Positions 1 to 64,000 of a DNA stretch of 64,000 nucleotides are shown in pieces. This stretch comes from Rhodobacter sp. SY28-1 (GTDB lineage: Bacteria; Pseudomonadota; Alphaproteobacteria; Rhodobacterales; Rhodobacteraceae): NCBI RefSeq assembly GCF_005222785.1, contig NZ_STGH01000001.1, positions 1,302,001-1,366,000 on the forward strand. Direction: 5' to 3'. Made by a program: the position numbers and the translations under genes. The notes under the pieces were generated by a model, which made no database searches, had not been told where the DNA came from, and saw only the letters and a list, made by a program, of their open reading frames with translations. Each line of letters starts with the position of its first letter. Position 1 is the first letter of the stretch.

Positions 1-914
1 TTCCAGTTCAGGCTGTGTCGGGTGATGACCGGCCCCGCGTGAATCGGTTCGGGCATCGGGTCGGCGGTCGAGAACGCCAGGAAGATGTCGCCCGAGGAAT
101 TGCCGCCCACGGTCCCCGACCGCCCGATCCCCAGGGCCGCCCGTTTTGCCAGGCCCCGGAGCAGCGCATCCGACAGAGGCGCGTCGGTCGCGAGGATCAC
201 GATGATCGACCCCCGTTCCGCGTCCTCAGGCACCGCCAGCGGCATCGCCCGGCCGACCGGCACGCCCAGAACGGTGAACCATTCGCGCCGCCCATAATTC
301 GCCTGCACCAGTGCCCCCACCGTGTAGACCTGCCCGCCCACCGTCACCCGGCGCGACGAGGTCCCCGTGCCGCCCTTGAAGCCATAGGCGATCATCCCGT
401 TCCCGCCGCCCGTGGATCCCTCGGCCACCGGCCCCGAGACCGCCGCATCCAGCGCCGCCACGGCATGTTCCGGCCGCACATGTAGCGCGTTGATGTCGTT
501 CAGCGTGCCGTCATAGGTTTCGGCCACGATGGGCATGGCCCAGGCATGTTCCTCGCGGAAATGGGTATCATAGTGGCGGATCATCCACTCGGTCGCGCCA
601 TGGTGGCAGGCGCCGATGCCGTGGGTGTTGGTGACCAGGATCGGCCCCAGGAAATAGCCCGCGTCGTTCACCCAGTGCGTCCCCGTCATCTCGCCGTTGC
701 CGTTCAGCGCATGGACCCCCGCCCAGACCGGCATCGGGCGGCCCTTGTCGGGCCGGGGCCGGATCGCCGTGACCCCCGTCCGCATCGCGCGTGCCGGGTC
801 GGTCAGGGTGGTGAAGCCCACCGACACGCCCGCGACATCGGTGATCGCGTTCCAGGGTCCGGGAGTGCCGGGGAAAGGCAGGCCAAGCTCGCGGGTGCGG
901 GGTTTCAGGGACAT
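1..914 (-). CDS. P1 family peptidase (DmpA/L-aminopeptidase-D-esterase type), 3' end cut by the window edge
   Basis: The frame stays open from an ATG at 914 to the left edge, giving at least 304 residues of a family usually about 350-370 long, so the C-terminus is missing. The N-terminal region reads GPWNAITDVAGVSVG, as in DmpA-type Ntn-hydrolases. The autoprocessing region is visible as TGGGNGMIAYGFKGGTGTSSR (about 168-188, quoted in parts: TGGGNGMIAY, FKGGTGTSSR), whose serine near 186 aligns with the self-cleavage nucleophile. Family members release N-terminal residues from peptides or amides after cleavage into alpha and beta chains. The physiological substrate cannot be told. The gene is divergent from the DUF1993 gene across 137 bases. 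Confidence 0.85.
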   Translation of the reverse strand, partial: MSLKPRTRELGLPFPGTPGPWNAITDVAGVSVGFTTLTDPARAMRTGVTAIRPRPDKGRPMPVWAGVHALNGNGEMTGTHWVNDAGYFLGPILVTNTHGIGACHHGATEWMIRHYDTHFREEHAWAMPIVAETYDGTLNDINALHVRPEHAVAALDAAVSGPVAEGSTGGGNGMIAYGFKGGTGTSSRRVTVGGQVYTVGALVQANYGRREWFTVLGVPVGRAMPLAVPEDAERGSIIVILATDAPLSDALLRGLAKRAALGIGRSGTVGGNSSGDIFLAFSTADPMPEPIHAGPVITRHSLNW

Positions 915-1051
915 CTCGACGGCCTTCCCGGTTGTGTCCCCGAAGCCTAGGCAGCGCCACCGTCCCGGCCAAGGGGGCGCACACGTTTCCCCCTTCACCT
1001 TCGCCCGCAAACCGGCCAACATCGCGCCATCCTGCACCATGAGGCCCCCCC

Positions 1052-1546
1052 ATGCATCGCCGTTCCGTTGCCGTCTTCGACCGGTTCCTCTCTGCCCTCG
1101 CCACCATCCTCGACAAGGCCGAGGCGCATTGCAGTGCGAAAAACATCAAGCCCGAGGTGATCCTTGCGGCCCGCCTCTTCCCCGACATGTTCTCCTTTAC
1201 TCGTCAGGTGCAACTGGCCTGTGACTTCGCTGCCCGCGGCACCGCCCGGCTGGCGGGGGTCGAGCCGAAGGGCTTCCCCGACACCGAGACGACCTTCGCC
1301 GAGCTGAAAGACCGCATCAGCGCCGCGCGGGGCTACATGGGCAGTTTCCAGGCCGCCGACTTCGCCCATGCCGACACGCGCGACGTCCATTTCAAGGCAG
1401 GCGGCCGCGACATGGTTCTGAAGGGGGACGAGTTCCTGTCCTTCTATTCGCTGCCGCAGTTCTTCTTCCACGTCACCACCGCCTACGACATCCTTCGCGC
1501 GAACGGGGTGGAACTGGGCAAGCGCGACTACATGGGCGCACCATGA
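1052..1546 (+). CDS. DUF1993 family protein
   Basis: This 164-residue protein matches the DUF1993 pattern: a compact helical protein with the conserved stretches IKPEVILAARLFPDM and FSLPQFFFHVTTAYDILR-like C-terminus (here SLPQFFFHVTTAYDILRANG). The family resembles DinB-like four-helix bundles but has no established activity. No signal peptide or membrane segment is seen. Its last codons overlap the start of the next gene (ATGA at 1543-1546), so the two are probably translationally coupled. Confidence 0.85.
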   Translation: MHRRSVAVFDRFLSALATILDKAEAHCSAKNIKPEVILAARLFPDMFSFTRQVQLACDFAARGTARLAGVEPKGFPDTETTFAELKDRISAARGYMGSFQAADFAHADTRDVHFKAGGRDMVLKGDEFLSFYSLPQFFFHVTTAYDILRANGVELGKRDYMGAP

Positions 1547-2097
1547 GCCGCGCGGTTCTGGTCATCGACATGCAGGAAGGCATGGCTGACCGCATCCGCG
1601 CGGGCCGACCGACCGCGACCTCGGACGCGCCCGACCGCATTGCAGCCCTGCTGTCGGATGCCCGGACCACCGGCACGCCGGTCCTGCATGTCCTGCACGA
1701 CGACCCCAACCCGGCCTCGCCCTTCCGCAAGGGGGAGCCGGGGGCCGAGCCGATGCCCTGCGCGGTGCCCCGGACTGGCGAGACGGTGTTCTGGAAACAC
1801 GGCTCCTCGGCCTTCCACGGCACCGGCCTTGACGCCTATCTCAAGTCGCAGGGCATCACCGATCTTGTCATCGCCGGGGCGGTTGCCGCCTTCTGCGTCA
1901 CCTCGACCGTGCGGCAGGCCTCGGACCTTGGCTACAAGGTGCTGTTGCCGCAGGACGCGCTCCTTGGCTTCGACCTGCCCGCACATGACGGGGGCCAGAT
2001 CGACGCGGAAACGGTCTTCCGCGTGACCCTGTCCCTGCTGGGCGCGGATTTCGCCACGCTGACGACGGTCGCGGACCTCGTCCCTCAGGCGGCTTGA
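1543..2097 (+). CDS. Isochorismatase-family cysteine hydrolase
   Basis: The 184-residue protein has the cysteine-hydrolase triad of the isochorismatase superfamily: Asp9 in VLVIDMQ, Lys85 in VFWKHGSSAF and Cys118 in GAVAAFCVTSTVRQA. Length is normal for the family, which hydrolyses amides or vinyl ethers (nicotinamide, isochorismate, ureas). The substrate cannot be predicted. It overlaps the DUF1993 gene by four bases at its start. Its 3' end overlaps the convergent MFS gene by 13 bases (2085-2097). Confidence 0.88.
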   Translation: MSRAVLVIDMQEGMADRIRAGRPTATSDAPDRIAALLSDARTTGTPVLHVLHDDPNPASPFRKGEPGAEPMPCAVPRTGETVFWKHGSSAFHGTGLDAYLKSQGITDLVIAGAVAAFCVTSTVRQASDLGYKVLLPQDALLGFDLPAHDGGQIDAETVFRVTLSLLGADFATLTTVADLVPQAA

Positions 2098-3299
2098 GCG
2101 CCCGTCGGCGCCGTCACCTTTGCCCGCCCATCCGCGTCCGCCGCGCGGGCAGCCAGCATGGCGACCAGGACCAGCACCAGCGACAGCCCGGCATAGGTCG
2201 GGCGGAAGCCCAGGTGCTCGGCGACAAAGCCAATGCTCGACGGGGCAACCAGGATGCCGCAATAGCCCACCATCGTCACGATCGAGATCGCATTGGCCGA
2301 AGGAAGGCGCGGGTGGTTCCCGGCGGCCGAGAACAGGATCGGCACCATGTTCGCGATTCCAAGGCCGGCGACGAAGAAGCTGACGATCACCATCCAGTCC
2401 GCCGTCGCCACCGCCCCGCCCATCATGCCCGCCGCGCCCAGCCAGCCGGAAATCCGCAGCGTCCGCACGGCCCCAAGCCGGTTGCGCACCGTATCCCCCA
2501 GGAACCGCATCAGCGCCATCGCACCGGCGAAGAAGGCAAAGCCCAGGCCCGAGACGAAGACATCGGACCCCAGTTCCTTCTGCATGTAGATCGCCGCCCA
2601 ATCCAGCACCGCGCCTTCCGGCACCATCGAGGCCAGCGCGAGGAACCCCAGAAGCCAGACGTGGAAATCCTTCGGAAACAGCTTGGTCTTCGGGGCAGGG
2701 GCCGCCTCGGCCACCGCTGCGACCGGGACATCGGGCAAGAGGAACGGCATCGCCGCCAGAACGATTGCGGCCACCACCCCGGCGGTCAGCAGCGACTGCA
2801 CTTCGGACCCCCAATGCGCGATGACCCAGGCCCCGGCCGACCCGCCGATGAAGCCGCCAAGACTCCAGAACCCGTGGCTGGAGGACATGATCGCCTTGTC
2901 CAGCCGCCGCTCGATCACCACGGCCTGGGAATTCATCGCGACGTCCATGCAGCCCGCCATCGCCCCGAAGACCGCCATGAACAGCGCCAGAAGCCAGAGG
3001 TTGGGCGAGAAGACCACCATCGGCAGCACCGGGATCAGCGCCAGCGAGAACAGCGACAGCACTCGCCGCCCACCGTAGACGCTGATCAGCCGTCCGGCGA
3101 ACAGCATGGCCGAGATTGCCCCAAGCCCAAGCACCAGGATCAAGAGGCCCAGCACCGATTCCGTGACGTCGTGGCGCGGCATGAGCAGCGGGATCTGCGG
3201 GGCCCAGGCCCCCATGACAAAGCCGTTGGCCAGGAACATGGCCGCCACCGCCCACCGCGCGCGCCGCGCTTGAACATCCACCTGCATCTTCTGCCTCAC
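2085..3299 (-). CDS. MFS transporter
   Basis: A 404-residue protein with about twelve hydrophobic segments, starting with MFLANGFVMGAWAPQIPLLM and including an MFS signature-like loop (AGRLISVYGGRRVLSL) between helices 2 and 3. It resembles the YbjJ-like branch of the major facilitator superfamily. The cargo cannot be inferred. It is convergent with the cysteine hydrolase, with a 13-base overlap, and divergent from the BchE-type gene across about 170 bases. Confidence 0.88.
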   Translation of the reverse strand: MRQKMQVDVQARRARWAVAAMFLANGFVMGAWAPQIPLLMPRHDVTESVLGLLILVLGLGAISAMLFAGRLISVYGGRRVLSLFSLALIPVLPMVVFSPNLWLLALFMAVFGAMAGCMDVAMNSQAVVIERRLDKAIMSSSHGFWSLGGFIGGSAGAWVIAHWGSEVQSLLTAGVVAAIVLAAMPFLLPDVPVAAVAEAAPAPKTKLFPKDFHVWLLGFLALASMVPEGAVLDWAAIYMQKELGSDVFVSGLGFAFFAGAMALMRFLGDTVRNRLGAVRTLRISGWLGAAGMMGGAVATADWMVIVSFFVAGLGIANMVPILFSAAGNHPRLPSANAISIVTMVGYCGILVAPSSIGFVAEHLGFRPTYAGLSLVLVLVAMLAARAADADGRAKVTAPTGAQAA

Positions 3300-3468
3300 G
3301 ATTGTTAGCGCATGTCATATTCCCCTTGCGACGCAGGGGAAAGGGGCGGGCGATCAATCCGTGTTGCAAGGTTGTAAGGAATTCCGACCCGCGCAGTCGG
3401 GATTGCCGCAGGTGCAAGCTCCCCTTCGCCGTGCTTCCCTTGCGCCTGCAACAGCCCAGGTCCCGCCC

Positions 3469-5010
3469 ATGTCGCGCATCGCCCTTCTGAACCCGCCGCA
3501 CCGGTCCATCGGCAGCCGTGTCCCGGGGGAACTTCTGCCGCCCTTGGGTCTTCTGCAGATCGGCGGGCCGCTGATCGACGCCGGGCACCAGGTCCGCCTT
3601 ATCAACGCCGACCTCGCCCCGATGCGTCTGCCTGCGATCCTTGACGCGCTGGCCGCCGACCCACCCGACATCCTGATGCTCGGCCATTCCGGCTCGACCT
3701 CGGCGCATCCGACCTGCCTTGCCATCACCGCCGCCGTCCGCGCGGCCTTGCCTGCGGTGACCATCGTCTACGGCGGAGTCTATCCCAGCTACCATTGGCA
3801 GGACATCCTGTCCGAGGCCCCGCAGATCGACGTCATCGTCCGGGGTGAGGGCGAGGTCACAGTGGTTGCCCTGGCCGCCGCCCTCGCCACCGGGTCGCCG
3901 CTGGGCACAATCACCGGCCTCGCCTTTCGCAAGGACGGCCAGCCTTTCGCCACCCCGCCCGCGCCGATGATCCGCGATCTCGACCAGCACCGCACGGGGT
4001 GGGAACTGATCGACTTCGCTGCCCATTCCTACTGGGGCGGGTTGCGGTCGGTGGTGATGCAGTTCTCGCGCGGCTGCCCGCACCCCTGCACCTATTGCGG
4101 CCAGCGCGGCTTCTGGACCCAGTGGCGGCACCGCGACCCGGTGGCCTTTGCGAAGGAGATCGCCCGGCTGCACCGCGACCACGGCGTGCAACTGGTCAAC
4201 CTCGCCGACGAAAACCCGACCTCGTCCCGCAAGGCGTGGGAGGCTTTCCTGCACGCGATGATCGCCGAAAACGTCCCCGTCCTCATCATCGGCTCCACCC
4301 GGGCCGATGACATCGTCCGCGATGCCGACATCCTGCACCTCTACAAACGCGCGGGATGCCTGCGCTTCCTTCTGGGGCTGGAAGGCACCGATGAGGCGAC
4401 CTTGCAGACCGTGCGCAAGGGCGGGACCCGCGCCAAGGACCGGCAGGCGATCCAGCTACTCCGCCAGCACAAGATGATCGGTCTCTGCACCTTCGGCGTG
4501 GGGTTCGAGGAAGAGACGGATGCCGACTACTGGCGTCTCCTGCGCCACCTTCTGGCCTATGACCCCGATCAGGTGATGTCGGTCTTTGCCACCCCGCACC
4601 GCTGGACCCCCTTCCACGGCCAAAGCGCGCATCGCCGGGTGATCCGCACCGACCTGCGCTTCTGGGACTACAAGCATCAGGTGTTGGAGACCCCGCGCGT
4701 CCCGGCCTGGCGGGTGTTTCTCTGGGTCAAGCTGATCGAGGCCTGCCTGCAACTTCGGCCCAAGGCACTGTGGCGGGCCCTCATGCAACCCGACCCCACG
4801 CTCCGCCATGCCCAGCGCTGGTACAGCCGGATGGGTGCCCGGGTCTGGCTGCACGAAATCCGCGACGCGATCCTCAGCCGCACCCGCCCCGGCCCGACCG
4901 TGGGGGCCTTCTGGGGGCAGGACCAGCTGCCGGAACTGGCGCTTGACCGCCGCGCCCCACGCGACCAGATGCCCCGCCCCTCGCATGCAGCCCTTCCAGC
5001 CCGGCGATAG
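3469..5010 (+). CDS. bchE: BchE-type B12-binding radical SAM protein (anaerobic Mg-protoporphyrin IX monomethyl ester cyclase family)
   Basis: The 513-residue product has an N-terminal cobalamin-binding-like Rossmann domain (about 1-170, with LGHSGSTSAH and VRGEGE). A radical-SAM core follows, with the 4Fe-4S motif CPHPCTYCG (Cys203, Cys207, Cys210). The stretches NLADENPTSS, GSTRADDIVRDADILHLY and WDYKHQVLETP are, from memory, the diagnostic BchE body. In that family the enzyme forms the fifth (E) ring of bacteriochlorophyll without oxygen. The ATG at 3469 was preferred over an upstream in-frame start because it has AGG at -9 and begins the domain cleanly. No other photosynthesis gene is in the window, so it may be a paralogue with another substrate; the symbol is therefore provisional. 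Confidence 0.72.
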   Translation: MSRIALLNPPHRSIGSRVPGELLPPLGLLQIGGPLIDAGHQVRLINADLAPMRLPAILDALAADPPDILMLGHSGSTSAHPTCLAITAAVRAALPAVTIVYGGVYPSYHWQDILSEAPQIDVIVRGEGEVTVVALAAALATGSPLGTITGLAFRKDGQPFATPPAPMIRDLDQHRTGWELIDFAAHSYWGGLRSVVMQFSRGCPHPCTYCGQRGFWTQWRHRDPVAFAKEIARLHRDHGVQLVNLADENPTSSRKAWEAFLHAMIAENVPVLIIGSTRADDIVRDADILHLYKRAGCLRFLLGLEGTDEATLQTVRKGGTRAKDRQAIQLLRQHKMIGLCTFGVGFEEETDADYWRLLRHLLAYDPDQVMSVFATPHRWTPFHGQSAHRRVIRTDLRFWDYKHQVLETPRVPAWRVFLWVKLIEACLQLRPKALWRALMQPDPTLRHAQRWYSRMGARVWLHEIRDAILSRTRPGPTVGAFWGQDQLPELALDRRAPRDQMPRPSHAALPARR

Positions 5011-5145
5011 CGCGTCCGCTTTGACCTCTCGCCGACCGATGCGCTTCGCCCCGTCGATCCGAGCGGACTTCGGCGGCGGCGTCCTCGGGCGCCTGAAGCG
5101 CATCCGGGCGACGTGGACCGGGGCTGACGCCCACAATGATCCTGC

Positions 5146-7554
5146 TCAGGTCCCACGCGGCTTCGCGCGCAGGGTCGGCTCGGCCTGCATCGGGTCCTCG
5201 GGCCAGGGATGGCGCGGGTAGGCCCCCCGCATGTCCTTCCGCACGTCGGCATAAGAGGTCGCCCAGAACCGTGGCAGGTCGGTCGTCACCTGCACCGGCC
5301 GCTGCGCCGGGGACAAAAGCGTGACCCGCACCGGCATCCGCGCCGCGCCCACGACCGGATGCACCGTCACCCCGAACATCTCCTGCAGCCGCACCTCGAT
5401 CGCCGGGACCTCGCCGTCATAGTCGATCGGGATCTTCCGGCCCAATGGCGTCTCGAAGCTGCCCGGCACCAGCCGGTCCATCTCGGCCAGCCGGTCCCAG
5501 CCGATCAGCCCTTGCAGCGCCGTCACCAGATCGAACCCCCGGATGTCCGCTTCGGTCTTCACGCCAGAAAGATGCGGCAACAGCCACTCCTCGGCACTGG
5601 CCAGAAGCTCCACATCATCCACCCCCGGCCAGCCTTCGCCCCGCGCCAGACGCGCCCGCGCCCGCAGCCGCCGCGCCGCAGGCGACCAGGGCAGTCCCAG
5701 AAGCCGCACCCCCTCCAGTGCCGCCCTTGCGACAGCCTCCGGGGCCGCTTCCCAATGCCGATCATCCAGCAATAGCGCCCCCAGCCGCTCTTGCCGGCGC
5801 GAGACGACCCGGCCCTCGCGCCGGGACCATTCGCAGACCTCGACCCATTGGATACGGTCCGCGTAAAGCCCCCGCACCTCCGCCTCGGAAATCGCCACCG
5901 CCTGCCGCACCAAAGCCTCGCGCGCGTCGCCGTCGAGGTCCGTCGCCACGATCAGCCGCGCCCCCGACAGTGCCAGCCCCGGAGCAATCGCCGCCCCCTT
6001 GCCGCCAGACAGAACCCAGCGCGGCGCCTCGCCCTTCCGCCGCAGCCCGATCCGGTCCGGATAGGCCAACGCTGCCATTTCGGCCAGCGACAACCCCGCC
6101 CGTTCTCCCTTCGGCGCCGCCGCCTCCAGCCGCTTCGCTTCGGCCCGCACTCGTTCCACTACACCCCGGTCCGCCTCCGGCCCCGGTCGCTGGATCGCTT
6201 GCATCCGCAAAGCCAGATCCGGCCCCGCCCCGCGCAGCGGGTCCCGTTCTGCCAAAAGTGCGGCCAAGGTCGCCGCCCCCGGCCCGGCGACCGCCAGCAT
6301 GTGACCCAGACGCGGATGCAAGGGCAGCCCCGCCAGCACCCGGCCATGCGCGGTGACATGCCCCCGCGCGTCCAGCGCGCCCAACCCCACAAGCAGGCTG
6401 CGCGCCTCGGCCAGCGGTCCTGCGGGCGGCTGCGTCAGGAACGGCAGCTCCGCGCCGCCCCACAGCGCCAGTTCCAGCGCCAGCCCCGTCAGGTCCGCCA
6501 CCTCGATCTCGGCGGGCGGGTAGGGGGCAAGGCCGCCTTCCTCGCCCTTCGTCCACAGCCGGTAGCAGACCCCTTCCGCGACCCGCCCCGCCCGGCCCCG
6601 CCGCTGTTCCGCCTCTGCCTTCGTCACCCGTTCCGTCACCAGCCGCGACATTCCCGAATTCGGATCGAACCGCGCCCGACGTGACCGGCCCGCATCCACC
6701 ACCACCCGGATGTCCGGCAAGGTCAGCGAGGTCTCCGCAATCGAAGTCGCCAACACCACCTTCCGCCCCTCCACCGGGGCCAGCGCCGCCCGCTGCGCCG
6801 CAAAATCCATCGCCCCGAACAGGGGCCGCACCGCCACCCCCGGCAGATCGCGCAAGAGAGCCTCCACCCGCCGGATTTCTCCTTCACCGGGCAGGAAGAC
6901 CAGCATCCCGCCGTCAGTCTCCTCCAGCGCCGCCTTCACTGCCCCCGCGACCACTGCCTCCAGCCGCATCGAGGCATCCGGCGGCTTCGGCAACCACCGC
7001 GTCTCCACCGGATAGGCGCGACCCTCCGAGGTCACCACCGGAGCATCGCCCATCAGTGCCGCCACCGGCCCCGCATCCAATGTCGCCGACATGACCAGAA
7101 GCTTCAGGTCCTCACGCAGGGCCCCCCGCACCTCCAGACACAGCGCCAAGCCAAGGTCGGCATTCAGGCTGCGCTCGTGGAATTCGTCGAAGATCACCAG
7201 CCCGACACCCGAAAGCTCCGGGTCCGACTGGATCATCCGCGTCAGGATGCCCTCGGTCACCACCTCGATCCGCGTGGCCGACGAGACCTTGGCCTCCCCC
7301 CGGATGCGATATCCAACGGTGCGACCTACGGCTTCGCCCAGCGTCTCCGCCATCCGCTCGGCCGAGGCGCGGGCGGCCAGCCTGCGCGGCTCCAGCATCA
7401 GGATGCGGCCCTCGACCATTCCCCGCGCCAGCAGGTCCAACGGCACCAGCGTCGTCTTCCCCGCCCCGGGCGGCGCCTGCAACACCGCCACCCCGCGCGC
7501 GGACAGCGCTGCGGCAAGCTCGTGCAGGACATGGGAGACGGGCAGTTCGATCAT
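5146..7554 (-). CDS. hrpB: ATP-dependent helicase HrpB
   Basis: This 802-residue DEAH/DEAx-type helicase carries Walker A PPGAGKT (about 28-34), Walker B DEFH (123-126) and motif III SAT (156-158). HA2/OB-like and HrpB-specific C-terminal regions end in [20 protein letters not shown]. Size and order fit HrpB (about 800-820 residues), an RNA-helicase homologue of uncertain role. The start at 7554 (MIELPVSH) was chosen over an upstream ATG because it matches the family N-terminus. It is divergent from meaB across 110 bases. Confidence 0.93.
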
Positions 7555-7664
7555 GCCCCGCTTATCGCGCGCAGCCGCCGCCTCCGGAAGCCCCAAGAAG
7601 TTTCGCCGAAAAATCTTGGGCCCCGCCTCTCGCCAAGTCTGCCCCGATCCGGCACAACACCGGC

Positions 7665-8642
7665 ATGGACACCACCGAACGCGCCAAGCTGATCCGCCAG
7701 GGCGACCGCCGCGCGCTGGCCCGCGCCATCACGCTGGTCGAAAGCGCCCGTCCCGATCACCGGGCCGAGGCTCTGGCGCTGCTGACTGCGTTGCGCGACG
7801 GACCTCAGGCCCTGCGCATCGGCCTGTCAGGCACGCCCGGCGTCGGCAAGTCCACCTTCATCGAGGCTTTTGGCCTGATGCTGACCGGGCAGGGGCTGAA
7901 GGTCGCCGTCCTTGCCGTCGACCCCTCCTCCGCCCGCTCCGGCGGCTCGATCCTTGGCGACAAGACGCGGATGGAACGGCTGTCGCGAGATCCGAACGCC
8001 TTCATCCGCCCTTCGCCCAGCCAGTCCCAGCTCGGCGGCGTCGCACGCCGCACCCGCGAGGCCGTGGCGCTCTGCGAAGCCGCAGGTTTCGACGTCGTCC
8101 TGATCGAAACCGTGGGCGTCGGCCAGTCCGAAACCGTGGTGGCGGAACTTTCCGACCTCTTCCTCCTCCTCCTCGCCCCCGCTGGCGGGGACGAGCTGCA
8201 AGGCGTGAAACGTGGCATCATGGAGATGGCCGACCTGATCCTGGTGAACAAGGCCGACGGCGACCTGAAACCCGCCGCGATGCGCACCGTGGCTGATTAC
8301 ACCGGGGCGCTCCACCTGCTGCGGAGACGCCCGCAGGACCCCAAGGGCTTTCCCAGGGCGCTCCCCGTTTCGGCGCTGGCCAATGAAGGCCTGACCCAGG
8401 CCTGGGCCGATATGCAGACCCTGATCGCCTGGCGCAAGGAACACGGCCACTGGGACCGCACCCGCGCTGCCCAGGCCCGCCACTGGTTCGAGGCCGAAGT
8501 CCGCGATGGCCTTCTGTCCGCGCTCACCCGCGAACCGCAGAAGGGCCTGATGACCAGCCTCGGCGACCGCGTCGCTGCCGGTGACCTTGCCCCCGAAGCT
8601 GCCGCCGCTGAAATGCTGCGCCTCCTCGGCCGCGCCGGGTGA
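7665..8642 (+). CDS. meaB: Methylmalonyl-CoA mutase-associated GTPase MeaB (ArgK family)
   Basis: The 325-residue protein has a P-loop GTPase core with Walker [10 protein letters not shown] (56-64), switch residues in [24 protein letters not shown], the ETVGVGQSE motif typical of MeaB, and the guanine-specificity motif NKAD. MeaB protects and loads the B12 enzyme methylmalonyl-CoA mutase. The mutase genes are not in the window. The next gene starts on a GTG that overlaps this stop codon (GTGA, 8639-8642), implying co-translation. Confidence 0.93.
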
Positions 8643-9436
8643 CCGAAGGCGAGTGCATCTTCGACGGTGACCTCCTCCGGGCCCGTCTCTGGCTGCCGGA
8701 CCGCCCCACCAGCGCGCTTTACGTCACCTTCCGACAATGGGACCCCGAGCCCGGCCAGTTCGACACCCGGGGGCCGGTCCAGCGCGCCCTGTCGGCGGGC
8801 CTTGCGCATCTGCACGTCCAGAGCCGCTGGAACGACTGGTTCCTGAACGCCGAAACCCCGGCGCTTGAGGCCGCCCTGAGGACGCTTCGCGCCCGCTTCC
8901 TGACCGCGCGCGCCCTCGGCTTTTCCATGGGCGGTTACGCCGCGCTGCGCTTCTCGAAATCCCTCCGCCTCAATCAGGTCCTCATTGTCTCGCCGCAGGT
9001 CTCGCTCCACCTGCCCGGGGAAGACCGCTACCCTCAGGCAGCCCGCTTCGACCCGGTGGCGGGCGACCTGTCAGCCCATGCCCGCCCGGACCTGACGGGC
9101 GTCATGGCCTTCGACCCGACCCACCGGCTCGACCGGCTGCATGCCGAGCGGATCATGGCCCTTCTGCCCGGCATCCAACCCGCCAGGCTATCCTTCGGCG
9201 GCCACCCCGGCACCGCGGCCATCGGCAAGGCAGGCGGCTTCCCCGCCTTGCAACGGCTCAGCCTGTCGTCGCGGCTTGCAGCAAGCGACGTGGTGCTCCT
9301 GCATCGCAGTCTGCGCCGCACCTCTGCCCACTACTGGAGCGAACGGGCAGACCGGCTTTTGCGATGCGGCCGCACGGCCCTTGCCGCCCAGGCCATGGAC
9401 CGGACCGAGGCGCTTGCCGATCCCGCGCAATGGTAG
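8639..9436 (+). CDS. Alpha/beta-hydrolase-like protein downstream of meaB
   Basis: This 265-residue protein uses a GTG start overlapping the meaB stop by four bases. A nucleophile-elbow motif [14 protein letters not shown] places a candidate serine at about residue 96, which suggests an alpha/beta-hydrolase fold. The C-terminal third ([23 protein letters not shown]) is not typical of esterases. No signal peptide is seen. I do not recognise a characterised relative. Its TAG stop (9434-9436) lies inside a REP-like palindrome, so the last residues and stop may be repeat-derived. Confidence 0.7.
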
Positions 9437-9459
9437 GGTGGGCGATCCGCCCACCTTAC
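9433..9459 (+). repeat. REP-like palindrome (GTAGGGTGGGC family), copy 1
   Basis: An imperfect 27-base palindrome: GTAGGGTGGGC, loop GATCC, then GCCCACCTTAC reading outward with a shared C/G boundary. It differs from the reverse complement of the copy at 32094-32120 at a single loop base. Its TAG is the stop codon of the preceding gene. Confidence 0.85.
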
Positions 9460-9491
9460 CTTGCCGTGTGGCGACCCCCGCCCGTCGGTGC

Positions 9492-9520
9492 TTGACGCCG
9501 CCGGGGATTCCCCTTACACG
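9492..9520 (+). promoter_or_regulatory. Probable sigma70-type promoter of rpmB
   Basis: TTGACG (9492-9497), a 17-base spacer and TACACG (9515-9520) lie about 70 bases upstream of rpmB. The -35 element and spacing are good; the -10 is weak, as is common in high-GC alphaproteobacteria. Confidence 0.5.
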
Positions 9521-9590
9521 CCCCCAATCGAATTCGAGGGCTGGGATTCCCCGCCTTCCCCCGCTTTTGACGAATCGAAGGAACACCGCA

Positions 9591-9878
9591 ATGTCGCGCG
9601 TCTGCGAACTCACCGGCAAGGGGCCGATGTCTGGCAACAACATCAGCCACGCCAACAACAAGACCCGTCGCCGGTTCCTCCCGAACCTGAACGAGGTCAC
9701 GCTGATCTCCGACGTGCTCGGCCAGTCGTTCAAGCTGCGCGTCACCGCTGCGGCCCTGCGCTCGGTCGACCACCGTGGCGGGCTTGACGCCTATCTGGCC
9801 AAGGCCAAGGACGACGAACTGTCGGCCGCCGCGCTGAAGATCAAGAAGGACATCGCCAAGGCCCAGGCTGCCGCCTGA
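9591..9878 (+). CDS. rpmB: 50S ribosomal protein L28
   Basis: The 95-residue protein begins [17 protein letters not shown] and continues [16 protein letters not shown], the L28 signature. A SAM-like start region with AAGGA lies about 10 bases before the ATG. It is a monocistronic gene with a candidate promoter at 9492-9520 and a strong terminator at 9897-9935. It forms part of the large ribosomal subunit near the exit of the tRNA site. Confidence 0.97.
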
Positions 9879-9896
9879 TCCTTCGCGATTGCCGTG

Positions 9897-9935
9897 AAAA
9901 GGCCCCGCCTTCGGTTTGAAGGCGGGGCCTTTCTC
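9897..9935 (+). terminator. Rho-independent terminator of rpmB
   Basis: A near-perfect hairpin with arms AAAGGCCCCGCCTT and AAGGCGGGGCCTTT separated by a short CGGTTTG-containing loop, followed by TCTCGTT. It begins about 20 bases after the rpmB stop. Confidence 0.9.
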
Positions 9936-10001
9936 GTTATCGTTCTGCAACACGACCGGAGTTTTCGAAAAGTCCGGACTGGAGCCTTAACAAGCTCGGG
10001 T

Positions 10002-10023
10002 GCGCGTTCTTCGAAGAACGCGC
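10002..10023. repeat. Perfect 22-base palindrome centred on TTCGAA
   Basis: Arms GCGCGTTCTTC and GAAGAACGCGC meet without a spacer. The TTCGAA centre is shared with the double palindrome at 60686-60729 and with a weaker GTTTTCGAAAA at 9961, suggesting one family of intergenic hairpins. Confidence 0.7.
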
Positions 10024-10098
10024 GGTGCCGAACGATCCAAATGTCACTGACGACGCTCTTGTCTGCGAACTGTCCCGCCGTGCAGACTCAGCATCCGG

Positions 10099-10125
10099 GT
10101 AGGGTGGGCGACCCGCCCACCGCCC
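10099..10125 (+). repeat. REP-like palindrome (GTAGGGTGGGC family), copy 2
   Basis: GTAGGGTGGGC, loop GACCC, GCCCACC followed by GCCC. It lies between the rpmB terminator and the 3' end of the convergent small secreted-protein gene, 11 bases from that gene's stop. Confidence 0.8.
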
Positions 10126-10135
10126 GGTCAGGGGA

Positions 10136-10444
10136 TCAGCCGGCGCAATAGGCCTCGGCGGTCTGGCCAAAGCTCTTGTAGCGCTCCCAGAAGGCATCGT
10201 CGGATTTCGACTGCGAGACCCAGGTGGAATGGGCGGCCTCCGGGTCCTTGAAGAACTTCGCCGCCCGCTTCTGATCGCCGCCCGACAGCGTCATGTCCGC
10301 CGCCTGCTGGATGCAGCCGCACAAGCTGCGGTTGCCACCCCGGTCCGACGCCATGCAGGCCCGCTCGATCGGACCCGCTGCCGCGATGCTGGACAGTGCC
10401 GGTAGAAAGGCCGCAGCGGCGGCCAAAAGCGCGATGGATTTCAT
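10136..10444 (-). CDS. Small secreted cysteine-containing protein of Rhodobacterales
   Basis: The 102-residue product starts at 10444 with a clear Sec signal peptide (MKSIALLAAAAAFLPALSSI, cleavage near AAA-GPI). The mature part, GPIERACMASDRGG, then SLCGCIQQAAD and KFFKDPEAAH, ends in EAYCAG and has four cysteines that could pair in the periplasm. I recognise it as a family common in Rhodobacterales that automatic annotation sometimes labels 'arginine transporter'; nothing in the sequence supports transport. The longer in-frame start at 10531 would put 29 charged residues before the signal peptide and was rejected. Confidence 0.8.
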   Translation of the reverse strand: MKSIALLAAAAAFLPALSSIAAAGPIERACMASDRGGNRSLCGCIQQAADMTLSGGDQKRAAKFFKDPEAAHSTWVSQSKSDDAFWERYKSFGQTAEAYCAG

Positions 10445-10681
10445 GTCACTCTGCCTCATTCGCCGGGCACGGAGCGGGTCATCCCCTGACCGCCGCCGGT
10501 CATTTTGTACCTGCCATGATGCCAAGTCCAAATGATTTTTTCAAGCTATGACAGGGGCTTGCGCCAGGTTGGCGGATTTCCGCAACCCCTCGCGGCCCGA
10601 GGTCGAGGCTGCTACAAGATGCAGTGGCAGCACCTTCCGTGCGGGCTGTCCCTTGCCCTCGGACACAGGAACGTGAAACGC

Positions 10682-11332
10682 ATGCCCCATCCGCCCCCCA
10701 GCCCGCGCACCAAGGCCCGCCGCCTGCACGACAAGGCCAGCTACGACCGGGCCGTGATCGACGCAATCCTCGACGCCATGCCGGTCGCCCATGTCGGCCA
10801 TATCGTGGACGGCTTTCCCGTGGTCACGCCGACGCTGCAATGGCGCGAAGGCGACCGGATCTACTGGCATGGCTCCTCGGCCAGCCGGATGCAGAAGCGG
10901 GCGACGGATCGGCAAGTCTGCGTGACCGTCACGCTTCTCGACGGCATGGTCCTTGCCCGCTCCGGCCTCGAACACTCGGTCAACTACCGCTCGGTCATGG
11001 TGTTCGGTCAGGCGGAACTGGTCGAGAGTGCCGCGGCCAAGACCGACCATTTGCGCAGCATGATGGAGCAGATGTTTCCCGGCCGCTGGGATCAGCTGCG
11101 CCCCATCACCGATCAGGAACTCAAGGCCACCCGCATCCTCTCGCTGCCCCTGACCGAGGCTTCGGCGAAGGTTTCCGCCGGCCCGCCCATCGACCTGCCG
11201 CAGGACCAGGCCTGGCCGGTCTGGGCCGGTGTCCTGCCCATCCGACTGGCCGTGGGCCCACCCGAACCCGCCCCCGACCTTGCTCCCGGCCTGCCCGTGC
11301 CCGACCACGCAAGGGCCTATCGCATCGGCTGA
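10682..11332 (+). CDS. Pyridoxamine 5'-phosphate oxidase-like flavin-binding protein (Pyridox_ox_2 / NimA type)
   Basis: A 216-residue split-barrel protein. Characteristic segments are [46 protein letters not shown] and [16 protein letters not shown] followed by NYRSVMVFG. Relatives bind FMN or heme and reduce or sequester small molecules; the substrate here is unknown. The ATG at 10682 has AGGA 12 bases upstream, better spaced than the GTG at 10673. It is divergent from the secreted-protein gene. Confidence 0.85.
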
Positions 11333-11459
11333 TCCCGTCCGCATTGCGCGTCGACGACTTCGTCCCTCCTCGCCCGGGTGCCGCCCCCGCGACGAGGAGA
11401 CGAAGTCGAACGAGGAGCCCCCCTTTCGCGGCCTTGCAGGGCAGGCTATATGCGCCCCC

Positions 11460-13259
11460 ATGATCACGCTCGACCGCATCCGCAATTTCTCCATCGTGGC
11501 GCATATCGACCACGGCAAATCCACCCTGGCCGACCGGCTGATCCAGTCGACGGGCACGGTCGCCGAACGCGACATGCAGGCCCAGCTCCTGGACTCGATG
11601 GATATCGAACGCGAACGCGGGATCACCATCAAGGCCAACACCGTCCGGATCGAATACCCGGCCAAGGATGGCAAGACCTATATCCTGAACCTGATCGACA
11701 CCCCCGGCCACGTCGACTTCGCCTACGAGGTCTCCCGCTCCATGCGCGCCGTCGAGGGTTCGCTGCTGGTGGTCGACGCCTCCCAAGGCGTGGAAGCCCA
11801 GACCCTCGCCAACGTCTACCAGGCCCTCGACGCAGGCCACGAGATCGTCCCCGTCCTGAACAAGATCGACCTCCCCGCTGCCGAACCCGAGCGCGTCAAG
11901 CAGAACATCGAGGACGTGATCGGCCTCGACGCCTCCGACGCCATCCCGATCAGCGCGAAGACCGGCCTCGGCATCCCCGATGTGCTCGAGGCCATCGTCC
12001 ACCGCCTCCCCGCCCCCAAGGGCGACCGCAACGCGCCCCTCAAGGCCATGCTCGTCGACAGCTGGTACGACGCCTACCTCGGCGTCGTCGTCATGATCCG
12101 CATCATCGACGGCGTCGTCAAAAAGGGCGACCGCATCAAGATGATGCAGACCGGCGCGGTCTACGGCATCGACAAGCTGGCCGTCCTGAAACCCCAGATG
12201 GTCGACATCCCTGAACTCGGCCCGGGCGAAATCGGCGTCTTCACGGCATCCATCAAGCAGGTCCGCGACACCAAGGTCGGCGACACGATCACCCACGAAA
12301 AGAAACCCTGCGACGCCCCTCTCCCCGGCTTCAAACCCTCGGTCCCCGTCGTCTTCTGCGGCCTCTTCCCCGTCGACGCCAACGACTTCGAAGCCCTGCG
12401 CGACGCCATCGAGAAACTCGCCCTCAACGACGCCTCCTTCACCTATGAGATGGAGACCTCCGCGGCCCTCGGCTTCGGCTTCCGCATGGGCTTCCTCGGC
12501 CTTCTCCACCTCGAAGTCGTCCGCGACCGGCTGGAGCGCGAATACGACCTCGACCTCATCACCACCGCGCCGTCCGTGGTCTTCAAGCTCCACATGAAGG
12601 ACGGCGAGGTCCGCGACCTCCACAACCCCGCCGACATGCCCGACCTCACCTACGTCGACCATATCGAGGAGCCGCGGATCAAGGCCACGATCATGGTCCC
12701 CGACGAATACCTCGGTGACATCCTGAAACTCTGCCAGGACCGCCGCGGCATCCAGTCGAACCTCACCTACGCGGGGACACGGGCGATGGTCGAATACGAC
12801 CTGCCGCTCGCCGAAGTGGTCTTCGACTTCTACGACCGCCTGAAATCGGTGACCAAGGGCTACGCCAGCTTCGACTACCAGATCAGCGAATATCGCGAGG
12901 ACAACCTCGTGAAAATGTCGATCCTTGTGAACGACGAACCCGTCGACGCCCTGTCGATGATGGTCCACCGCGACCGGGCCGAGGCCCGCGGGCGTTCGAT
13001 GGTCGAGAAACTGAAAGACCTGATCCCCCGCCACATGTTCAAGATCCCGATCCAGGCAGCCATCGGCGGCCGCGTGATCGCGCGTGAAACCCTGTCCGCC
13101 ATGCGCAAGGACGTGACCGCCAAGTGCTACGGCGGCGACGCGACCCGGAAGAAGAAGCTTCTGGAGAAGCAAAAGGCCGGCAAGAAGAAGATGCGCCAGT
13201 TCGGGAAGGTGGAGATCCCGCAGGAGGCCTTCATCTCGGCGTTGAAGATGGATGGGTGA
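11460..13259 (+). CDS. lepA: Translation elongation factor 4 (LepA)
   Basis: The 599-residue GTPase begins with the family N-terminus [20 protein letters not shown], containing the G1 loop, and shows DTPGH (G3) and NKIDLP (G4). A C-terminal LepA-specific domain ends [19 protein letters not shown]. It binds ribosomes and affects initiation or back-translocation. Length equals the family norm. The next gene begins only 14 bases downstream but has very different base composition. Confidence 0.97.
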
Positions 13260-13273
13260 GGGGTGGCCAACTC

Positions 13274-13858
13274 ATGACGATCGAATTGCCTAAAGTCTCC
13301 TTCTCTGAGCTTGAAATCGAGAAGTTCATTCATTCGTCTGAGAACTATCTTCCGCAATATAGATCACTTAGGCTTTTGGGGGCGTCAATTTCAAATGCCG
13401 ACGAGGCAATGTCTCTGGCCTTGGCGGTATATGGCTGGATGCCAACGATTCTTCGGTCGTTGGAAATTTCCAATGAGCAAGTGGAACTAGTTCGGCAGTC
13501 CAAAGACATCGGCTCGGCCGCTTCGGTTGTGCGAGACTTTGCAATACCCCCAGTAAATAATAGCTGGGTCGGAAGCAGCAAGTTCTTGCACTTTCTGAAT
13601 CCTGATTGCTTCCCAATCTGGGATAGTCATATTGCGAGGGCATTCGGATGGGCTCGCCGTGATCAGTACGAATCTTCTTCGCGATACATCGCCTACATGA
13701 TGGCTATGCGTGACTTGCTTCCTTTGTCGGAAGAAAGCACTTCCCAAACCATCAGTCGGATCAAGATTCAGTTTGGTTATGAGATTAGCCCACTGCGAGC
13801 ACTAGAGTTTCTGATCTTCTCCGAATCTCGTATGCGGCATCGAGGGCAGCAAGCGTAG
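13274..13858 (+). CDS. Low-GC hypothetical protein inserted after lepA
   Basis: A 194-residue protein starting at ATG 13274, 14 bases after lepA. The motif SSKFLHFLNPDCFPIWDSHI (about 97-116) recurs, from memory, in uncharacterised proteins scattered across bacteria, often in accessory islands. No signal peptide or membrane span is seen. Base composition is strikingly unlike its neighbours (29 of 60 bases are G or C in 13441-13500, against roughly two thirds elsewhere), which points to recent transfer. The stop TAG is supplied by a REP-like palindrome. I cannot assign a function. Confidence 0.75.
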   Translation: MTIELPKVSFSELEIEKFIHSSENYLPQYRSLRLLGASISNADEAMSLALAVYGWMPTILRSLEISNEQVELVRQSKDIGSAASVVRDFAIPPVNNSWVGSSKFLHFLNPDCFPIWDSHIARAFGWARRDQYESSSRYIAYMMAMRDLLPLSEESTSQTISRIKIQFGYEISPLRALEFLIFSESRMRHRGQQA

Positions 13859-13885
13859 GGTGGGTACCAACCCACCACCCACTAC
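13855..13885. repeat. REP-like palindrome, copy 3, between convergent genes
   Basis: GTAGGGTGGGT, loop, ACCCACCACCCACTAC. The TAG at 13856-13858 ends the plus-strand low-GC gene. The CTA at 13882-13884 is the TAG stop of the minus-strand RelE-like toxin, so a single element closes both reading frames. Confidence 0.8.
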
Positions 13886-14145
13886 CAATAGACCTCACCC
13901 CTCGGCGCGACCCTCACGATCAGCACCACCACCCGGTCCTCCTCGATCTGGTAGATCACCCGCCAGGTCCCGACCCGGATTCGCCACTCGTTCTCCCGGC
14001 CTTCCAGCTTGCGGCACCCCGGCGGCCTCGGGTCATCGGCCAAGGCGTAGATCGCCGCCTGTATCCGCCGCGCCAGGCGCATGTCCTTGATGGCGAGGAA
14101 GTCCTTCTTCCCCCGCCGGTCGAACTCCACCGTCCAGAGCGTCAT
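13882..14145 (-). CDS. RelE/ParE-family toxin
   Basis: The 87-residue protein has the RelE/ParE fold pattern: LAIKDMRLARRIQAAIYAL, then GCRKLEGRENEWRIRVGTWR (core strand with conserved arginines) and VIYQIEEDRVVVLIVRVAPR. Such toxins cleave ribosome-bound mRNA or poison gyrase. It overlaps the antitoxin gene by four bases (ATGA), the usual arrangement with the antitoxin first. Its TAG stop is inside a REP-like palindrome. Confidence 0.88.
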   Translation of the reverse strand: MTLWTVEFDRRGKKDFLAIKDMRLARRIQAAIYALADDPRPPGCRKLEGRENEWRIRVGTWRVIYQIEEDRVVVLIVRVAPRGEVYW

Positions 14146-14417
14146 TCGGCGGCGTGACCCTTGGCCAAATCGGCGAAGACCTCCTCCGCCGAATACCGCT
14201 CGTTCGGGTCATAATCCGGGCGCGCGCGTTCCTCGTCCAGCTGCTTGCGCCAGAACGCATCCTCGGCGCTCTCCATGAACGCAAGATCCTCCATCGTCAC
14301 AATCGCCGCCACTGCTTTGCCGTGCCGGGTGATCGTCACCTGTTCATGCCCATGCTCGACCTGCCCCAGCAGGTCCGCCAGCCGCTCCCGCGCTTCCGAT
14401 ACCGTGACTTCGATCAT
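14142..14417 (-). CDS. Phd/YefM-family antitoxin
   Basis: The 91-residue protein starts MIEVTVSEARERLADLLGQV and continues EQVTITRHGKAVAAIVTMED, the Phd/YefM DNA-binding domain. The acidic C-terminal tail (DEERARPDYDPNERYSAEEV) is the likely toxin-neutralising segment. The start at 14417 was chosen over one 11 codons upstream because it matches the family N-terminus. Antitoxins of this family autorepress; a nested palindrome lies just upstream at 14435-14465. Confidence 0.9.
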   Translation of the reverse strand: MIEVTVSEARERLADLLGQVEHGHEQVTITRHGKAVAAIVTMEDLAFMESAEDAFWRKQLDEERARPDYDPNERYSAEEVFADLAKGHAAE

Positions 14418-14434
14418 CACCGCCCCCCCATTCT

Positions 14435-14465
14435 GTACGAAACGTAACATACGTCATATTCGTAC
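14435..14465 (-). promoter_or_regulatory. Nested palindromic operator/promoter region of the Phd-RelE module
   Basis: A perfect outer inverted repeat GTACGAA (14435-14441) and TTCGTAC (14459-14465) encloses an inner ACGT-AACAT-ACGT. The site is 18 bases upstream of the antitoxin start, where Phd/YefM antitoxins bind. This stretch is AT-richer than its surroundings. Confidence 0.6.
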
Positions 14466-14476
14466 AAAAATCAACC

Positions 14477-14953
14477 TCACCGCACCCACGGCTGCAACGC
14501 CTCCGGCTCCGGCGCACCCTCCTCCGCATACCTCCGCTGCAGCACCTCCTGCATCATCACCCGCTCCGCCTGCACCGGCTTCCCCTCCTCCCCCTCGAAC
14601 CCCGGCTTCGGTCCCTCATAGGCCCCACGGTTCCGGTAATGGGAGATCGTCTCCGCCCCCCGGATCACCCCCGCCAGCCGGGCGTGCATGTAGCTTTTCA
14701 ACACGTCATTGATCCGCGGCCCATAGTCCGGCCCCATCGACCGGAAGAACTTCAGCACATCCGCCTCCAGCCGCAGCGTCACCTTCTCCTTCCCGCTAGC
14801 CGGCCGCTTCTGCGCGATCTCGTGCCACTCCGCCGGGATGCGGCCTGTCATCTCGATGGAGTTATGCAGGTCCCACTCCAGGCGTCGCATCACGTCCATC
14901 ATGTAACTCATCTGCGCCCGCTGCCGGGGCGTCTGCTTTTTCAGGTCGGGCAT
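14477..14953 (-). CDS. BrnA-like (DUF4415) antitoxin-type protein, orphan
   Basis: A 158-residue protein from ATG 14953. The central segment VTLRLEADVLKFFRSMGPDY followed by GPRINDVLKSYMHARL matches the ribbon-helix-helix BrnA/DUF4415 DNA-binding domain. N- and C-terminal extensions (MPDLKKQTPRQRAQMSYMMD and a charged tail) make it longer than the usual 80-100 residue antitoxin. No BrnT toxin lies next to it; the gene before it is the Phd antitoxin. It may regulate another locus. The in-frame upstream start at 15037 would add an Arg-rich, low-probability leader. Confidence 0.7.
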   Translation of the reverse strand: MPDLKKQTPRQRAQMSYMMDVMRRLEWDLHNSIEMTGRIPAEWHEIAQKRPASGKEKVTLRLEADVLKFFRSMGPDYGPRINDVLKSYMHARLAGVIRGAETISHYRNRGAYEGPKPGFEGEEGKPVQAERVMMQEVLQRRYAEEGAPEPEALQPWVR

Positions 14954-15098
14954 GTCCAAGGCTCCTTTGTCCCCACCAAACCACCCAAAGGTTAACGCCC
15001 GCCGTCGCCAGCGCCCCGCCCGACGCAAAGCCGACATATGCCCGACGGATGCCAGACGCTTAACCCCCAGTTAACCAACCTCTGCCATCCTTGCGGCC

Positions 15099-15407
15099 AT
15101 GAAACACCTCATCCCACTGATCCCACTCGTCTTTCTGACAGCCTGCGGAGCCTCCCCCGCCCCCGAATTCATGGGCGCGACCCGTACCGACGTTAACCTT
15201 AACGGGCGGGACTATACGGTGTTCCAAAAGGGGGAGCGGGTAGAGGTCATCCGCCTCGGCTACGCACGCCGGGGGGAGCATCAGGAAATCCGAGCCACGA
15301 TGATCGAACTCATCCCCCGCGTGACCGGCTGCAAGCTGCGGGAAAGCACGCTGCAAGGCGACAGTGGCGAGATGCGGGGTAGCCTCGACTGCCCAAAGCA
15401 GCCTTGA
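15099..15407 (+). CDS. Small lipoprotein
   Basis: The 102-residue product has a lipoprotein signal peptide MKHLIPLIPLVFLTAC with Cys16 at the lipobox (LTAC). The mature 86 residues are basic-acidic mixed with two cysteines (VTGCKL, SLDCPKQ) that could form a disulfide. I do not recognise a family. It ends 49 bases before purC in the same direction and could share its transcript. Confidence 0.7.
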   Translation: MKHLIPLIPLVFLTACGASPAPEFMGATRTDVNLNGRDYTVFQKGERVEVIRLGYARRGEHQEIRATMIELIPRVTGCKLRESTLQGDSGEMRGSLDCPKQP

Positions 15408-15456
15408 CTCATCTGGCAAAACCCCCAAGAAGCAGGCACCGCAACGGGGGCCTGCC

Positions 15457-16422
15457 ATGCGCCAGATCGACCTTTCCCGCACCCTGCCGTATGCCCGTAT
15501 CCCGGAGCTTCCGAACCCCTATTTCGGCAAGGTCCGCGACTGCTATGACTTGCCCGACGGCACGCGCCTCCTGATCTCCTCGGACCGGATTTCCGCGTTT
15601 GATCAGATACTTGCGGTAATCCCCTGGAAGGGTCAGGTCCTGACCCAACTCGCCCGCTACTGGTTCGACCACACCGGCGACATCGCTGCGAACCACGTCC
15701 TCGGCTACCCCGATCCGAACGTGGTCCACTGCCAGCGCGTCACCATCCTGCCGGTCGAAATCGTCGTCCGTGGCTACCTTGCGGGCACGACCTCGACCTC
15801 GATCCTGACCCAGTACAAGACCGGCGCGCGGACGATGTACGGCCACACCCTGCCGGACGGACTGCGGGACAACCAGGCCCTGCCGCAGGCCATCATCACC
15901 CCCACCTCGAAGGCCTTTGACGGCGGCCATGATGAGCCCCTGACGGCGACCGAGATCATCTCGACTGGCCTGTTAACCAGAGCCCAATGGGACGAAGTCA
16001 GCGCCAAAGCCCTGGCATTGTTCGCCAGAGGCCAGGAAATGGCACAAAAACAAGGACTTACCCTTGTAGACACCAAATACGAGTTCGGCACCGACGCCGA
16101 GGGCAACATCCTCCTCGCCGACGAAATCCACACCCCCGATTCCAGCCGCTACTGGATCGCGGAAGGCTATGAAAACGCCCTGAAAACCGGCACGAGACCC
16201 CCCAGTTTCGACAAGGACGTCATCCGCTCCTGGGTCGTCGCGCGCTGCGACCCCTACAAGGACCCGGTCCCAGAGATCCCCTTGGAAATGATCGAAAAAA
16301 CCGCGAAGGTCTACATTGAAGCCTTCGAAAAAATCACCTGCCAGCCCTTCATTCCGGACACCTCCGGGGATACGCCCCTGGACCGCATCCGAACCAAACT
16401 AACGCCGTTCTTCACCGCCTGA
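15457..16422 (+). CDS. purC: Phosphoribosylaminoimidazole-succinocarboxamide synthase, long form
   Basis: A 321-residue SAICAR synthase, with FGKVRDCYDL, LLISSDRISAFDQILAVIP, RGYLAGTTST and DEIHTPDSSRYW as family landmarks. It catalyses the ATP-dependent ligation of aspartate to CAIR in purine synthesis. At 321 residues it is of the longer type that resembles yeast Ade1 rather than the roughly 240-255-residue bacterial form. Rhodobacterales commonly also carry the short paralogue near purQ/purL; none is in this window. The ATG at 15457 was chosen because homology begins there. Confidence 0.93.
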   Translation: MRQIDLSRTLPYARIPELPNPYFGKVRDCYDLPDGTRLLISSDRISAFDQILAVIPWKGQVLTQLARYWFDHTGDIAANHVLGYPDPNVVHCQRVTILPVEIVVRGYLAGTTSTSILTQYKTGARTMYGHTLPDGLRDNQALPQAIITPTSKAFDGGHDEPLTATEIISTGLLTRAQWDEVSAKALALFARGQEMAQKQGLTLVDTKYEFGTDAEGNILLADEIHTPDSSRYWIAEGYENALKTGTRPPSFDKDVIRSWVVARCDPYKDPVPEIPLEMIEKTAKVYIEAFEKITCQPFIPDTSGDTPLDRIRTKLTPFFTA

Positions 16423-16466
16423 CCTGTTTGCGCTAACAGTACTCCGACAAAAGGGGGGGACAAGAC

Positions 16467-17390
16467 ATGATTCTCAGCTGCGGCGAAGCCCTGATCGACA
16501 TGCTCCCCCGAACCTCGACGCTGGGCGAACCCTGCTTTGCCCCCTATGCCGGAGGTGCCGTCTTCAACACAGCGATTGCCCTGGGAAGACTCGGCGCGCC
16601 GTCGGCGTTCTTTTCGGGGGTGTCAAACGATATGCTTGGGGAAATCCTGGCCGATACCCTTATCGCTTCAAAGGTTGATACGCAGTATCTCGCGCGGTCC
16701 GACCGGCCGACGACGGTTGCCTTCGTAAAGCTGGTGAACGGGCAGGCAACCTATGCCTTCTACGACGAGGCGACTGCGGGACGGATGCTTTCTACGGCAG
16801 ACCTGCCCGCACTCCCCGCTGATATCACCACTTTCTTCCTGGGCGGAATCAGCCTGGTCAACGACCCCGCCGCCAGCACCTATGAGGCGCTGCAGGCCCG
16901 CGAGAGCGCCACGCGGGTCACCATGGTCGACCCCAACATCCGCCCCGGGTTCATCGCCGGAAAAGAGGCAGAATACCGCGCGCGGATCGAGCGGATGATC
17001 GCGCGGGCCGACATCGTCAAGCTGTCGGATGAGGACCTGCACTGGCTGGAAGGGCAGGGGGATCTCACGGCGCTGGCACGTGGGATTCTGGCTAAGGGGC
17101 CCAAGGTCGTCTTCATCACCGAAGGCGCAAAAGGGGCACGCGCGGTGACGGCCAGCCAGGATATCTTCGTGGCCGCGCAAAAGGTTGCCGTGGTCGACAC
17201 TGTCGGCGCGGGCGACACGTTCAATGCCGGAGTGCTGGCGGCGTTGCATCAGGCGGGGGCTTTGACCAAGGCGGGGGTCGCAAGCCTGTCAGACGCAGCG
17301 CTGACGGCGGCCCTGTCCCTCGGCACCCGGGCGGCAGCGGTCACTGTCAGCCGGGCCGGGGCCAACCCGCCCTGGGCGCACGAGCTGTGA
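16467..17390 (+). CDS. PfkB-family carbohydrate kinase (fructokinase-like)
   Basis: The 307-residue ribokinase-fold protein begins [15 protein letters not shown], has the PfkB substrate region [17 protein letters not shown], and ends with the nucleotide-binding signature [12 protein letters not shown], in which Asp250 is the catalytic base. It is probably a fructokinase or related sugar kinase. No sugar transporter or regulator is adjacent, so the substrate is inferred only from family resemblance. Its stop overlaps the GTG start of dtd. Confidence 0.88.
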
Positions 17391-17830
17391 GAGCGGTTCT
17401 CCAGCGGGTCACCGAGGCCCGCGTTCACGTCGATGGCGCCCTGATCGGCGAAACGGGGAAGGGCTTCCTGATCCTGGTCTGCGCGATGGGCGGGGATACC
17501 GAGGCGCAGGCCGAGAAGCTTGCGGCCAAGGTCGCCAAGTTGCGGGTGTTCAAGGACGATCAGGGCAAGATGAACCTGTCGGTCCGCGACATCGGCGGCA
17601 GTGCGCTTGTGGTCAGCCAGTTCACCCTTGCCGCCGACCTGCGCGGCAATCGGCCCGGCTTTTCTACAGCCGCGCCCCCAGCAGAGGGCGAGCGGCTGTA
17701 TCGCCACTTCAGTCAAGCGCTTGAAAAGGAAAGCGTTCCGGTTGCCAACGGCCAGTTCGGGGCCGACATGGCCGTCAGCCTGGTGAATGACGGGCCGGTG
17801 ACCATCTGGATGGACACCGACGACCTGTAA
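17387..17830 (+). CDS. dtd: D-aminoacyl-tRNA deacylase
   Basis: The 147-residue protein is full length and carries both active-site motifs: SQFTL (77-81) and NDGPVT (134-139; usually NxGPVT). The GTG start overlaps the kinase stop (GTGA, 17387-17390). Dtd removes D-amino acids and glycine mischarged onto tRNAs. It is convergent with a secreted-protein gene three bases away. Confidence 0.95.
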
Positions 17831-17833
17831 GCC

Positions 17834-18358
17834 CTAGTTGAACGGGTTGCCCGGCGTCTTCTTGGTGATGACATCGCCACAGTCGATCAGCGCGGAAATC
17901 GACGCGCTGGACCCGGCAAGCGAGTAGTTCTGGACGTCCGACCCGTCGTCATCGCGCAGATACAGCCGATTGCCGCGTGCCACCTCTGCAATGAAGTCCA
18001 CGCCCGCATTACTGTCGGGCAGGTAGAACAGCACCGAATTCTGGTACAGCTCGGCCCCGGTCAGGCTCCACGGAGCGCGGCGGTCGATCTGTACACCCAG
18101 GTCGGCAGTCTGGCCTTCGCCGAACTCCCAGGCGGTCGAGTAAAACTGCAACTGCACCGCGCCATCCGGGAAGGTCCAGATCGAGAAGCTTTCGCCCGGG
18201 GCTTTCACCTCGGCCACGCAGCCGACCGAGCCGTCATCCCAGCCGACGATCGAAACCTGCCAGTGTTTGTGCGCAAACAGCACTTCCGATTCCTGCGCAG
18301 ACGCCATCCCAGCCGCCGCCGCAATCAGCCCCGCAACCACCATCAATCCCGATTTCAT
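17834..18358 (-). CDS. Secreted hypothetical protein
   Basis: A 174-residue protein with a signal peptide (MKSGLMVVAGLIAAAAGMAS-AQE). The mature part is rich in beta-strand-forming residues and has two cysteines (VGCVAEV, LIDCGDV). I cannot place it in a family. It has its own upstream region and is convergent with dtd. Its role in the periplasm is unknown. Confidence 0.7.
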   Translation of the reverse strand: MKSGLMVVAGLIAAAAGMASAQESEVLFAHKHWQVSIVGWDDGSVGCVAEVKAPGESFSIWTFPDGAVQLQFYSTAWEFGEGQTADLGVQIDRRAPWSLTGAELYQNSVLFYLPDSNAGVDFIAEVARGNRLYLRDDDGSDVQNYSLAGSSASISALIDCGDVITKKTPGNPFN

Positions 18359-18463
18359 CGCCAGGTCCCTTCACCTATTCCTTAATTCTTATCGCCGGAT
18401 GGCGACGATGCTATCAAATGAAAATTATTGTCATCCAGATGGCGATTTTGGGACGGTTGCGGA

Positions 18464-20356
18464 TCAGGCTGCCCACTCCCATGGGTTCGAGAACTGGCCA
18501 AGCACCGACTGCACCGCGGCATCGTCGACCGCGCCCGACTTCGAGATCTGTGCGACCAGACCACGCTTCTTGTCCTCAATGACGGCAGAAACCTTCGCGG
18601 GCACGCCCGCTTCGGCCAGGGCTGCATCGTAGGTGCGGGTGATGGCCAGGCAGCGCAGGTCAGGCTTGAAGACCTTGCCCACGGCCGTTTTCGGCAATTC
18701 CGGCAGGATTTCCAGGTGCTTGGGTACGGCAGCGCGTTCGTGGATGTGCGTTGAGACATAGGTCATCAGGTCTTCCACCGTCGCCGACGAACCTTTCACC
18801 AGTTCAACATAGGCGCAGGGCAATTCGCCCGCATGGGCATCCGGCTGGCCGATGGCGCCGACGAAGCCCACCGCCTCGTGCCCCATTAGGGCCTCTTCGA
18901 TGATCGCCGGGTCGATGTTGTGGCCGCCGCGGATGATCAGGTCCTTGGCGCGGCCGGTGATGAACAGGTAGCCGTCCGCGTCGATCCGTCCCAGGTCGCC
19001 AGTGCGCAGGAAGCGGCCGTCAGCGAACAGTTCCTTGTTCTTGTCGGCCTCGGTGTAGGTCGAGCCTTCATAGACCCCGGGGTTCGAGATGCAGATTTCT
19101 CCCACCTCGTCCACGTCGCATTCCCGGAAGCCGATGGCACCCTGACTGGTCAGGATGCGGACCTGGGTATAGGGGAACATCAACCCGACCGAGCCGATCT
19201 TCTTCACCCCGTCCGGCGGGTTGATCGACACAAGGCAGGTGGCTTCGGTCAGACCGTAACCCTCGATGATCTCGATCCCGGTTTCCTTCTTGAACCGGTT
19301 GTAAAGCTCGACCGGCAGGGGGGAGGAGCCCGAGAAGGCGTTCTTCAGGCTGGAGATGTCGGCATTGACCGGGCGCTGCATCAGGGCTGCCAGCGCCGTC
19401 GGCACGGTGATCATATAGGTCACCTTGTAGCGTTCGATCAGCTTCCAGAAGTTGTCGAACACGCCCTCGCCGCGATAGCCCTGCGGCGTGGGGAACACGA
19501 CATGCGCGCCCGAGCCGATCATCGACATCAGGATCGGATAACAGGCAAAGACGTGGAACAGAGGCAGGGGGCACATCACCACGTCTGTGGGCTTGAACAA
19601 CAGCGTCGTGCCCAGCCAGCCGTTGTAGATCATGCCGCTGGCCTTGTGCTGCGCGACCTTGGGCATCCCCGTGGTCCCGCCGGTGTGGAAATAGGCGGCG
19701 ACGTGGTCTTCGGTGCGGTCGGCAAAGGTCAGCTTGTCGGCGGGCATCCGGGACAGCTCGACCCGGAAATCCTTGACGTTGGCCGTGTGCTGGGGCGGGT
19801 TCTTCGGCCGGATCCAGGGGACGATGACCTTCTTCAGCCCCGAAAGGTAGGGCACAAGGTCAACCTCAAGCAACGTCTTGACGTTCGGCGCGAACTGCAC
19901 CGCCTCGCTGACCTTCTGCGCCAGATCGGTCTTGGGGAAGGCCTTCAGCGTGACGACAACCTTGGCATTCGTCTCGCGCAGGATGGCGCTGATCTTTTCC
20001 GGTTCCAGAAGCGGGTTGATCGGGTTGACGATCCCCGCAACCATCCCGCCCAGCAGGGTCACGACCGTGTCCATCGCGTTTGGAAGGACGAAGGCGACCA
20101 CGTCCTTCTCGCCGACGCCCAGGGACCGGAACAGGTTCGCCGCCTGCGTGACCTGCGCATGCAACTCGGCCCAGGTCAGGGTGATGCGCTTGGTTTCGGG
20201 GCCGGAGAGGAGCTGATAGCTGACCGCCGGTCGCGCGCCATGGGCAGTCTTGGCCCGGCCCAGATACTCATAGATCGACCGGGCTTGACCCCGATCTGCC
20301 CAGGGCATTTCTGCTTCAATGGCGCGAAGGTCCGCCGCGGTGGCGAAATTGGTCAT
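18464..20356 (-). CDS. Acyl-CoA synthetase (AMP-forming)
   Basis: The 630-residue ANL-superfamily enzyme has the P-loop YFHTGGTTGMPKVAQH, the A5-like motif EGYGLTEATC, the A7/A8 motif FLRTGDLGRIDADGYLFITG and GRAKDLIIRGGHNI. Its A10 lysine is in PKTAVGKVFKPDL. It activates a carboxylate to its CoA thioester. Chain length cannot be predicted. The ATG at 20356 has a perfect GGAGG-type site (GGGGAGGAACCG) just upstream. It appears monocistronic. Confidence 0.92.
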   Translation of the reverse strand: MTNFATAADLRAIEAEMPWADRGQARSIYEYLGRAKTAHGARPAVSYQLLSGPETKRITLTWAELHAQVTQAANLFRSLGVGEKDVVAFVLPNAMDTVVTLLGGMVAGIVNPINPLLEPEKISAILRETNAKVVVTLKAFPKTDLAQKVSEAVQFAPNVKTLLEVDLVPYLSGLKKVIVPWIRPKNPPQHTANVKDFRVELSRMPADKLTFADRTEDHVAAYFHTGGTTGMPKVAQHKASGMIYNGWLGTTLLFKPTDVVMCPLPLFHVFACYPILMSMIGSGAHVVFPTPQGYRGEGVFDNFWKLIERYKVTYMITVPTALAALMQRPVNADISSLKNAFSGSSPLPVELYNRFKKETGIEIIEGYGLTEATCLVSINPPDGVKKIGSVGLMFPYTQVRILTSQGAIGFRECDVDEVGEICISNPGVYEGSTYTEADKNKELFADGRFLRTGDLGRIDADGYLFITGRAKDLIIRGGHNIDPAIIEEALMGHEAVGFVGAIGQPDAHAGELPCAYVELVKGSSATVEDLMTYVSTHIHERAAVPKHLEILPELPKTAVGKVFKPDLRCLAITRTYDAALAEAGVPAKVSAVIEDKKRGLVAQISKSGAVDDAAVQSVLGQFSNPWEWAA

Positions 20357-20443
20357 CGGTTCCTCCCCTTGGTCCGCCCGCTGTTGCCGCAGGCTTTTCC
20401 TGAACATGGGGGTGGGAAACGGGTTTGTGAAGTCGGATTGTCC

Positions 20444-20492
20444 GGACCCGGGCCGCAGGACGCTACGTCAGACAGGATGTGAGCCCGGGTCC
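20444..20492. other. Long-loop inverted repeat between two minus-strand genes
   Basis: GGACCCGGGC (20444-20453) and GCCCGGGTCC (20483-20492) form a perfect 10-base-pair stem around a 29-base loop. It lies downstream of the DJ-1-like gene and upstream of the acyl-CoA synthetase. There is no T-tract, so it is not a canonical terminator. Confidence 0.4.
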
Positions 20493-20533
20493 TTCCGTGG
20501 CGACAGGCAAAGTCGCCGACATGGAGCTTTCGG

Positions 20534-21139
20534 TTACACCAGCGCGGACGCCGCAAATGGATCGTCGTCCGGGTCCTGATGCCACTGATACTCGGCGCCC
20601 CTCGCGATGCCTTTTGCAGCCTCGAGGCCGATCATGTCGGCAATGGCGGCAAGCGACATGTCCATACCGGCCGAGACCCCGGACGAAGTGTAAAGCGTGC
20701 CATCCCGCACCCAGCGCGCCTTTGGCTGCCAGTCGACCTCTGGCCGCTTCTCCTCCACCCACGAGAACAGCGCCTTGTTCGTCGTCGCGCGCCGCCCGTC
20801 AAGAAAGCCGGTCAGGGCCAGCAGCGCACTTCCGGTGCACACGGACAGGACATGCGTGGACCGGGATGCTGCCAGTCCAAGCCAAGGGACAATACGGTCG
20901 GTGTCGACCGGGATGCTGCGTCCCCAGCCACCAGGCACAAGCAGAACGTCGAAATGGTCCGCTTCCGACAGCGAGAGGTCTGCGACTGTTGCCGGGCCCA
21001 TGTTGCTGGGCACCGGTCCCTTCTCGGGTGCGACAATCGCGATCCTGAAGGCGTCGGCGTTCCAGCCGAAGAACTCCAGCGGGCCGAAGAGGTCCAGAAG
21101 CTCGAAATTGGGATAGACGAGGGCTCCGACAGTTCTCAT
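20534..21139 (-). CDS. DJ-1/PfpI family (class I glutamine amidotransferase-like) protein
   Basis: A 201-residue protein from ATG 21139. The nucleophile elbow THVLSVCTGSALLALTG places a conserved cysteine at residue 101, and the acidic partner region (PNFELLDLFGPLEFF) is typical of DJ-1/PfpI and of the N-terminal domain of GlxA/AraC-type regulators. No DNA-binding domain is attached. Possible roles are glyoxalase or deglycase-like activity or isonitrile hydratase; the sequence does not decide. Confidence 0.85.
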   Translation of the reverse strand: MRTVGALVYPNFELLDLFGPLEFFGWNADAFRIAIVAPEKGPVPSNMGPATVADLSLSEADHFDVLLVPGGWGRSIPVDTDRIVPWLGLAASRSTHVLSVCTGSALLALTGFLDGRRATTNKALFSWVEEKRPEVDWQPKARWVRDGTLYTSSGVSAGMDMSLAAIADMIGLEAAKGIARGAEYQWHQDPDDDPFAASALV

Positions 21140-21189
21140 TCGGCCACCTCCACGGTCAGCCACAGAATACCATCGTCGGCCCTTTACGA

Positions 21190-22977
21190 CTAGCTTGAGA
21201 GAGCCCCTTCGGTGAACTGCAGCCGCGCCAGCCGCGCATAAAGCCCGCCCTCGGCCACCAGCGCGTCATGCGTGCCCTGCGCGACGATCCGGCCCTGATC
21301 GAAGACCACGATCCGGTCGGCGCGTTTCACAGTCGCCAGCCTGTGCGCCACGACCAGAGTTGTCCGCCCCTCGGCCAGTTTCTCAACCGCCGCCTGGACC
21401 AGCCGCTCGCTTTCGGCGTCGAGCGCACTGGTCGCCTCGTCCAGCAGCAGGATCGGCGCGTCGCGCAGAATGGCGCGGGCAATCGCCACCCGCTGCTTTT
21501 GCCCGCCCGACAGCATCACGCCCCGCTCGCCCAGATAGCTGTCATAGCCCTGCGGCAAGGCGGTCAGGAAGTCATGCGCGGCGGCGGCCTTGGCGGCGGC
21601 CTCGACCTCGGCATCGGTGGCGTCCAGCCGGCCGAAGCGGATGTTCTCGCGCGCTGAGGTGGCGAAGATCACCGGGTCCTGCGGCACCAGCGCGATGGCC
21701 TTGCGGAAATCGCCCCGCGCGAGGTCCGTCAGTGCGATCCCGTCCAGCGTGATCCGCCCCGCCTGCGGGTCGTAAAAGCGCATCAGCAGTTGCAGGATCG
21801 TGGTCTTGCCGGCCCCCGAAGGCCCGACCAAAGCTACCGTCTCGCCGGGTTTCACATGCAGGCTGACCCCGTTCAGCGCGCTTGCTTCGGGCCGCGCCGG
21901 ATAGCGGAAGGTAACCTCCTCGAAAGCAATCTCGCCGCGCACCGGGCGGGGCAGGGGCACAGGACGCAGCGGGTCCTGCACCGAATCCTCGGTCCCCAGC
22001 AGTTCCACCAGACGCTCGGTCGCCCCGGCGGCCCGCTGCAACTCGCCCCAGATTTCCGACAGCGCACCCACGGCCCCCGCCACCATTACCGCATAGATCA
22101 CGAACTGGATCAGCGCGCCCACGGACATCTGGTCCGCCCGCACATCCCGCGCGCCGACCCAGAGCACGCCGACAATCCCGGCAAAGGTCAGGAAGATCAC
22201 GATCACCGTCATCACCGCGCGCGTCTTGATCCGCGCCTTGGCCGAAGTGAAACTCTTCTCCGTCACCTCGGCAAACTGCCCGCGCGTCGCGCCCTCATGG
22301 GTAAAGGCCTGCACCGTTTGCACCGAGGTCAGCGCCTCGGAGGCCGAGCCCGAAGAGGCCGCGATCCAGTCCTGGTTTTCCCGCGACAGCGCCCGCAACC
22401 TGCGACCCAGCACCACGATAGGCACGATGATCGCAGGCACGATCAGCAGCACCAGCCCGGTCAGCTTGGCCGAGGTCAGGAACAACAGCACCAGCCCGCC
22501 CAGCAGGATCAGCACATTGCGCAGCGCCACGGAAACCGACGAGCCGATCACAGACAGGATCAGCGTCGTGTCGGTGGTGATCCGGCTGAGAACCTCGCCG
22601 GTCAGGATGCGTTCGAAAAAGGCGGGCGACATGCCCAACACGCGGTCGAACAGCGCCCGGCGGATGTCGGCCACTACCCGCTCGCCCAACCGGGTTACCA
22701 GATAGTAGCGCAGGCCCGTCCCCACGGCCAAAAGCCCGGCAATGACCAGTGCAGCCACGAAATACTGATCCAGAAGCGCGGCATTGGCATCATTGAACCC
22801 GTCCACCACCCGGCGCACGGCCAGGGGCAGGATCAGGCTGACCGAAGCGGTCAGGACCAGCGCCAGCAGCGCCAGGCCCAGAAGCGCACGATAGGGCCAG
22901 AGAAACGGCACCAGCCCCCGCAGGGCACCCACCCGTTTCGATTTCGGCCGATCCTCGACCGCAGAGCTGTCCGACAT
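21190..22977 (-). CDS. ABC exporter, fused permease-ATPase (MsbA-like)
   Basis: The 595-residue half-transporter has six transmembrane helices (about 25-320). The nucleotide-binding domain has Walker A GPSGAGKT, signature LSGGQKQR, Walker B ILLLDEATSALD and the switch His in VAHRL. It would act as a homodimer exporting lipids or drugs. Family members in Rhodobacterales are often annotated as MsbA-like, but no lipid A gene is next to it. It is divergent from the alpha/beta-hydrolase operon across 127 bases. Confidence 0.92.
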   Translation of the reverse strand: MSDSSAVEDRPKSKRVGALRGLVPFLWPYRALLGLALLALVLTASVSLILPLAVRRVVDGFNDANAALLDQYFVAALVIAGLLAVGTGLRYYLVTRLGERVVADIRRALFDRVLGMSPAFFERILTGEVLSRITTDTTLILSVIGSSVSVALRNVLILLGGLVLLFLTSAKLTGLVLLIVPAIIVPIVVLGRRLRALSRENQDWIAASSGSASEALTSVQTVQAFTHEGATRGQFAEVTEKSFTSAKARIKTRAVMTVIVIFLTFAGIVGVLWVGARDVRADQMSVGALIQFVIYAVMVAGAVGALSEIWGELQRAAGATERLVELLGTEDSVQDPLRPVPLPRPVRGEIAFEEVTFRYPARPEASALNGVSLHVKPGETVALVGPSGAGKTTILQLLMRFYDPQAGRITLDGIALTDLARGDFRKAIALVPQDPVIFATSARENIRFGRLDATDAEVEAAAKAAAAHDFLTALPQGYDSYLGERGVMLSGGQKQRVAIARAILRDAPILLLDEATSALDAESERLVQAAVEKLAEGRTTLVVAHRLATVKRADRIVVFDQGRIVAQGTHDALVAEGGLYARLARLQFTEGALSS

Positions 22978-23104
22978 AGACCCGCCTCACCCAATTCCGG
23001 CACGGGTGTAGTCTGCAAGGCCCTGCCCCACAAGCGCCCCGTGGCTGCGACCAATGGCGCAAGGCCCCCTTTTCCCCGCCTGCGCCACATGCCACGGTGC
23101 GCCC

Positions 23105-23932
23105 ATGACCGAGATCAACCGTTTCACCGCCGAAGACGGCGCCCGACTTGCCTATCGCGACGAAGGGCAGGGGCTGCCCCTACTGTGCCTGCCCGGCTTG
23201 ACCCGCACGATGGCCGATTTCGACTATCTGGTGCCGCACCTGCCGCCGCTCCGCCTGATCCGGATGGACTACCGGGGCAGGGGGGCCAGCGACTGGACCG
23301 GCGCGGCCACCTACACCGTCGCGCAAGAGGCGCGCGACGTCCTTGCCCTGCTCGACCACCTGGGCCTTGCGCGGGCGGCGATCCTTGGGACCTCGCGCGG
23401 GGGGCTGATCGGCATGGTCCTGGGCGCCACGGCGCGCGACCAGCTCATCGGCCTTTGCCTTAACGATGTTGGACCCGAGATCGACCGCACGGGCCTGTCC
23501 CGCATCAGCGACTACGTCGGTCGCAACCCGGCCGGGCGCACCCATCAGGACTATGCCGAGCGCCTGTCCCGCAGCCCAGGATTCGCGGGCGTGCCGATGA
23601 CCCGTTGGCTGGAGGAAGCACGGCACCTGTCGATCGAGACTCCCGACGGGCTGCGCATCAACTATGACCCAACCCTGCGCGAGGCCTTTCTTGCCGCCTT
23701 CGACGGCCCACCCGTCGACCTCTGGCCGTTGTTCGATGCGCTTGCCGGACTGCCGCTGGCGCTGATCCGGGGCGCAAATTCCGACCTCCTCACCCAAGCT
23801 ACTGCAGCGCAGATGCGCGCGCGCCGCCCCGACATGGCCTTTGTCGAAGTGCCCGACCGCGCGCATATCCCTTTCCTTGATGAACCGCAGGCCCTGGACC
23901 TGATTCACCGCTTTCTGGCAGGCTGCACATGA
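23105..23932 (+). CDS. Alpha/beta hydrolase
   Basis: The 275-residue hydrolase has a complete apparent triad: nucleophile Ser97 in ILGTSRGGLIG, an acid in IRGANSD and a histidine in DRAHIPFLDEP. The oxyanion region PGLTRTMADF is normal. Substrate is unknown. It is the first gene of a three-gene operon with ATGA overlaps at both junctions (23929-23932 and 24894-24897). Confidence 0.87.
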   Translation: MTEINRFTAEDGARLAYRDEGQGLPLLCLPGLTRTMADFDYLVPHLPPLRLIRMDYRGRGASDWTGAATYTVAQEARDVLALLDHLGLARAAILGTSRGGLIGMVLGATARDQLIGLCLNDVGPEIDRTGLSRISDYVGRNPAGRTHQDYAERLSRSPGFAGVPMTRWLEEARHLSIETPDGLRINYDPTLREAFLAAFDGPPVDLWPLFDALAGLPLALIRGANSDLLTQATAAQMRARRPDMAFVEVPDRAHIPFLDEPQALDLIHRFLAGCT

Positions 23933-24897
23933 CCGATATCACGCTGATCGAAGCCGCCGCCCGCCGGATGCAGGGCCACGTCCGGCGCACACCGCTCCTC
24001 CATGCGCCGCTCCTCGACCGGCTGGCAGGTCGGCGCATCATGGTCAAGGCCGAGTGCCTCCAGATCACCGGCAGCTTCAAGGCGCGCGGCGGCTGGTCCG
24101 CCGTTTCGGCGCTGACGCCAGACGCCCGCGCACGGGGCGTGATCGCCTTCTCCTCGGGCAACCATGCGCAAGGCGTGGCCTATGCCGCTGCGAAACACGG
24201 CGCGCCTTGCGTGATCCTGATGCCCTCCGACGCGCCGAAGGTGAAGATCGACAACACAAGGGCCTATGGCGCCGAGGTGGTGCTCTACGACCGTGCGACC
24301 GAGGATCGTGATGCCATCGGTGCAAGGCTTTCCCAGGCGCGCGGACTGACCTTGATAAAGCCCTACGACGATGCCCAGGTGATCGCGGGGCAGGGCACTG
24401 TCGGGCTGGAAATTGCAGAGCAGGCGGCCGAGGCGGCGATCACGACCGCCGAAGTGCTGGTCTGCTGTGGCGGCGGGGGGCTGTCCTCCGGCACCGCCCT
24501 TGCGCTTGCGGCCCGTGCGCCGGGCCTGCGCGTGCGGACCTGCGAACCCGTGGGCTTCGACGACATGGCCCGCTCGCTCGCCTCCGGTCAGCGAGAGCGC
24601 AACGCGGCCGCTTCCGGATCGATCTGCGACGCGATCCTCACGCCGTCTCCGGGCGAGCTGACCTTTCCGATCCTGTCGCGCCTCGCCGGGCCGGGGGCCG
24701 TGGTCAGCGACGATCAGGCACTGCAGGCGATGGCACTGGCCTTCACCCATCTGCGCATCGTGCTGGAACCTGGTGGGGCGGTCGCCCTTGCGGCTGCCCT
24801 GTTTGGCGACGACCTGCCCGACACCGTGATCGCCGTCGCCTCGGGCGGCAATGTCGCCCCCGAGGTCTTCGGCGAAGCCCTGCGACGGTTCGGATGA
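23929..24897 (+). CDS. Threonine/serine dehydratase (PLP-dependent, fold type II)
   Basis: The 322-residue enzyme has the PLP lysine at residue 51 in QITGSFKARGG, the catalytic asparagine region SSGNHAQGVA and the phosphate-binding glycine loop CCGGGGLSSG. It lacks a C-terminal ACT regulatory domain, so it is of the short, unregulated (catabolic) kind. It deaminates threonine or serine to 2-oxo acids. Both neighbours are hydrolases in the same operon. Confidence 0.9.
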   Translation: MTDITLIEAAARRMQGHVRRTPLLHAPLLDRLAGRRIMVKAECLQITGSFKARGGWSAVSALTPDARARGVIAFSSGNHAQGVAYAAAKHGAPCVILMPSDAPKVKIDNTRAYGAEVVLYDRATEDRDAIGARLSQARGLTLIKPYDDAQVIAGQGTVGLEIAEQAAEAAITTAEVLVCCGGGGLSSGTALALAARAPGLRVRTCEPVGFDDMARSLASGQRERNAAASGSICDAILTPSPGELTFPILSRLAGPGAVVSDDQALQAMALAFTHLRIVLEPGGAVALAAALFGDDLPDTVIAVASGGNVAPEVFGEALRRFG

Positions 24898-25673
24898 GCC
24901 TGGTCTGGCTGGACGACCTCCGGCTGAACGCCGAACTGACCGGCCCCCTGACCGCGCAACCCCTGGTCCTGATCCACGGCCTCGGCCTTGATGCCCGGGT
25001 CTGGGACAGGATCGCGCCCGGTCTGTCCCGGCACCGCGTCCTGCGCCTTGACCTGCGCGGCCACGGCATCTCGGACACGCCTGCCCCACCCTATGCGATA
25101 GGCGCGATGATCCGCGATGTCGAACGGCTGATCGACCATTTCGCTCTGAAGGATGCGGTCGTGCTTGGGGCAGGCGAGGGCGGGTTGATCGCGCAAGGGC
25201 TTGCCGTCAAACGCCTTGACGTTGTCCGTGCCCAGGTCCTGACAGGGTCCGCAACCCGCTTTGCCAATCCTTCGGTCTGGGAGACCCGGCTCGGTCGCCT
25301 GCGCCAACACGGCGCCGACTTGGACGCCGAATGTGCCGGTCTTTGCGGCCCAAGATGGCGGACGTCGTCGGTGCTCGACACCGTCCGGACGATGCTCGCC
25401 ACCACCCGCCTGGACGGCTGGACTGGCTTTGGTGCAGCCGTCTCGACAGCGGACTTCTACCAGACCACCGCCACGCTGCGCCTTCCGACTCTGGTCCTTG
25501 CAGGTGCCGAAGATCGCAAGACCCCGCCCGACCTGCAACGCGAACTGGCCGACCTGGTGCCGGACGCCACCTTCCATCTGATCCGCGGCGGAAGCCATCT
25601 GTCGATGCTGACTGACCCCGACGGCTTCTTTGATCCGCTGCACGGCTTCCTGATCCGGAAGGGGCATGTCTGA
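24894..25673 (+). CDS. Alpha/beta-hydrolase fold protein lacking the nucleophile serine
   Basis: A 259-residue protein resembling 3-oxoadipate enol-lactonase-type hydrolases: oxyanion region VLIHGLGLDARVWD, RLDLRGHGISDTP, acid AGAEDRKTP and histidine GGSHLSMLTD. At the elbow, the expected G-x-S-x-G reads G92-A-G94-E-G96: the serine position is glycine (GGC at 25173-25175; AGC would be serine). Acid and histidine remain. It may be a catalytically dead or repurposed member. It is translationally coupled to the dehydratase gene. Confidence 0.83.
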   Translation: MSLVWLDDLRLNAELTGPLTAQPLVLIHGLGLDARVWDRIAPGLSRHRVLRLDLRGHGISDTPAPPYAIGAMIRDVERLIDHFALKDAVVLGAGEGGLIAQGLAVKRLDVVRAQVLTGSATRFANPSVWETRLGRLRQHGADLDAECAGLCGPRWRTSSVLDTVRTMLATTRLDGWTGFGAAVSTADFYQTTATLRLPTLVLAGAEDRKTPPDLQRELADLVPDATFHLIRGGSHLSMLTDPDGFFDPLHGFLIRKGHV

Positions 25674-25855
25674 ATTTGAAGTTTTGGCATGTCAGAAGCT
25701 CGCTCTACGTCAAACAAAGTCATCTCAATTGACCTGATCGAACATCAACGTCTGCCAAAGGCACAAAAACCCGTCGTTGGCCCTATCCCATCCGCGTCAT
25801 GATCTGTCGCAGATGAAGGGTTGATGCGCCCCCGACCTCCCTAGCTTTCTCTTCG

Positions 25856-25895
25856 ACAAATATTCCGCGGGGGCGTGGGGGTGTGAAACCCCCAC
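25856..25895. repeat. Intergenic element with ATATTCCGCGGGGG motif and GTGGGGG/CCCCCAC hairpin
   Basis: CAAATATTCCGCGGGGGCG is followed by a hairpin with arms GTGGGGG (25875-25881) and CCCCCAC (25889-25895). The reverse-strand motif resembles the GCGGGAGTATTTGGGA stretch at 57268-57283. Such phrases are, from memory, common between Rhodobacterales genes. The rest of the gap 25674-25922 is AT-richer and holds nothing else I recognise. Confidence 0.5.
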
Positions 25896-25922
25896 TCCTC
25901 GGTCAGCCAGAGGGGACGGCCC

Positions 25923-27161
25923 ATGAAACTGAAGGACCTCGAACTCTTCGTCGTTGCCCCCCCGTTCCCCGGATGGGGCGGACGCTACTGGATCTTCCCG
26001 AAGCTGACCACCGACACCGGGATCGTGGGTTACGGCGAATGTTACGCCTCTGCGGTCGGCCCCAAGGCAATGCAGGCCGTCATTGAAGACGTCTTCGAGC
26101 GCCACATGGCGGGCGAAAACCCCGAAAACATCGAGCTGATGTTCCGCCGCGCTTACTCCGCAGGCTTCACCCAGCGGCCGGACCCGACCGTCATGGGCGC
26201 CTTCGCGGGGCTGGAGATCGCCTGCTGGGATATCCTTGGCAAAGCGCGGAACCGTCCGGTCTATGCCCTTCTCGGCGGCAAGATGAACGACCGCATCCGC
26301 AGCTACACCTACCTCTACCCCGAACCGGGCCGCGAATCGGCCGAGTTCTGGGTCGATCCGGATGCCGCTGCCGAGGCCGCGGTGCGCTTCATGAACCTGG
26401 GCTTTACGGCGGTCAAATTCGACCCCGCCGGCCCCTACACCATCCGCGGCGGCCATGAACCCGCGATGTCCGACATCACCCGCTCCATCGCCTTCTGCAA
26501 GGCGATCCGCGAAGCCGTGGGTGACCGCGTCGACCTTCTGTTCGGCACCCACGGCCAGTTCACCACCCCCGGCGCGATCCGCATGGGCCGCGAGTTGGAA
26601 CCCTACAACCCGCTCTGGTACGAAGAACCGATCCCGCCGGACAACCTGCTGGAATTTGCCGAGGTCGCAAAGTCGGTCCGCGTCCCCCTTGCCACGGGCG
26701 AACGCATGACGACCAAGGCCGAATTCGGCACCCTCCTGCGCGCCGGGGGCGTCAAGATCCTGCAGCCCGCCCTTGGCCGAGTGGGGGGAATCTGGGAGGC
26801 GAAGAAGATCGCCGCCATGGCCGAGATCTTCAACGCCGAGATGGCCCCCCACCTTTACGCAGGCCCCGTCGAATGGGCCGCCAACGTCCACTTCGCCGCC
26901 TCGATCCCGAACCTCCTCATCGCCGAAACCATCGAAACCGGCGGGGCCTTCCACCAGAAGCTCATCAAGAACTCGATCAAATGGGAGGATGGCTACATCC
27001 TGCCCCCCGAAGCCCCCGGCCTCGGCATCGACTTCGATGAGGACGTCGCCCGCGCCCACCCCTATACCGGCCCGGGTCTGCACCTGCAGATGCAGGAGGC
27101 GCCATGTGACTACCGCCACGGCAACCGCTTCGAAGGTGGCGCTCCTTCCGCGAAGACCTGA
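25923..27161 (+). CDS. Mandelate racemase/muconate lactonizing enzyme family protein (enolase superfamily)
   Basis: The 412-residue protein has an N-terminal capping domain and a (beta/alpha)7-beta barrel. Likely key residues include Lys in GFTAVKFDPAGP, metal ligands in DLLFGTHGQFT, WYEEPIPPDN and ATGERMTTK, and a general-base His in EMAPHLYAGP. Members abstract a proton alpha to a carboxylate; sugar-acid dehydration or cycloisomerisation is the likeliest use here. No transporter is adjacent. A strong GAGGGG site precedes the ATG at 25923. Confidence 0.87.
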   Translation: MKLKDLELFVVAPPFPGWGGRYWIFPKLTTDTGIVGYGECYASAVGPKAMQAVIEDVFERHMAGENPENIELMFRRAYSAGFTQRPDPTVMGAFAGLEIACWDILGKARNRPVYALLGGKMNDRIRSYTYLYPEPGRESAEFWVDPDAAAEAAVRFMNLGFTAVKFDPAGPYTIRGGHEPAMSDITRSIAFCKAIREAVGDRVDLLFGTHGQFTTPGAIRMGRELEPYNPLWYEEPIPPDNLLEFAEVAKSVRVPLATGERMTTKAEFGTLLRAGGVKILQPALGRVGGIWEAKKIAAMAEIFNAEMAPHLYAGPVEWAANVHFAASIPNLLIAETIETGGAFHQKLIKNSIKWEDGYILPPEAPGLGIDFDEDVARAHPYTGPGLHLQMQEAPCDYRHGNRFEGGAPSAKT

Positions 27162-27179
27162 CCACGCATCCGTGGCAAC

Positions 27180-27212
27180 GCCGTCCGAGTGGCTCGATGC
27201 CACGAGGACGGC
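27180..27212. other. Stable hairpin with tandem GA mismatch, beside tRNA-Arg
   Basis: GCCGTCC, GA, GTGGC, loop TCGAT, GCCAC, GA, GGACGGC: two perfect stems separated by a symmetric GA/GA internal loop. It sits between the 3' ends of the convergent enolase-superfamily gene and tRNA-Arg. No T-tract follows on either strand, so it may be an unconventional terminator or processing structure. Confidence 0.5.
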
Positions 27213-27228
27213 TCGCTGTATGAAGAAA

Positions 27229-27305
27229 TGGCGGGCCCAGAAGGACTCGAACCCTCAACCTCGGACTTAGAAGGTCCTTGCTCTATCCAGTTGAGCTATG
27301 AGCCC
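27229..27305 (-). tRNA. tRNA-Arg (anticodon UCU)
   Basis: Read on the minus strand, a 77-base cloverleaf: acceptor GGGCTCA/TGGGCCC, D-stem GCTC/GAGC, anticodon loop CTTCTAA with anticodon TCT, T-arm GAGGG-TTCGAGT-CCTTC, discriminator G and an encoded CCA end. Pair 27-43 is an A-G mismatch; the other stems are good. It decodes AGA (and AGG by wobble), codons that are rare in this high-GC genome. Confidence 0.95.
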
Positions 27306-27336
27306 GCGCCCGGACCTTTTGGGCCAAGCGCACGGG

Positions 27337-27801
27337 TCAGGCAAGCACCTTCGTCATGAAGATCGAGTTCGGATCGTCCCAATAGCCCTCGAAGGGTGGA
27401 CATTCCACGAAGCCCGCCCGGTCATACAGAGCCCGCGCGGCGATGAAGGTCGGCTGCACTCCCGTCTCCAGCGACAGCCGCGTGAACCCGTCCTTCCGAG
27501 CCTCGGCCAGCAGATGCTCCAGCATCGCCTTCGACAGCCCGCGTCCCCGCGCTTCGGTCAGGACGTGCATCGACTTGATTTCGGCATGCGTCGCATCGAT
27601 CCGCTTGTAGGCGCCCATCGCCAGCGGTGCACCGTCCTCGCGCAGCACGAAGAAGCGGATTCCCGGGGCCGCCAACTCGCCCTTGTCCATCATGTGGATC
27701 GACTCGGGCGGAGTGTCGGCATGCATGTCGGCGGTATGACGCTGAAACAGCAGCTCCAGGTCGGGGGTCAACGGGTGTTCTTCGGCAATTGCCCAGGACA
27801 T
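27337..27801 (-). CDS. GNAT family N-acetyltransferase
   Basis: The 154-residue protein has the acetyl-CoA binding motif A: IKSMHVLTEARGRGLSKAML (R/Q-x-x-G-x-G/A variant RGRGLS), then LSLETGVQ and ARALYDRAGF (motif B). It resembles the YjaB/PaiA-like small-molecule acetyltransferases. The acceptor is unknown. It directly follows the NDUFS4-like gene, with no intervening base between that stop and this start. Confidence 0.87.
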   Translation of the reverse strand: MSWAIAEEHPLTPDLELLFQRHTADMHADTPPESIHMMDKGELAAPGIRFFVLREDGAPLAMGAYKRIDATHAEIKSMHVLTEARGRGLSKAMLEHLLAEARKDGFTRLSLETGVQPTFIAARALYDRAGFVECPPFEGYWDDPNSIFMTKVLA

Positions 27802-28113
27802 TCAGTGCGTCCAGGCGCCCTTGCGGTCGGTGGCGAAGTTCTCGCCATAGCCGCGGGGCCGGATCACCGCCTTGCGCGGCTTCGGCTCCACCACGTCGAA
27901 CGCGATGCCCTTCTCGGCCGCATAGGCCTCGGCCGCCTCGCGGGTTTCGAACCGCAGACGCACCTGGGACTGTGTGTCGGTGGACGAGGTCCAGCCCATC
28001 AGCGGATCAACCTCGCGTTCGGATGCGGGGGCGAACTCCAGCACCCACTGGTGGGTCTTGGCGGTCCCCGACTGCATGGCGGTCTTGGCTGGCTGGTAGA
28101 TGCGGGCGCGCAT
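27802..28113 (-). CDS. ETC complex I subunit, NDUFS4-like
   Basis: The 103-residue protein starts [16 protein letters not shown], has [29 protein letters not shown] and ends [18 protein letters not shown], which matches the alphaproteobacterial homologue of mitochondrial NDUFS4 (18 kDa accessory subunit of NADH:ubiquinone oxidoreductase). In mitochondria it aids assembly of the peripheral arm. It lies outside any nuo operon here, as is usual in this group. Confidence 0.9.
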
Positions 28114-28347
28114 GGAAGGCTCCTTCGGACGTGGCCTTCGTTATTCCGAAGCTTTGCGGAAAGCGCAAGCGCGAGATTGCGGGATGAAAGGACTGCCGGC
28201 CAGTGTCATGGAGTGTGGGTGGGGTGGATCTGACGCTGACCGGCAGGTTCAGTTGCTGCTTGCTCGATCATCATGGCCGATGCCGTCACTCAAATCAACC
28301 AGAAGTTGTATTTTCGGATGAAGATTTCGTTTACCACTGTCGCTGGT

Positions 28348-29208
28348 TCACCCGTTCGCCCGACCCAGGCGCAGGATCTGGTACCTGTTGTAGGTCTTGA
28401 ACGCCTCCGAGGTCCGGGTGGTGCCGGTCAGCCGCTGCATCAGGTTGTCGCGCCGTTTCTTCGACAGGAACAGGCTCAGCACCCGCGCCAGCGCCCAATG
28501 CGCCATCGGTTTCTTGGCGTGGATCTCGTCCGAGACGCGGGTCACCCCGTGGCCCAGCACGTTGAACAGCCGCTGCTCAAGATCGATCGAGGGCGCGACG
28601 GCCTCGGTGATGTCCTCTTCCGCCTCGATCGCAAAGCCCGACGGCGGAACCGCTTCGCGGAACACGGTGACGCGATGGCCGCCGCCCGGCTGCGGGCCAT
28701 GAACGTGCCGCCCCTGGTAGGCCTCGGTCCGGAAGCAGTCGGCAATCAGGATCTTCCCATCCGGCGCCAGAAGTCGGGCGCATTTCGGCAGGCTTTCGGT
28801 CAGCGGAATGTACTGGAAGCTTTCGGAAAACAGACACAGGTCGAACGGTCCCTCGCCCTGGAAGGCCTCGAACGTGCATTCATGCACCCGCGCGCCCTTT
28901 GCCGTATCCCGGCAACGCGCGGCCAGGAAGGCCGACGGGACCACGATGTCGACCGAATGTCCCAGCGCCAGCAGCTTCTTCGCGGTCTCGCCGGCGCCGC
29001 CACCGATGTCCAGGATGCGCAGAGGGCCTTCGGGCAGGTAGCCGAACAGCTTGGACGAGTAGTTGTCCTGCGCCGCCCGCAGGTTGCCCGCCGTCACCTC
29101 AAGCCCCGTCCACAGCCCGTAGTGCAGGTTCTCGGCCCCGGTCAGCCAGCGGATGAACGCCAGCCCCACATCCAGCCCCACGGCCCGCGTATCGATTTTC
29201 TCAGCCAT
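28348..29208 (-). CDS. SAM-dependent methyltransferase
   Basis: The 286-residue class I methyltransferase has the SAM-binding motif LRILDIGGGAGETAKKL, motif II-like VDIVVPSAFLAA and FDLCLFSESFQYIPL. An N-terminal extension (ENLHYGLWTG) resembles enzymes that methylate small molecules or lipids. Substrate is unknown. The gap 28114-28347 upstream of the NDUFS4-like gene carries no recognisable feature. It is divergent from uvrB across 142 bases. Confidence 0.85.
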   Translation of the reverse strand: MAEKIDTRAVGLDVGLAFIRWLTGAENLHYGLWTGLEVTAGNLRAAQDNYSSKLFGYLPEGPLRILDIGGGAGETAKKLLALGHSVDIVVPSAFLAARCRDTAKGARVHECTFEAFQGEGPFDLCLFSESFQYIPLTESLPKCARLLAPDGKILIADCFRTEAYQGRHVHGPQPGGGHRVTVFREAVPPSGFAIEAEEDITEAVAPSIDLEQRLFNVLGHGVTRVSDEIHAKKPMAHWALARVLSLFLSKKRRDNLMQRLTGTTRTSEAFKTYNRYQILRLGRANG

Positions 29209-29350
29209 ATCTCACCTCTGGTGGGCGAGCCTTAGCCGCTTACCGCCGGTACGGCAACGGTTTCACCCATCCACGCGGATCACCGCTTGAACTGGAACAA
29301 AAACAGATCAAATCTGTCCTGCCCTCCCCGACTCGCGAAAGCCGTGCCCC

Positions 29351-31534
29351 ATGCCGCACAACAACGCCAATGCCGTCACCGAACGCCCCGATGTCCTGAC
29401 CAAGCCCAAGCTGGAAGGCGGCCGCCGTTTCGTGATGTCGACGCCCTTCCAGCCGGCGGGCGATCAGCCGACCGCGATCAAGGAGCTGACCGCCGGGGTG
29501 AACGCAGGCGAACGCGATCAGGTCCTTCTGGGCGCGACCGGCACCGGCAAGACCTTCACCATGGCCAAGGTGATCGAGGAAACCCAGCGCCCCGCCATCA
29601 TCCTGGCGCCCAACAAGACGCTGGCCGCCCAATTGTATGGCGAATTCAAGGGCTTCTTCCCCGAAAACGCGGTGGAATACTTCGTCAGCTACTACGACTA
29701 CTACCAGCCCGAGGCCTATGTCGCCCGGACCGACACCTATATCGAGAAGGAATCCCAGATCAACGAACAGATCGACCGGATGCGCCACTCGGCCACCCGG
29801 GCGCTTCTGGAGCGTGACGACGTCATCATCGTCGCCTCCGTCTCCTGCATCTACGGCATCGGCTCGGTCGAGACCTACTCGGCGATGACGGTCGACCTGG
29901 TGGTCGGCCAGCTTTACGACCAGCGCAAGGTGATGGCCGACCTCGTTGCCCAGCAGTACCGCCGCCTGGAAACTGCCTTCCAGCGCGGGGCGTTCCGGGT
30001 GCGGGGCGATTCCCTCGAAGTCTGGCCCGCCCACCTGGAAGACCGCGCCTGGCGGTTCAGCTTCTTTGGCGAGGAGTTGGAGTCGATCACCGAATTCGAC
30101 CCGCTGACCGGCGCCAAGACCGACAGCTTCAAGCAGATCCGCATCTACGCGAACAGCCACTACGTCACTCCGCGCCCGACGCTGCAGCAGGCGATCAAGG
30201 GCATCAAGGATGAGCTTTTCCACCGGCTGAAGCAGTTGCAGGAGGAAGGCAAACTGCTGGAAGCCCAACGCCTTGAACAGCGCACGAATTTCGACCTGGA
30301 GATGCTGGAGGCGACGGGCAGCTGCGCCGGGATCGAGAACTACTCGCGCTACCTCACCGGTCGCGCGCCGGGCGAGCCGCCGCCGACGCTGTTTGAATTC
30401 ATCCCCGACAACGCCATTGTCTTTGCTGATGAATCCCACGTCTCGGTCCCCCAGATCGGCGGCATGTACAAAGGTGACTTCCGCCGCAAGTTCACGCTGG
30501 CCGAACACGGCTTCCGTCTGCCGTCCTGCATGGACAACCGCCCCCTCAAGTTCGAGGAATGGGACGCCATGCGCCCGCAATCGGTGTTCGTAAGCGCGAC
30601 GCCGGCGGCCTGGGAGATGGAGCAGACCGGCGGCGTCTTCACCGAACAGGTCATCCGCCCCACGGGTCTTCTCGACCCGCAGGTCGAAATCCGCCCGGTG
30701 GAGATGCAGGTCGACGACCTGCTGGACGAGATCCGCAAGGTCTCGGCAAAGGGCCTGCGCACCCTCGTCACTGTGCTCACCAAGCGCATGGCCGAGGACC
30801 TGACGGATTACCTGCACGAACAGGGCATCCGGGTGCGCTACATGCACTCCGACATCGACACCATCGAACGCATTGAAATCCTGCGCGACCTCCGCCTCGG
30901 GGCCTTCGACGCTCTGGTCGGGATCAACCTCCTGCGTGAAGGCCTCGACATCCCGGAATGCGGGCTGGTGGCGATCCTCGATGCCGACAAGGAGGGCTTC
31001 CTGCGGTCGGAAACCTCGCTCATCCAGACCATCGGTCGCGCGGCGCGGAACTCCGAAGGCCGGGTCATCATGTATGCCGACCGGATCACCGGGTCGATGG
31101 AACGCGCGCTGGCCGAGACGAACCGGCGGCGTGAGAAGCAGATGGCCTACAACGTCAAGCACGGCATCACGCCCGAGACGGTGAAGAAGAACGTCGAGGA
31201 CGTGCTCGCGGGCCTCTGGCAGGGCGACACCGACCTGTCTCGCGTGACGACCAAGGTCGACAAGCCCATGGTCGGCCAGAACCTTGCGGCCCATCTCGAC
31301 GCGCTGCGCACCCAGATGCGCAAGGCGGCAGAGAACCTGGAGTTCGAGGAAGCCGCCCGTCTGCGGGACGAGGTCAAGCGGTTGGAAGCAGTGGAACTGG
31401 CCGTCGCCGACGACCCCTTTGCCCGGCAGGAGGTCATCGAGGAGGCGGTGACCGAGGCGGTGAAGATGGCTGGCCGGAGCACGGCCGGGCGGGCAGGGCA
31501 GCGTGGTGGGAAGCGGTCGCGACGCGGAAGATAA
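29351..31534 (+). CDS. uvrB: Excinuclease ABC subunit UvrB
   Basis: The 727-residue protein has Walker A GATGTGKT (61-68), the beta-hairpin [18 protein letters not shown], helicase motifs including DESHVSVPQ and QTIGRAARN, and a C-terminal UvrC-binding UVR motif ([20 protein letters not shown]). It loads onto damaged DNA in nucleotide excision repair. The upstream region has TTGAACTGGAACAAAAACAG but no convincing alphaproteobacterial LexA box. The TAA stop is the first base triplet of a REP-like palindrome. Confidence 0.97.
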
Positions 31535-32064
31535 GGGCGGTGGGCAAACTGCCCACCCGACGCGACGTGTCGTAGGGTGGGCGATTCGCCCACCTTCGCC
31601 CTTATGTCGCGATGAATGGTGGAAAACGGCCAGTCTTCTGCCCGCGCGACCAGACCATGCCGTACCGGATCGGACAGGCAATGCTCTACCGCCCGGCGCC
31701 GCTCTGCCTCATCGCGGATCATGTGCTCCCAGAACCGGCGCTGCCAAAGGCCAGCCTCACGCTTTTGGACCATGCTGCGCGACTGCAGGCCCCTGAGGCC
31801 TGTCGCCTGCGTAAAACGTGCCTTGAGCTTCTGCCATCGACGGGAAAAGTCGGCGTCCCCTTCGGGCAAAGTCCAGACCGCGTGAATGTGGTCCGGCAAG
31901 ACCACCATCGCGTCGCAGTGGATCGGATGTTCCGCTGCGGTGGCCCGGTAGGCGTCACGCAGGAGGTCGATCCGGTCACACAGGACGGTCGAGCCGCGTT
32001 CTACGAAATTTACGGTGAAGAAGTAGGTGGCACCCGGAACGCGCAAGCGGAGGTAATTCGGCAT
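31147..32064 (-). CDS. REP-associated tyrosine transposase (RAYT), apparently degenerate
   Basis: From ATG 32064 the protein starts [20 protein letters not shown] and has the HUH motif LPDHIHAVW (His59, His61) and [13 protein letters not shown], typical of Y1 transposases linked to REP elements. In the helix that normally carries the catalytic tyrosine (N-Y-x-x-x-N-P-V in relatives) it reads EHCLSDPV: residue 128 is His (CAT, 31681-31683), one transition from Tyr. After about residue 155 (TIHRDIRA) the frame runs through both flanking palindromes and into antisense uvrB, giving 305 residues instead of about 150-200. The gene is bracketed by REP copies. It probably no longer transposes. Confidence 0.72.
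31532..31604. repeat. Inverted doublet of REP-like palindromes (BIME-like), copies 4 and 5
   Basis: Copy 4 (31532-31561) runs TAAGGGCGGTGGGC, loop, GCCCACCCGAC. Copy 5 (31572-31604) runs GTAGGGTGGGC, loop, GCCCACCTTCGCCCTTA. Copy 4 aligns to the reverse complement of copy 5 apart from a three-base gap and loop changes, so the pair is head-to-head and could fold into one cruciform. The uvrB TAA stop is at the left tip. Confidence 0.85.
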
Positions 32065-32093
32065 AGCGTTGACCTTGAAGGATTTCCCCGAAA

Positions 32094-32120
32094 GTAAGGT
32101 GGGCGGACCGCCCACCCTAC
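32094..32120 (-). repeat. REP-like palindrome (GTAGGGTGGGC family), copy 6
   Basis: On the minus strand GTAGGGTGGGC, loop GGTCC, GCCCACCTTAC. It is identical to the copy at 9433-9459 except for one loop base. It lies seven bases after the stop of the minus-strand gene at 32128-32415 and 30 bases upstream of the RAYT start. Confidence 0.85.
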
Positions 32121-32127
32121 CTAGCCG

Positions 32128-32415
32128 TCACTCCACCAGGACAATGTCCGGATCGCCCGCGCGGAAAGTCGCGATTTCGTGGCAGGTCACAATCTCGCTT
32201 TCCCGCTCCTCCCAGTAGCGCGGGTCGGCCAGCACCGTCTCGGGCAGGCGGTCCTTCTGGAAGACGCGCCGTCGCTGCCGCTTGATGGTCACCTCGAACC
32301 GGTTGGACCGCAGCCGCGCCCCCGGCCGCAGGAAGCCATCGCGCAACACATTGGCCCGGTCCTGCAAGCGCTTGATCTCGGCCTTGAGCCGGGCGAATTC
32401 GTCCACTGGGTCCAT
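32128..32415 (-). CDS. Conserved hypothetical protein with N-terminal coiled coil
   Basis: A 95-residue protein from ATG 32415. Residues about 5-25 (DEFARLKAEIKRLQDRANVL) form a short heptad-like helix; the rest is basic then acidic (RRRVFQKDRLPETVLADPRY). No signal peptide or membrane span is seen. I do not recognise a named family. The start was chosen because the upstream in-frame extension is Arg-rich, non-coding-looking sequence. Confidence 0.65.
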   Translation of the reverse strand: MDPVDEFARLKAEIKRLQDRANVLRDGFLRPGARLRSNRFEVTIKRQRRRVFQKDRLPETVLADPRYWEERESEIVTCHEIATFRAGDPDIVLVE

Positions 32416-32533
32416 CGGTGCCTCCGTTCGGTTTCTTCCAGTCTCTTCGAGCACTGGTTTCTGCCGGGTTAACGGGCGTCGCCATTCTTGCCCGTGGCTT
32501 GACAGCTTCCTGTCATGCGCCACCTTCCTCCCG

Positions 32534-32962
32534 ATGCGCGCCCTTCTCGCCCTTGCCCTCCTCGCCACCCCCGCCCAGGCCTGGGACTTCACCCCCACGC
32601 CCATCTGCACCATTCTCAAGGACACCCCGACGCTTCAGATCCGCGTGACATATGATCCCGCGCAAGCCCAGCCCTATGCCATCACCCTGACGCGCCCCGA
32701 CCCCTGGCCCGCCACGGACAGCTTTGGCCTCCGTTTCGAAGGGCCGATGGCGATGACCATCGGCACCGATCGTCATCAGCTGTCAAACGATGGCCGGACG
32801 CTCACCGTCACCGATACCGGATTTGGCAATGTGCTGGACGGGCTGGCGCTGAACCGCATCGCTGCGGCACTGGCGGGGGACCTGCTGATCCCCATCGACC
32901 TGACCGGCGCGCGTCCGGCTGTCGAGGCGTTTCGGGCCTGTGGCGAGGTCCCCTCGGCCTGA
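32534..32962 (+). CDS. Periplasmic hypothetical protein
   Basis: The 142-residue product has a short signal peptide MRALLALALLATPAQA-WDF. The mature protein contains two cysteines (TPICTILKD and FRACGEVP) and a beta-rich middle (AMTIGTDRHQLSNDGRTLTV). I do not recognise a family. It stands alone and is convergent with the ABM-domain gene four bases away. Confidence 0.65.
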   Translation: MRALLALALLATPAQAWDFTPTPICTILKDTPTLQIRVTYDPAQAQPYAITLTRPDPWPATDSFGLRFEGPMAMTIGTDRHQLSNDGRTLTVTDTGFGNVLDGLALNRIAAALAGDLLIPIDLTGARPAVEAFRACGEVPSA

Positions 32963-32966
32963 GGCC

Positions 32967-33284
32967 TCAGAAGACCCCCGTCACTTCGTACATCACCGGC
33001 TCGAACCCGCGGCACAGCTCGTTGATCTGGCGGTTCCGCTCCCGCATCTCGGGCGTCCTTAGCATCGCCTGATAATCCTCGCGCCGCGCCCATTGGCTGT
33101 AGTTGCAGATCCGCGTCCGGGCGTCGTTCATGTGCAGTCCCGCCGCGATGAACCCCGGCTGCAGGCGGATGAAGTCCGCATAGGCGGCCTCCAGCGCCTC
33201 GATCAGGTCGAAGGCCATCGCGGGAGTCGTCTCGAAGGTGGTGATCACGGTCTGGCCTTGGAAATCCTTGACAATCTGCGGCAT
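32967..33284 (-). CDS. Antibiotic biosynthesis monooxygenase (ABM)-like domain protein
   Basis: The 105-residue protein from ATG 33284 has the dimeric ferredoxin-like ABM pattern: TVITTFETTPAMAFDLIEAL, PGFIAAGLHMNDARTRICNY and SQWARREDYQAMLRTPEM. Members include heme- or quinone-modifying monooxygenases and proteins of unknown activity. The substrate is unknown. An upstream ATG would add 30 residues that do not match the fold and was not used. Confidence 0.8.
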   Translation of the reverse strand: MPQIVKDFQGQTVITTFETTPAMAFDLIEALEAAYADFIRLQPGFIAAGLHMNDARTRICNYSQWARREDYQAMLRTPEMRERNRQINELCRGFEPVMYEVTGVF

Positions 33285-33335
33285 GTCGGGCCTCCCTCTC
33301 ATGCGGCAAGGATGCCATGAACGGGGGCCAAAGAC

Positions 33336-33524
33336 ATGAAGTTTCTCGACCCGAACGACCCGTTCTTCCGCCACGCCTGGGTGCGCTGGTTGACCGTTCT
33401 CATGCCCCTTGGCTGGGGCGCATTCGAGCTCTTCTGGCTCCAGTCGCCGTTCTGGGGGCTGATGTTCCTGGCCGCCGGGGCTTATGCCGGCTACCAGTTG
33501 TTCTTCCAGCGCGACCCGGACTAG
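33336..33524 (+). CDS. Small membrane protein
   Basis: A 62-residue protein with two likely transmembrane helices (about WLTVLMPLGWGAFELFWL and WGLMFLAAGAYAGYQLFF) and a soluble N-terminus MKFLDPNDPFFRHAW. I recall similar proteins in other Rhodobacterales but no function. It is convergent with the zinc-ribbon membrane protein gene, three bases away. Confidence 0.75.
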   Translation: MKFLDPNDPFFRHAWVRWLTVLMPLGWGAFELFWLQSPFWGLMFLAAGAYAGYQLFFQRDPD

Positions 33525-33527
33525 GCG

Positions 33528-34664
33528 CTAGTCCATCCAGTCCGGCTGCGGCAGGCCGATTGCCTCAGGGTCGGACAGATAGAGCGCCCCCAGCGCAATT
33601 GCAGCGACCAGTAGAACCACTGTTGCGATCTTCCAGACCGACCATGGCCGTTCACCTTGCACCTCGCCTGTCTGGCCATTGACGAGAAAGCGGTAGCTTT
33701 TGCCGTTGTACTTGTAGGCCGCCATCCAGACCGGCAGCAGGATGTGCTTGAACGTCTCATCCGACCAGGATGTCGCCACGTCATGGATGCGCTGCTCGTC
33801 CCCGCCGATGTCGCGGCGCACGTCCTGGCGGATCACGTTCGACATGCGATCCTGCGCCTCGCGCCAGCCGTCCGCCAGAGCCACCGTGTAGCCCTCGGCC
33901 TGGAAACCGGCCAGGAATTCCGGGGTATAGGCGGTCAGCGCCCCCAGGTCCCAAGGCGTCAGCTCATTGCCCAGCCGTGCGGGCAGGCTGCGCGAGGCCA
34001 TGACGAGTACATCGTCGAAATCGCGGCTCACCCGACCCGAGGCGGGATACCAGCGCGTGCGCCGCACCCGCTCCTGCCGCTGTTCCATCCGGCCGTTGAC
34101 CCGGACGCTGACAGTGCGGATCTCGTAGTAATACTCGCCGCGTTCGCCGGAATACCGGCTGTCGGTATCGGCATCGAAGGTCCAGAACGGGACATAGACA
34201 CCGGACAGCGCTCGGCCTTTCCTAGCGTATTCCAGAAGCGTGCCGGGCGCGAACCAGAGGCTCCCCATCCAGCGGATCATCGCCTGTCGCGCCTCGACTT
34301 CGGTCAGCACGAACGGCACGAGAGCCTGCGGCTTGATGTGCCGCTCGGTTCCCGTGTCCAGCACAACCGGCGTCGCGCAGAACGGGCATTCGGTGGCATG
34401 GGTCGCGCCGGTGATCTCGACCTTGGCGCCGCAGTTGGGGCACGAGGTCGTGCGCACTTCGACCATGTCGGCGCTGGACAGGTCGTCGCGCAACCCGCGC
34501 GCCAGGTCCAGCTCCTGCAAGGCCCGTGCGCGGGTGCGGGGGGCTTCCGGCGCAATCGCCTGGACGTGGCCGCAATGGTCGCAGGTCAGGCTGGTCTGGC
34601 CCGGCGCATAGCGCAGTTGCGCGCCGCAGTTGGCGCAGGGCCAGCGGTATTCGTCCTGCGGCAT
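33528..34664 (-). CDS. Double zinc-ribbon protein with C-terminal membrane anchor
   Basis: The 378-residue protein has two zinc ribbons near the N-terminus: CANCGAQLRY with LTCDHCGHVQ, and CPNCGAKVEI with ECPFCATPVV. A long central domain follows (YVPFWTFDADTDSRYSGERG, SWSDETFKHILLPVWMAAYK), and then one transmembrane helix (KIATVVLLVAAIALGALYLS) before a short tail. It resembles bacterial 'TFIIB-type zinc finger' or virion-core-like proteins that pair with SPFH proteins. It is the last gene of the XpaC-TelA operon, three bases after the SPFH gene. Confidence 0.8.
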   Translation of the reverse strand: MPQDEYRWPCANCGAQLRYAPGQTSLTCDHCGHVQAIAPEAPRTRARALQELDLARGLRDDLSSADMVEVRTTSCPNCGAKVEITGATHATECPFCATPVVLDTGTERHIKPQALVPFVLTEVEARQAMIRWMGSLWFAPGTLLEYARKGRALSGVYVPFWTFDADTDSRYSGERGEYYYEIRTVSVRVNGRMEQRQERVRRTRWYPASGRVSRDFDDVLVMASRSLPARLGNELTPWDLGALTAYTPEFLAGFQAEGYTVALADGWREAQDRMSNVIRQDVRRDIGGDEQRIHDVATSWSDETFKHILLPVWMAAYKYNGKSYRFLVNGQTGEVQGERPWSVWKIATVVLLVAAIALGALYLSDPEAIGLPQPDWMD

Positions 34665-34667
34665 GGC

Positions 34668-35768
34668 TTACGGTTTGGGCAGGGGCGGCGGCACGCTGTC
34701 CAAAAGCCGGGCCAGATCGGTGTCGGTGGCCATCTTCCAGCCGTCCTGTCCCGGGGTCCAGACCATCGTGGCACGGGTCAGGCGACCTTCGGCTGCCATG
34801 CGCGCCAGATCGCCTTCGCCGAAGGGGCCTGTGGTCGCACCGTCCACCGCAAGATGCCAGACCTTGCCTGCGGGCGGCTGCGGCGGCAGGGGCGGCGGGG
34901 TGGCTGCCGCACCCGCCTGCCCGCCCCAGGGCCCCATGTTCTGCGCCATGCTGGCGCCCATCCCCATGCCCATCCCGGCCCCCATCGCCGAGCCCATCGC
35001 CGACCCGGGCTGCGACATGCTTTCCGCCGCATTGAACTGCATGTAGCGGTTCAAGTCACCCACGACCCCCATCGAGGTGCGCTTGTCCAGCGCCTTCTCC
35101 ACCTCTTCCGGCAGACTTATGTTTTCGATGTAGAATTCCGGGATCGACAGCCCGTATTCGCCCACCTGTGGAGCGATTGCATTGGCGATGATCTTGCCAA
35201 GGTCGGCCAGGTTCGCTGCCATGTCCAGCACTGGAATGCCCGACTTGGCCAGGACCTGGGACGCCGATTGCACGATCACGTTGCGGATCTGAAAGCTGAT
35301 TTCATCTGAAGTGAACTCGCCATCCGTGCCGACGACCTCCTGGATGAACTTGCCGGGATCGGTCACCCGCATCGAATAGGTCCCGAAGGCCCGCAGGCGC
35401 ACCGGCCCGAACTCGGGGTCGCGGGCCATGATCGGGTTCTTCGTGCCCCATTTCTGGTCGTTGAACCGGGTGGTATTGACGAAATAGACCTCGGACTTGA
35501 ACGGGCTTTGAAGCCCGTGGTCCCAATGCTGCAAGGTGGTCAGGATCGGCATGTTGTTGGTCTCAAGCATGTAGAGACCGGGCTGGAACACGTCCGCCAG
35601 CTGCCCCTCATGGATGAAGACCGCCGCCTGGCCCTCACGGACCGTAAGCTTCGCGCCGTACTTGATCGCCTGGCCCCGGCGGTCGAACCGCCAGACCATC
35701 GTGTCGCGCGTGTCATCCAGCCACGAGATGACATCGATGAATTCGCCCTTGAGGAAATCGAAGACCAT
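34668..35768 (-). CDS. SPFH-domain protein with C-terminal GYF_2 domain (YdjI-like)
   Basis: The 366-residue protein has an SPFH/band-7 domain (about 35-230; IKYGAKLTVREGQAAVFIHE, RAFGTYSMRVTDPGKFI). A Met/Gly-rich linker (SAMGAGMGMGMGASMAQNMG) and Pro-rich stretch follow. A GYF_2 domain (about 305-355; WHLAVDGATTGPFGEGDLAR) closes it. It lacks an obvious N-terminal membrane anchor. B. subtilis YdjI is a related SPFH protein linked to envelope stress. In this operon it probably scaffolds the neighbouring zinc-ribbon membrane protein; this is inference from adjacency. Confidence 0.87.
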   Translation of the reverse strand: MVFDFLKGEFIDVISWLDDTRDTMVWRFDRRGQAIKYGAKLTVREGQAAVFIHEGQLADVFQPGLYMLETNNMPILTTLQHWDHGLQSPFKSEVYFVNTTRFNDQKWGTKNPIMARDPEFGPVRLRAFGTYSMRVTDPGKFIQEVVGTDGEFTSDEISFQIRNVIVQSASQVLAKSGIPVLDMAANLADLGKIIANAIAPQVGEYGLSIPEFYIENISLPEEVEKALDKRTSMGVVGDLNRYMQFNAAESMSQPGSAMGSAMGAGMGMGMGASMAQNMGPWGGQAGAAATPPPLPPQPPAGKVWHLAVDGATTGPFGEGDLARMAAEGRLTRATMVWTPGQDGWKMATDTDLARLLDSVPPPLPKP

Positions 35769-35786
35769 GGGACCCTCCCTTTGGGA

Positions 35787-36722
35787 TCAACTTTCGCCGC
35801 CGGTCAATCGGCGCGCAAGCGAGAAGACGATGGGCCGGGCTTCCGCGGCCGTCATGCCCGGACGCAGTTCGCGGCTGTAAAGCATGCGCAAGAGAAGCTC
35901 GTCCTGGTCGGTCAGCAGCGCGAATTCCTCGTCGTCGTTGAAGATCGACGGGCGCGCGCGCGGGCTGTCGTTCGGCAAGCCAAGGCCTTGCGTCAGTTCC
36001 TCGTGCAAACAGGACAGGCGCAAGAGGTCGGGATGCTCGGCCCGGATCACCGCAAAGGCACGGGTGTAGGCGCCCGAGGTGCTGTCGGCCAGCGCGTAGA
36101 CCAGGCAATAGGTCGTGCGCGGCATCTGGGTGATCCCGGCGACTTCGGCGGCTCCCAGGCCCGGCAGGGTGGCGCGGATCACCGGCCCCAGCGCCTCGCG
36201 CTCATCTTCAGAGACGACATGGATGAAGAAGTTCGGATTGCGATCGTCCACTGAAATCGGGTGCCCGGTGACCTGCGACAGGCGAGCGGCAAAGCTGGCG
36301 ATCCGGGCGCGGTCGGTGGCCTGCTTTTCGGGCGGCACGCTTGCGCCAAAGCGGATGCCGATCCGTACCGGGATTTCCCAGCGGCGCAGGGTAGATGCCG
36401 TCTCCTCGCGGACGAACCCACCCGCTCCGCGCCGGTATTCGTCGAACAGCGCGATCCGCATGAAGTTTTCGGCCAGCATCCGATCCGAGACCGGTATCTC
36501 CGCCCCGCCATCCGACCGCAACATGCCCTGTGACAACAGCGCCTGCTGCACCTGGGCGAAATAGGCCTGCGCGGCGATGCTCTTTGCCGTTGGCGGCGTC
36601 GGGGTGACGGGAATCGGGTCAGGGGCCGGGGCCAACCCCGCCGGCCCCGAGCCGATGCACCCCGCCAGACCAAAGCACGCGATGCCGGTCACCAGAAACT
36701 TGACTGTCTTCCCGCGCGCCAT
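35787..36722 (-). CDS. DUF2927 family lipoprotein, possible metalloprotease-like fold
   Basis: A 311-residue protein with a lipoprotein signal (FLVTGIACFGLAGC; Cys22 at the lipobox) and a Pro-rich linker. The DUF2927 body includes IPVRIGIRFGASVPPEK and the conserved segment LSCLHEELTQGLGLPNDS. The HEExxQ cluster resembles zinc-binding HExxH signatures but is not the canonical motif. Family members are often found in Rhodobacterales envelopes. It sits between TelA and the SPFH gene with 17-18-base gaps, so it is likely part of the same membrane complex. Confidence 0.85.
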   Translation of the reverse strand: MARGKTVKFLVTGIACFGLAGCIGSGPAGLAPAPDPIPVTPTPPTAKSIAAQAYFAQVQQALLSQGMLRSDGGAEIPVSDRMLAENFMRIALFDEYRRGAGGFVREETASTLRRWEIPVRIGIRFGASVPPEKQATDRARIASFAARLSQVTGHPISVDDRNPNFFIHVVSEDEREALGPVIRATLPGLGAAEVAGITQMPRTTYCLVYALADSTSGAYTRAFAVIRAEHPDLLRLSCLHEELTQGLGLPNDSPRARPSIFNDDEEFALLTDQDELLLRMLYSRELRPGMTAAEARPIVFSLARRLTGGES

Positions 36723-36739
36723 GTCCTGTCGCCGACGCC

Positions 36740-37912
36740 TCAGGCCGTGGCCGGGGGCGTGGTCTGGCGGGCCTTCGCCGACGCCAGGGTGTCGCGCAAC
36801 TCGGCCTCCATCTTCACCAGTTCGACTTCGGCCGCAGCGCGGCGCGCCTTGCCTTCGTCAGCAATGGCCAGGCTTTCGTTGATGGTGGCGATCAGCGTCG
36901 CGTTCGCGGCCTTCACCGTCTCGATGTCGAAGACCCCGCGCTCCATCTCCTCCCGCACCACCTTGTTGGCCTGCTGCAGGTTCTCGGCGTTGGACTTCAA
37001 AAGCTCGTTCGTCAGGTCGTTCGCGTCCCGGACGGCCTCGGCAGCTTCCTTCGACCGCTGGATCGTCACCGCCTGCGCCAGCTGCGTCTCCCACAAGGGC
37101 ACCGTGTTGACGAGGGTGGAGTTGATCTTGGTGACCAGCGACTTGTCATTCTCCTGCACCAGCCGGATCGAGGGCAGCGATTGCATCGTCACCTGCCGGG
37201 TCAGCCGCAGGTCGTGGATCCGGCGTTCCAGATCGTCGCGCGCGGCGCGCAGATCACGCAATTCCTGCGCCTTCATCACCTTGTCGGCCTCGGGGACTGC
37301 GGCAACCTCAGCCTCCTTGGCGGGGATCGTTGTGCTATCGGTCTCGGCCAGCTTGGCCTCACCGGCCGCGATGTACAGCGCCAGCTCGTTGTAGAAGGTC
37401 AGGGTCTTTTCATACAACAGGTCCAAGCTCTTGATATCCTTGAGCAAGGTATGCTCATGCGTCAACAGCTCGCCCGTGATCTTGTCGATCTGGCCCTGCA
37501 CGTCCTCATACTGCGCGACAAACTCGGCAAACGGAGCCGCCCGGCCCAGAAGCCGCTCCCACCAGCCCGCCTCACGGCGCAGGTCCAGTTCTTCCGCCGC
37601 AAAGCCGCGGATCGTCGTTACGATCTTGCGCAAGCTGTCGCCCGCCGGACCCACGTCCTTGTTCTTCACATCCTGCAGCATCGCCTGGCTGATAACCTGC
37701 AACTCCGCCTGCGCCGACGAGCCGAACGAGATGATCGACTGCGTGCTGGTCAGGTCAACCTCGGCCATCCGCTTCTTGATCTCTTCGGCCTTGTCGGCGG
37801 GCGCGGCCTCCAGCGGCACAACTTCGGCCATGGGTTCGGCAAGAATGACGGCGGTCACCTTCTCGACCTCGGTCAGAAGGGCCTGGGCATCGGCTTGGAC
37901 GGTGTTGGACAT
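36740..37912 (-). CDS. Toxic anion resistance protein TelA
   Basis: The 390-residue protein is almost wholly helical and charged, with the TelA/KlaA family segments FGSSAQAELQVISQAMLQDV, DVGPAGDSLRKIVTTIRGF, SLDLLYEKTLTFYNELALYI and LPSIRLVQENDKSLVTKINS. TelA is tied to tellurite or colicin resistance on plasmids, but chromosomal homologues are widespread stress proteins. It follows the XpaC-like gene by 17 bases and forms an operon with it. Confidence 0.92.
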   Translation of the reverse strand: MSNTVQADAQALLTEVEKVTAVILAEPMAEVVPLEAAPADKAEEIKKRMAEVDLTSTQSIISFGSSAQAELQVISQAMLQDVKNKDVGPAGDSLRKIVTTIRGFAAEELDLRREAGWWERLLGRAAPFAEFVAQYEDVQGQIDKITGELLTHEHTLLKDIKSLDLLYEKTLTFYNELALYIAAGEAKLAETDSTTIPAKEAEVAAVPEADKVMKAQELRDLRAARDDLERRIHDLRLTRQVTMQSLPSIRLVQENDKSLVTKINSTLVNTVPLWETQLAQAVTIQRSKEAAEAVRDANDLTNELLKSNAENLQQANKVVREEMERGVFDIETVKAANATLIATINESLAIADEGKARRAAAEVELVKMEAELRDTLASAKARQTTPPATA

Positions 37913-37929
37913 CGGGGGGTTCCTTCAGG

Positions 37930-38793
37930 TCAATTTTCAAGCTTCAGTCGGTCGCGCAGGACGGCGATTTCGACGTCCAGATCGCTGCGACTATTGGTAA
38001 GGAAGGTCTTCGTCTTTTCTGCAAAGGTCGTTTCAAGGTCGGTCAGCAGGGCTTCGTAATCGCTCCGGGTCGTCGCATCTCGGGTCTGGGCATAGTGGTC
38101 GACGAACTTCACCGTCGCGTCCCGCGCGCCCATCAGGTAGACCGACATGTATTTCCGAGCCGCCGTCAGGTCGCCCGGATCGCCCTCGATCGTGCGGAAA
38201 AGGCCGCGTGCCACCGCGGCGAACTGATCCACCCGCCGCTCCAGCCCCCGGTCGCGCGCCCGCAGGATCGCGTCCTTCATCGCGGCCAGATGCGCTTCGC
38301 CTTCCTCGACCACCCGGGCCACCCGGTCGGTCTGGAAAGCATCCACCCCTTCCATCCCCTTGTCCGCGCCGGGGTCCAGCCCGAAGGTGCCCAGATGCAG
38401 GCCCGCACCGACTAGGGCATACAGCGCCGGGTAAACCAGCCCCTGATCCGCGATCACGCCCCCCACTGCCAGGGCCGCCCCGGTCATGACCGCGCCCAAG
38501 GCTTTGCGCGGCAGGGCAGGGCGACGGGCGACCTTGCGGGCGTTGTAGGCCGCCTCCGCGCGCAGCCCCTCACGCGTCAGCCAGGCCGACAGGATGATAA
38601 GACCCCCGGCTGCCAGCCCCAACAGCATCTCGCGCGGGCCGTCGCCAAAGGCCGGGAACAGGAACAGGAACGCGGTCAGGAACAGGACCGTCGTGCGCCA
38701 AAGCCCCGCGGGGCGCGGCTCGGCCAGCACAGGCACACCGGCGCCCGCCTGCCCGCCACCGGGAGAGTACTTGCCCCCGAACCGTTCCGCCAT
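37930..38793 (-). CDS. XpaC-like 5-bromo-4-chloroindolyl phosphate hydrolysis family protein
   Basis: The 287-residue protein (start at 38793, overlapping a tiny upstream gene as TGATG) has two pairs of hydrophobic helices near 30-110 (TVLFLTAFLFLFPAFGDGP, LGLAAGGLIILSAWLT and two more). A helical cytosolic domain follows (RVARVVEEGEAHLAAMKDAI; LGTFGLDPGADKG). XpaC and TelA genes occur together in many genomes. The substrate and molecular activity are unknown despite the family name. Confidence 0.82.
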   Translation of the reverse strand: MAERFGGKYSPGGGQAGAGVPVLAEPRPAGLWRTTVLFLTAFLFLFPAFGDGPREMLLGLAAGGLIILSAWLTREGLRAEAAYNARKVARRPALPRKALGAVMTGAALAVGGVIADQGLVYPALYALVGAGLHLGTFGLDPGADKGMEGVDAFQTDRVARVVEEGEAHLAAMKDAILRARDRGLERRVDQFAAVARGLFRTIEGDPGDLTAARKYMSVYLMGARDATVKFVDHYAQTRDATTRSDYEALLTDLETTFAEKTKTFLTNSRSDLDVEIAVLRDRLKLEN

Positions 38794-38876
38794 CAGACGC
38801 CCCCCGACCAGGCCACATAGGCCGTCAGGGCAACGAGCAGGGCCAGCGACAGGTTCCTCAATCCGGTTCCCGACAT
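38793..38876 (-). CDS. 27-residue membrane microprotein leading the XpaC-TelA operon
   Basis: A tiny open frame, MSGTGLRNLSLALLVALTAY followed by VAWSGGV, forms one hydrophobic helix with a positive N-terminal end. A near-perfect ribosome-binding site AGGAGGT lies seven bases before the ATG. The TGA stop shares bases with the XpaC start (TGATG). Its quality of start and coupling argue for real translation, though I know of no described family. Confidence 0.6.
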   Translation of the reverse strand: MSGTGLRNLSLALLVALTAYVAWSGGV

Positions 38877-39085
38877 GGCGTGACCTCCTGCACCGTGCGT
38901 TGTCTTCGACCTTAGCCGAGGTGGGGATGCCTTGCCAGCGCCACAGGGGGGAAATCGGCGGCATTCCTCCCCGATGCCGCACCCGGCCCCGACCGGAACC
39001 TTGCACAGAATCGGCATCGGGCGCAGGCTTCGCGAATTGGAAGGCCAATTTTGATGACGTGCCAGTTTTGGGAATGGAGGGTCCG

Positions 39086-40054
39086 ATGCAGGATACCGAC
39101 AGCAATGCAAGCACCGACAGCAGGGGCCGCCGGGGGGAAGAGCGCGCCTGGGCTGCCCATATGGCCGGTCTGCGGGCCAGCTATCACCGCCACCTTGCGC
39201 AGCATCCTGACCGAAGGGATTCGCGGATCGAGGCGCTGCTGGACCCCCAGGTCGTCGACCAGCCTGCAAATTGGCGGAATTGGGAAATCCCCAACGAAAT
39301 CGAGATTCTGCTGGTCCAGATGAAGCTTGGGGCGGACCTGGAGGTCGCGCTCGACAGCGCCTTCCTGACCGCAGAAAAAATCGCTGTACCGACCTTCGCG
39401 GTGCTGGCCAAGCGCCGCGATGCCCAGGCGAACGACGAGGCGAAGCAGGCGCTCTTGGCCAAGCTCTTGCGCGACACTCACAACCGCTATGCCGCCCGCC
39501 GGTCGGAACGGGCCGAACGTGCGCGTGTGGCCAAGCGGATGACCTACCTTGGCTTTGGGCTGACCGGGGTGATCATCGGCGTCTTCCTGATCCTTGGCAC
39601 CGGCTGGTTCGCCGTCGCGGTTGAAAAGATGCCCTTCACCGATCTGGTAAAATACAACCTGATCGTGACGACCTTCTTCGGCTTTCTGGGCGCTTACCTG
39701 TCCCGGCTGATCGCTTTCCAGAACACCGCCGTCAGCCTCAGCGTGGACGATCTGGAAAACGGCTATTCCTGGCATTTCCTGATGGTGCGGCTGTTGGTCG
39801 GGGGGCTGTCCTCGGTGATCCTCTATTTCGTGATCTCGGGCCACCTGATCGGAGGTGAGCTGTTCCCCGCCCCGGCGAACGGGGCCACGGGTGGATTCGG
39901 AGACCTCTGGACCAAACATGATGGCCCGGGGATGCCATACGAAGGCCCCTCGGCGAACTTCGCCAAGCTGATCGTCTGGTGCTTCATCGCCGGGTTTTCC
40001 GAACGGTTCCTGCCCGACAGCCTGTCGGCGCTGGAGGCGAAAAGCCGCAGCTAG
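39086..40054 (+). CDS. Three-helix membrane protein, divergent from the XpaC-TelA operon
   Basis: The 322-residue protein starts at the ATG at 39086 (GGAGG five bases upstream; the ATG at 39074 lacks a site). A soluble N-terminal helical part (about 1-150) precedes three transmembrane helices (MTYLGFGLTGVIIGVFLIL, VTTFFGFLGAYLSRLIAF, MVRLLVGGLSSVILYFVISG). It ends VWCFIAGFSERFLPDSLSAL. That last motif recurs in uncharacterised membrane proteins. It shares a 209-base divergent intergenic region with the XpaC operon, so it may be co-regulated. The stop codons of this gene and the convergent rluB-like gene share CTAG at 40051-40054. Confidence 0.78.
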   Translation: MQDTDSNASTDSRGRRGEERAWAAHMAGLRASYHRHLAQHPDRRDSRIEALLDPQVVDQPANWRNWEIPNEIEILLVQMKLGADLEVALDSAFLTAEKIAVPTFAVLAKRRDAQANDEAKQALLAKLLRDTHNRYAARRSERAERARVAKRMTYLGFGLTGVIIGVFLILGTGWFAVAVEKMPFTDLVKYNLIVTTFFGFLGAYLSRLIAFQNTAVSLSVDDLENGYSWHFLMVRLLVGGLSSVILYFVISGHLIGGELFPAPANGATGGFGDLWTKHDGPGMPYEGPSANFAKLIVWCFIAGFSERFLPDSLSALEAKSRS

Positions 40055-41136
40055 CCCTTCTTCGGCCCACCAGGGCGCGGGCCGGGACGGGTCGGCGTGC
40101 CATGGGGGCGGGGGGTGCGATCCGCGCCTGGGCGGCCCTTGGCGGGACGATCTTGAGCGGGGCCGGACGTGCCCCGTTCGGATTTCCCGGCAGGCGGGCG
40201 GGTGGCCTTCTTCCAGGTGTCGGACAATTGCTTCAGCCCCTCACCCGGTTTCAGCGGTTTTCCCGCAGGCTTGGCGCGGTCCTCGCCCGGACCCGTGGAC
40301 CGCGTGCCAGTCTTCGACTGCCGTGGGGCCAGCTTGCGGACCGGCTTCGGGGCTTCCTCGGGGTCGGCCAGTCCAAGTTGCTCGCGCAGGACGCGGGGCT
40401 TCAACTCTTCGACCTCGCCGGGCTGCAACTCGTTCAGGCGGAAGGGCCCGTAGGAAATGCGGATCAGCCGGTTCACCGTCAGGCCGATGTGGTTCATCGC
40501 CCGGCGGATCTCGCGGTTCTTGCCCTCGCGCAGACCTACCGTCAGCCAGGCATTCGCGCCTTGATGGCGGTCGATCTTCACCTCCATCGGCTGGAACCGC
40601 TCGCCATCGATGGTGATGCCCTTGCGCAGCGGTTCGATCTCGGGCTCGGTCGGGTTGCCCTTCACCCGCACCCGGTACTTCCGCAGCCAGCCGGTCGAGG
40701 GGAGTTCGAGGCGGCGCTTGAGTTCCCCGTCGTTGGTCAGCAAAAGCAGCCCCTCGGAGTTCAGGTCCAGCCGCCCCACCGACATCACCCGCGGCATGTC
40801 CTCGGGCAGGTGGTCGAACACCGTGTCGCGGCCCTTCTCGTCAGACGCCGAGGTCACCAGCCCCTCGGGCTTGTAGTACAGCCAGAGGCGGGGCGGTTCG
40901 GGTTGGCCGACGGGTTCGCCCCGGACGGTGATCTTGTCCTTTGCGGTCACGTTCAGGGCGGGGGAGGTGATGACCTTGCCGTTGACCTTCACCTCGCCCA
41001 GATCGATCAGCCGCTCCGCCTCGCGGCGCGAGGCGATGCCGGCGCGGGACAGGACCTTGGCGATGCGGTCGCCTTCGGGGGTCTCAGTCGCCTTTGGCGT
41101 CGTCTTGGGGGCTGGGGGCTTTTCTTTTCCGGCCAT
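40051..41136 (-). CDS. rluB: rRNA pseudouridine synthase (RluB/RsuA family) with long basic tail
   Basis: The 361-residue protein has an S4 domain (about 24-70; RIAKVLSRAGIASRREAERL), a pseudouridine-synthase core with the catalytic Asp124 in MSVGRLDLNSEGLLLLTNDG, and EGKNREIRRAM. The final 100 residues are Pro/Lys/Arg/Gly-rich and probably disordered. It modifies 23S rRNA by homology to RluB. The ATG at 41136 is placed by GAAGG nine bases upstream. It is divergent from tadA. Confidence 0.9.
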   Translation of the reverse strand: MAGKEKPPAPKTTPKATETPEGDRIAKVLSRAGIASRREAERLIDLGEVKVNGKVITSPALNVTAKDKITVRGEPVGQPEPPRLWLYYKPEGLVTSASDEKGRDTVFDHLPEDMPRVMSVGRLDLNSEGLLLLTNDGELKRRLELPSTGWLRKYRVRVKGNPTEPEIEPLRKGITIDGERFQPMEVKIDRHQGANAWLTVGLREGKNREIRRAMNHIGLTVNRLIRISYGPFRLNELQPGEVEELKPRVLREQLGLADPEEAPKPVRKLAPRQSKTGTRSTGPGEDRAKPAGKPLKPGEGLKQLSDTWKKATRPPAGKSERGTSGPAQDRPAKGRPGADRTPRPHGTPTRPGPRPGGPKKG

Positions 41137-41191
41137 GGGGCACATCCTTCGGGGCCTTGGTGGCCGGGGTCGGCAGGATAGTGATGCGGGC

Positions 41192-41653
41192 ATGAAAGAG
41201 CAACGCGAAGGGTTCCGGTCGTTCATGGGCCTCGCCCTGGACGAGGCGCGGGCGGCGGCTTCGCGCGGTGAGGTGCCAGTGGGGGCCGTTGTCGTGCAGG
41301 GTGACCGGGTGCTGGCACAGGCGGGCAACCGGACGCGGGAGTTGGCGGACCCCACGGCCCATGCCGAGATGCTGGCGATCCGCGAGGCTTGCGCGGTCTT
41401 GGGGTCGGAAAGGCTGGTGGGCTGCGATCTCTATGTGACCCTGGAACCCTGCCCGATGTGTGCCGCCGCAATCAGTGCGGCGCGTATCGGGCGGCTGTAC
41501 TACGGGGCGGCGGACCCGAAGTCGGGCGGGGTCGCGGTCGGGGCGCGGGTCTTCAGCCACCCGCAGTGCCACCACGTTCCGGAGGTCTATGACGGGATCG
41601 GGGGGGCGGAGGCCGAGGCGCTGCTGAAGGAGTTCTTCGCGGGCAGGCGGTAG
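41192..41653 (+). CDS. tadA: tRNA adenosine(34) deaminase TadA
   Basis: The 153-residue zinc deaminase has the motifs HAE (His57, Glu59) and PCPMC (Cys87, Cys90). The C-terminal region ARIGRLYYGAADPKSGGVAVG is typical of TadA. It converts A34 to inosine in tRNA-Arg(ACG). The start at 41192 is the only one in frame near the beginning of the domain. Its TAG stop is followed after one base by a palindrome. Confidence 0.92.
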   Translation: MKEQREGFRSFMGLALDEARAAASRGEVPVGAVVVQGDRVLAQAGNRTRELADPTAHAEMLAIREACAVLGSERLVGCDLYVTLEPCPMCAAAISAARIGRLYYGAADPKSGGVAVGARVFSHPQCHHVPEVYDGIGGAEAEALLKEFFAGRR

Positions 41654-41654
41654 A

Positions 41655-41669
41655 TGTCCACGGTGGACA
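41655..41669. repeat. TGTCCAC/GTGGACA palindrome after tadA
   Basis: TGTCCACGGTGGACA is a perfect inverted repeat (seven-base arms around a G). It starts one base after the tadA TAG. A related element sits two bases after a gene at 56996-57012. Confidence 0.6.
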
Positions 41670-42074
41670 ATTTGTGATGACATAACGATTTCAGTGACTT
41701 GGTCGCGGGCGTTAGCAATTTGGAAAGGTTTGCCTTTTCGCGTCTTCCCTCACGGAAACCCCCTCCCCGACCCTCCCCCTGAAGCAGGGGGAGGGAGGCA
41801 CCTCGGTCTGGTGGTGTGCAGAATATGCGGCGGTGCGACCCTTTCACCCTGGCGCTCTACCCCATGGGGAGAGGGGACGCTTGGGGCGGTAGTGGTGCTA
41901 CTTTGGCAGCGGTCATGGGTGACAGGGGGCAGAGCCTCCGGCGGGCATGTTTTGGGGACAGATGAAGGGCTGGGTCGCATGAACGATCATGCTTGATCAG
42001 CGGTAAACGTCCACGCCTACCCTGTTGATTCCAAAGGGAACACCAAAGTTGACCAGCGTGGACGGCCCGTCCCC
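41670..42074. other. Intergenic region between tadA and the convergent UPF0173 gene
   Basis: Over 400 bases with no credible gene. It contains the palindrome at 41655-41669, an AT-rich tract (ATTTGTGATGACATAACGAT), a strong hairpin at 41771-41795 and short repeats near the UPF0173 stop. I see no promoter or RNA gene that I can support. Confidence 0.6.
41771..41795. terminator. GC-rich intergenic hairpin
   Basis: CCCTCCCCCT, loop GAAGC, AGGGGGAGGG: a perfect ten-base-pair stem. No T-run follows, but it lies between convergent genes and could terminate both. A similar phrase (CCCTCCCCGA) precedes it. Confidence 0.5.
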
Positions 42075-42770
42075 TCAGATCCGGATCGCTTCCAGAACCT
42101 CGGGCTCGATCACCTCGATCCCCGGCGGGAGGCCTGACTTCAACACGCTCGCATCCTGGGCCAACAGGCCGAAGGTCCGATAGTGGCAGGGGATCACCCA
42201 GCGGAAGTTGAACCACTTCCGCGCGGCCCAGGCGGCGCGCTCCATGTCCATCGTGTAGTGCCCGCCGCAGGACAGGATGCCGATGTCGGGCTGGTGGTAT
42301 TCCGCCATCCAGGCCATGTCGGCCATGATGTCGGTATCGCCGGACAGGTAGATCGTGTGGCCTTCGCCCGCGATCATGAAGCCCGCGGCGTCTCCGGCCG
42401 GAAGCAGGCCCTTGGTCCCGAAGTCGATGGAGGCCGAGTGGACCGCATGGACCATCGTCACCTTTGCCCCGCCCAGGATCAGCGTGCCGCCCTTGCCGAA
42501 TCCCACGGTCTCGCAGCCCTGGCCGTTCAGCCATTCCGACAGTTCATGGATGCAGTGGACCTTGATCCCCAGCTTCTTTGCCAGCCGTGCAGCGTCCGAG
42601 GCGTGGTCGCCGTGGGCATGGGTCAGAAGGATATGGGTCGCGCCCTGCACGGCCTCGTCCTCGCGTCCGGCCGGGAACATCGGGTTTCCCGTCAGCCAGG
42701 GATCGACCAACAGCACGGCCTCCTCAATCTCGATCCGAAAGCCGGAATGGCCGAGCCAGGTGATCTGCAT
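42075..42770 (-). CDS. UPF0173 metal-dependent hydrolase (metallo-beta-lactamase fold)
   Basis: The 231-residue protein has the signature LLTHAHGDHASD (His51, His53, Asp55, His56), further ligands in IYLSGDTDIM and PCHYRTF, and the conserved N-terminus MQITWLGHSGFRIE. It is a two-metal hydrolase of unknown substrate. Length is typical. It is convergent with tadA. Confidence 0.9.
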   Translation of the reverse strand: MQITWLGHSGFRIEIEEAVLLVDPWLTGNPMFPAGREDEAVQGATHILLTHAHGDHASDAARLAKKLGIKVHCIHELSEWLNGQGCETVGFGKGGTLILGGAKVTMVHAVHSASIDFGTKGLLPAGDAAGFMIAGEGHTIYLSGDTDIMADMAWMAEYHQPDIGILSCGGHYTMDMERAAWAARKWFNFRWVIPCHYRTFGLLAQDASVLKSGLPPGIEVIEPEVLEAIRI

Positions 42771-43018
42771 GGGTCTCTCCTTCTGTGTCAGTCAGCGGAT
42801 TGTAACTTCTTGGCGCAATGTATCGATGACAATCGCGCAGCCGTGATGCCGGTTCCGGCGGGCGGGTTGCCGCCGACCGGGCTGTGGCGGACCGGGTTGT
42901 GGCGGACTGGGCACAGCAAGGCGCGAAGTCTGCGGCCCTGTCGATTCTGCGTGCGCGACTCACTGACGCGGCGTAATCAGGCCGCCTTGCAACCGCATCA
43001 ACCAAGGGAGGCGGACTT

Positions 43019-43102
43019 ATGACTGAATACATCCGTCACGGCATTCCCTTTGGACTGACCGCTGGCGCAGGACTGCGAACTTGCGGGCTCAATCGCCCCT
43101 GA
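43019..43102 (+). CDS. Possible 27-residue microprotein
   Basis: An open frame MTEYIRHGIPFGLTAGAGLR then TCGLNRP is preceded by a strong GGGAGG site nine bases before ATG 43019. It contains no membrane segment. It lies in the otherwise empty 480-base gap 42771-43252; the remaining parts of that gap show no gene I can support. Coding potential is uncertain for so short a frame. Confidence 0.4.
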   Translation: MTEYIRHGIPFGLTAGAGLRTCGLNRP

Positions 43103-43252
43103 CGCATCCTGCCGGATCAAGGCGCAAGGCGCCCGCGGTCCGTCCCGTCCCACAGGCTGAGCACTGACCCCCGGGCATACCGTCCGTCGCGGGTCATCCC
43201 GATTCCATCCAAGACAGAGGACCGGCCAGGCCATGCGCCGCCGGTAACAATC

Positions 43253-43471
43253 ATGACCCCCATGACCCATTTCGACCGGTCGGCGCTACGCGGCAGGCTG
43301 GACGACATCATCGACACCCATGGCCTTTGGCCGGTGCTGCGCGCGCTGATCGCGCGGTCGTTCCGGCGCGATCCGCCGGTGCCGCCCCTGGGCCTGAACG
43401 CCCATCTGCGGCGCGACATCGGGTTGGAGCCGCTGGACGAGGGCGGCCCGGGCTGGGACCTGCTGCGGTAA
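43253..43471 (+). CDS. Small DUF1127-like protein
   Basis: A 72-residue basic protein with the C-terminal motif LNAHLRRDIGLEPLDEGG, close to the LxDHLLRDIGL motif of DUF1127. The N-terminal half is helical (LDDIIDTHGLWPVLRALIAR). DUF1127 proteins are RNA-binding regulators in several alphaproteobacteria. The ATG at 43262 is an alternative start. Confidence 0.6.
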   Translation: MTPMTHFDRSALRGRLDDIIDTHGLWPVLRALIARSFRRDPPVPPLGLNAHLRRDIGLEPLDEGGPGWDLLR

Positions 43472-43550
43472 GGTGGCACCCCCCGGCCTGCATCCGCTTG
43501 CGGGGCGGGGCGGGGGCGGCTAAACGGGGCCAAACCCTAAGGAGAGCCCG

Positions 43551-43838
43551 ATGGCGATCGACATCGACACCGCCCGCAAGGTGGCAAAGCTGGCCCGGAT
43601 CCGGGTCGAGGAAGCGGACCTGCCAAAGCTGGCGGGTCAGTTGTCCGGCATCCTTGGCTTCATGGAGCAGCTGAACGAGGTCGACGTGACCGGCGTGGAG
43701 CCGATGACCTCGGTCACGCCGATGCGTTTGAAGCGGCGGGCGGATGTGGTGACCGATGGCAACATCCAGGCCCAGGTCCTGAAGAACGCGCCCGATGCGC
43801 GCGAGGGCTTCTTTGCGGTGCCGAAGGTGGTGGAATGA
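43551..43838 (+). CDS. gatC: Asp-tRNA(Asn)/Glu-tRNA(Gln) amidotransferase subunit C
   Basis: The 95-residue protein starts [20 protein letters not shown] and ends [17 protein letters not shown], the GatC signature. It stabilises GatA in the GatCAB complex, which converts Glu-tRNA(Gln) or Asp-tRNA(Asn). AAGGAG lies seven bases before the ATG. It overlaps gatA by four bases. Confidence 0.95.
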
Positions 43839-45319
43839 GCGCGAATAGCTGGACCATCGCGGCAGCACGGGATGCGCTGCGGAAGGGCGAGATCTCGGCG
43901 GTCGATCTGACCATGTCGTGTCTGACAGCCATCGACGCGGGCGATGCGCTGAACGCGTTCGTCCATAAGACTCCGGAAATCGCGCTGGAGCAGGCACGGG
44001 CGGCGGATGCTCGTCTCAAGGGCGGCGAGGCCCCGGCGATGTGCGGGATTCCCTTGGGGATCAAGGACCTGTTCTGCACCAAGGGGGTTCCGTCGCAGGC
44101 CGCGTCGAACATCCTGAAGGGCTTCAAGCCGGAGTATGAGTCCACCGTCACCTCGAAGCTGTTCGAGGCGGGCGCGGTCATGCTGGGCAAGCTGAACATG
44201 GACGAGTTCGCGATGGGTTCGTCCAACGAGACTTCGTGTTACGGCAATGCGGTGAACCCCTGGCAGCGCAAGGGGTCGAACGTGCAGCTGACGCCGGGCG
44301 GGTCTTCGGGTGGGTCGGCAAGCGCGGTGGCGGCGGACCTGTGCCTCGCGGCGACGGGGACGGATACCGGCGGGTCGATCCGGCAGCCGGCGGCCTTTAC
44401 CGGGATCGTGGGGATCAAGCCGACTTATGGGCGGGTGAGCCGTTGGGGGATCGTGGCGTTTGCGTCCTCGCTGGATCAGGCCGGGCCGATGACCAAGTCG
44501 GTGCGCGATGCGGCGATCATGCTGCAGGCGATGGCGGGGCATGATCCGAAGGATTCCACGTCAGCCGACATTCCGGTGCCGGATTTCGAGGCGGCGCTGA
44601 CCGGGGATATCCGGGGCAAGGTCATCGGCATTCCGAAGGAATACCGGATGGACGGGATGCCTTCGGAGATCGAGGCGCTGTGGACGCGTGGCATCGAGAT
44701 GATACGGGACGCGGGCGCGGAGGTGCGGGACATCTCTCTGCCGCACACCAGATGCGCGCTGCCAGCTTACTATGTGATCGCTCCGGCGGAAGCGTCCTCA
44801 AACCTCGCCCGCTATGACGGGGTGCGTTATGGGCACCGGGCGAAGCTTTCGCAGGGCGACGGGATCACTGAGATGTACGAAAAGACCCGGGCCGACGGTT
44901 TCGGGCCGGAAGTGCAGCGCAGGATCATGGTCGGGACCTATGTGCTGTCGGCCGGGTTCTACGACGCCTATTACAACCGTGCCCGGAAGGTGCGGGCGCT
45001 GATCAAGCGGGACTTCGAAACGGTGTTCGCCGATGGGGTGGATGCGATCCTGACCCCGGCGACCCCTTCGGCCGCTTTCGGCCTTGGCGAGATGGCGGAT
45101 GCCGATCCGGTGCAGATGTATCTGAACGACGTCTTCACGGTGACGGTGAACCTGGCAGGCCTGCCGGGGATCTCGGTTCCGGTGGGGCTGGACGCGCAGG
45201 GCCTGCCTCTGGGCCTGCAGCTGATTGGGCGGCCCTGGGACGAGGCAGAGTTGCTGAATTACGCACATGTGTTGGAATCGCGCGCGGGCTTTGTGGCCAA
45301 AGCGGAAAAATGGTGGTAA
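43835..45319 (+). CDS. gatA: Glutamyl-tRNA(Gln)/aspartyl-tRNA(Asn) amidotransferase subunit A
   Basis: The 494-residue amidase has the Ser-cis-Ser-Lys triad: Lys77 in [11 protein letters not shown], Ser157 in [17 protein letters not shown] and Ser181 in [11 protein letters not shown]. GatA releases ammonia from glutamine for transamidation. The ATGA overlap with gatC implies coupled translation. gatB is not in the window. Length is normal. Confidence 0.96.
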
Positions 45320-45350
45320 TGGGCCGCAAAAGAACCCTTCCGAGGCACTG

Positions 45351-46103
45351 ATGAGCCGTACCTTCCTTCCCGCCGCTGGCGCAACCGTTGCTGCGCTGAT
45401 GCTGGCTGCCTGCACTCCGACGACGACGGACACCGGCCCCGGCGTCGGCTTTCAGGACTACGGCAGCTATGTCCGGGGCGCGAACCCCGGCCCGGTTGGC
45501 GCGCCGGTGACGATTCCGCCGCCGGGCGGAGCCTTTGACCCGGCCGCTGCCGCGGCGGCGATTGACCGGGCGCAAGGTGTGGCCCCGGTTGCGGGTGTGC
45601 CCGCGACGACCCCACCTGCGGTGACGCCGCTGCCTGTGGCGACCGACAGCTCGGCCCGTCCGCGCGGTGGCGCCCCGGCCGGGATCAAGGAAGAATCCGG
45701 CGAGGTGCAAAGCCACACCGGAATTTCCGACGAACAGGATTTCAACGCCGTTTCGGCGCGCGAGACCATTGAAAGTGACAAGGAACGGATCGAGCGGAAC
45801 CGGGCGGAATATGTCGTCGTCCAGCCCAAGGACTTGCCGCAGCGCCCGGGCGATATCGGGCCCAACATTGTAGAATTCGCGCTGGCCACCAAGCATGCAC
45901 CGGGCGTGCAGATGTACAAGCGGTCGGGCCTTGGCATCCGCGACGTGAACGCGGCCTGCGCCAAGTACGCCTCGTCCGATCAGGCGCAGCAGGACTTCCT
46001 GGCCAAGGGCGGCCCGGATCGCGACCGGATGGGCGTCGACCCGGACGGCGATGGCTTTGCCTGTTCCTGGGATCCGCGTCCCTTCCGCACCGCGCTGCAG
46101 TGA
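45351..46103 (+). CDS. Lipoprotein with C-terminal excalibur-like calcium-binding motif
   Basis: The 250-residue protein from ATG 45351 has a lipobox (AALMLAAC, Cys21), a Pro/Ala-rich low-complexity region (about 60-125), and a C-terminal domain ending DPDGDGFACSWDPRPF. The last segment is like the DxDxDGxxC excalibur motif. I recall similar Rhodobacterales lipoproteins without known role. It stands between gatA and the amidase gene, all on the plus strand. Confidence 0.75.
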   Translation: MSRTFLPAAGATVAALMLAACTPTTTDTGPGVGFQDYGSYVRGANPGPVGAPVTIPPPGGAFDPAAAAAAIDRAQGVAPVAGVPATTPPAVTPLPVATDSSARPRGGAPAGIKEESGEVQSHTGISDEQDFNAVSARETIESDKERIERNRAEYVVVQPKDLPQRPGDIGPNIVEFALATKHAPGVQMYKRSGLGIRDVNAACAKYASSDQAQQDFLAKGGPDRDRMGVDPDGDGFACSWDPRPFRTALQ

Positions 46104-46118
46104 CAGCGGATTAGGGTG

Positions 46119-46820
46119 ATGCGGGCGCATCCGTCGCCGAACTTTGGCGAGCGGAGGGACGGGGCTGCGGTCGACCTGATCGTGCTGCATTACACGGTGC
46201 TTGACTGCGCCGGTTCGCTGGAGCGGCTTTGCGATCCTGCGGCCGAGGTATCGGCGCATTATCTGATCGACCGGGACGGAACCTTGCATGCGCTGGTCGA
46301 TGAGGCCGCGCGCGCCTGGCACGCCGGGGCAGGGGCCTGGGGCGGGGCGGGGGATGTGAATTCGCGTTCCATCGGGATCGAACTGGTGAACAGCGGGGCC
46401 GAACCCTTTGCCGAGCCGCAGATGAAAGCGCTGGAGGCTCTGCTGCGCGACATCCTGGACCGGCATGGCCTGGGTTCGCAGTCGGTCATCGGGCACAGCG
46501 ACATGGCGCCAGACCGCAAGGCTGACCCCGGGCCGCGCTTTGACTGGCGGCGGCTGGCATTGCAGGGGCTGGCGGTCTGGCCTGACGTGCCCGCCGCCCC
46601 CTTCGCCACGCGGGGGGACGGAGGTGCAGAAGCGCACATGGCGGCTTTCCTGGCTGACCTGCGCGCTTTCGGCTATCCCGACGCCGCACCGGAGACATTG
46701 CTGACCGCCTTCCGGCTGCGCTTTCGTCCCGCGGGCAAGGGGCCGCTGGATGCCACGGACTGTGCGCTGGCGGCGGGACTGCGGCGCTTTGCAGTTGACG
46801 TAAAGCCCGCCGATGCCTAA
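46119..46820 (+). CDS. N-acetylmuramoyl-L-alanine amidase (amidase_2, AmpD-like)
   Basis: The 233-residue protein has the zinc-amidase motifs LIVLHYTVLDCA, SAHYLIDRDGTLHALVDE, AWHAGAG, SIGIELVNSG and VIGHSDMAPDRKADPGP, with His ligands and Asp/Glu as in AmpD. No signal peptide is seen, so it probably acts on cytosolic 1,6-anhydro-muropeptides in peptidoglycan recycling. The ATG at 46119 was preferred over GTG 46116; the site upstream is weak. Confidence 0.85.
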   Translation: MRAHPSPNFGERRDGAAVDLIVLHYTVLDCAGSLERLCDPAAEVSAHYLIDRDGTLHALVDEAARAWHAGAGAWGGAGDVNSRSIGIELVNSGAEPFAEPQMKALEALLRDILDRHGLGSQSVIGHSDMAPDRKADPGPRFDWRRLALQGLAVWPDVPAAPFATRGDGGAEAHMAAFLADLRAFGYPDAAPETLLTAFRLRFRPAGKGPLDATDCALAAGLRRFAVDVKPADA

Positions 46821-46823
46821 CTG
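46795..46823 (+). promoter_or_regulatory. Promoter of RNase P RNA inside the amidase gene
   Basis: TTGACG (46795-46800), 17-base spacer, TAACTG (46818-46823) is positioned seven bases before the predicted RNA start at 46830. The -35 box lies in the last codons of the amidase. The -10 box matches only weakly. Confidence 0.5.
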
Positions 46824-46829
46824 ACCCCC

Positions 46830-47231
46830 GCGCGGAGGGCTGGATGGCCGCGGGTCGCAAGATCCGAGGAAAGTCCGGACTCCCGTTGGCAAGGGTGCCG
46901 GGTAACGCCCGGCGGGGGTAACCCCAGGGAAAGCGCCACAGAGAAGAGACTTCCCCGCTTGCGGGGTAAAGGTGAAACGGTGGGGCAAGAGCCCACCGCG
47001 GGACTGGCAACAGGACCGGCACGGCAAGCCCCACCCGGAGCAATGCCAAATAGGGGCCTCGCGCGGGGGCCGGTCCGTGGTCGAAAGGCCGGGGATACCG
47101 CCCGCAGGGACGCCAACGCCCGAGAGGCCCGGGTTGGCAGCTTGACCGCCGTGGCAACACGGTTGGCAGAGGAATGGTCATCCAGAGGGGGAAACCTCTT
47201 GGACAAAATCCGGCTTACAGGCTCTCCGCGC
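46830..47231 (+). ncRNA. rnpB: RNase P RNA (bacterial type A)
   Basis: About 402 bases. Conserved segments are visible: GAGGAAAGTCCGGACTCC near the 5' end (CR I), a CCACAGAGAAGAGACT region, GGTAAAGGTGAAACGGTGGG, GCAATGCCAAATAGG, AATGGTCATCC and GACAAAATCCGGCTTACAGG at the 3' end. P1 is formed by GCGCGGAG (46830-46837) and CTCCGCGC (47224-47231). It processes tRNA 5' ends together with RnpA. Confidence 0.95.
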
Positions 47232-47374
47232 ATTGGCTCTCATTTCCCACATCCTTGGGCGGGATCAACTTTGCGTGCGTTTGATCCCGGACAATGCGCC
47301 GTGGAGTGCATCGGTCTTCAGTGGCGCAGGACGGAAATGCAACGTGCGTTTCCGCAATACTGGAGGACCGGGAG

Positions 47375-48013
47375 ATGAAGGCATTCACCCTTATTGTGGT
47401 GTTGGGCATGGGCACGGCGTCTGGCGCTTTTGCCCAAGGCCAGCCTGGCTGGGGCGGTGGGCCAGGACAGGGATGGTGGCAGGGCTGGGGCTGGGACATG
47501 GGACCCGGTTACATGGGGCAGGGCCCGATGGGGCCAGGCTACATGGGGCAGGGCCAGATGGGCCAGGGCTACGGCATGGGCCAGGGGTATGGCATGGGGC
47601 CGGGATACGGCTCAGGTCCCGGGGCGGGTCAGGGCTGGGGAATGGGGCAAGGCGGGATGGGTCGCGGAATGATGATGTCCGGGCTTGATGCCGACCAGAA
47701 CGGCGACATCTCGGCCGAAGAGGCGGCCGCCCATGCCGAGGCGATGTTCGCGCTGATGGATGCGAACACGGACGGTGCATTGGAGGCTGGGGAGTTCGGA
47801 GCCGGTCGCATGGGGATGATGAGCCCGTGGGGCATGATGCCGGGCATGGAAGAGCGCCACGCCGCACGCTTTGCGGCAAGGGATGGCGACGGCGATGGCA
47901 AGGTGACGATGGCCGAGTTCCTGGCCGCCGAGAAGGCGCAGTTTGACGCCGCCGACAGCGACGGAGACGGCAAGGTCACACCCTGGGAACTGCGCGCCGC
48001 GATGTGGCAATAA
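47375..48013 (+). CDS. Secreted Gly/Met-rich EF-hand protein
   Basis: The 212-residue protein from ATG 47375 (GGAGGACCGGGAG just upstream) has a signal peptide MKAFTLIVVLGMGTASGAFA. A low-complexity Gly/Met/Gln region (GYMGQGPMGPGYMGQGQM) leads into four EF-hand loops: DADQNGDISAEE, DANTDGALEAGE, DGDGDGKVTMAE and DSDGDGKVTPWE. It is probably a periplasmic or extracellular calcium-binding protein. It lies between rnpB and rpmG; no export machinery is nearby. Confidence 0.85.
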   Translation: MKAFTLIVVLGMGTASGAFAQGQPGWGGGPGQGWWQGWGWDMGPGYMGQGPMGPGYMGQGQMGQGYGMGQGYGMGPGYGSGPGAGQGWGMGQGGMGRGMMMSGLDADQNGDISAEEAAAHAEAMFALMDANTDGALEAGEFGAGRMGMMSPWGMMPGMEERHAARFAARDGDGDGKVTMAEFLAAEKAQFDAADSDGDGKVTPWELRAAMWQ

Positions 48014-48028
48014 GGGCGCCGATAGCGG

Positions 48029-48056
48029 TTGACTCTGCCGTGCGCATGGCTAAAAG
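48029..48056 (+). promoter_or_regulatory. Probable promoter of rpmG
   Basis: TTGACT (48029-48034), 16-base spacer and TAAAAG (48051-48056), about 58 bases upstream of the rpmG start. Confidence 0.45.
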
Positions 48057-48113
48057 GCGGGCTTCAAGGATTTCACCGGGGGATACGGATTCCCCGATGC
48101 AGAGGAAACGACC

Positions 48114-48281
48114 ATGGCAAAGCCCGCCACCATCAAGATCCGCCTGAACTCGACCGCGGGCACCGGCCACTTCTATGTGACCAAGAAGAACGCCCGTACG
48201 ATGACCGAGAAGATGGTCATCAAGAAGTACGATCCCGTCAAGCGGGAGCATGTCGAGTACAAGGAAGGCAAGATCAAGTAA
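48114..48281 (+). CDS. rpmG: 50S ribosomal protein L33
   Basis: The 55-residue protein begins [20 protein letters not shown], has [20 protein letters not shown] and ends EYKEGKIK. It is the full-length L33 without the zinc-binding cysteines of the C+ form. AGAGGAAA lies nine bases before the ATG. It is followed by a strong terminator. Confidence 0.95.
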
Positions 48282-48304
48282 GATCGCGCCTGCCGCAAGT
48301 TTGG

Positions 48305-48337
48305 GGGCCGTGTCCGCTGGGACGCGGCCCTTTTCCT
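48305..48337 (+). terminator. Rho-independent terminator of rpmG
   Basis: GGGCCGTGTCC, loop GCTG, GGACGCGGCCC, then TTTTCCTT. It begins 24 bases after the rpmG stop. Confidence 0.88.
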
Positions 48338-48434
48338 TTGCGGGGTTAAGCGCGCGCTGACGGCTGAACTGACCTATGTCATTGACCCGTGCCCGGTGAC
48401 CGGCCCTTCTGGCGACGGACAGAGGAGCCATGCG

Positions 48435-49127
48435 ATGGAACGCTATCACCGGGAAGAGCACTATGTCGCACGCGTGGGCTGGCTGAGGGCGGCGGTTCTT
48501 GGCGCGAATGACGGCATCGTCTCGACAGCCTCGCTGATCGTAGGTGTCGCGGCGGCGTCGGGCCGGGCCGAGGTGCTGATCGCGGGGGCAGCGGGGCTGG
48601 CGGCGGGGGCCCTGTCGATGGCGGCGGGGGAATATGTTTCGGTCAGCAGCCAGGCCGATACCGAACGCGCCGACATCACGCGGGAGGCGGCGGAAATCGC
48701 GGCCGATCCGCAAGAGGAGTTGCGCGCTCTGTCGGGTATCTATGAGCGGCGCGGGCTGTCGCCGGAACTGGCGGCCGAGGTGGCGGCGGCCCTGCACGAA
48801 AAGGATGCGCTTGGCGCGCATGTGCGGGACGAGCTGGGGATTTCCGAGCATACCGAGGCGAAGCCCCTGGTGGCGGCGGGTGCCTCGGCCCTGACCTTCG
48901 CCGTGGGGGCGGCATTGCCCCTGGTCACGGCAGCGATGGTGCCCGAGGCGTCGATCAGCCTGTGGGTGACGGTGCTGTCGCTGATCTTCCTGGCGGTGCT
49001 GGGCGCGGTGGGGGCGCGGGCCGGCGGCGCCTCGGTCTGGCGTGGGGTCTTGCGGGTCACCTTCTGGGGGGCGGTCGCGATGGCGGTGACGGCGGTCGTG
49101 GGCAAGCTGTTCGGTGCGGTGGTCTAG
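48435..49127 (+). CDS. VIT1/CCC1 family iron/manganese transporter
   Basis: The 230-residue membrane protein has the VIT signature LRAAVLGANDGIVSTASLIV near residue 20. A Glu-rich cytoplasmic insert (ADTERADITREAAEIAADPQ, ELSGIYERRGLSPELAAEVA region) carries the metal-binding part, and C-terminal helices follow. It likely exports or sequesters Fe2+ or Mn2+. The ATG at 48435 has GAGGAG upstream. No Fur or MntR site was identified. Confidence 0.88.
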   Translation: MERYHREEHYVARVGWLRAAVLGANDGIVSTASLIVGVAAASGRAEVLIAGAAGLAAGALSMAAGEYVSVSSQADTERADITREAAEIAADPQEELRALSGIYERRGLSPELAAEVAAALHEKDALGAHVRDELGISEHTEAKPLVAAGASALTFAVGAALPLVTAAMVPEASISLWVTVLSLIFLAVLGAVGARAGGASVWRGVLRVTFWGAVAMAVTAVVGKLFGAVV

Positions 49128-49212
49128 GAGGTCCGAGCCAATCTGAGCCCCCTTGATCTTCGCGTGATCGGGCCGCACCTTCGGGCGCGGGCTTTTTCAT
49201 TCCGGGACCTGA

Positions 49213-49758
49213 ATGCGACGGATCATGGTTGTCGGCGGGTCGGGGTCTGGCAAATCGACCCTTGGGCTTGCGCTGGGCCTGGCGCTGGATCTGCCGGTCT
49301 TCCATCTGGACCGGATTTACTGGGGGCCGCAGTGGCGCAAGCTTTCCGAAGACGAGCGGCTGGCGGCCGTGGAGCGCGTCCTTGCCCTGCCGGGCTATGT
49401 GCTGGAAGGCTGCTCGCCCGCAACCTATGCGGCCAGACTTGCCGACTGCGACACGTTGATCTGGCTGGACCTTAATCCTGCCTTGCGTCTGTGGCGCATC
49501 CTGACGCGGGTCCGCCGCAGCCGGGGGAAGAGCCGGGCCGACCTGCCGCCGGACAGCCCCGAGGATCACCCTGTGCATGTCCGGCGCTATTGGCGACATC
49601 TTGCCCGCGAGCTTCCTCGGGAACAGGCGGTGTTCGCGGCGCTGGCGGCCCGTGCTCCGGCGGGCACGCGGGTCATCCGGTTGCGGACGCGTCGGGCGGT
49701 CCGGCAGTTTCTGGCGGCCCATGGCGCAACGGCCCGGGTGATCGCGCCCGAGGCCTGA
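49213..49758 (+). CDS. P-loop NTPase (adenylate kinase-like / topology modulator-like)
   Basis: A 181-residue small nucleoside-kinase-like protein with Walker A GGSGSGKST and the motif VFHLDRIYWGPQW, plus DCDTLIWLDLNPALRLWRIL. It resembles the FlaR 'DNA topology modulation' family, whose members are predicted nucleotide kinases. The acceptor substrate is unknown. A bidirectional terminator follows. Confidence 0.85.
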   Translation: MRRIMVVGGSGSGKSTLGLALGLALDLPVFHLDRIYWGPQWRKLSEDERLAAVERVLALPGYVLEGCSPATYAARLADCDTLIWLDLNPALRLWRILTRVRRSRGKSRADLPPDSPEDHPVHVRRYWRHLARELPREQAVFAALAARAPAGTRVIRLRTRRAVRQFLAAHGATARVIAPEA

Positions 49759-49775
49759 TGCGGTCCGCTGAAATG

Positions 49776-49806
49776 AAAAGGGCCGGTCCTGCGACCGGCC
49801 CTTTCG
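49776..49806. terminator. Bidirectional rho-independent terminator
   Basis: AAAAGGGCCGGTC, loop CTGC, GACCGGCCCTTTCG between two convergent genes. The A-run before and T-run after the stem serve both strands. Confidence 0.88.
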
Positions 49807-49823
49807 TCAATGTGTCAGGCGAC

Positions 49824-50561
49824 CTATTCGCGGTTGCCGAGGAACTGCAGCAGGAACATGAACAGGTTGATGAAGTTCATGTACAGGTTCAGCGCCCCCA
49901 TGATCGCGGACTTGGCAAGCCATTCCTGATCCATCGCCTGGGCATGGGCGAGGTAGTCGTTCTTGATGTTCTGCGTGTCGAACGCGGTCAGACCCGCGAA
50001 GATCAGCACGCCGATCACCGAGATCGCGAAGGCAAGGCCCGAGGAGCCGAGGAAGATGTTCACCAGCATCGCGACGACAAGCCCGATCAGGCCGATCATC
50101 AGGAAGCGGCCGAGACCCGACAGGTCACGCTTGGTGGTGTAGCCATACAGCGACAGACCGGCGAAACCGGCGGCGGTCGCCAGGAAGGTCGTCGCGATCG
50201 AGGTGTCGGTGAAGACCTTGAAGATCCAAGCCAGCGACAGGCCCATCACCGCCGCGAAGGCGTAGAAGAACAGCTGTGCCGCAGCGGCCGACATCCGGTT
50301 GATCAGCGCGCCGAACGCGAACACCATGGCGAGGGGGGCGAACATCACCACCCAGCCCAGGATATTCGGCTGCAGCGTCATCGGATCGCGGAAGATCCCC
50401 AGAAGCGCGTCCGAGGTGCCGACAGCCCAGGCAACGCCGGCCGTGACCAGCATCGCCACGGACATCAGCCCGTAGACCTTGTTCATATGGGCGCGAAGCC
50501 CTTCATCAATCCGGACGCCGGCGCCAACGCCAACGCTGCGGATCGTATCGTATTGAGCCAT
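49824..50561 (-). CDS. Bax inhibitor-1/YccA family protein
   Basis: A 245-residue protein with seven hydrophobic helices and the family segments GWVVMFAPLAMVFAFG, FFYAFAAVMGLSLAWIF, LTAFDTQNIKNDY and ALNLYMNFINLFMFLLQFLG. Bacterial homologues are pH-sensitive calcium leak channels or protease-modulating proteins. The ATG at 50561 was used because upstream residues are not conserved in style. It is convergent with the P-loop NTPase. Confidence 0.9.
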   Translation of the reverse strand: MAQYDTIRSVGVGAGVRIDEGLRAHMNKVYGLMSVAMLVTAGVAWAVGTSDALLGIFRDPMTLQPNILGWVVMFAPLAMVFAFGALINRMSAAAAQLFFYAFAAVMGLSLAWIFKVFTDTSIATTFLATAAGFAGLSLYGYTTKRDLSGLGRFLMIGLIGLVVAMLVNIFLGSSGLAFAISVIGVLIFAGLTAFDTQNIKNDYLAHAQAMDQEWLAKSAIMGALNLYMNFINLFMFLLQFLGNRE

Positions 50562-50692
50562 GGAAGCCTCCGATGTTGTCCCTAAGGGCAACGCCGGGGG
50601 GACCGGCGCGACCTCGTGCACAGAATATTGGGAACCCGAGGGGTCATTTCAAGCACTACGCGCGCGCGAGGGAGGCGAAAACTGTCAACTTT

Positions 50693-50923
50693 TCAGCCCT
50701 TCCAGTGCGACGGAGCGTCCCAGCCCCGGCGCTCTGCCTCGGCCAGGGCCTCTTCGCGGGTCAGGCCGATGTCGCGCAGGAGGTGATCGTCCAGCCGGGA
50801 CAGGCTGCGGCGCGACCGGGTCAGGGCCGCCATGTGAAGCAGGCGGGAGGGAAAACGCGACAGGGTCGCGGCGAGGTGGTGCAGGCGAGAGGCGAGCGGC
50901 AGGGCAAGGCGACGGCTGGACAT
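50693..50923 (-). CDS. DUF1127 family small protein
   Basis: A 76-residue basic protein with the DUF1127 motif LSRLDDHLLRDIGLTREEAL. The N-terminus is amphipathic and basic (MSSRRLALPLASRLHHLAA). DUF1127 proteins in other alphaproteobacteria bind RNA and affect phosphate or carbon regulation. GGAG lies seven bases before the ATG at 50923. It is divergent from a LysR regulator that could control it. Confidence 0.82.
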   Translation of the reverse strand: MSSRRLALPLASRLHHLAATLSRFPSRLLHMAALTRSRRSLSRLDDHLLRDIGLTREEALAEAERRGWDAPSHWKG

Positions 50924-50965
50924 GGCGGGCTCCATCATTCGGGTTTGTCATGGTGCGATGCGTTT

Positions 50966-50977
50966 GCATCAGGATGC
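50966..50977. promoter_or_regulatory. Candidate LysR-type operator
   Basis: GCATCAGGATGC, an inverted repeat GCATC/GATGC with a two-base centre, in the 124-base divergent region between the DUF1127 and LysR genes. A further ATGCATGATGG-like stretch lies at 50998-51008. Confidence 0.45.
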
Positions 50978-51047
50978 TTGAACAATGCGTCTTTTCGATG
51001 CATGATGGAAACGAATGATTGTGAGCTCATCCATCAGGATCTGTGAT

Positions 51048-51899
51048 ATGCCGCGCAACCTTGACCTGTCTGCCCTGCGATCCTTCGTGACCGTTGCCGA
51101 TGTCGGCGGCGTGACGAAGGCGGCGGGGTATCTCAACCTCACGCAGTCGGCGGTCTCGATGCAGATCAAGCGGCTGGAAGAGTCGCTTGGTCTGTCCCTC
51201 TTCCTGCGCGCGGCGCGGAAGCTGGCGCTGTCGCCCGAGGGGGAACAACTTCTGTCCTATGGACGGCGGATGCTGGCCCTGAACGACGAGGCGCTGTCGC
51301 GATTTTCGACAACAGCCTGCACCGGGTCGATCCGGCTGGGGGTGCCGCACGACATTGTCTATCCGGCGATCCCCGGCATCTTGAAGCGGATGGCTCAGAC
51401 CTACCCCTGCGTGCAGGTGAATCTGGTCTCGTCCTTCACGCTGGCGATGAAAGATGAGTTCGGCCGTGGCGGCTTCGACGTGATCGTGACCACCGAGGAT
51501 GCGCCGGGCCACGGCGCTGAGGTGCTGGGTGCGCGGCCGCTGGTCTGGGTCGGCGCGCCCGAGGGCAAGGCCTGGCAGCGGCGGCCGCTGCGGCTGGGGT
51601 TCAAGGACGGATGCATCTTCCGTCCCACTGCCACGGGCGCGCTGGACCGTGCCGGAATCCCGTGGGAAATGGCCACCGGCGGCGAAAGCGAGCAGGCGGT
51701 TGAGGCGATGGTGGCGGCGGATCTTGCGATCTCGGCGCGGATGGCGGGCAATATTCCCGCGGACACCGAGGTCATCGAGGCGCAGAACCAGCTGCCGGCG
51801 CTGGGTGAAATGAAGCTGGCGCTTTACCGGTCTCCAACCGCGACGAGCGAGGCGGTGGACATGCTGATGGCCGAATTGCGCGTGGCCTATTGCTGCTGA
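51048..51899 (+). CDS. LysR family transcriptional regulator
   Basis: The 283-residue protein has an N-terminal winged helix (LRSFVTVADVGGVTKAAGYL, NLTQSAVSMQIKRLEESLG) followed by a LysR co-inducer-binding domain. The ATG at 51048 (AGGA upstream) starts the family pattern; an upstream in-frame ATG would add 11 residues. Target genes are probably the divergent DUF1127 gene and itself. It ends in a 13-base overlap with the convergent quinone reductase. Confidence 0.92.
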   Translation: MPRNLDLSALRSFVTVADVGGVTKAAGYLNLTQSAVSMQIKRLEESLGLSLFLRAARKLALSPEGEQLLSYGRRMLALNDEALSRFSTTACTGSIRLGVPHDIVYPAIPGILKRMAQTYPCVQVNLVSSFTLAMKDEFGRGGFDVIVTTEDAPGHGAEVLGARPLVWVGAPEGKAWQRRPLRLGFKDGCIFRPTATGALDRAGIPWEMATGGESEQAVEAMVAADLAISARMAGNIPADTEVIEAQNQLPALGEMKLALYRSPTATSEAVDMLMAELRVAYCC

Positions 51900-52858
51900 C
51901 CGACCCGGATCACCACCTTGCCGGTGGCCTTGCGGTCACGCAGCAGGGCCAGGCCTTCGGGAAAGGCCTCGAAGGGCAGGATATGGCTGACATGCGGGCG
52001 GATCAGCCCCTCGGCCCGCCAGCGCAGAAGCTCGGCCATGCTCGCGGCGACGAGACCGGGCGCGTGCGCCTCCATCCCGCCATACCAGAAACCCGACACC
52101 GTCAGGTTCTTTACCAGAAGGAGGTTCGCCGGGATCTGCGGCACCTCACCCGAGGCAAAGCCGATGGCCAGAAGTCGTCCTTCCGGCTTGCAGGCACGCA
52201 GGGCGGCGTCGAAGGCGGGGCCGCCCACGGCGTCGTAGACGACATCCACCCCGCCTTCGGCCCGCAAGGCTTCTTTCAGGTCTGGCGCGTCGCTGTCGAT
52301 CAGGACATCCGCCCCCGCGGCCTTGGCAACCGCCAGACGCTTTACCCCGCGGGCCGAGGCGATGACCCGCGCGCCCAGACGCTTGCCGATCTCGACCGCG
52401 GTCAGTCCGACACCGCCCGCCGCGCCGGTCACGAACAGTGTCTCACCGGCCCGCAACCGCGCGGTGTGGCTTAGCGCAAGGTGGGATGTGCCGTAGGCAA
52501 TGGGAAAACCGGCCGCTTCGTCAAAGCTCATGACGTCCGGGATCGGGACGACACGCCCGGCAGGCAGCACGATTTGTCGGGCCAGAGCCCCCGCAGAACA
52601 GGTCGCCAGGACCCGGGTACCCGGCGCGGGCCCCTCTGTGTCCGGTCCCAGGGCAAGGATGGTGCCGGACAGCTCCATCCCCGGAGTGAACGGAAACGGG
52701 TGCCGAACCTGGTACTTGCCCTGAATCGCAAGCATATCCGCAAAGTTGAGCCCGACTGCTTCCACCTGAACAACGACTTCGCCTTTAACGGGAAAATCGT
52801 TCTTGATATTGGCCAGAACAGGCGTAGAGCTGGGATTGTTGACCTGCCACGCCTGCAT
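51887..52858 (-). CDS. Zinc-independent NADPH:quinone oxidoreductase (MDR superfamily)
   Basis: A 323-residue MDR-type reductase with GroES-like N-domain (VEAVGLNFADMLAIQGKYQ, PFTPGMELSGTI) and a Rossmann motif VTGAAGGVGLTAVEIGKRLG. The catalytic zinc cysteine pattern of alcohol dehydrogenases is absent, consistent with quinone reductases and related enzymes. It uses NADPH to reduce quinones or enones. The region upstream (52859-53226) is AT-rich and contains several palindromes. Confidence 0.9.
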   Translation of the reverse strand: MQAWQVNNPSSTPVLANIKNDFPVKGEVVVQVEAVGLNFADMLAIQGKYQVRHPFPFTPGMELSGTILALGPDTEGPAPGTRVLATCSAGALARQIVLPAGRVVPIPDVMSFDEAAGFPIAYGTSHLALSHTARLRAGETLFVTGAAGGVGLTAVEIGKRLGARVIASARGVKRLAVAKAAGADVLIDSDAPDLKEALRAEGGVDVVYDAVGGPAFDAALRACKPEGRLLAIGFASGEVPQIPANLLLVKNLTVSGFWYGGMEAHAPGLVAASMAELLRWRAEGLIRPHVSHILPFEAFPEGLALLRDRKATGKVVIRVGQQQ

Positions 52859-53076
52859 TTGCGGCTCCTCCTTGGGTGGTTGTTTCTACTACCTGCGGTG
52901 TAGGGTTTTTAATCGACCTACAGTTTCTTGCAACGCAATGATCACGGGATTCGCAATGTGCAATCGGGTCTGCGGCAGTTGTGCAAAATGCAAAGCAAAA
53001 TGCGATACCACTATAGGGCGAGTCATGATTCGGTCCGACTCGTTCCGCGGGTCGATAGGGACAACCACACCGTGTG

Positions 53077-53106
53077 TTATACGCGTGTATAATTGGACTT
53101 GTCCAA
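53077..53106. promoter_or_regulatory. Tandem inverted repeats in the AT-rich 52859-53226 gap
   Basis: TTATAC-GCGT-GTATAA (53077-53092) and TTGGAC-TT-GTCCAA (53093-53106) abut each other. Both are perfect inverted repeats with short centres. The gap also has a cluster of TGCAA motifs (for example TTGTGCAAAATGCAAAGCAA at 52978-52997) and runs at about 52% GC in 52921-52980. No gene is visible in the 368 bases. Confidence 0.55.
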
Positions 53107-53166
53107 AAGGATAGGTTTTGGCCCCCCAGATTTTTTTTTAACGGAAAGTGAACGCTCGCCCAGCTT

Positions 53167-53182
53167 TGGCACGGAATCTGCT
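53167..53182 (+). promoter_or_regulatory. Sigma54-type (RpoN) promoter candidate
   Basis: TGGCACGGAATCTGCT matches the -24/-12 consensus TGGCACR-N4-TTGCW at all but one informative base, with GG and GC at the right distance. It lies about 45 bases before the XRE gene, giving a short leader. Confidence 0.5.
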
Positions 53183-53226
53183 TATAGATTACCGAGGGGA
53201 ACGGACACTCGTTTTTGGAGTACAGA

Positions 53227-53589
53227 ATGAAGCATCCCGTAGACGCACATGTTGGTAAGCGCATCCGTCACCGCCGCTGGATGGTGGGCATGACGCAACA
53301 GCAGCTTGCCGACAAGGTTGGAATCAAGTTCCAGCAGATTCAGAAATACGAGACCGGCATGAACCGGGTCAGCGCATCGCGCCTCTGGGACGTGGCCGAT
53401 GCACTGGGAGTTCAGATCTCGTTCTTCTTCGAAGGTCTCGCCGAAGGTCAGGTCAACTCGGCGTATGCCCACGGCGACATGATGTCGGACAAGGAGGCCC
53501 TGGAACTGGTGCGCTCCTACTATGCGATCCCGGAGGCTCAGCGTCGTCGGCTGTTCGACCTGGCCCGCGTGCTGTCAGAAGCTGCCTGA
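53227..53589 (+). CDS. XRE-family transcriptional regulator
   Basis: The 120-residue protein has a Cro/C1-type helix-turn-helix (about 10-65): GKRIRHRRWMVGMTQQQLAD, VGIKFQQIQKYETGMNRVSA. The C-terminal half (LWDVADALGVQISFFFEGLA then helices ending RRLFDLARVLSEAA) suits a dimerisation domain. It is a conserved Rhodobacterales type of unknown targets. The ATG at 53227 is preceded by TTGGAGTACAGA, and the nearest upstream ATG (53215) is not in a good site. A sigma54-like element lies upstream. Confidence 0.85.
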   Translation: MKHPVDAHVGKRIRHRRWMVGMTQQQLADKVGIKFQQIQKYETGMNRVSASRLWDVADALGVQISFFFEGLAEGQVNSAYAHGDMMSDKEALELVRSYYAIPEAQRRRLFDLARVLSEAA

Positions 53590-53666
53590 ATGCCTTGACC
53601 TTGTCCCCGTGCGCGGTTAGCGCCCGGGGATTGGGCTGAAAGGCCCATCAGGTCAGGGAGAGGATC

Positions 53667-54464
53667 ATGCGGGTTTCACCGGCGCTTGCGGCTGATCTTG
53701 TCGCAACGGCGCATGAACTGGCGGATGTGGCGCGCGTTGTGACCCTGTCCCATTTCCGGACCCGCTCTCTTGAAGCTGAAACCAAGGAAGCCCATCGGTT
53801 CGACCCGGTGACGGCGGCTGACCGGCTGTCGGAACAGCGCATGCGCGACGTTCTGCAGCGTCGGCGGCCCTTGGACGGGATCCTGGGCGAGGAATATGGC
53901 TCCAGCTCCGGGTTGAGCGGCCTGACCTGGGTGCTCGATCCCATCGACGGAACCCGGGGCTATCTGTCGGGCACGCCCACCTGGGGTGTCCTGATCTCGG
54001 TCCGCGATGCCGAGGGCGTGCTGTATGGCATCATCGACCAACCCTACATTGGTGAGCGGTTCGAGGGCGGCCTTGGACTGTCGCGGATGCGCGGCCCGAT
54101 GGGTGAGGCTGATCTGGCCGTCCGCCCGGCGCGGCCGCTGGGGCAATCCATCCTGTTCACGACCTTCCCCGAAGTGGGCACCGCTGCCGAGGGTGCCGCC
54201 TTTCGGCGCGTGGCGGCGGGGGTCAAGCTGGTGCGCTATGGCACCGACTGCTACGCCTATGCACTGATCGCCGCCGGCCAGATCGACCTGGTGATCGAGG
54301 CGGGGTTGCAGGCCTATGACGTGCAGGCGCCGATCGCGGTGATCGAGGCGGCGGGCGGCATCGTCACCGACTGGCAGGGACGCCCGGCGCTGGACGGCGG
54401 GCAGATCCTAGCGGCCGCCAACCGACAGGTTCATGCCGAGGCGCTGGCCCTGCTGAACCAGTAG
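53667..54464 (+). CDS. Inositol monophosphatase family protein (histidinol-phosphatase-like)
   Basis: The 265-residue metal-dependent phosphatase has GEE (74-76), DPIDGT (91-96) and YDVQAPIAVIEAAGG with a metal-binding Asp replaced within the usual WDxAA motif pattern. FDPVTAADR (46-54) is the N-terminal lithium-sensitive-type motif. It could be HisN, CysQ or a general sugar phosphatase; none can be chosen. GGGAGAGGATC precedes the ATG. Confidence 0.87.
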   Translation: MRVSPALAADLVATAHELADVARVVTLSHFRTRSLEAETKEAHRFDPVTAADRLSEQRMRDVLQRRRPLDGILGEEYGSSSGLSGLTWVLDPIDGTRGYLSGTPTWGVLISVRDAEGVLYGIIDQPYIGERFEGGLGLSRMRGPMGEADLAVRPARPLGQSILFTTFPEVGTAAEGAAFRRVAAGVKLVRYGTDCYAYALIAAGQIDLVIEAGLQAYDVQAPIAVIEAAGGIVTDWQGRPALDGGQILAAANRQVHAEALALLNQ

Positions 54465-54652
54465 CCCGGGCCGCTGCTGCCAGACCCTTTATCCGTCGCC
54501 GTCTGAAACAGCTTCTCGCCTTGGCCATTTGCCTGGCTCTTGTCGGCTGGCGCCCCCTCGGGCTAGGGTGCGAGAGCCGGACGTGTCCTTCGCCCTTCTG
54601 ACGGACGGCTTTGGTTTCCCCTGAAACCGAAGGGTGCGCAACGGGTGCACCC

Positions 54653-55993
54653 ATGACCGATCTTTTGATCCGCAATGCCGATGTCGTGGTGACGATGAAT
54701 GCAGCACGATCCGAGCTTTCGGGCGCGGATGTGCTGATCCGGGACGGGAGTGTCGCCTCGGTCGGGCAGGGACTGCCGACCCAGGGGGCGGAGGTGATCG
54801 AGGCGCGCGGCTGCGTGGTCACCCCGGGTCTGGTGAACACGCATCACCATCTGTACCAGACACTGACTCGGGCCGTGCCGGGCGGGCAGGATGCGCTCCT
54901 CTTCGGTTGGCTGAAGACGCTGTATCCGATCTGGGCAAGGTTCGGGCCCGAAGAGATGTTCACCTCGGCCCAGGTCGGACTGGCAGAACTGGCGCTTTCG
55001 GGCTGCACGATGACATCCGACCACCTGTATCTCTATCCGAACGGCGCGCGGCTGGATGACACGATTGCAGCGGCGACAGAGGTCGGTCTGCGGTTCCACC
55101 CGACACGCGGCGCGATGTCGATCGGCGAAAGCGCGGGGGGGCTGCCGCCCGACAGCCTGGTTGAAAAGGAACCCGCGATCCTGGACGACATGATCCGGGT
55201 CGTTGACCGGTTTCACGATCCGAAGCCGGGGGCAATGGTACGGGTCGGACTGGCGCCCTGTTCGCCCTTCTCGGTCAGCCGCGAGTTGATGCGGGACGCA
55301 GCCCTTCTGGCGCGGGACAAGGGCGTGATGCTGCACACTCATCTGGCCGAGAACGACGAAGATATCGCCTATTCCCTGGCCCAGTTCGGCTGCCGCCCCG
55401 GCCAGTATGCCGAGGACCTGGGATGGACCGGGCCGGATGTCTGGCACGCGCATTGCGTCAAGCTGGATAGTTCGGAAATTGAACTTTTCAGCCGGTCGAG
55501 GACGGGTATTGCCCATTGTCCATGTTCGAATTGTAGACTTGGGTCCGGCATCGCCCCGGTGCGCGCGATGCGGGACCGGGGGGTGAAGGTCGGGCTTGGG
55601 GTCGATGGTTCGGCCTCGAACGACGCGGGCAACCTGATCACCGAGGCGCGGATGGCGATGCTGTTGCAGCGGGTTGCCAAGGGCGCGGATGCGATGAGCG
55701 CGCGCGAGGCGCTGGAGATTGCGACGCTCGGGGGGGCAGGAGTTCTGGGGCGCGGCGACCTGGGATCAATCGAGGTGGGCAAGCGGGCCGACCTGGCAAT
55801 CTGGGACATGACCGGGGTCGAGGCGGCGGGGTCCTGGGACCCGGTCGCGGCGCTGGTTCTTTGCGGTCCGACGCGGGTGAAGGATCTGATCGTCGAGGGT
55901 CGGCAGGTGGTGCGGGACGGGCAGATGACGACCATTGATCTTCCGCGGCTTCTGGAAGGCCAGCGCCGACTTGCGACAAGACTGGCGGGGTAA
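54653..55993 (+). CDS. 8-oxoguanine deaminase-like amidohydrolase
   Basis: The 446-residue protein belongs to the ATZ/TRZ amidohydrolase family. Metal ligands are His64/His66 in VNTHHHLYQTLTRAV, His in LHTHLAEN, His in WHAHCVKLD and Asp in GLGVDGSASND. The GRADL/C-terminal region (IEVGKRADLAIWDMTGVEAA) is usual. I recognise the family as 8-oxoguanine deaminases or hydroxyatrazine-type deaminases; 8-oxoguanine deaminase fits the Rhodobacterales relatives best. A guanine deaminase gene lies 1.3 kb away. Confidence 0.83.
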   Translation: MTDLLIRNADVVVTMNAARSELSGADVLIRDGSVASVGQGLPTQGAEVIEARGCVVTPGLVNTHHHLYQTLTRAVPGGQDALLFGWLKTLYPIWARFGPEEMFTSAQVGLAELALSGCTMTSDHLYLYPNGARLDDTIAAATEVGLRFHPTRGAMSIGESAGGLPPDSLVEKEPAILDDMIRVVDRFHDPKPGAMVRVGLAPCSPFSVSRELMRDAALLARDKGVMLHTHLAENDEDIAYSLAQFGCRPGQYAEDLGWTGPDVWHAHCVKLDSSEIELFSRSRTGIAHCPCSNCRLGSGIAPVRAMRDRGVKVGLGVDGSASNDAGNLITEARMAMLLQRVAKGADAMSAREALEIATLGGAGVLGRGDLGSIEVGKRADLAIWDMTGVEAAGSWDPVAALVLCGPTRVKDLIVEGRQVVRDGQMTTIDLPRLLEGQRRLATRLAG

Positions 55994-56068
55994 CATCCGG
56001 TTTTCCCGCCCTTTCGGACTCTGCAGAAGCTGGGCAAGGTCGCCGCATGGCAACCAAGGAGTCCCTGC

Positions 56069-56650
56069 ATGCGCTATCTGTCCGCCCTTGCCCTGACGCT
56101 GGCCATTGGACTGCCTGCTGCGGCACAGACGGTACTTTCGGAAGTCAGCGGAAACTGGGCCGGCCCCTCGAACACCGGTTTCTACTTCACGGCGCAGCTG
56201 GTCCAGAACAAGGATCGTCTTGGCCTGGTGATCTGGAACGGCAACGATGGCGCGCCCGGCACGTCGGGCAGTCCGGAATTCGACAACCGCGAAATCGAAC
56301 TGGGCGCCTTTGCGACCCGGCAGGACCTGGAGGTGCTGGACAGCCCGAACGGCAGCATCCTGCAGATCACGGTCGAGTTCGCCGATGAAGAGGCCGAGGG
56401 TCGGTCGGTCACCCAGATCCAGCGGATCGACAACCAGTACACGGTGGTCGGTTACTATCATCGGTCGTCGTTCTACAACCCCGGCGGCGAGCCCTATTCC
56501 TATGACTGCGACGTCGATCTCTGGAACATGGTCTCGGTCGACAACGGCACCCGGCGGCAGCTGGAGCCGGTGGGCTTCGAGGCGCTGAACGCGAGCGACT
56601 GGACCTTCGGTGCGGCCTTCGACCGGGGCTTCTGCACGCGGGCCGAGTAG
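56069..56650 (+). CDS. Secreted hypothetical protein
   Basis: A 193-residue protein with a signal peptide (MRYLSALALTLAIGLPAAA-QTV). The mature part is beta-rich with DNREIELGAFATRQDLEVLD and two cysteines (YSYDCDVDL, RGFCTRAE) likely to be disulfide-bonded. I cannot name a family. AAGGAG stands upstream of the ATG. The 26-base gap to the next gene suggests one transcript. Confidence 0.7.
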   Translation: MRYLSALALTLAIGLPAAAQTVLSEVSGNWAGPSNTGFYFTAQLVQNKDRLGLVIWNGNDGAPGTSGSPEFDNREIELGAFATRQDLEVLDSPNGSILQITVEFADEEAEGRSVTQIQRIDNQYTVVGYYHRSSFYNPGGEPYSYDCDVDLWNMVSVDNGTRRQLEPVGFEALNASDWTFGAAFDRGFCTRAE

Positions 56651-56676
56651 GGTAGAACGGCCTTTCAGGAGGCCCC

Positions 56677-56994
56677 ATGTCCCACGACTATGCTGCCCAG
56701 CGGCGCGACACGTTCCAGACCTTCCGCCAGTCGAAGGGGGTGAGCCTGCCGAAGACGGCGGTGGTGGAGTTTGCCTTCTTCATCGAGGAGCTGGATGCCA
56801 GCTGGGCCGCCTTCGAACGCGCGCTGCGGCTGGCGGGGTTCACGACGCGGCGGCTGAAGGATGGCGAGACGCTGATCGCCTCGTTCGGGCCGATGCCGGT
56901 CACGCCGGAGGCGATCTGGGAACGGGAACATGCGGCCACGGAAATCGCCCTGAAGCATGACTTCTACCCGGACGGCTGGGAGCTGGCGGAGTAG
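56677..56994 (+). CDS. RraB-like ribonuclease E inhibitor domain protein
   Basis: The 105-residue protein has a conserved pattern VVEFAFFIEELDASWAAFER, LIASFGPMPVTPEAIWERE and the terminal HDFYPDGWELAE. The last part is akin to the YDGWE-type end of RraB (regulator of RNase E activity B). AGGAGGCCCC stands before the ATG. Assignment to RraB is by pattern only. Its TAG stop is followed by a palindrome. Confidence 0.68.
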   Translation: MSHDYAAQRRDTFQTFRQSKGVSLPKTAVVEFAFFIEELDASWAAFERALRLAGFTTRRLKDGETLIASFGPMPVTPEAIWEREHAATEIALKHDFYPDGWELAE

Positions 56995-56995
56995 G

Positions 56996-57012
56996 CTGTC
57001 CACGCAGGACAG
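56996..57012. repeat. CTGTCC/GGACAG palindrome after the RraB-like gene
   Basis: CTGTCC, ACGCA, GGACAG, two bases after the TAG of the preceding gene. It resembles the TGTCCAC/GTGGACA palindrome after tadA, and both are followed by AT-rich sequence (GATTTTCAAATTGAGTTGAA here). The rest of the gap 57013-57292 includes a short CCGTCC/GGAGGGG-like patch and the hairpin at 57215. Confidence 0.55.
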
Positions 57013-57214
57013 ATTTTCAAATTGAGTTGAATCAATCGGTTACGCTTGGCGATTCAGGTGGTCCTTACCATAATGACCGGGCTCCCCAAGCCCCGTCCAA
57101 CGGAGGGGAAGGGGAGGTGCCAGCGGCACTGGCGTCGCACGTCAGCCTCGGGCGTATTTGCGGGTTGGGGCGGTTGTCAAATTGAGCGCCTGTGGCGCGA
57201 AGACTCTTTGTCTC

Positions 57215-57243
57215 GGCTTTGCGCGTGAAGAACGCGCAAAGCC
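57215..57243. terminator. Strong 12-base-pair hairpin upstream of guaD 3' end
   Basis: GGCTTTGCGCGT, loop GAAGA, ACGCGCAAAGCC. It is 50 bases beyond the guaD stop on the minus strand and lacks a T-tract. The plus strand continues GGAGCCTCCGGCGGGAGTAT, an intergenic phrase seen widely in this group. Confidence 0.5.
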
Positions 57244-57292
57244 TCGGGAGCCTCCGGCGGGAGTATTTGGGACATGGGCAAGGCCCTTTGGG

Positions 57293-58573
57293 TCAGGTCG
57301 CCAGGCGTTTGCCGTTCACCCAGACTTCCGCGATGGCCCGGTCGTCGCCCATCATGATTGTGGGGAACAGCTGCTGCCAGAGGTCCGTGGCGCGTCGCGT
57401 CGACTGTTCGATGGCGGGGGTGGAGGCGAGGTCGATGACGATGAGGTCGGCCTCCATCCCCGGGGCGAGGTTGCCAATCTTGTCCTCGCAGCGGAGCGCA
57501 CGGGCGGAGCCTTGGGTGGCAAGCCACCAGAGCTGCGCGGGGTGCAAGGACTGTCCGCGAAGCTGGGCGACCTCGTAGGCGGCGGCCATCGTACGCAGCA
57601 TCGAGAAGTTCGAGCCGCCGCCCGTGTCGGTGGCAAGGCCGACACGAAGCCGGGTGGCGAGGGTCATGTCGAAGAGACCCGAGCCGATGAAGGTGTTCGA
57701 GGTCGGGCAATGGACGAGGCTTGCCCCGGCCTCGATCAGGCGGGATTTTTCGCGGTCGGTCAGATGGATGGCGTGGCCGTAGACAGCACCTTCGCGGAGC
57801 AGCCCTTGCGCCTCATAGGTGTCGAGGTAGTCGCGGGACTGCGGGAAGAGGTCCTTCACCCATGCGATCTCGTCGGTCTGTTCGCTGAGGTGGGTCTGCA
57901 TCAGGCAGTCGGGGTATTCGCGCCAGAGCTGGCCCAGGGCGGCGAGCTGTTCCGGCGTCGAAGTGGGCGAGAAGCGTGGGGTGATGACATAGGACAGGCG
58001 GTCCTGGCCGTGCCATTTCTCAAGCAGCTGCTTGCTGTCGTCGTAGGCCGATTGGGCGGTGTCGCGGAGGCCCTCGGGGGCGTTGCGGTCCATGCAGGTC
58101 TTGCCAGCGAAAATCCGCATGCCGCGCGACTGGGCAGCGGTGAAGATGGCGTCAACGCTGGCCGGGTGGATCGTGGCGTAAGAGCAGACGGTGGTGGTGC
58201 CGCGGGCGAGGATCAGGTCGAGGTAGCGGTTCGCTATCTCCTCCGCATAGGCGGGATCACTGAAGCGCATTTCTTCGGGGAAGGTGTAGGTGTTCAGCCA
58301 GTCGATCAGGCGCTTGCCCCAGGAGGCGATGATCGCGGTCTGGGGGTAGTGGACGTGGGCGTCGATGAAGCCTGCGGAGATGAGCTTCTGCCCATGGTCG
58401 TGGATGCGGGCCTGGGGGTAGCGGGTGCGCAAGGCGTCAGCCTCGCCCACGGCGCTGATGCGGCCCTGTTCGACGGCGACCGCGCCCCGGGTCAGGACCC
58501 GCGCGGCCGAGAGGCCTTCGGTGAAGGGATCGCCGGCGAAGCTGAGCACCTGGCCCAGAAGAAGATCGGTCAT
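57293..58573 (-). CDS. guaD: Guanine deaminase
   Basis: The 426-residue amidohydrolase has metal ligands His73/His75 in GFIDAHVHYPQTAIIAS, LMQTHLSEQTDEI, AVYGHAIHLT and ATDTGGGSNFSM, plus the guanine-deaminase-type segment VHCPTSNTFIGSGLF. It converts guanine to xanthine. The ATG at 58573 gives the usual length; the longer upstream frame is non-coding-looking. It is divergent from mgtE across 181 bases. Confidence 0.92.
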   Translation of the reverse strand: MTDLLLGQVLSFAGDPFTEGLSAARVLTRGAVAVEQGRISAVGEADALRTRYPQARIHDHGQKLISAGFIDAHVHYPQTAIIASWGKRLIDWLNTYTFPEEMRFSDPAYAEEIANRYLDLILARGTTTVCSYATIHPASVDAIFTAAQSRGMRIFAGKTCMDRNAPEGLRDTAQSAYDDSKQLLEKWHGQDRLSYVITPRFSPTSTPEQLAALGQLWREYPDCLMQTHLSEQTDEIAWVKDLFPQSRDYLDTYEAQGLLREGAVYGHAIHLTDREKSRLIEAGASLVHCPTSNTFIGSGLFDMTLATRLRVGLATDTGGGSNFSMLRTMAAAYEVAQLRGQSLHPAQLWWLATQGSARALRCEDKIGNLAPGMEADLIVIDLASTPAIEQSTRRATDLWQQLFPTIMMGDDRAIAEVWVNGKRLAT

Positions 58574-58754
58574 GGGGCACCTTTCGAACCGGCACAGGGT
58601 AGAGTGTTTCGCGGGCCCGGTAAATTTTCCACTGCAGATCAAGGCTTGAAACTGTTTCGCAAAAGCGCGAAGGCCGGGGTGCGGGGCGAATGGGCAGCGG
58701 GCTTTGCCGTTGCCGGAAAAGCGGCCTAAGGTCGGCGGAAGAGCGGAGGGTCGC

Positions 58755-60137
58755 ATGGCGGAGACGACAGTCAAGACGACGCCGGACGCGATGGATGCGG
58801 CGACGCTTGAGGCGACACTGGATGCGGCGCTGGATGCCGCCCGCGCCGGGGATTCCGCCCGGGTCGAAGCACTGTTGGAGCCGGTCCACCCGGCCGACGT
58901 CGCCGACCTTCTGGAGCAGGTTTCGGAGTCCGACCGCGAGGCGCTGCTTGCGATGGGTTCGGCCGTCATCGACGGCGAGGTGCTGTCCGAGATCAGCGAT
59001 GCTATCCGCGAGGACGTGCTGGGCGCGCTGCCCGACGAGGTGGTGGCCGAAGCGCTGCGGGAGCTCGACTCCGACGACCTTGTGGACATCGTCGAGGATC
59101 TGGAGGCCGAGGATCAGGGCCGCCTTTTGGGCGCGATGGATGCGGCTGACCGGATGGCGGTGGAGCAGGCGCTGGCCTGGCCGGAGTATTCCGCAGGCCG
59201 GTTGATGCAGCGCGAGCTGGTGGTGGCGCCGGAGCACTGGACGGTGGGCGAAGCCATTGATTTCCTTCGCGGAGCCGACCATCTGCCCGACCAGTTCTAC
59301 CATGTGATTCTGGTCGACCCGCGGATGGCCCCGGTGGGCTATGTGACGCTGGGGCGCGTGTTGTCGTCGGGCCGTGACGTGGCGCTGAAGGCGATCACCG
59401 AGGAGAGTTTCCGCACCGTCGCGGCCACGGACGAGGAGGCGGATGTCGCCTATATCTTCAACCAGTATCACCTGATTTCCTGTCCCGTCGTCGATGGCTC
59501 GGGCCGGCTGGTCGGGGTCATCACCATCGACGACGCGATGAACGTGCTGGATGAGGAGCATGAGGAGGACATGCTGCGTCTGGCCGGTGTGGGCGACGAG
59601 GCGGATGTCAGCGACGGGCCGGTCGAGACGGTGAAGCAGCGGTTGCCCTGGCTGGTGATCAACCTGTTCACGGCGTCCTTGTCAGCGCTGGTCATCAGCC
59701 AGTTCGAGGCGACCATTGCCTCGATCGTCGTGCTGGCGGCGCTCATGCCGATCGTGGCGTCCACAGGCGGGATTGCGGGGACGCAGTCGCTGGCGGTGGC
59801 GGTCCGGGCCCTGGCGACACGGGACCTGACGCGGGCGAACGCGGGGCGGGTGGTGCGGCGGGAACTGCTCGCGGGGCTGATGAACGGGATCGGGCTGGCA
59901 CTGATCCTTGGGGCCGCCGGGGTGCTGATCTTCGGCGACTGGCATCTGGGGCTGGTGCTGGGCTTGGCGATGATCGTGAACCAGATCGTGGCGGCCTTGG
60001 GCGGCGTGCTGGTGCCCCTGACGCTGGAGCGTATGGGGCTGGACCCGGCGCTGGCGAGCGGCACGTTCGTGACGACGCTGACGGATGTGATGGGGTTCTT
60101 TGCCTTTCTCGGGCTGGCGACGGTGATGCTGACATGA
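58755..60137 (+). CDS. mgtE: Magnesium transporter MgtE
   Basis: The 460-residue protein has an acidic superhelical N-domain (about 20-140), a tandem CBS pair (about 150-270; YAFNQYHLISCPVVDGSGRL-like), and five C-terminal transmembrane helices with the pore motif TGGIAGTQSLAVAVRAL and MNGIGLALILGA. It gates Mg2+ uptake in response to cytosolic Mg2+. The ATG at 58755 has GCGGAGGG upstream. It overlaps the MTHFS gene by four bases. Confidence 0.93.
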   Translation: MAETTVKTTPDAMDAATLEATLDAALDAARAGDSARVEALLEPVHPADVADLLEQVSESDREALLAMGSAVIDGEVLSEISDAIREDVLGALPDEVVAEALRELDSDDLVDIVEDLEAEDQGRLLGAMDAADRMAVEQALAWPEYSAGRLMQRELVVAPEHWTVGEAIDFLRGADHLPDQFYHVILVDPRMAPVGYVTLGRVLSSGRDVALKAITEESFRTVAATDEEADVAYIFNQYHLISCPVVDGSGRLVGVITIDDAMNVLDEEHEEDMLRLAGVGDEADVSDGPVETVKQRLPWLVINLFTASLSALVISQFEATIASIVVLAALMPIVASTGGIAGTQSLAVAVRALATRDLTRANAGRVVRRELLAGLMNGIGLALILGAAGVLIFGDWHLGLVLGLAMIVNQIVAALGGVLVPLTLERMGLDPALASGTFVTTLTDVMGFFAFLGLATVMLT

Positions 60138-60679
60138 CGGATGTGAAAGCTGAGGCGCGGGCAAAGGCCTTTGCGCGGCGGGCAGAGGCATTTGCGGCGG
60201 GGCAGGGCCAGGCGGCAGAGATCCTGGCGGATTACCTGTCGGGGCATCGGGGCAAGGTCCTGTCAGGCTACATGCCGATGCGGACCGAGATTGATCCCCT
60301 CCCCGCGATGGCGGCGCATCAGGGGCCGGTGGGTGTGCCGGTGATCATGGAGAAGGCCACGCCCTTGCGGTTCCGGGAATGGTCGCCGGGCTGCAGGCTG
60401 GTCGAGGGCGCGTTCAAGGCGATGATCCCCGAGGAGGGGGCCTGGGTCGAGCCGGAGGTGCTGATCGTGCCTTTGCTCGCCTGGGACCGGCGGGGGTTCC
60501 GCTTAGGCTATGGTGGGGGGTTCTACGACCGGACGCTGGAGGGGCTGCGGGCGCGGGGGAGGGTGCTGGCGGTGGGGTTCGCCTTCGCGGCGCAGGAGGT
60601 GGAGGCCGTGCCGATTGACGAGTTCGATCAGCGGCTGGATGCGGTAGTGACGGAAAAGGGCATCACGGTTTTCGCGTGA
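60134..60679 (+). CDS. 5-formyltetrahydrofolate cyclo-ligase
   Basis: The 181-residue protein begins MTDVKAEARAKAFARRAEAF, has the MTHFS signature RLGYGGGFYDRTL and conserved LSGYMPMRTEIDPLP, and ends EFDQRLDAVVTEKGI. It converts 5-formyl-THF to 5,10-methenyl-THF using ATP. It is coupled to mgtE by an ATGA overlap, a pairing I do not read functionally. Confidence 0.92.
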   Translation: MTDVKAEARAKAFARRAEAFAAGQGQAAEILADYLSGHRGKVLSGYMPMRTEIDPLPAMAAHQGPVGVPVIMEKATPLRFREWSPGCRLVEGAFKAMIPEEGAWVEPEVLIVPLLAWDRRGFRLGYGGGFYDRTLEGLRARGRVLAVGFAFAAQEVEAVPIDEFDQRLDAVVTEKGITVFA

Positions 60680-60685
60680 CGCCCC

Positions 60686-60729
60686 AAAATCCTTCGAAGG
60701 ATTTTGCAAAAGTTTTCGAAAACTTTTGC
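60686..60729. terminator. Two adjacent perfect palindromes between convergent genes
   Basis: AAAATCCTTCGAAGGATTTT (60686-60705) is immediately followed by a 24-base palindrome with arms GCAAAAGTTTTC and GAAAACTTTTGC (60706-60729). Both are centred on TTCGAA/TTTTCGAAAA-type cores. They separate convergent genes and end with T-rich arms on either strand, so they can act as a bidirectional terminator and as DNA repeats. Confidence 0.65.
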
Positions 60730-60734
60730 GCCCT

Positions 60735-62051
60735 TCAGTGCGCGATGTCTTCCTGGCGGACGAACATGTTGCCCCAGGCCCGGTCGATCAATTCGGGCGT
60801 CATCTGGTAGGGGATGTTCTCGAAGTCGCAGACCGCGATCATCTGGTCGATCAGGAAGACCGGCTGATAGTTCGCGTAGTTGTTCTGGATCGTCGGGAAC
60901 TTGACCTTCATCAGGTGCATCAGCGCGGTTTCGTCCAGCGGCATCTTCTTCTTGCGGGCGACCATTGCGAAGATCTTAAGGAAGTTCTCCTGGGACGGGC
61001 CGTCGATCTTGATCTTGAAGAAGATACGCCGCAGGGCCGCGCCGTCGAAGATCTGGTTCGGGTGGAAGTTGGTCGAGAAGATGACCAGCGTGTCGAAGGG
61101 CACGGTGAACTTTTCGCCCGACTGCAGCGCCAGGATGTCGCGGCTTTCTTCCAGCGGCACGATCCAGCGGTTGACGATCTTTTGCGGCGGTTCGGCCTGG
61201 CGGCCAAGGTCGTCGATGATGAAGATGCCGCCGGTGGCCTTCAGCTGCAGGGGGGCCTGATAGGTTCGGGCCGTGGGGTTGTAGTTCAGGTCCAGCATGT
61301 CGAGGCTGAGTTCACCGCCGGTGATGACCGAGGGACGCTCGCAGTAGACATAGCGGTTGTCGAAGCGGTTCGAGGTGCGGCGCAGGGAGTTCGGGTCGTC
61401 CACCGCCATCTCGGCCGAGGAGTGGACGATCGGGTCGTAGACGCTGATGATCTGACCGGAATATTCGATGGCGCGGGGGACATAGACCTTGTCGCCAAGG
61501 GCAGCGCGGATGCCATGCGAAATCGAGGATTTGCCGTTGCCGGGCGGGCCGTAAAGCAGGATCGAGCGGCCCGAGGTCACGGCAGGGCCGAGGTTGTCGA
61601 TCAGGTCGGGCGGCAGGATCAGGTGGCCCATGCCGGAGAGAAGCTGTTCGCGGTTCAGACGGATGTCGCGGACCGACTGGCGCTTGATCTGCACCGAATA
61701 CTGGTCCAGCGGCACCGGCATCGCGCCGTAGTATTCCGACTGGGACAGGGCGTCGAGTGCGCGGGCCTTTCCGGCATCGGTCAGCTCGTACGACATCTCG
61801 TTCGACGCCGTCGCGGACATTGTGCCCATCGCGGTCAAGAGCTTTTGCGTCCGCGCGAGGTCAACCAGTTCCTGGGTCAGCGGGACTGGCAGGCAGATGA
61901 TCTTTGAAAGCGTCGTGACCTGCGACTGGTTGGTGCGGAACATCGACTTCAACAGGATGTCGCGCATCATGATGATCGACAGGCCGGTATCTTCCAGCGA
62001 GCGGGGCGAGGGCGGCGGTTGCACGCCCGATACCGGGGCCTCAGCGTTCAT
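60735..62051 (-). CDS. AAA-family ATP-binding protein of the Tad/prepilin peptidase locus
   Basis: A 438-residue protein with N-terminal helical domain and an AAA core (Walker A GPPGNGKS, about 168-175; Walker B FIIDDLG; sensor-like FSTNFHPNQIFDGAALRRIF). It ends QMTPELIDRAWGNMFVRQED. I know it as a conserved neighbour of cpaA in Rhodobacterales but not its function. It starts 62 bases after the prepilin peptidase gene stop on the same strand. Confidence 0.8.
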   Translation of the reverse strand: MNAEAPVSGVQPPPSPRSLEDTGLSIIMMRDILLKSMFRTNQSQVTTLSKIICLPVPLTQELVDLARTQKLLTAMGTMSATASNEMSYELTDAGKARALDALSQSEYYGAMPVPLDQYSVQIKRQSVRDIRLNREQLLSGMGHLILPPDLIDNLGPAVTSGRSILLYGPPGNGKSSISHGIRAALGDKVYVPRAIEYSGQIISVYDPIVHSSAEMAVDDPNSLRRTSNRFDNRYVYCERPSVITGGELSLDMLDLNYNPTARTYQAPLQLKATGGIFIIDDLGRQAEPPQKIVNRWIVPLEESRDILALQSGEKFTVPFDTLVIFSTNFHPNQIFDGAALRRIFFKIKIDGPSQENFLKIFAMVARKKKMPLDETALMHLMKVKFPTIQNNYANYQPVFLIDQMIAVCDFENIPYQMTPELIDRAWGNMFVRQEDIAH

Positions 62052-62113
62052 AGGGCAAGCTCCGTGGACAATCTAGCGCAGTACTGCGCATTGAGTCGTA
62101 AACGTGACTTGTG

Positions 62114-62611
62114 TCAGCCCTGTGGCCAGATGGCGGCAAGAAGGTAGAAGATCACGATGGACGACAGCGCCAGACCGAAGGGAAAGTAGCGCCGCTTGGT
62201 CCAGCTTTCCCAGTCCGGCGTCGCATTCCGCACCACCGGCAGGCTGCGCAAGATCCGGTGCACGGCCAGCGACCCGATCATCGAGAAGAAGATGATCAGA
62301 AGGATTTCGCCGATGTTGCCACCGACGAACAGCCCGGCCATCGCGGCGGCGAACTTTGCGTCCCCCGCCCCGAAGGTGCCGGTCAGATACATCAGGAAGC
62401 CTGCGACAAAGACGATGGCCATCAGCGCAAAGCCCCAAGCCCAGACCGTCAGCGTGGGGGACACATACCAGCCCAGAAGCGGCCAGACCGCCGCCATCGC
62501 AAGTACGGAGGTGTTGGGGATCTTCATCCGCTTGAGGTCCGAGAGTGCCGCCCAGATCGCAATGGGCAGCACCGGGACCAGAAGGATCAGCGCATCGGTC
62601 GGCTCAAGCAT
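62114..62611 (-). CDS. Prepilin peptidase CpaA/TadV (A24 family)
   Basis: The 165-residue membrane protein has the two A24 aspartates: Asp25 in AIWAALSDLKRMKIPN and Asp84 in TGTFGAGDAKFAAA, with about six helices. It cleaves the Flp/Tad pilin leader. It overlaps the upstream TPR gene by one base (TGATG), and the AAA gene follows. Confidence 0.9.
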   Translation of the reverse strand: MLEPTDALILLVPVLPIAIWAALSDLKRMKIPNTSVLAMAAVWPLLGWYVSPTLTVWAWGFALMAIVFVAGFLMYLTGTFGAGDAKFAAAMAGLFVGGNIGEILLIIFFSMIGSLAVHRILRSLPVVRNATPDWESWTKRRYFPFGLALSSIVIFYLLAAIWPQG

Positions 62612-63468
62612 CAGCTTTTCACATTCGCATCAAGGGCTTCAAGGCTGCGTGCCGCGGCTTCGAAGTATTGCGGATGGGTCTCGATCGCCTGGTTCAGCAG
62701 GCCCTTGCCCACTGTCACGTCGCCCTGCTTGATCGCGGCAAGCGCCATGGAATACAGAAGCTCGGCCCGCTCGGTCTGGGTCATCCGCAGCACCGGCAGG
62801 TCGTACTTGCGCTGGGCCGCGCGGGCGAGGACGAGGTTGTTCTTCGCGGTGAAGAGCGACGGGTCGTAGGTCAGGGCTTCGGTGAACAGCTTTTCAGCCC
62901 CTGGCGCGTCGCCACGGGTCAGCTTGGAGAAGCCCCAGTTGTTCAGCACACCCGCCGGCGTCGTGGTCAGCCCGGCGGCGATTTCGTAGAAGCTGTCGGC
63001 CTTCTTCCAGTTCTTGTCGCTGTCCGCGACCATCGCCTCAAGCCGGTAGCGGTCAAAGGTTTCGTGGGTCGGCGGGATCTGGTTCAGCTCGGCCTTGGCT
63101 TCTGGCCACTGGTTCGACCGGATCAGCGCATCGGCCAGCATCACGCGGTCTTCCGGGGTCGACTCGGGATGGGCCACCGCCTGGCGCCAGACCTGGGCGG
63201 CCTCGGTCGGTTTCTGCGCGCGGATCAGCGACCGCGCCAGACCGCGCATCAGGTCGATCCGGTCGGGGTTCTGCTGCAGGGTGCGGGTGAAGTAATCCAC
63301 CGCCTCGTTGGGGTCGGCGACCGTCATCATCACGTCATTCAGGTTGGATTCGTCGATGACGTTGACGTCCTTCAGTGCCCGCTGGACCTGTGCGTCAGAA
63401 TCCTTCTGACAGGCTGACAAGGCAACTGCGCCGGAAAGGCACAGCACTACGAAAGCCGGATGGCGCAT
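62611..63468 (-). CDS. TPR-repeat lipoprotein, TadD-like
   Basis: The 285-residue protein has a lipobox (LSGAVALSAC, Cys20) and about six TPR-like repeats (for example FTRTLQQNPDRIDLMRGLAR, AQVWRQAVAHPESTPEDRVM, LFTEALTYDPSLFTAKNNLV). TadD is a periplasmic/inner outer-membrane lipoprotein needed for Tad pilus assembly. It is coupled to the prepilin peptidase gene downstream. Confidence 0.85.
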   Translation of the reverse strand: MRHPAFVVLCLSGAVALSACQKDSDAQVQRALKDVNVIDESNLNDVMMTVADPNEAVDYFTRTLQQNPDRIDLMRGLARSLIRAQKPTEAAQVWRQAVAHPESTPEDRVMLADALIRSNQWPEAKAELNQIPPTHETFDRYRLEAMVADSDKNWKKADSFYEIAAGLTTTPAGVLNNWGFSKLTRGDAPGAEKLFTEALTYDPSLFTAKNNLVLARAAQRKYDLPVLRMTQTERAELLYSMALAAIKQGDVTVGKGLLNQAIETHPQYFEAAARSLEALDANVKS

Positions 63469-63519
63469 GTTTGCGTCCTTTTTGTTGACTGCCCGTATCT
63501 AGTCTTGACGTGTCGCCGC

Positions 63520-64000
63520 CTAGAGATCGGAAAGTAGGACGTATTTGCCCTTTTCCTGTCGGACCAGACGGAACCCGCTGCTTTCTTGTTCTTGGGTGGT
63601 ATCATACACGCTCGCCTCGCTTTGCGCGATAGCAAGCATCAGATTTTCGCGGATCGAGTCCGTTTCGCCACTATCCAGCGCGAAGGCTTTCTGGAAATAG
63701 ACCCGCGCTTCGCCGATGTCGCCCTGTTCCATCTTCACCACGCCGATGTTGTTCAGGGCCGGAACGAAGTTGGGATCAAGCTCCAGCGCGCGTTCAAGCA
63801 GCTTTTCGGCCTGGCCCAGCCGCCCGAGCGCCAGGTTGGCCGAGCCGATAGAGGAGAGGACATCGGCATTGATGCCAATTTCCCCGGCCCCACGCAGATA
63901 GGCCTTCAAAGCAAGTTCGTGCTCGCCCGCCTCCATCAGCCGGTGGCCGACGGTCATCCCGTCAACGCCATCGCCATTGGCGTCGACGCCGTAGGGGCGG
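63520..64000 (-). CDS. TPR-repeat protein, TadD-like, 5' end cut by the window edge
   Basis: The visible C-terminal part of about 160 residues reads MTVGHRLMEAGEHELALKAY, INADVLSSIGSANLALGRLG and NFVPALNNIGVVKMEQGDIG, typical TPR helices of TadD. The frame continues through the right edge (upstream residues PYGVDANGDGVDG), so the start lies outside. It ends 51 bases before the second TPR gene, and the whole block is one likely Tad operon. Confidence 0.82.
   Translation of the reverse strand, partial: RPYGVDANGDGVDGMTVGHRLMEAGEHELALKAYLRGAGEIGINADVLSSIGSANLALGRLGQAEKLLERALELDPNFVPALNNIGVVKMEQGDIGEARVYFQKAFALDSGETDSIRENLMLAIAQSEASVYDTTQEQESSGFRLVRQEKGKYVLLSDL

Follow-up and report, generated by a model that had tools for sequence, protein, structure and literature searches.

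REP elements of the GTAG superfamily at gene stop codons in Rhodobacter sp. SY28-1, with a uvrB-linked RAYT lineage

Introduction

Why should a dispersed palindrome coincide with the stop codons of bacterial genes? The question arises from a stretch of 64,000 nucleotides of the Rhodobacter sp. SY28-1 genome (contig NZ_STGH01000001.1, positions 1,302,001 to 1,366,000), called the window here, in which a preliminary description listed six palindrome copies, assigned gene stops to several of them, and proposed that insertions close reading frames or that stop sites are targets. All six are present, with cores at 9437-9455, 10103-10121, 13859-13876, 31539-31557, 31576-31594, and 32098-32116. They belong to the published GTAG superfamily of REP elements, with a GTAG or GTAA head adjoining the hairpin GGTGGGC-loop-GCCCACC. 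As in that superfamily, a 5' GT(A/G)G lies next to the hairpin, GTAA being a variation on the head as published. We propose that these REPs were probably multiplied by a RAYT (REP-associated tyrosine transposase) linked to uvrB and are tolerated at gene ends, their heads being stop codons.

REP copies in the window

Copy 1 (9433-9459, plus strand) reads GTAG, GGTGGGC-GATCC-GCCCACC, and TTAC, and the TAG in its head (9434-9436) closes the plus-strand gene 8639-9436, which encodes 265 amino acids with no Pfam or NCBIfam match at an E value of 0.001. The orthologue of this gene in congener G019 likewise terminates at a REP head. Copy 1 differs by a single loop base, as described before, from the reverse complement of copy 6 (32094-32120, minus strand), which lies upstream of the RAYT start and has a GTAG head on the minus strand and GTAA on the plus strand. 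Copy 2 (10099-10121, plus strand, GTAG head) lies 14 nucleotides past the TGA of the minus-strand gene 10136-10444. Copy 3 (13855-13876, plus strand) reads GTAG and GGTGGGT-ACCA-ACCCACC, and its TAG (13856-13858) terminates an atypical open reading frame that was missed by the gene finder used and has a subthreshold DUF6308 match (26.2 bits; Pfam cutoff, 27.3). The earlier stop assignments at copies 1 and 3 therefore stand, the second frame being the less certain. The same cannot be said of uvrB (29351-31534, plus strand; NF003673, 1058.8 bits), whose TAA (31532-31534) had been taken as the left tip of copy 4 (31535-31561, minus strand). That TAA is outside any REP head and 4 nucleotides before core 31539-31557; copy 4 has no intact GTAG or GTAA head, its left flank being GGGC right after the TAA and its other flank GTCG (minus strand). 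Copy 5 (31572-31594) carries a GTAG head on the plus strand, and its minus strand reads in frame as the VGESPTLR tail of the RAYT, whose core domain (31600-32064, minus strand) lies between the cores starting at 31576 and 32098.

The six copies lie in five folded stretches with z scores from -1.19 to -6.18. The stretch around copy 1 (9425-9465) folds at -29.9 kcal/mol (z, -6.18) and copy 6 has a z score of -4.02, while the fold of copy 3 is weak (z, -1.19). GC-rich hairpins 3' of genes recall ordinary intrinsic terminators, and one copy (32101-32117, minus strand) does satisfy a loose T-tail rule. The other five fail it, terminator-like sites in two scanned regions numbered 2 against 3.1 and 1 against 0.8 in shuffled sequence, which is no excess, and a common head, a common stem, and RAYT linkage are foreign to terminators. 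Having this little T-run signal, the terminator reading was rejected as very improbable.

Genome-wide numbers

There are 45 REP cores in the genome, against 3 with the reversed pattern, and 40 strict matches, against none for the reversed control, with a copy that has GTAG at both ends scored twice in strict counts. The 11-mer alone, with two mismatches allowed, was found 23 times in the window against 22.4 expected, indicating that the paired arms carry the signal. According to its abstract, PMC2817692 gives a usual REP copy number above 100, more than the 45 cores here. One of the 45 cores, L050:13426, close to the end of a contig, was set aside; of the other 44, 39 have GTAG or GTAA at one or both ends, and window copy 31539 is among the five without a head. 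The elements are dispersed and mostly extragenic: all but 2 of the 39 headed sites fall between called genes, and 15 of these 37 are headed at both ends. Their location is 3' of genes, with divergent sites accounting for only 1/37 here and 1/51 in congener G001.

The idea that two-headed REPs are favored between convergent genes was dropped, since two-headed copies occupy similar shares of convergent and tandem sites (8/18 and 6/18 in the present genome, G000; 13/31 and 7/19 in G001). Insertion polarity was also considered from the CT junction dinucleotide, but it cannot be read because two-headed copies cannot be oriented.

Overlap with stop codons

REPs meet stop codons about three times as often as expected when each repeat is slid within its own spacer, and this part of the preliminary interpretation is borne out. 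Zero-gap TAG or TAA stops account for 15 of 54 stop-facing ends here (4.74 expected) and 13 of 81 in G001 (3.90 expected), and the null reached the observed number in 0 of 20,000 trials for each of the two genomes. These counts leave out L050:13426, the five headless cores (including 31539), and two headed sites per genome that lie in or overlap called genes; G001 was sampled through 40 regions, taken as listed from the 81 strict matches of that genome, plus L195, and genes were called with a home-made codon model, three more being added by hand. Start-facing gaps at usable sites are never shorter than 16 nucleotides in G000 (20 ends) or 31 in G001 (21 ends). Headed cores meet coding frames in other ways too: the window RAYT reads through one, L037 lies inside a called frame, close to where the frame starts, L042 overlaps the start of a called gene, and two G001 sites (L241 and L257) overlap called genes.

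The premise that REPs usually lie some distance after genes can be set beside earlier counts. In the portion of PMC12306157 (2025) drawn on here, 446 of its own 4,072 REPs lie within 15 nucleotides of a stop, and an earlier E. coli study is cited for 260 of 496 REPs proposed to act in translation near the stop; REPs close behind stops were thus known before. Such proximity raises the possibility that the overlap is kept by function, the hairpin at the stop controlling translation termination or mRNA 3' ends, as for E. coli REPs at most 15 nucleotides from a stop. Consistent with this idea, most assigned gaps are 0 to 15 nucleotides long (40 of 51 in G000, 50 of 83 in G001), z is below -3 in four of five folded window stretches, and some gene ends keep REPs across species (e.g., L045m in G001, G019, and G025). 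We nevertheless regard retention by function as unlikely: the number of strict matches varies between 0 and 143 from one congener to another, and an intact REP is missing from 70 of 95 orthologue rows, which argues that a REP at the stop is dispensable, and the E. coli support is taken as cited in that portion of PMC12306157.

Orthologous gene ends

If insertion within frames had made new, earlier stops, orthologues that lack the repeat should be longer. Across 14 genes (the DUF6308-like gene at 13855 was excluded), C-terminal length was the same in 42 of the 70 rows without an intact REP and at most 3 residues off in 64, which shows that the proteins were not truncated. REP-free orthologues were longer by 4 to 51 residues in six rows, three of them from the single genome G002, and in none shorter by more than 3. 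Truncation, the sense in which insertions had been suggested to close reading frames, was rejected as highly improbable; of the earlier interpretation as a whole, the excess of REPs at stops remains and the shortening of genes does not.

What does change is the stop codon itself, whose letters follow the REP head. Seven of the 15 zero-gap stops here are TAA, and among the 55 orthologue rows for the seven genes with their own TAA stop at a REP, TAA recurs in 8, the other 47 ending in TAG or TGA.

A further possibility is that stops are true targets, the RAYT or an ancestor inserting REPs beside a preexisting GTAG or GTAA, or at the CT in the complement of TAG, so that host TAG and TAA codons are hit preferentially. 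TAG is indeed the stop in 35 of 70 REP-free rows, compared with 61 of 326 genes in the background (Fisher, 1.8e-7). These rows, however, are not independent observations, being drawn from 14 genes, 8 genomes, and, in the case of one gene, 3 named loci; a single genome supplies the background; and some of the rows scored as REP-free still show a visibly decayed REP (e.g., L072, L178, and L192), so that TAG there may be a footprint. At two gene ends, one in L171 and the other in L140 and L141, the relatives' convergent stops touch or overlap, with no REP and no space for one, and the gene already ends in TAG. In the parts of PMC8266576 considered, the TnpAREP enzymes studied cut between C and T, one also between C and A, and guidance of site choice by GTAG was shown for one. 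Set against these points is the TAA series just described, and we hold the targeting of stops to be possible but doubtful. The TAG excess in REP-free orthologues is not predicted by a pure tolerance model lacking footprint or target preference.

Under the tolerance that we favor, a copy that lands in the correct frame, at or within the stop codon of a host gene, would leave the protein intact and be tolerated because its head is itself a stop codon, and copies in other frames or within genes would be purged. Between tight convergent gene pairs a REP could become the entire spacer, as L059 may exemplify: there the spacer is TAA, a 19-nucleotide core, and CTA, and in the relative in L171 both stops touch. 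A spreading repeat can take over stop codons with the proteins unchanged.

The uvrB-linked RAYT

The window RAYT (31600-32064) matches the NF047646 equivalog at 165.5 bits (cutoff, 80) and no Pfam family at an E value of 0.001; its reading frame remains open to 31147. It aligns with E. coli TnpA_REP (PDB 4er8) in a 131-bit match over residues 2 to 154 of the 155 given, and keeps the HUH motif as PDHIHAVW. In the column of catalytic Y115, by contrast with the E. coli enzyme, it has a histidine. The protein is a RAYT by its sequence, and its standing as a working enzyme is doubtful. The catalytic tyrosine is absent from 6 of the 13 members of its lineage, this one included, the lineage being defined as matches of at least 68% identity among the 22 genomes with a match.

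REP numbers track this one lineage. Strict matches number 9 to 143 in the 13 genomes with the uvrB-linked RAYT versus 0 to 42 in the 19 without (Mann-Whitney, p 3.3e-6), and in the window the RAYT is flanked by REPs. The one outlier is G022, where strict matches number 42 and no RAYT of the lineage was found; the next highest genome without the lineage has 15. G000, G001, G013, and G019 have tyrosine-less RAYTs yet 40 to 81 strict matches, which implies either that the tyrosine loss is recent or that the REPs were moved by something else. The window RAYT is probably without cleavage activity, and its REP family may then persist mostly by inheritance while it decays, the stop codon surviving because the gene needs it. 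Through the tyrosine loss, a single genus offers RAYTs that apparently work alongside others that are probably dead, a natural series along which REP decay can be traced.

RAYT genes that end in a hairpin head

The RAYT genes of Rhodobacteraceae often use such a hairpin as their own stop. Of the 54 loci examined in this family, 31 have as their gene stop a GTAG followed directly by a hairpin, whereas only 1 of 24 loci from elsewhere and 3 of 324 host genes do, after RAYT loci without a recognizable frame were dropped (2/29 in the genus set, 2/29 in the phylum set, and 0/27 in the family set). When the rule was relaxed and the loci were chosen more narrowly, the counts were 14/18 for the genus, 12/23 for the family, and 4/28 for the phylum, against 5/324 host genes. 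In the window, the GTCG flank of copy 4 aligns with the stop position at which 8 of the 12 other lineage members have GTAG, followed directly by an intact hairpin in 6 of those 8.

We tentatively suggest, as a minority possibility, that the transposase gene of Rhodobacteraceae has the REP head for its stop codon and that REPs are dispersed copies of the RAYT 3' boundary, starting at its own stop. If so, each new copy would bring a ready-made stop on one or both strands, which would account for REPs exactly on host stops and for the TAG kept in the heads of different hairpin families despite changing stems. GTAG would then be held by selection on the RAYT frame, not by enzyme recognition alone, a testable reason for its strong conservation.

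Relation to known systems

Stop-supplying REP hairpins have largely been described before; to the published GTAG description this analysis adds the count of RAYT genes ending in GTAG and a hairpin, the tie between REP numbers and one uvrB-linked RAYT lineage, and the tyrosine loss in part of that lineage. In the sections of Di Nocera et al. 2013 (PMC3733652) consulted, GTAG-tagged REPs have the same GTAG head and GC-rich hairpin, lie mainly downstream of genes with many copies near or overlapping open reading frames, and frequently supply the TAG stop of flanking frames through their GTAG termini; in a figure legend, the label 3'ov denotes REPs overlapping transposase genes at the 3' end. The main text is without the words Rhodobacter and Paracoccus, and the sections consulted contain no null model, orthologue comparison of stops, or count of RAYT stops. 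The present data give that one-sentence remark on TAG stops numbers, a null model, and orthologues.

As far as PMC8266576 was drawn upon, the E. coli TnpA_REP REPtron is alike in having a RAYT with an HUH motif and REPs on its flanks; the stem here is without the bulge described for E. coli REPs, and many RAYT genes of Rhodobacteraceae differ in having their stop codon in the hairpin head. The same source describes IS200/IS605 elements, which share the HUH tyrosine transposase lineage, hairpin ends, and a tetranucleotide beside the hairpin, whereas the RAYT here stays beside uvrB in 10 of the 13 genomes of its lineage, with no sign of the gene itself moving. In Table 1 of Nunvar et al. 2010 (PMC2817692), the H. 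influenzae REP GTAGGGTGGGCTTcAGCCCACC shares its head and all seven stem bases with the elements described here; its loop is shorter, and here 15 of 37 sites have a GTAG or GTAA head at both ends.

Repeat family

All six palindromes reported in the preliminary description were found in the window sequence, with cores starting at 9437, 10103, 13859, 31539, 31576, and 32098. Judged by sequence, they share the architecture of REP elements, in which a GT(A/G)G head stands next to a hairpin rich in GC (PMC2817692, PMC3686654). The head and stem bases of a Haemophilus influenzae REP are identical to those of the window family. Across the 4.28-Mb genome (GC content of 65.8% in the window and fetched stretches), the strict pattern GTAGGGTGGGC-loop-GCCCACC matched 40 times, versus 0 for the reversed pattern, and the core GGTGGGY-loop-RCCCACC occurred at 45 places, versus 3 for its reversal. 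A GTAG or GTAA head stood at one or both ends of 39 of the 44 cores inspected, one core near a contig end being left out. We found no description of this REP family in Rhodobacteraceae among the open-access articles listed, supplementary files aside.

Two neighboring genes may be mentioned here. The gene at 8639-9436, which stops in a REP head, has its best named matches (68 to 72% identity) in Rhodobacterales, Rhodobacteraceae, and Tabrizicola MAGs. A ParE-like toxin gene (PF05016; 13882-14145, minus strand), which shares some sequence with a small gene at its upstream end, stops 5 nt from the copy at 13859.

Stop codons at repeat heads

That GTAG REP termini often supply a TAG stop has already been published (PMC3733652). 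For this family, the preliminary description noted repeated overlap with stop codons, and the counts bear this out. Genes were called by a codon model trained on long open reading frames, with three more added by hand, and the 37 usable headed sites lay between 18 tandem, 18 convergent, and 1 divergent gene pairs. A TAG or TAA stop coincided exactly with the head at 15 of 54 stop-facing ends (8 GTAG and 7 GTAA), while sliding each core inside its own spacer in 20,000 trials gave a mean of 4.74 such ends and a maximum of 12. The same test on 41 loci of the congener G001 yielded 13 of 81 ends, compared with 3.90 from the sliding null and a maximum of 10. Start-facing gaps at usable sites were never shorter than 16 nt in this genome (G000) or 31 nt in G001. 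The sliding test covered sites other than L037 (within a called frame near its start) and L042 (across a called gene start) in G000 and two headed sites in or overlapping called genes (L241 and L257) in G001.

A second spacing was also seen. In G001, gaps behind the stop peak at 12 to 13 nt, and REPs recur 11 to 13 nt past the stop in orthologue ends of G001 and a further congener, G025 (L123, L125, L148, L173, L176, L177, L182, and L184).

Orthologous gene ends

The accompanying suggestion that insertions close reading frames, taken to mean that genes were cut short, was not borne out. Orthologous ends were gathered from eight congeners for uvrB and 14 of the 15 zero-gap genes (a DUF6308-like gene was excluded), with ends from three named contigs added for one gene. 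In 70 orthologue rows that lacked an intact REP, C-terminal length was identical in 42 and within 3 residues in 64; the other 6 were longer by 4 to 51 residues, and none was more than 3 residues shorter. A REP lay close to the stop in another 25 rows; lengths were equal in 17 of these and differed by -4 to +7 residues in the others. The genes were therefore not cut short. For genes whose own TAA stop belongs to a REP head, TAG or TGA is the stop in 47 of 55 orthologue rows. At TAA-headed stops, the letters of the stop have changed and the protein has not. One convergent pair (L171), corresponding to the flanks of L059, has touching stops, TGA and then CTA; at L059 in G000, two convergent stops enclose just the 19-nt core.

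TAG was the stop in 35 of the 70 REP-free rows, compared with 61 of 326 G000 genes that lie apart from REPs (Fisher P = 1.8e-7, a value that overstates the evidence because rows share genes and species). This excess fits equally well with TAG stops that already existed and served as targets and with TAG footprints of decayed REPs. Decayed hairpins lie directly 3' of TAG in some rows (L072, L178, and L192). Also, in the REP-poor relatives G003 and G004, other, partly imperfect GGTGCGC-like hairpins stand directly behind TAG at the same gene ends (L116, L128, and L160), as if these sites had been reused by different hairpin families.

The RAYT gene and its lineage

Between copies 31576 and 32098 lies a gene for a REP-associated tyrosine transposase (RAYT; 31600-32064, minus strand; NF047646, 165.5 bits against a cutoff of 80) that aligns along its length with Escherichia coli TnpA_REP. 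Matches at 68% identity or higher define a lineage present in 13 of 32 genomes of the genus; these form one clade (FastTree local support of 0.92). uvrB, at 29351-31534 (plus strand) in the window, adjoins the RAYT gene in 10 of the 13; in the other 3, the stretch retrieved yielded no uvrB. Genomes with the lineage hold 9 to 143 strict REP matches versus 0 to 42 in the 19 without it (P = 3.3e-6). The 42 belong to a single outlier, G022 (next highest, 15), yet no uvrB-linked lineage RAYT was found in its assembly of about 170 contigs.

The window RAYT has histidine at the position of Y115 in E. coli TnpA_REP, whose Y115F form was used as the catalytic mutant (PMC8266576). The tyrosine is missing in 6 of 13 lineage members (histidine in 4 and phenylalanine in 2; the window gene, L329 to L331, L338, and L339), and tyrosine-less genomes still hold 9 to 81 strict matches. 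The window RAYT has probably ceased to move the REP family of G000.

The stop of the RAYT gene itself

REPs directly behind rayt stops have been published (PMC2817692); for a family-wide pattern of RAYT stops, we found no description among the open-access articles listed, supplementary files aside. Counting the best-scoring RAYT loci among the matches listed, which are related by descent, a GTAG or GTAA stop followed 0 to 1 nt later by a perfect stem of at least 6 occurs in 17 of 27 loci of the genus and 14 of 27 from other genera of the family. Elsewhere in the phylum, the count is 1 of 24 loci (2 of 27 when members of the family are included); among host genes with no core nearby, it is 3 of 324. 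A looser rule, applied to fewer loci, gave 14/18, 12/23, and 4/28, respectively, and 5/324 for host genes. The stems vary (GGTGGGT, GGTGCGC, GGCGGGG, GTCGGGG, and others), and the TAG is constant.

Neither RAYT gene of G000 ends in the strict form. The second, RAYT2 (L047:3750-4307, plus strand), lies elsewhere in the genome next to hairpins of a different kind and ends in TAG, directly before a stem that has a single mismatch. Among the other 12 members of the window lineage, 8 end in GTAG (6 with an intact hairpin directly after it) and 4 in TGA. At the place of the lineage stop, which falls in the flank of copy 31539, the window RAYT has TCG; its frame is open to 31147. A VGESPTLR-like C-terminal stretch occurs in 10 of 13 members, including the window RAYT, where it is copy 31576 translated in frame.

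From 31600 to 31147 (minus strand), the frame of the window RAYT runs through two REPs and then antisense to the end of uvrB. By eye, RAYT2 contains an in-frame inverted pair of GTAGGTCGGGG-type hairpins within its coding region, and several congeners' RAYT matches exceed the domain length to a similar extent.
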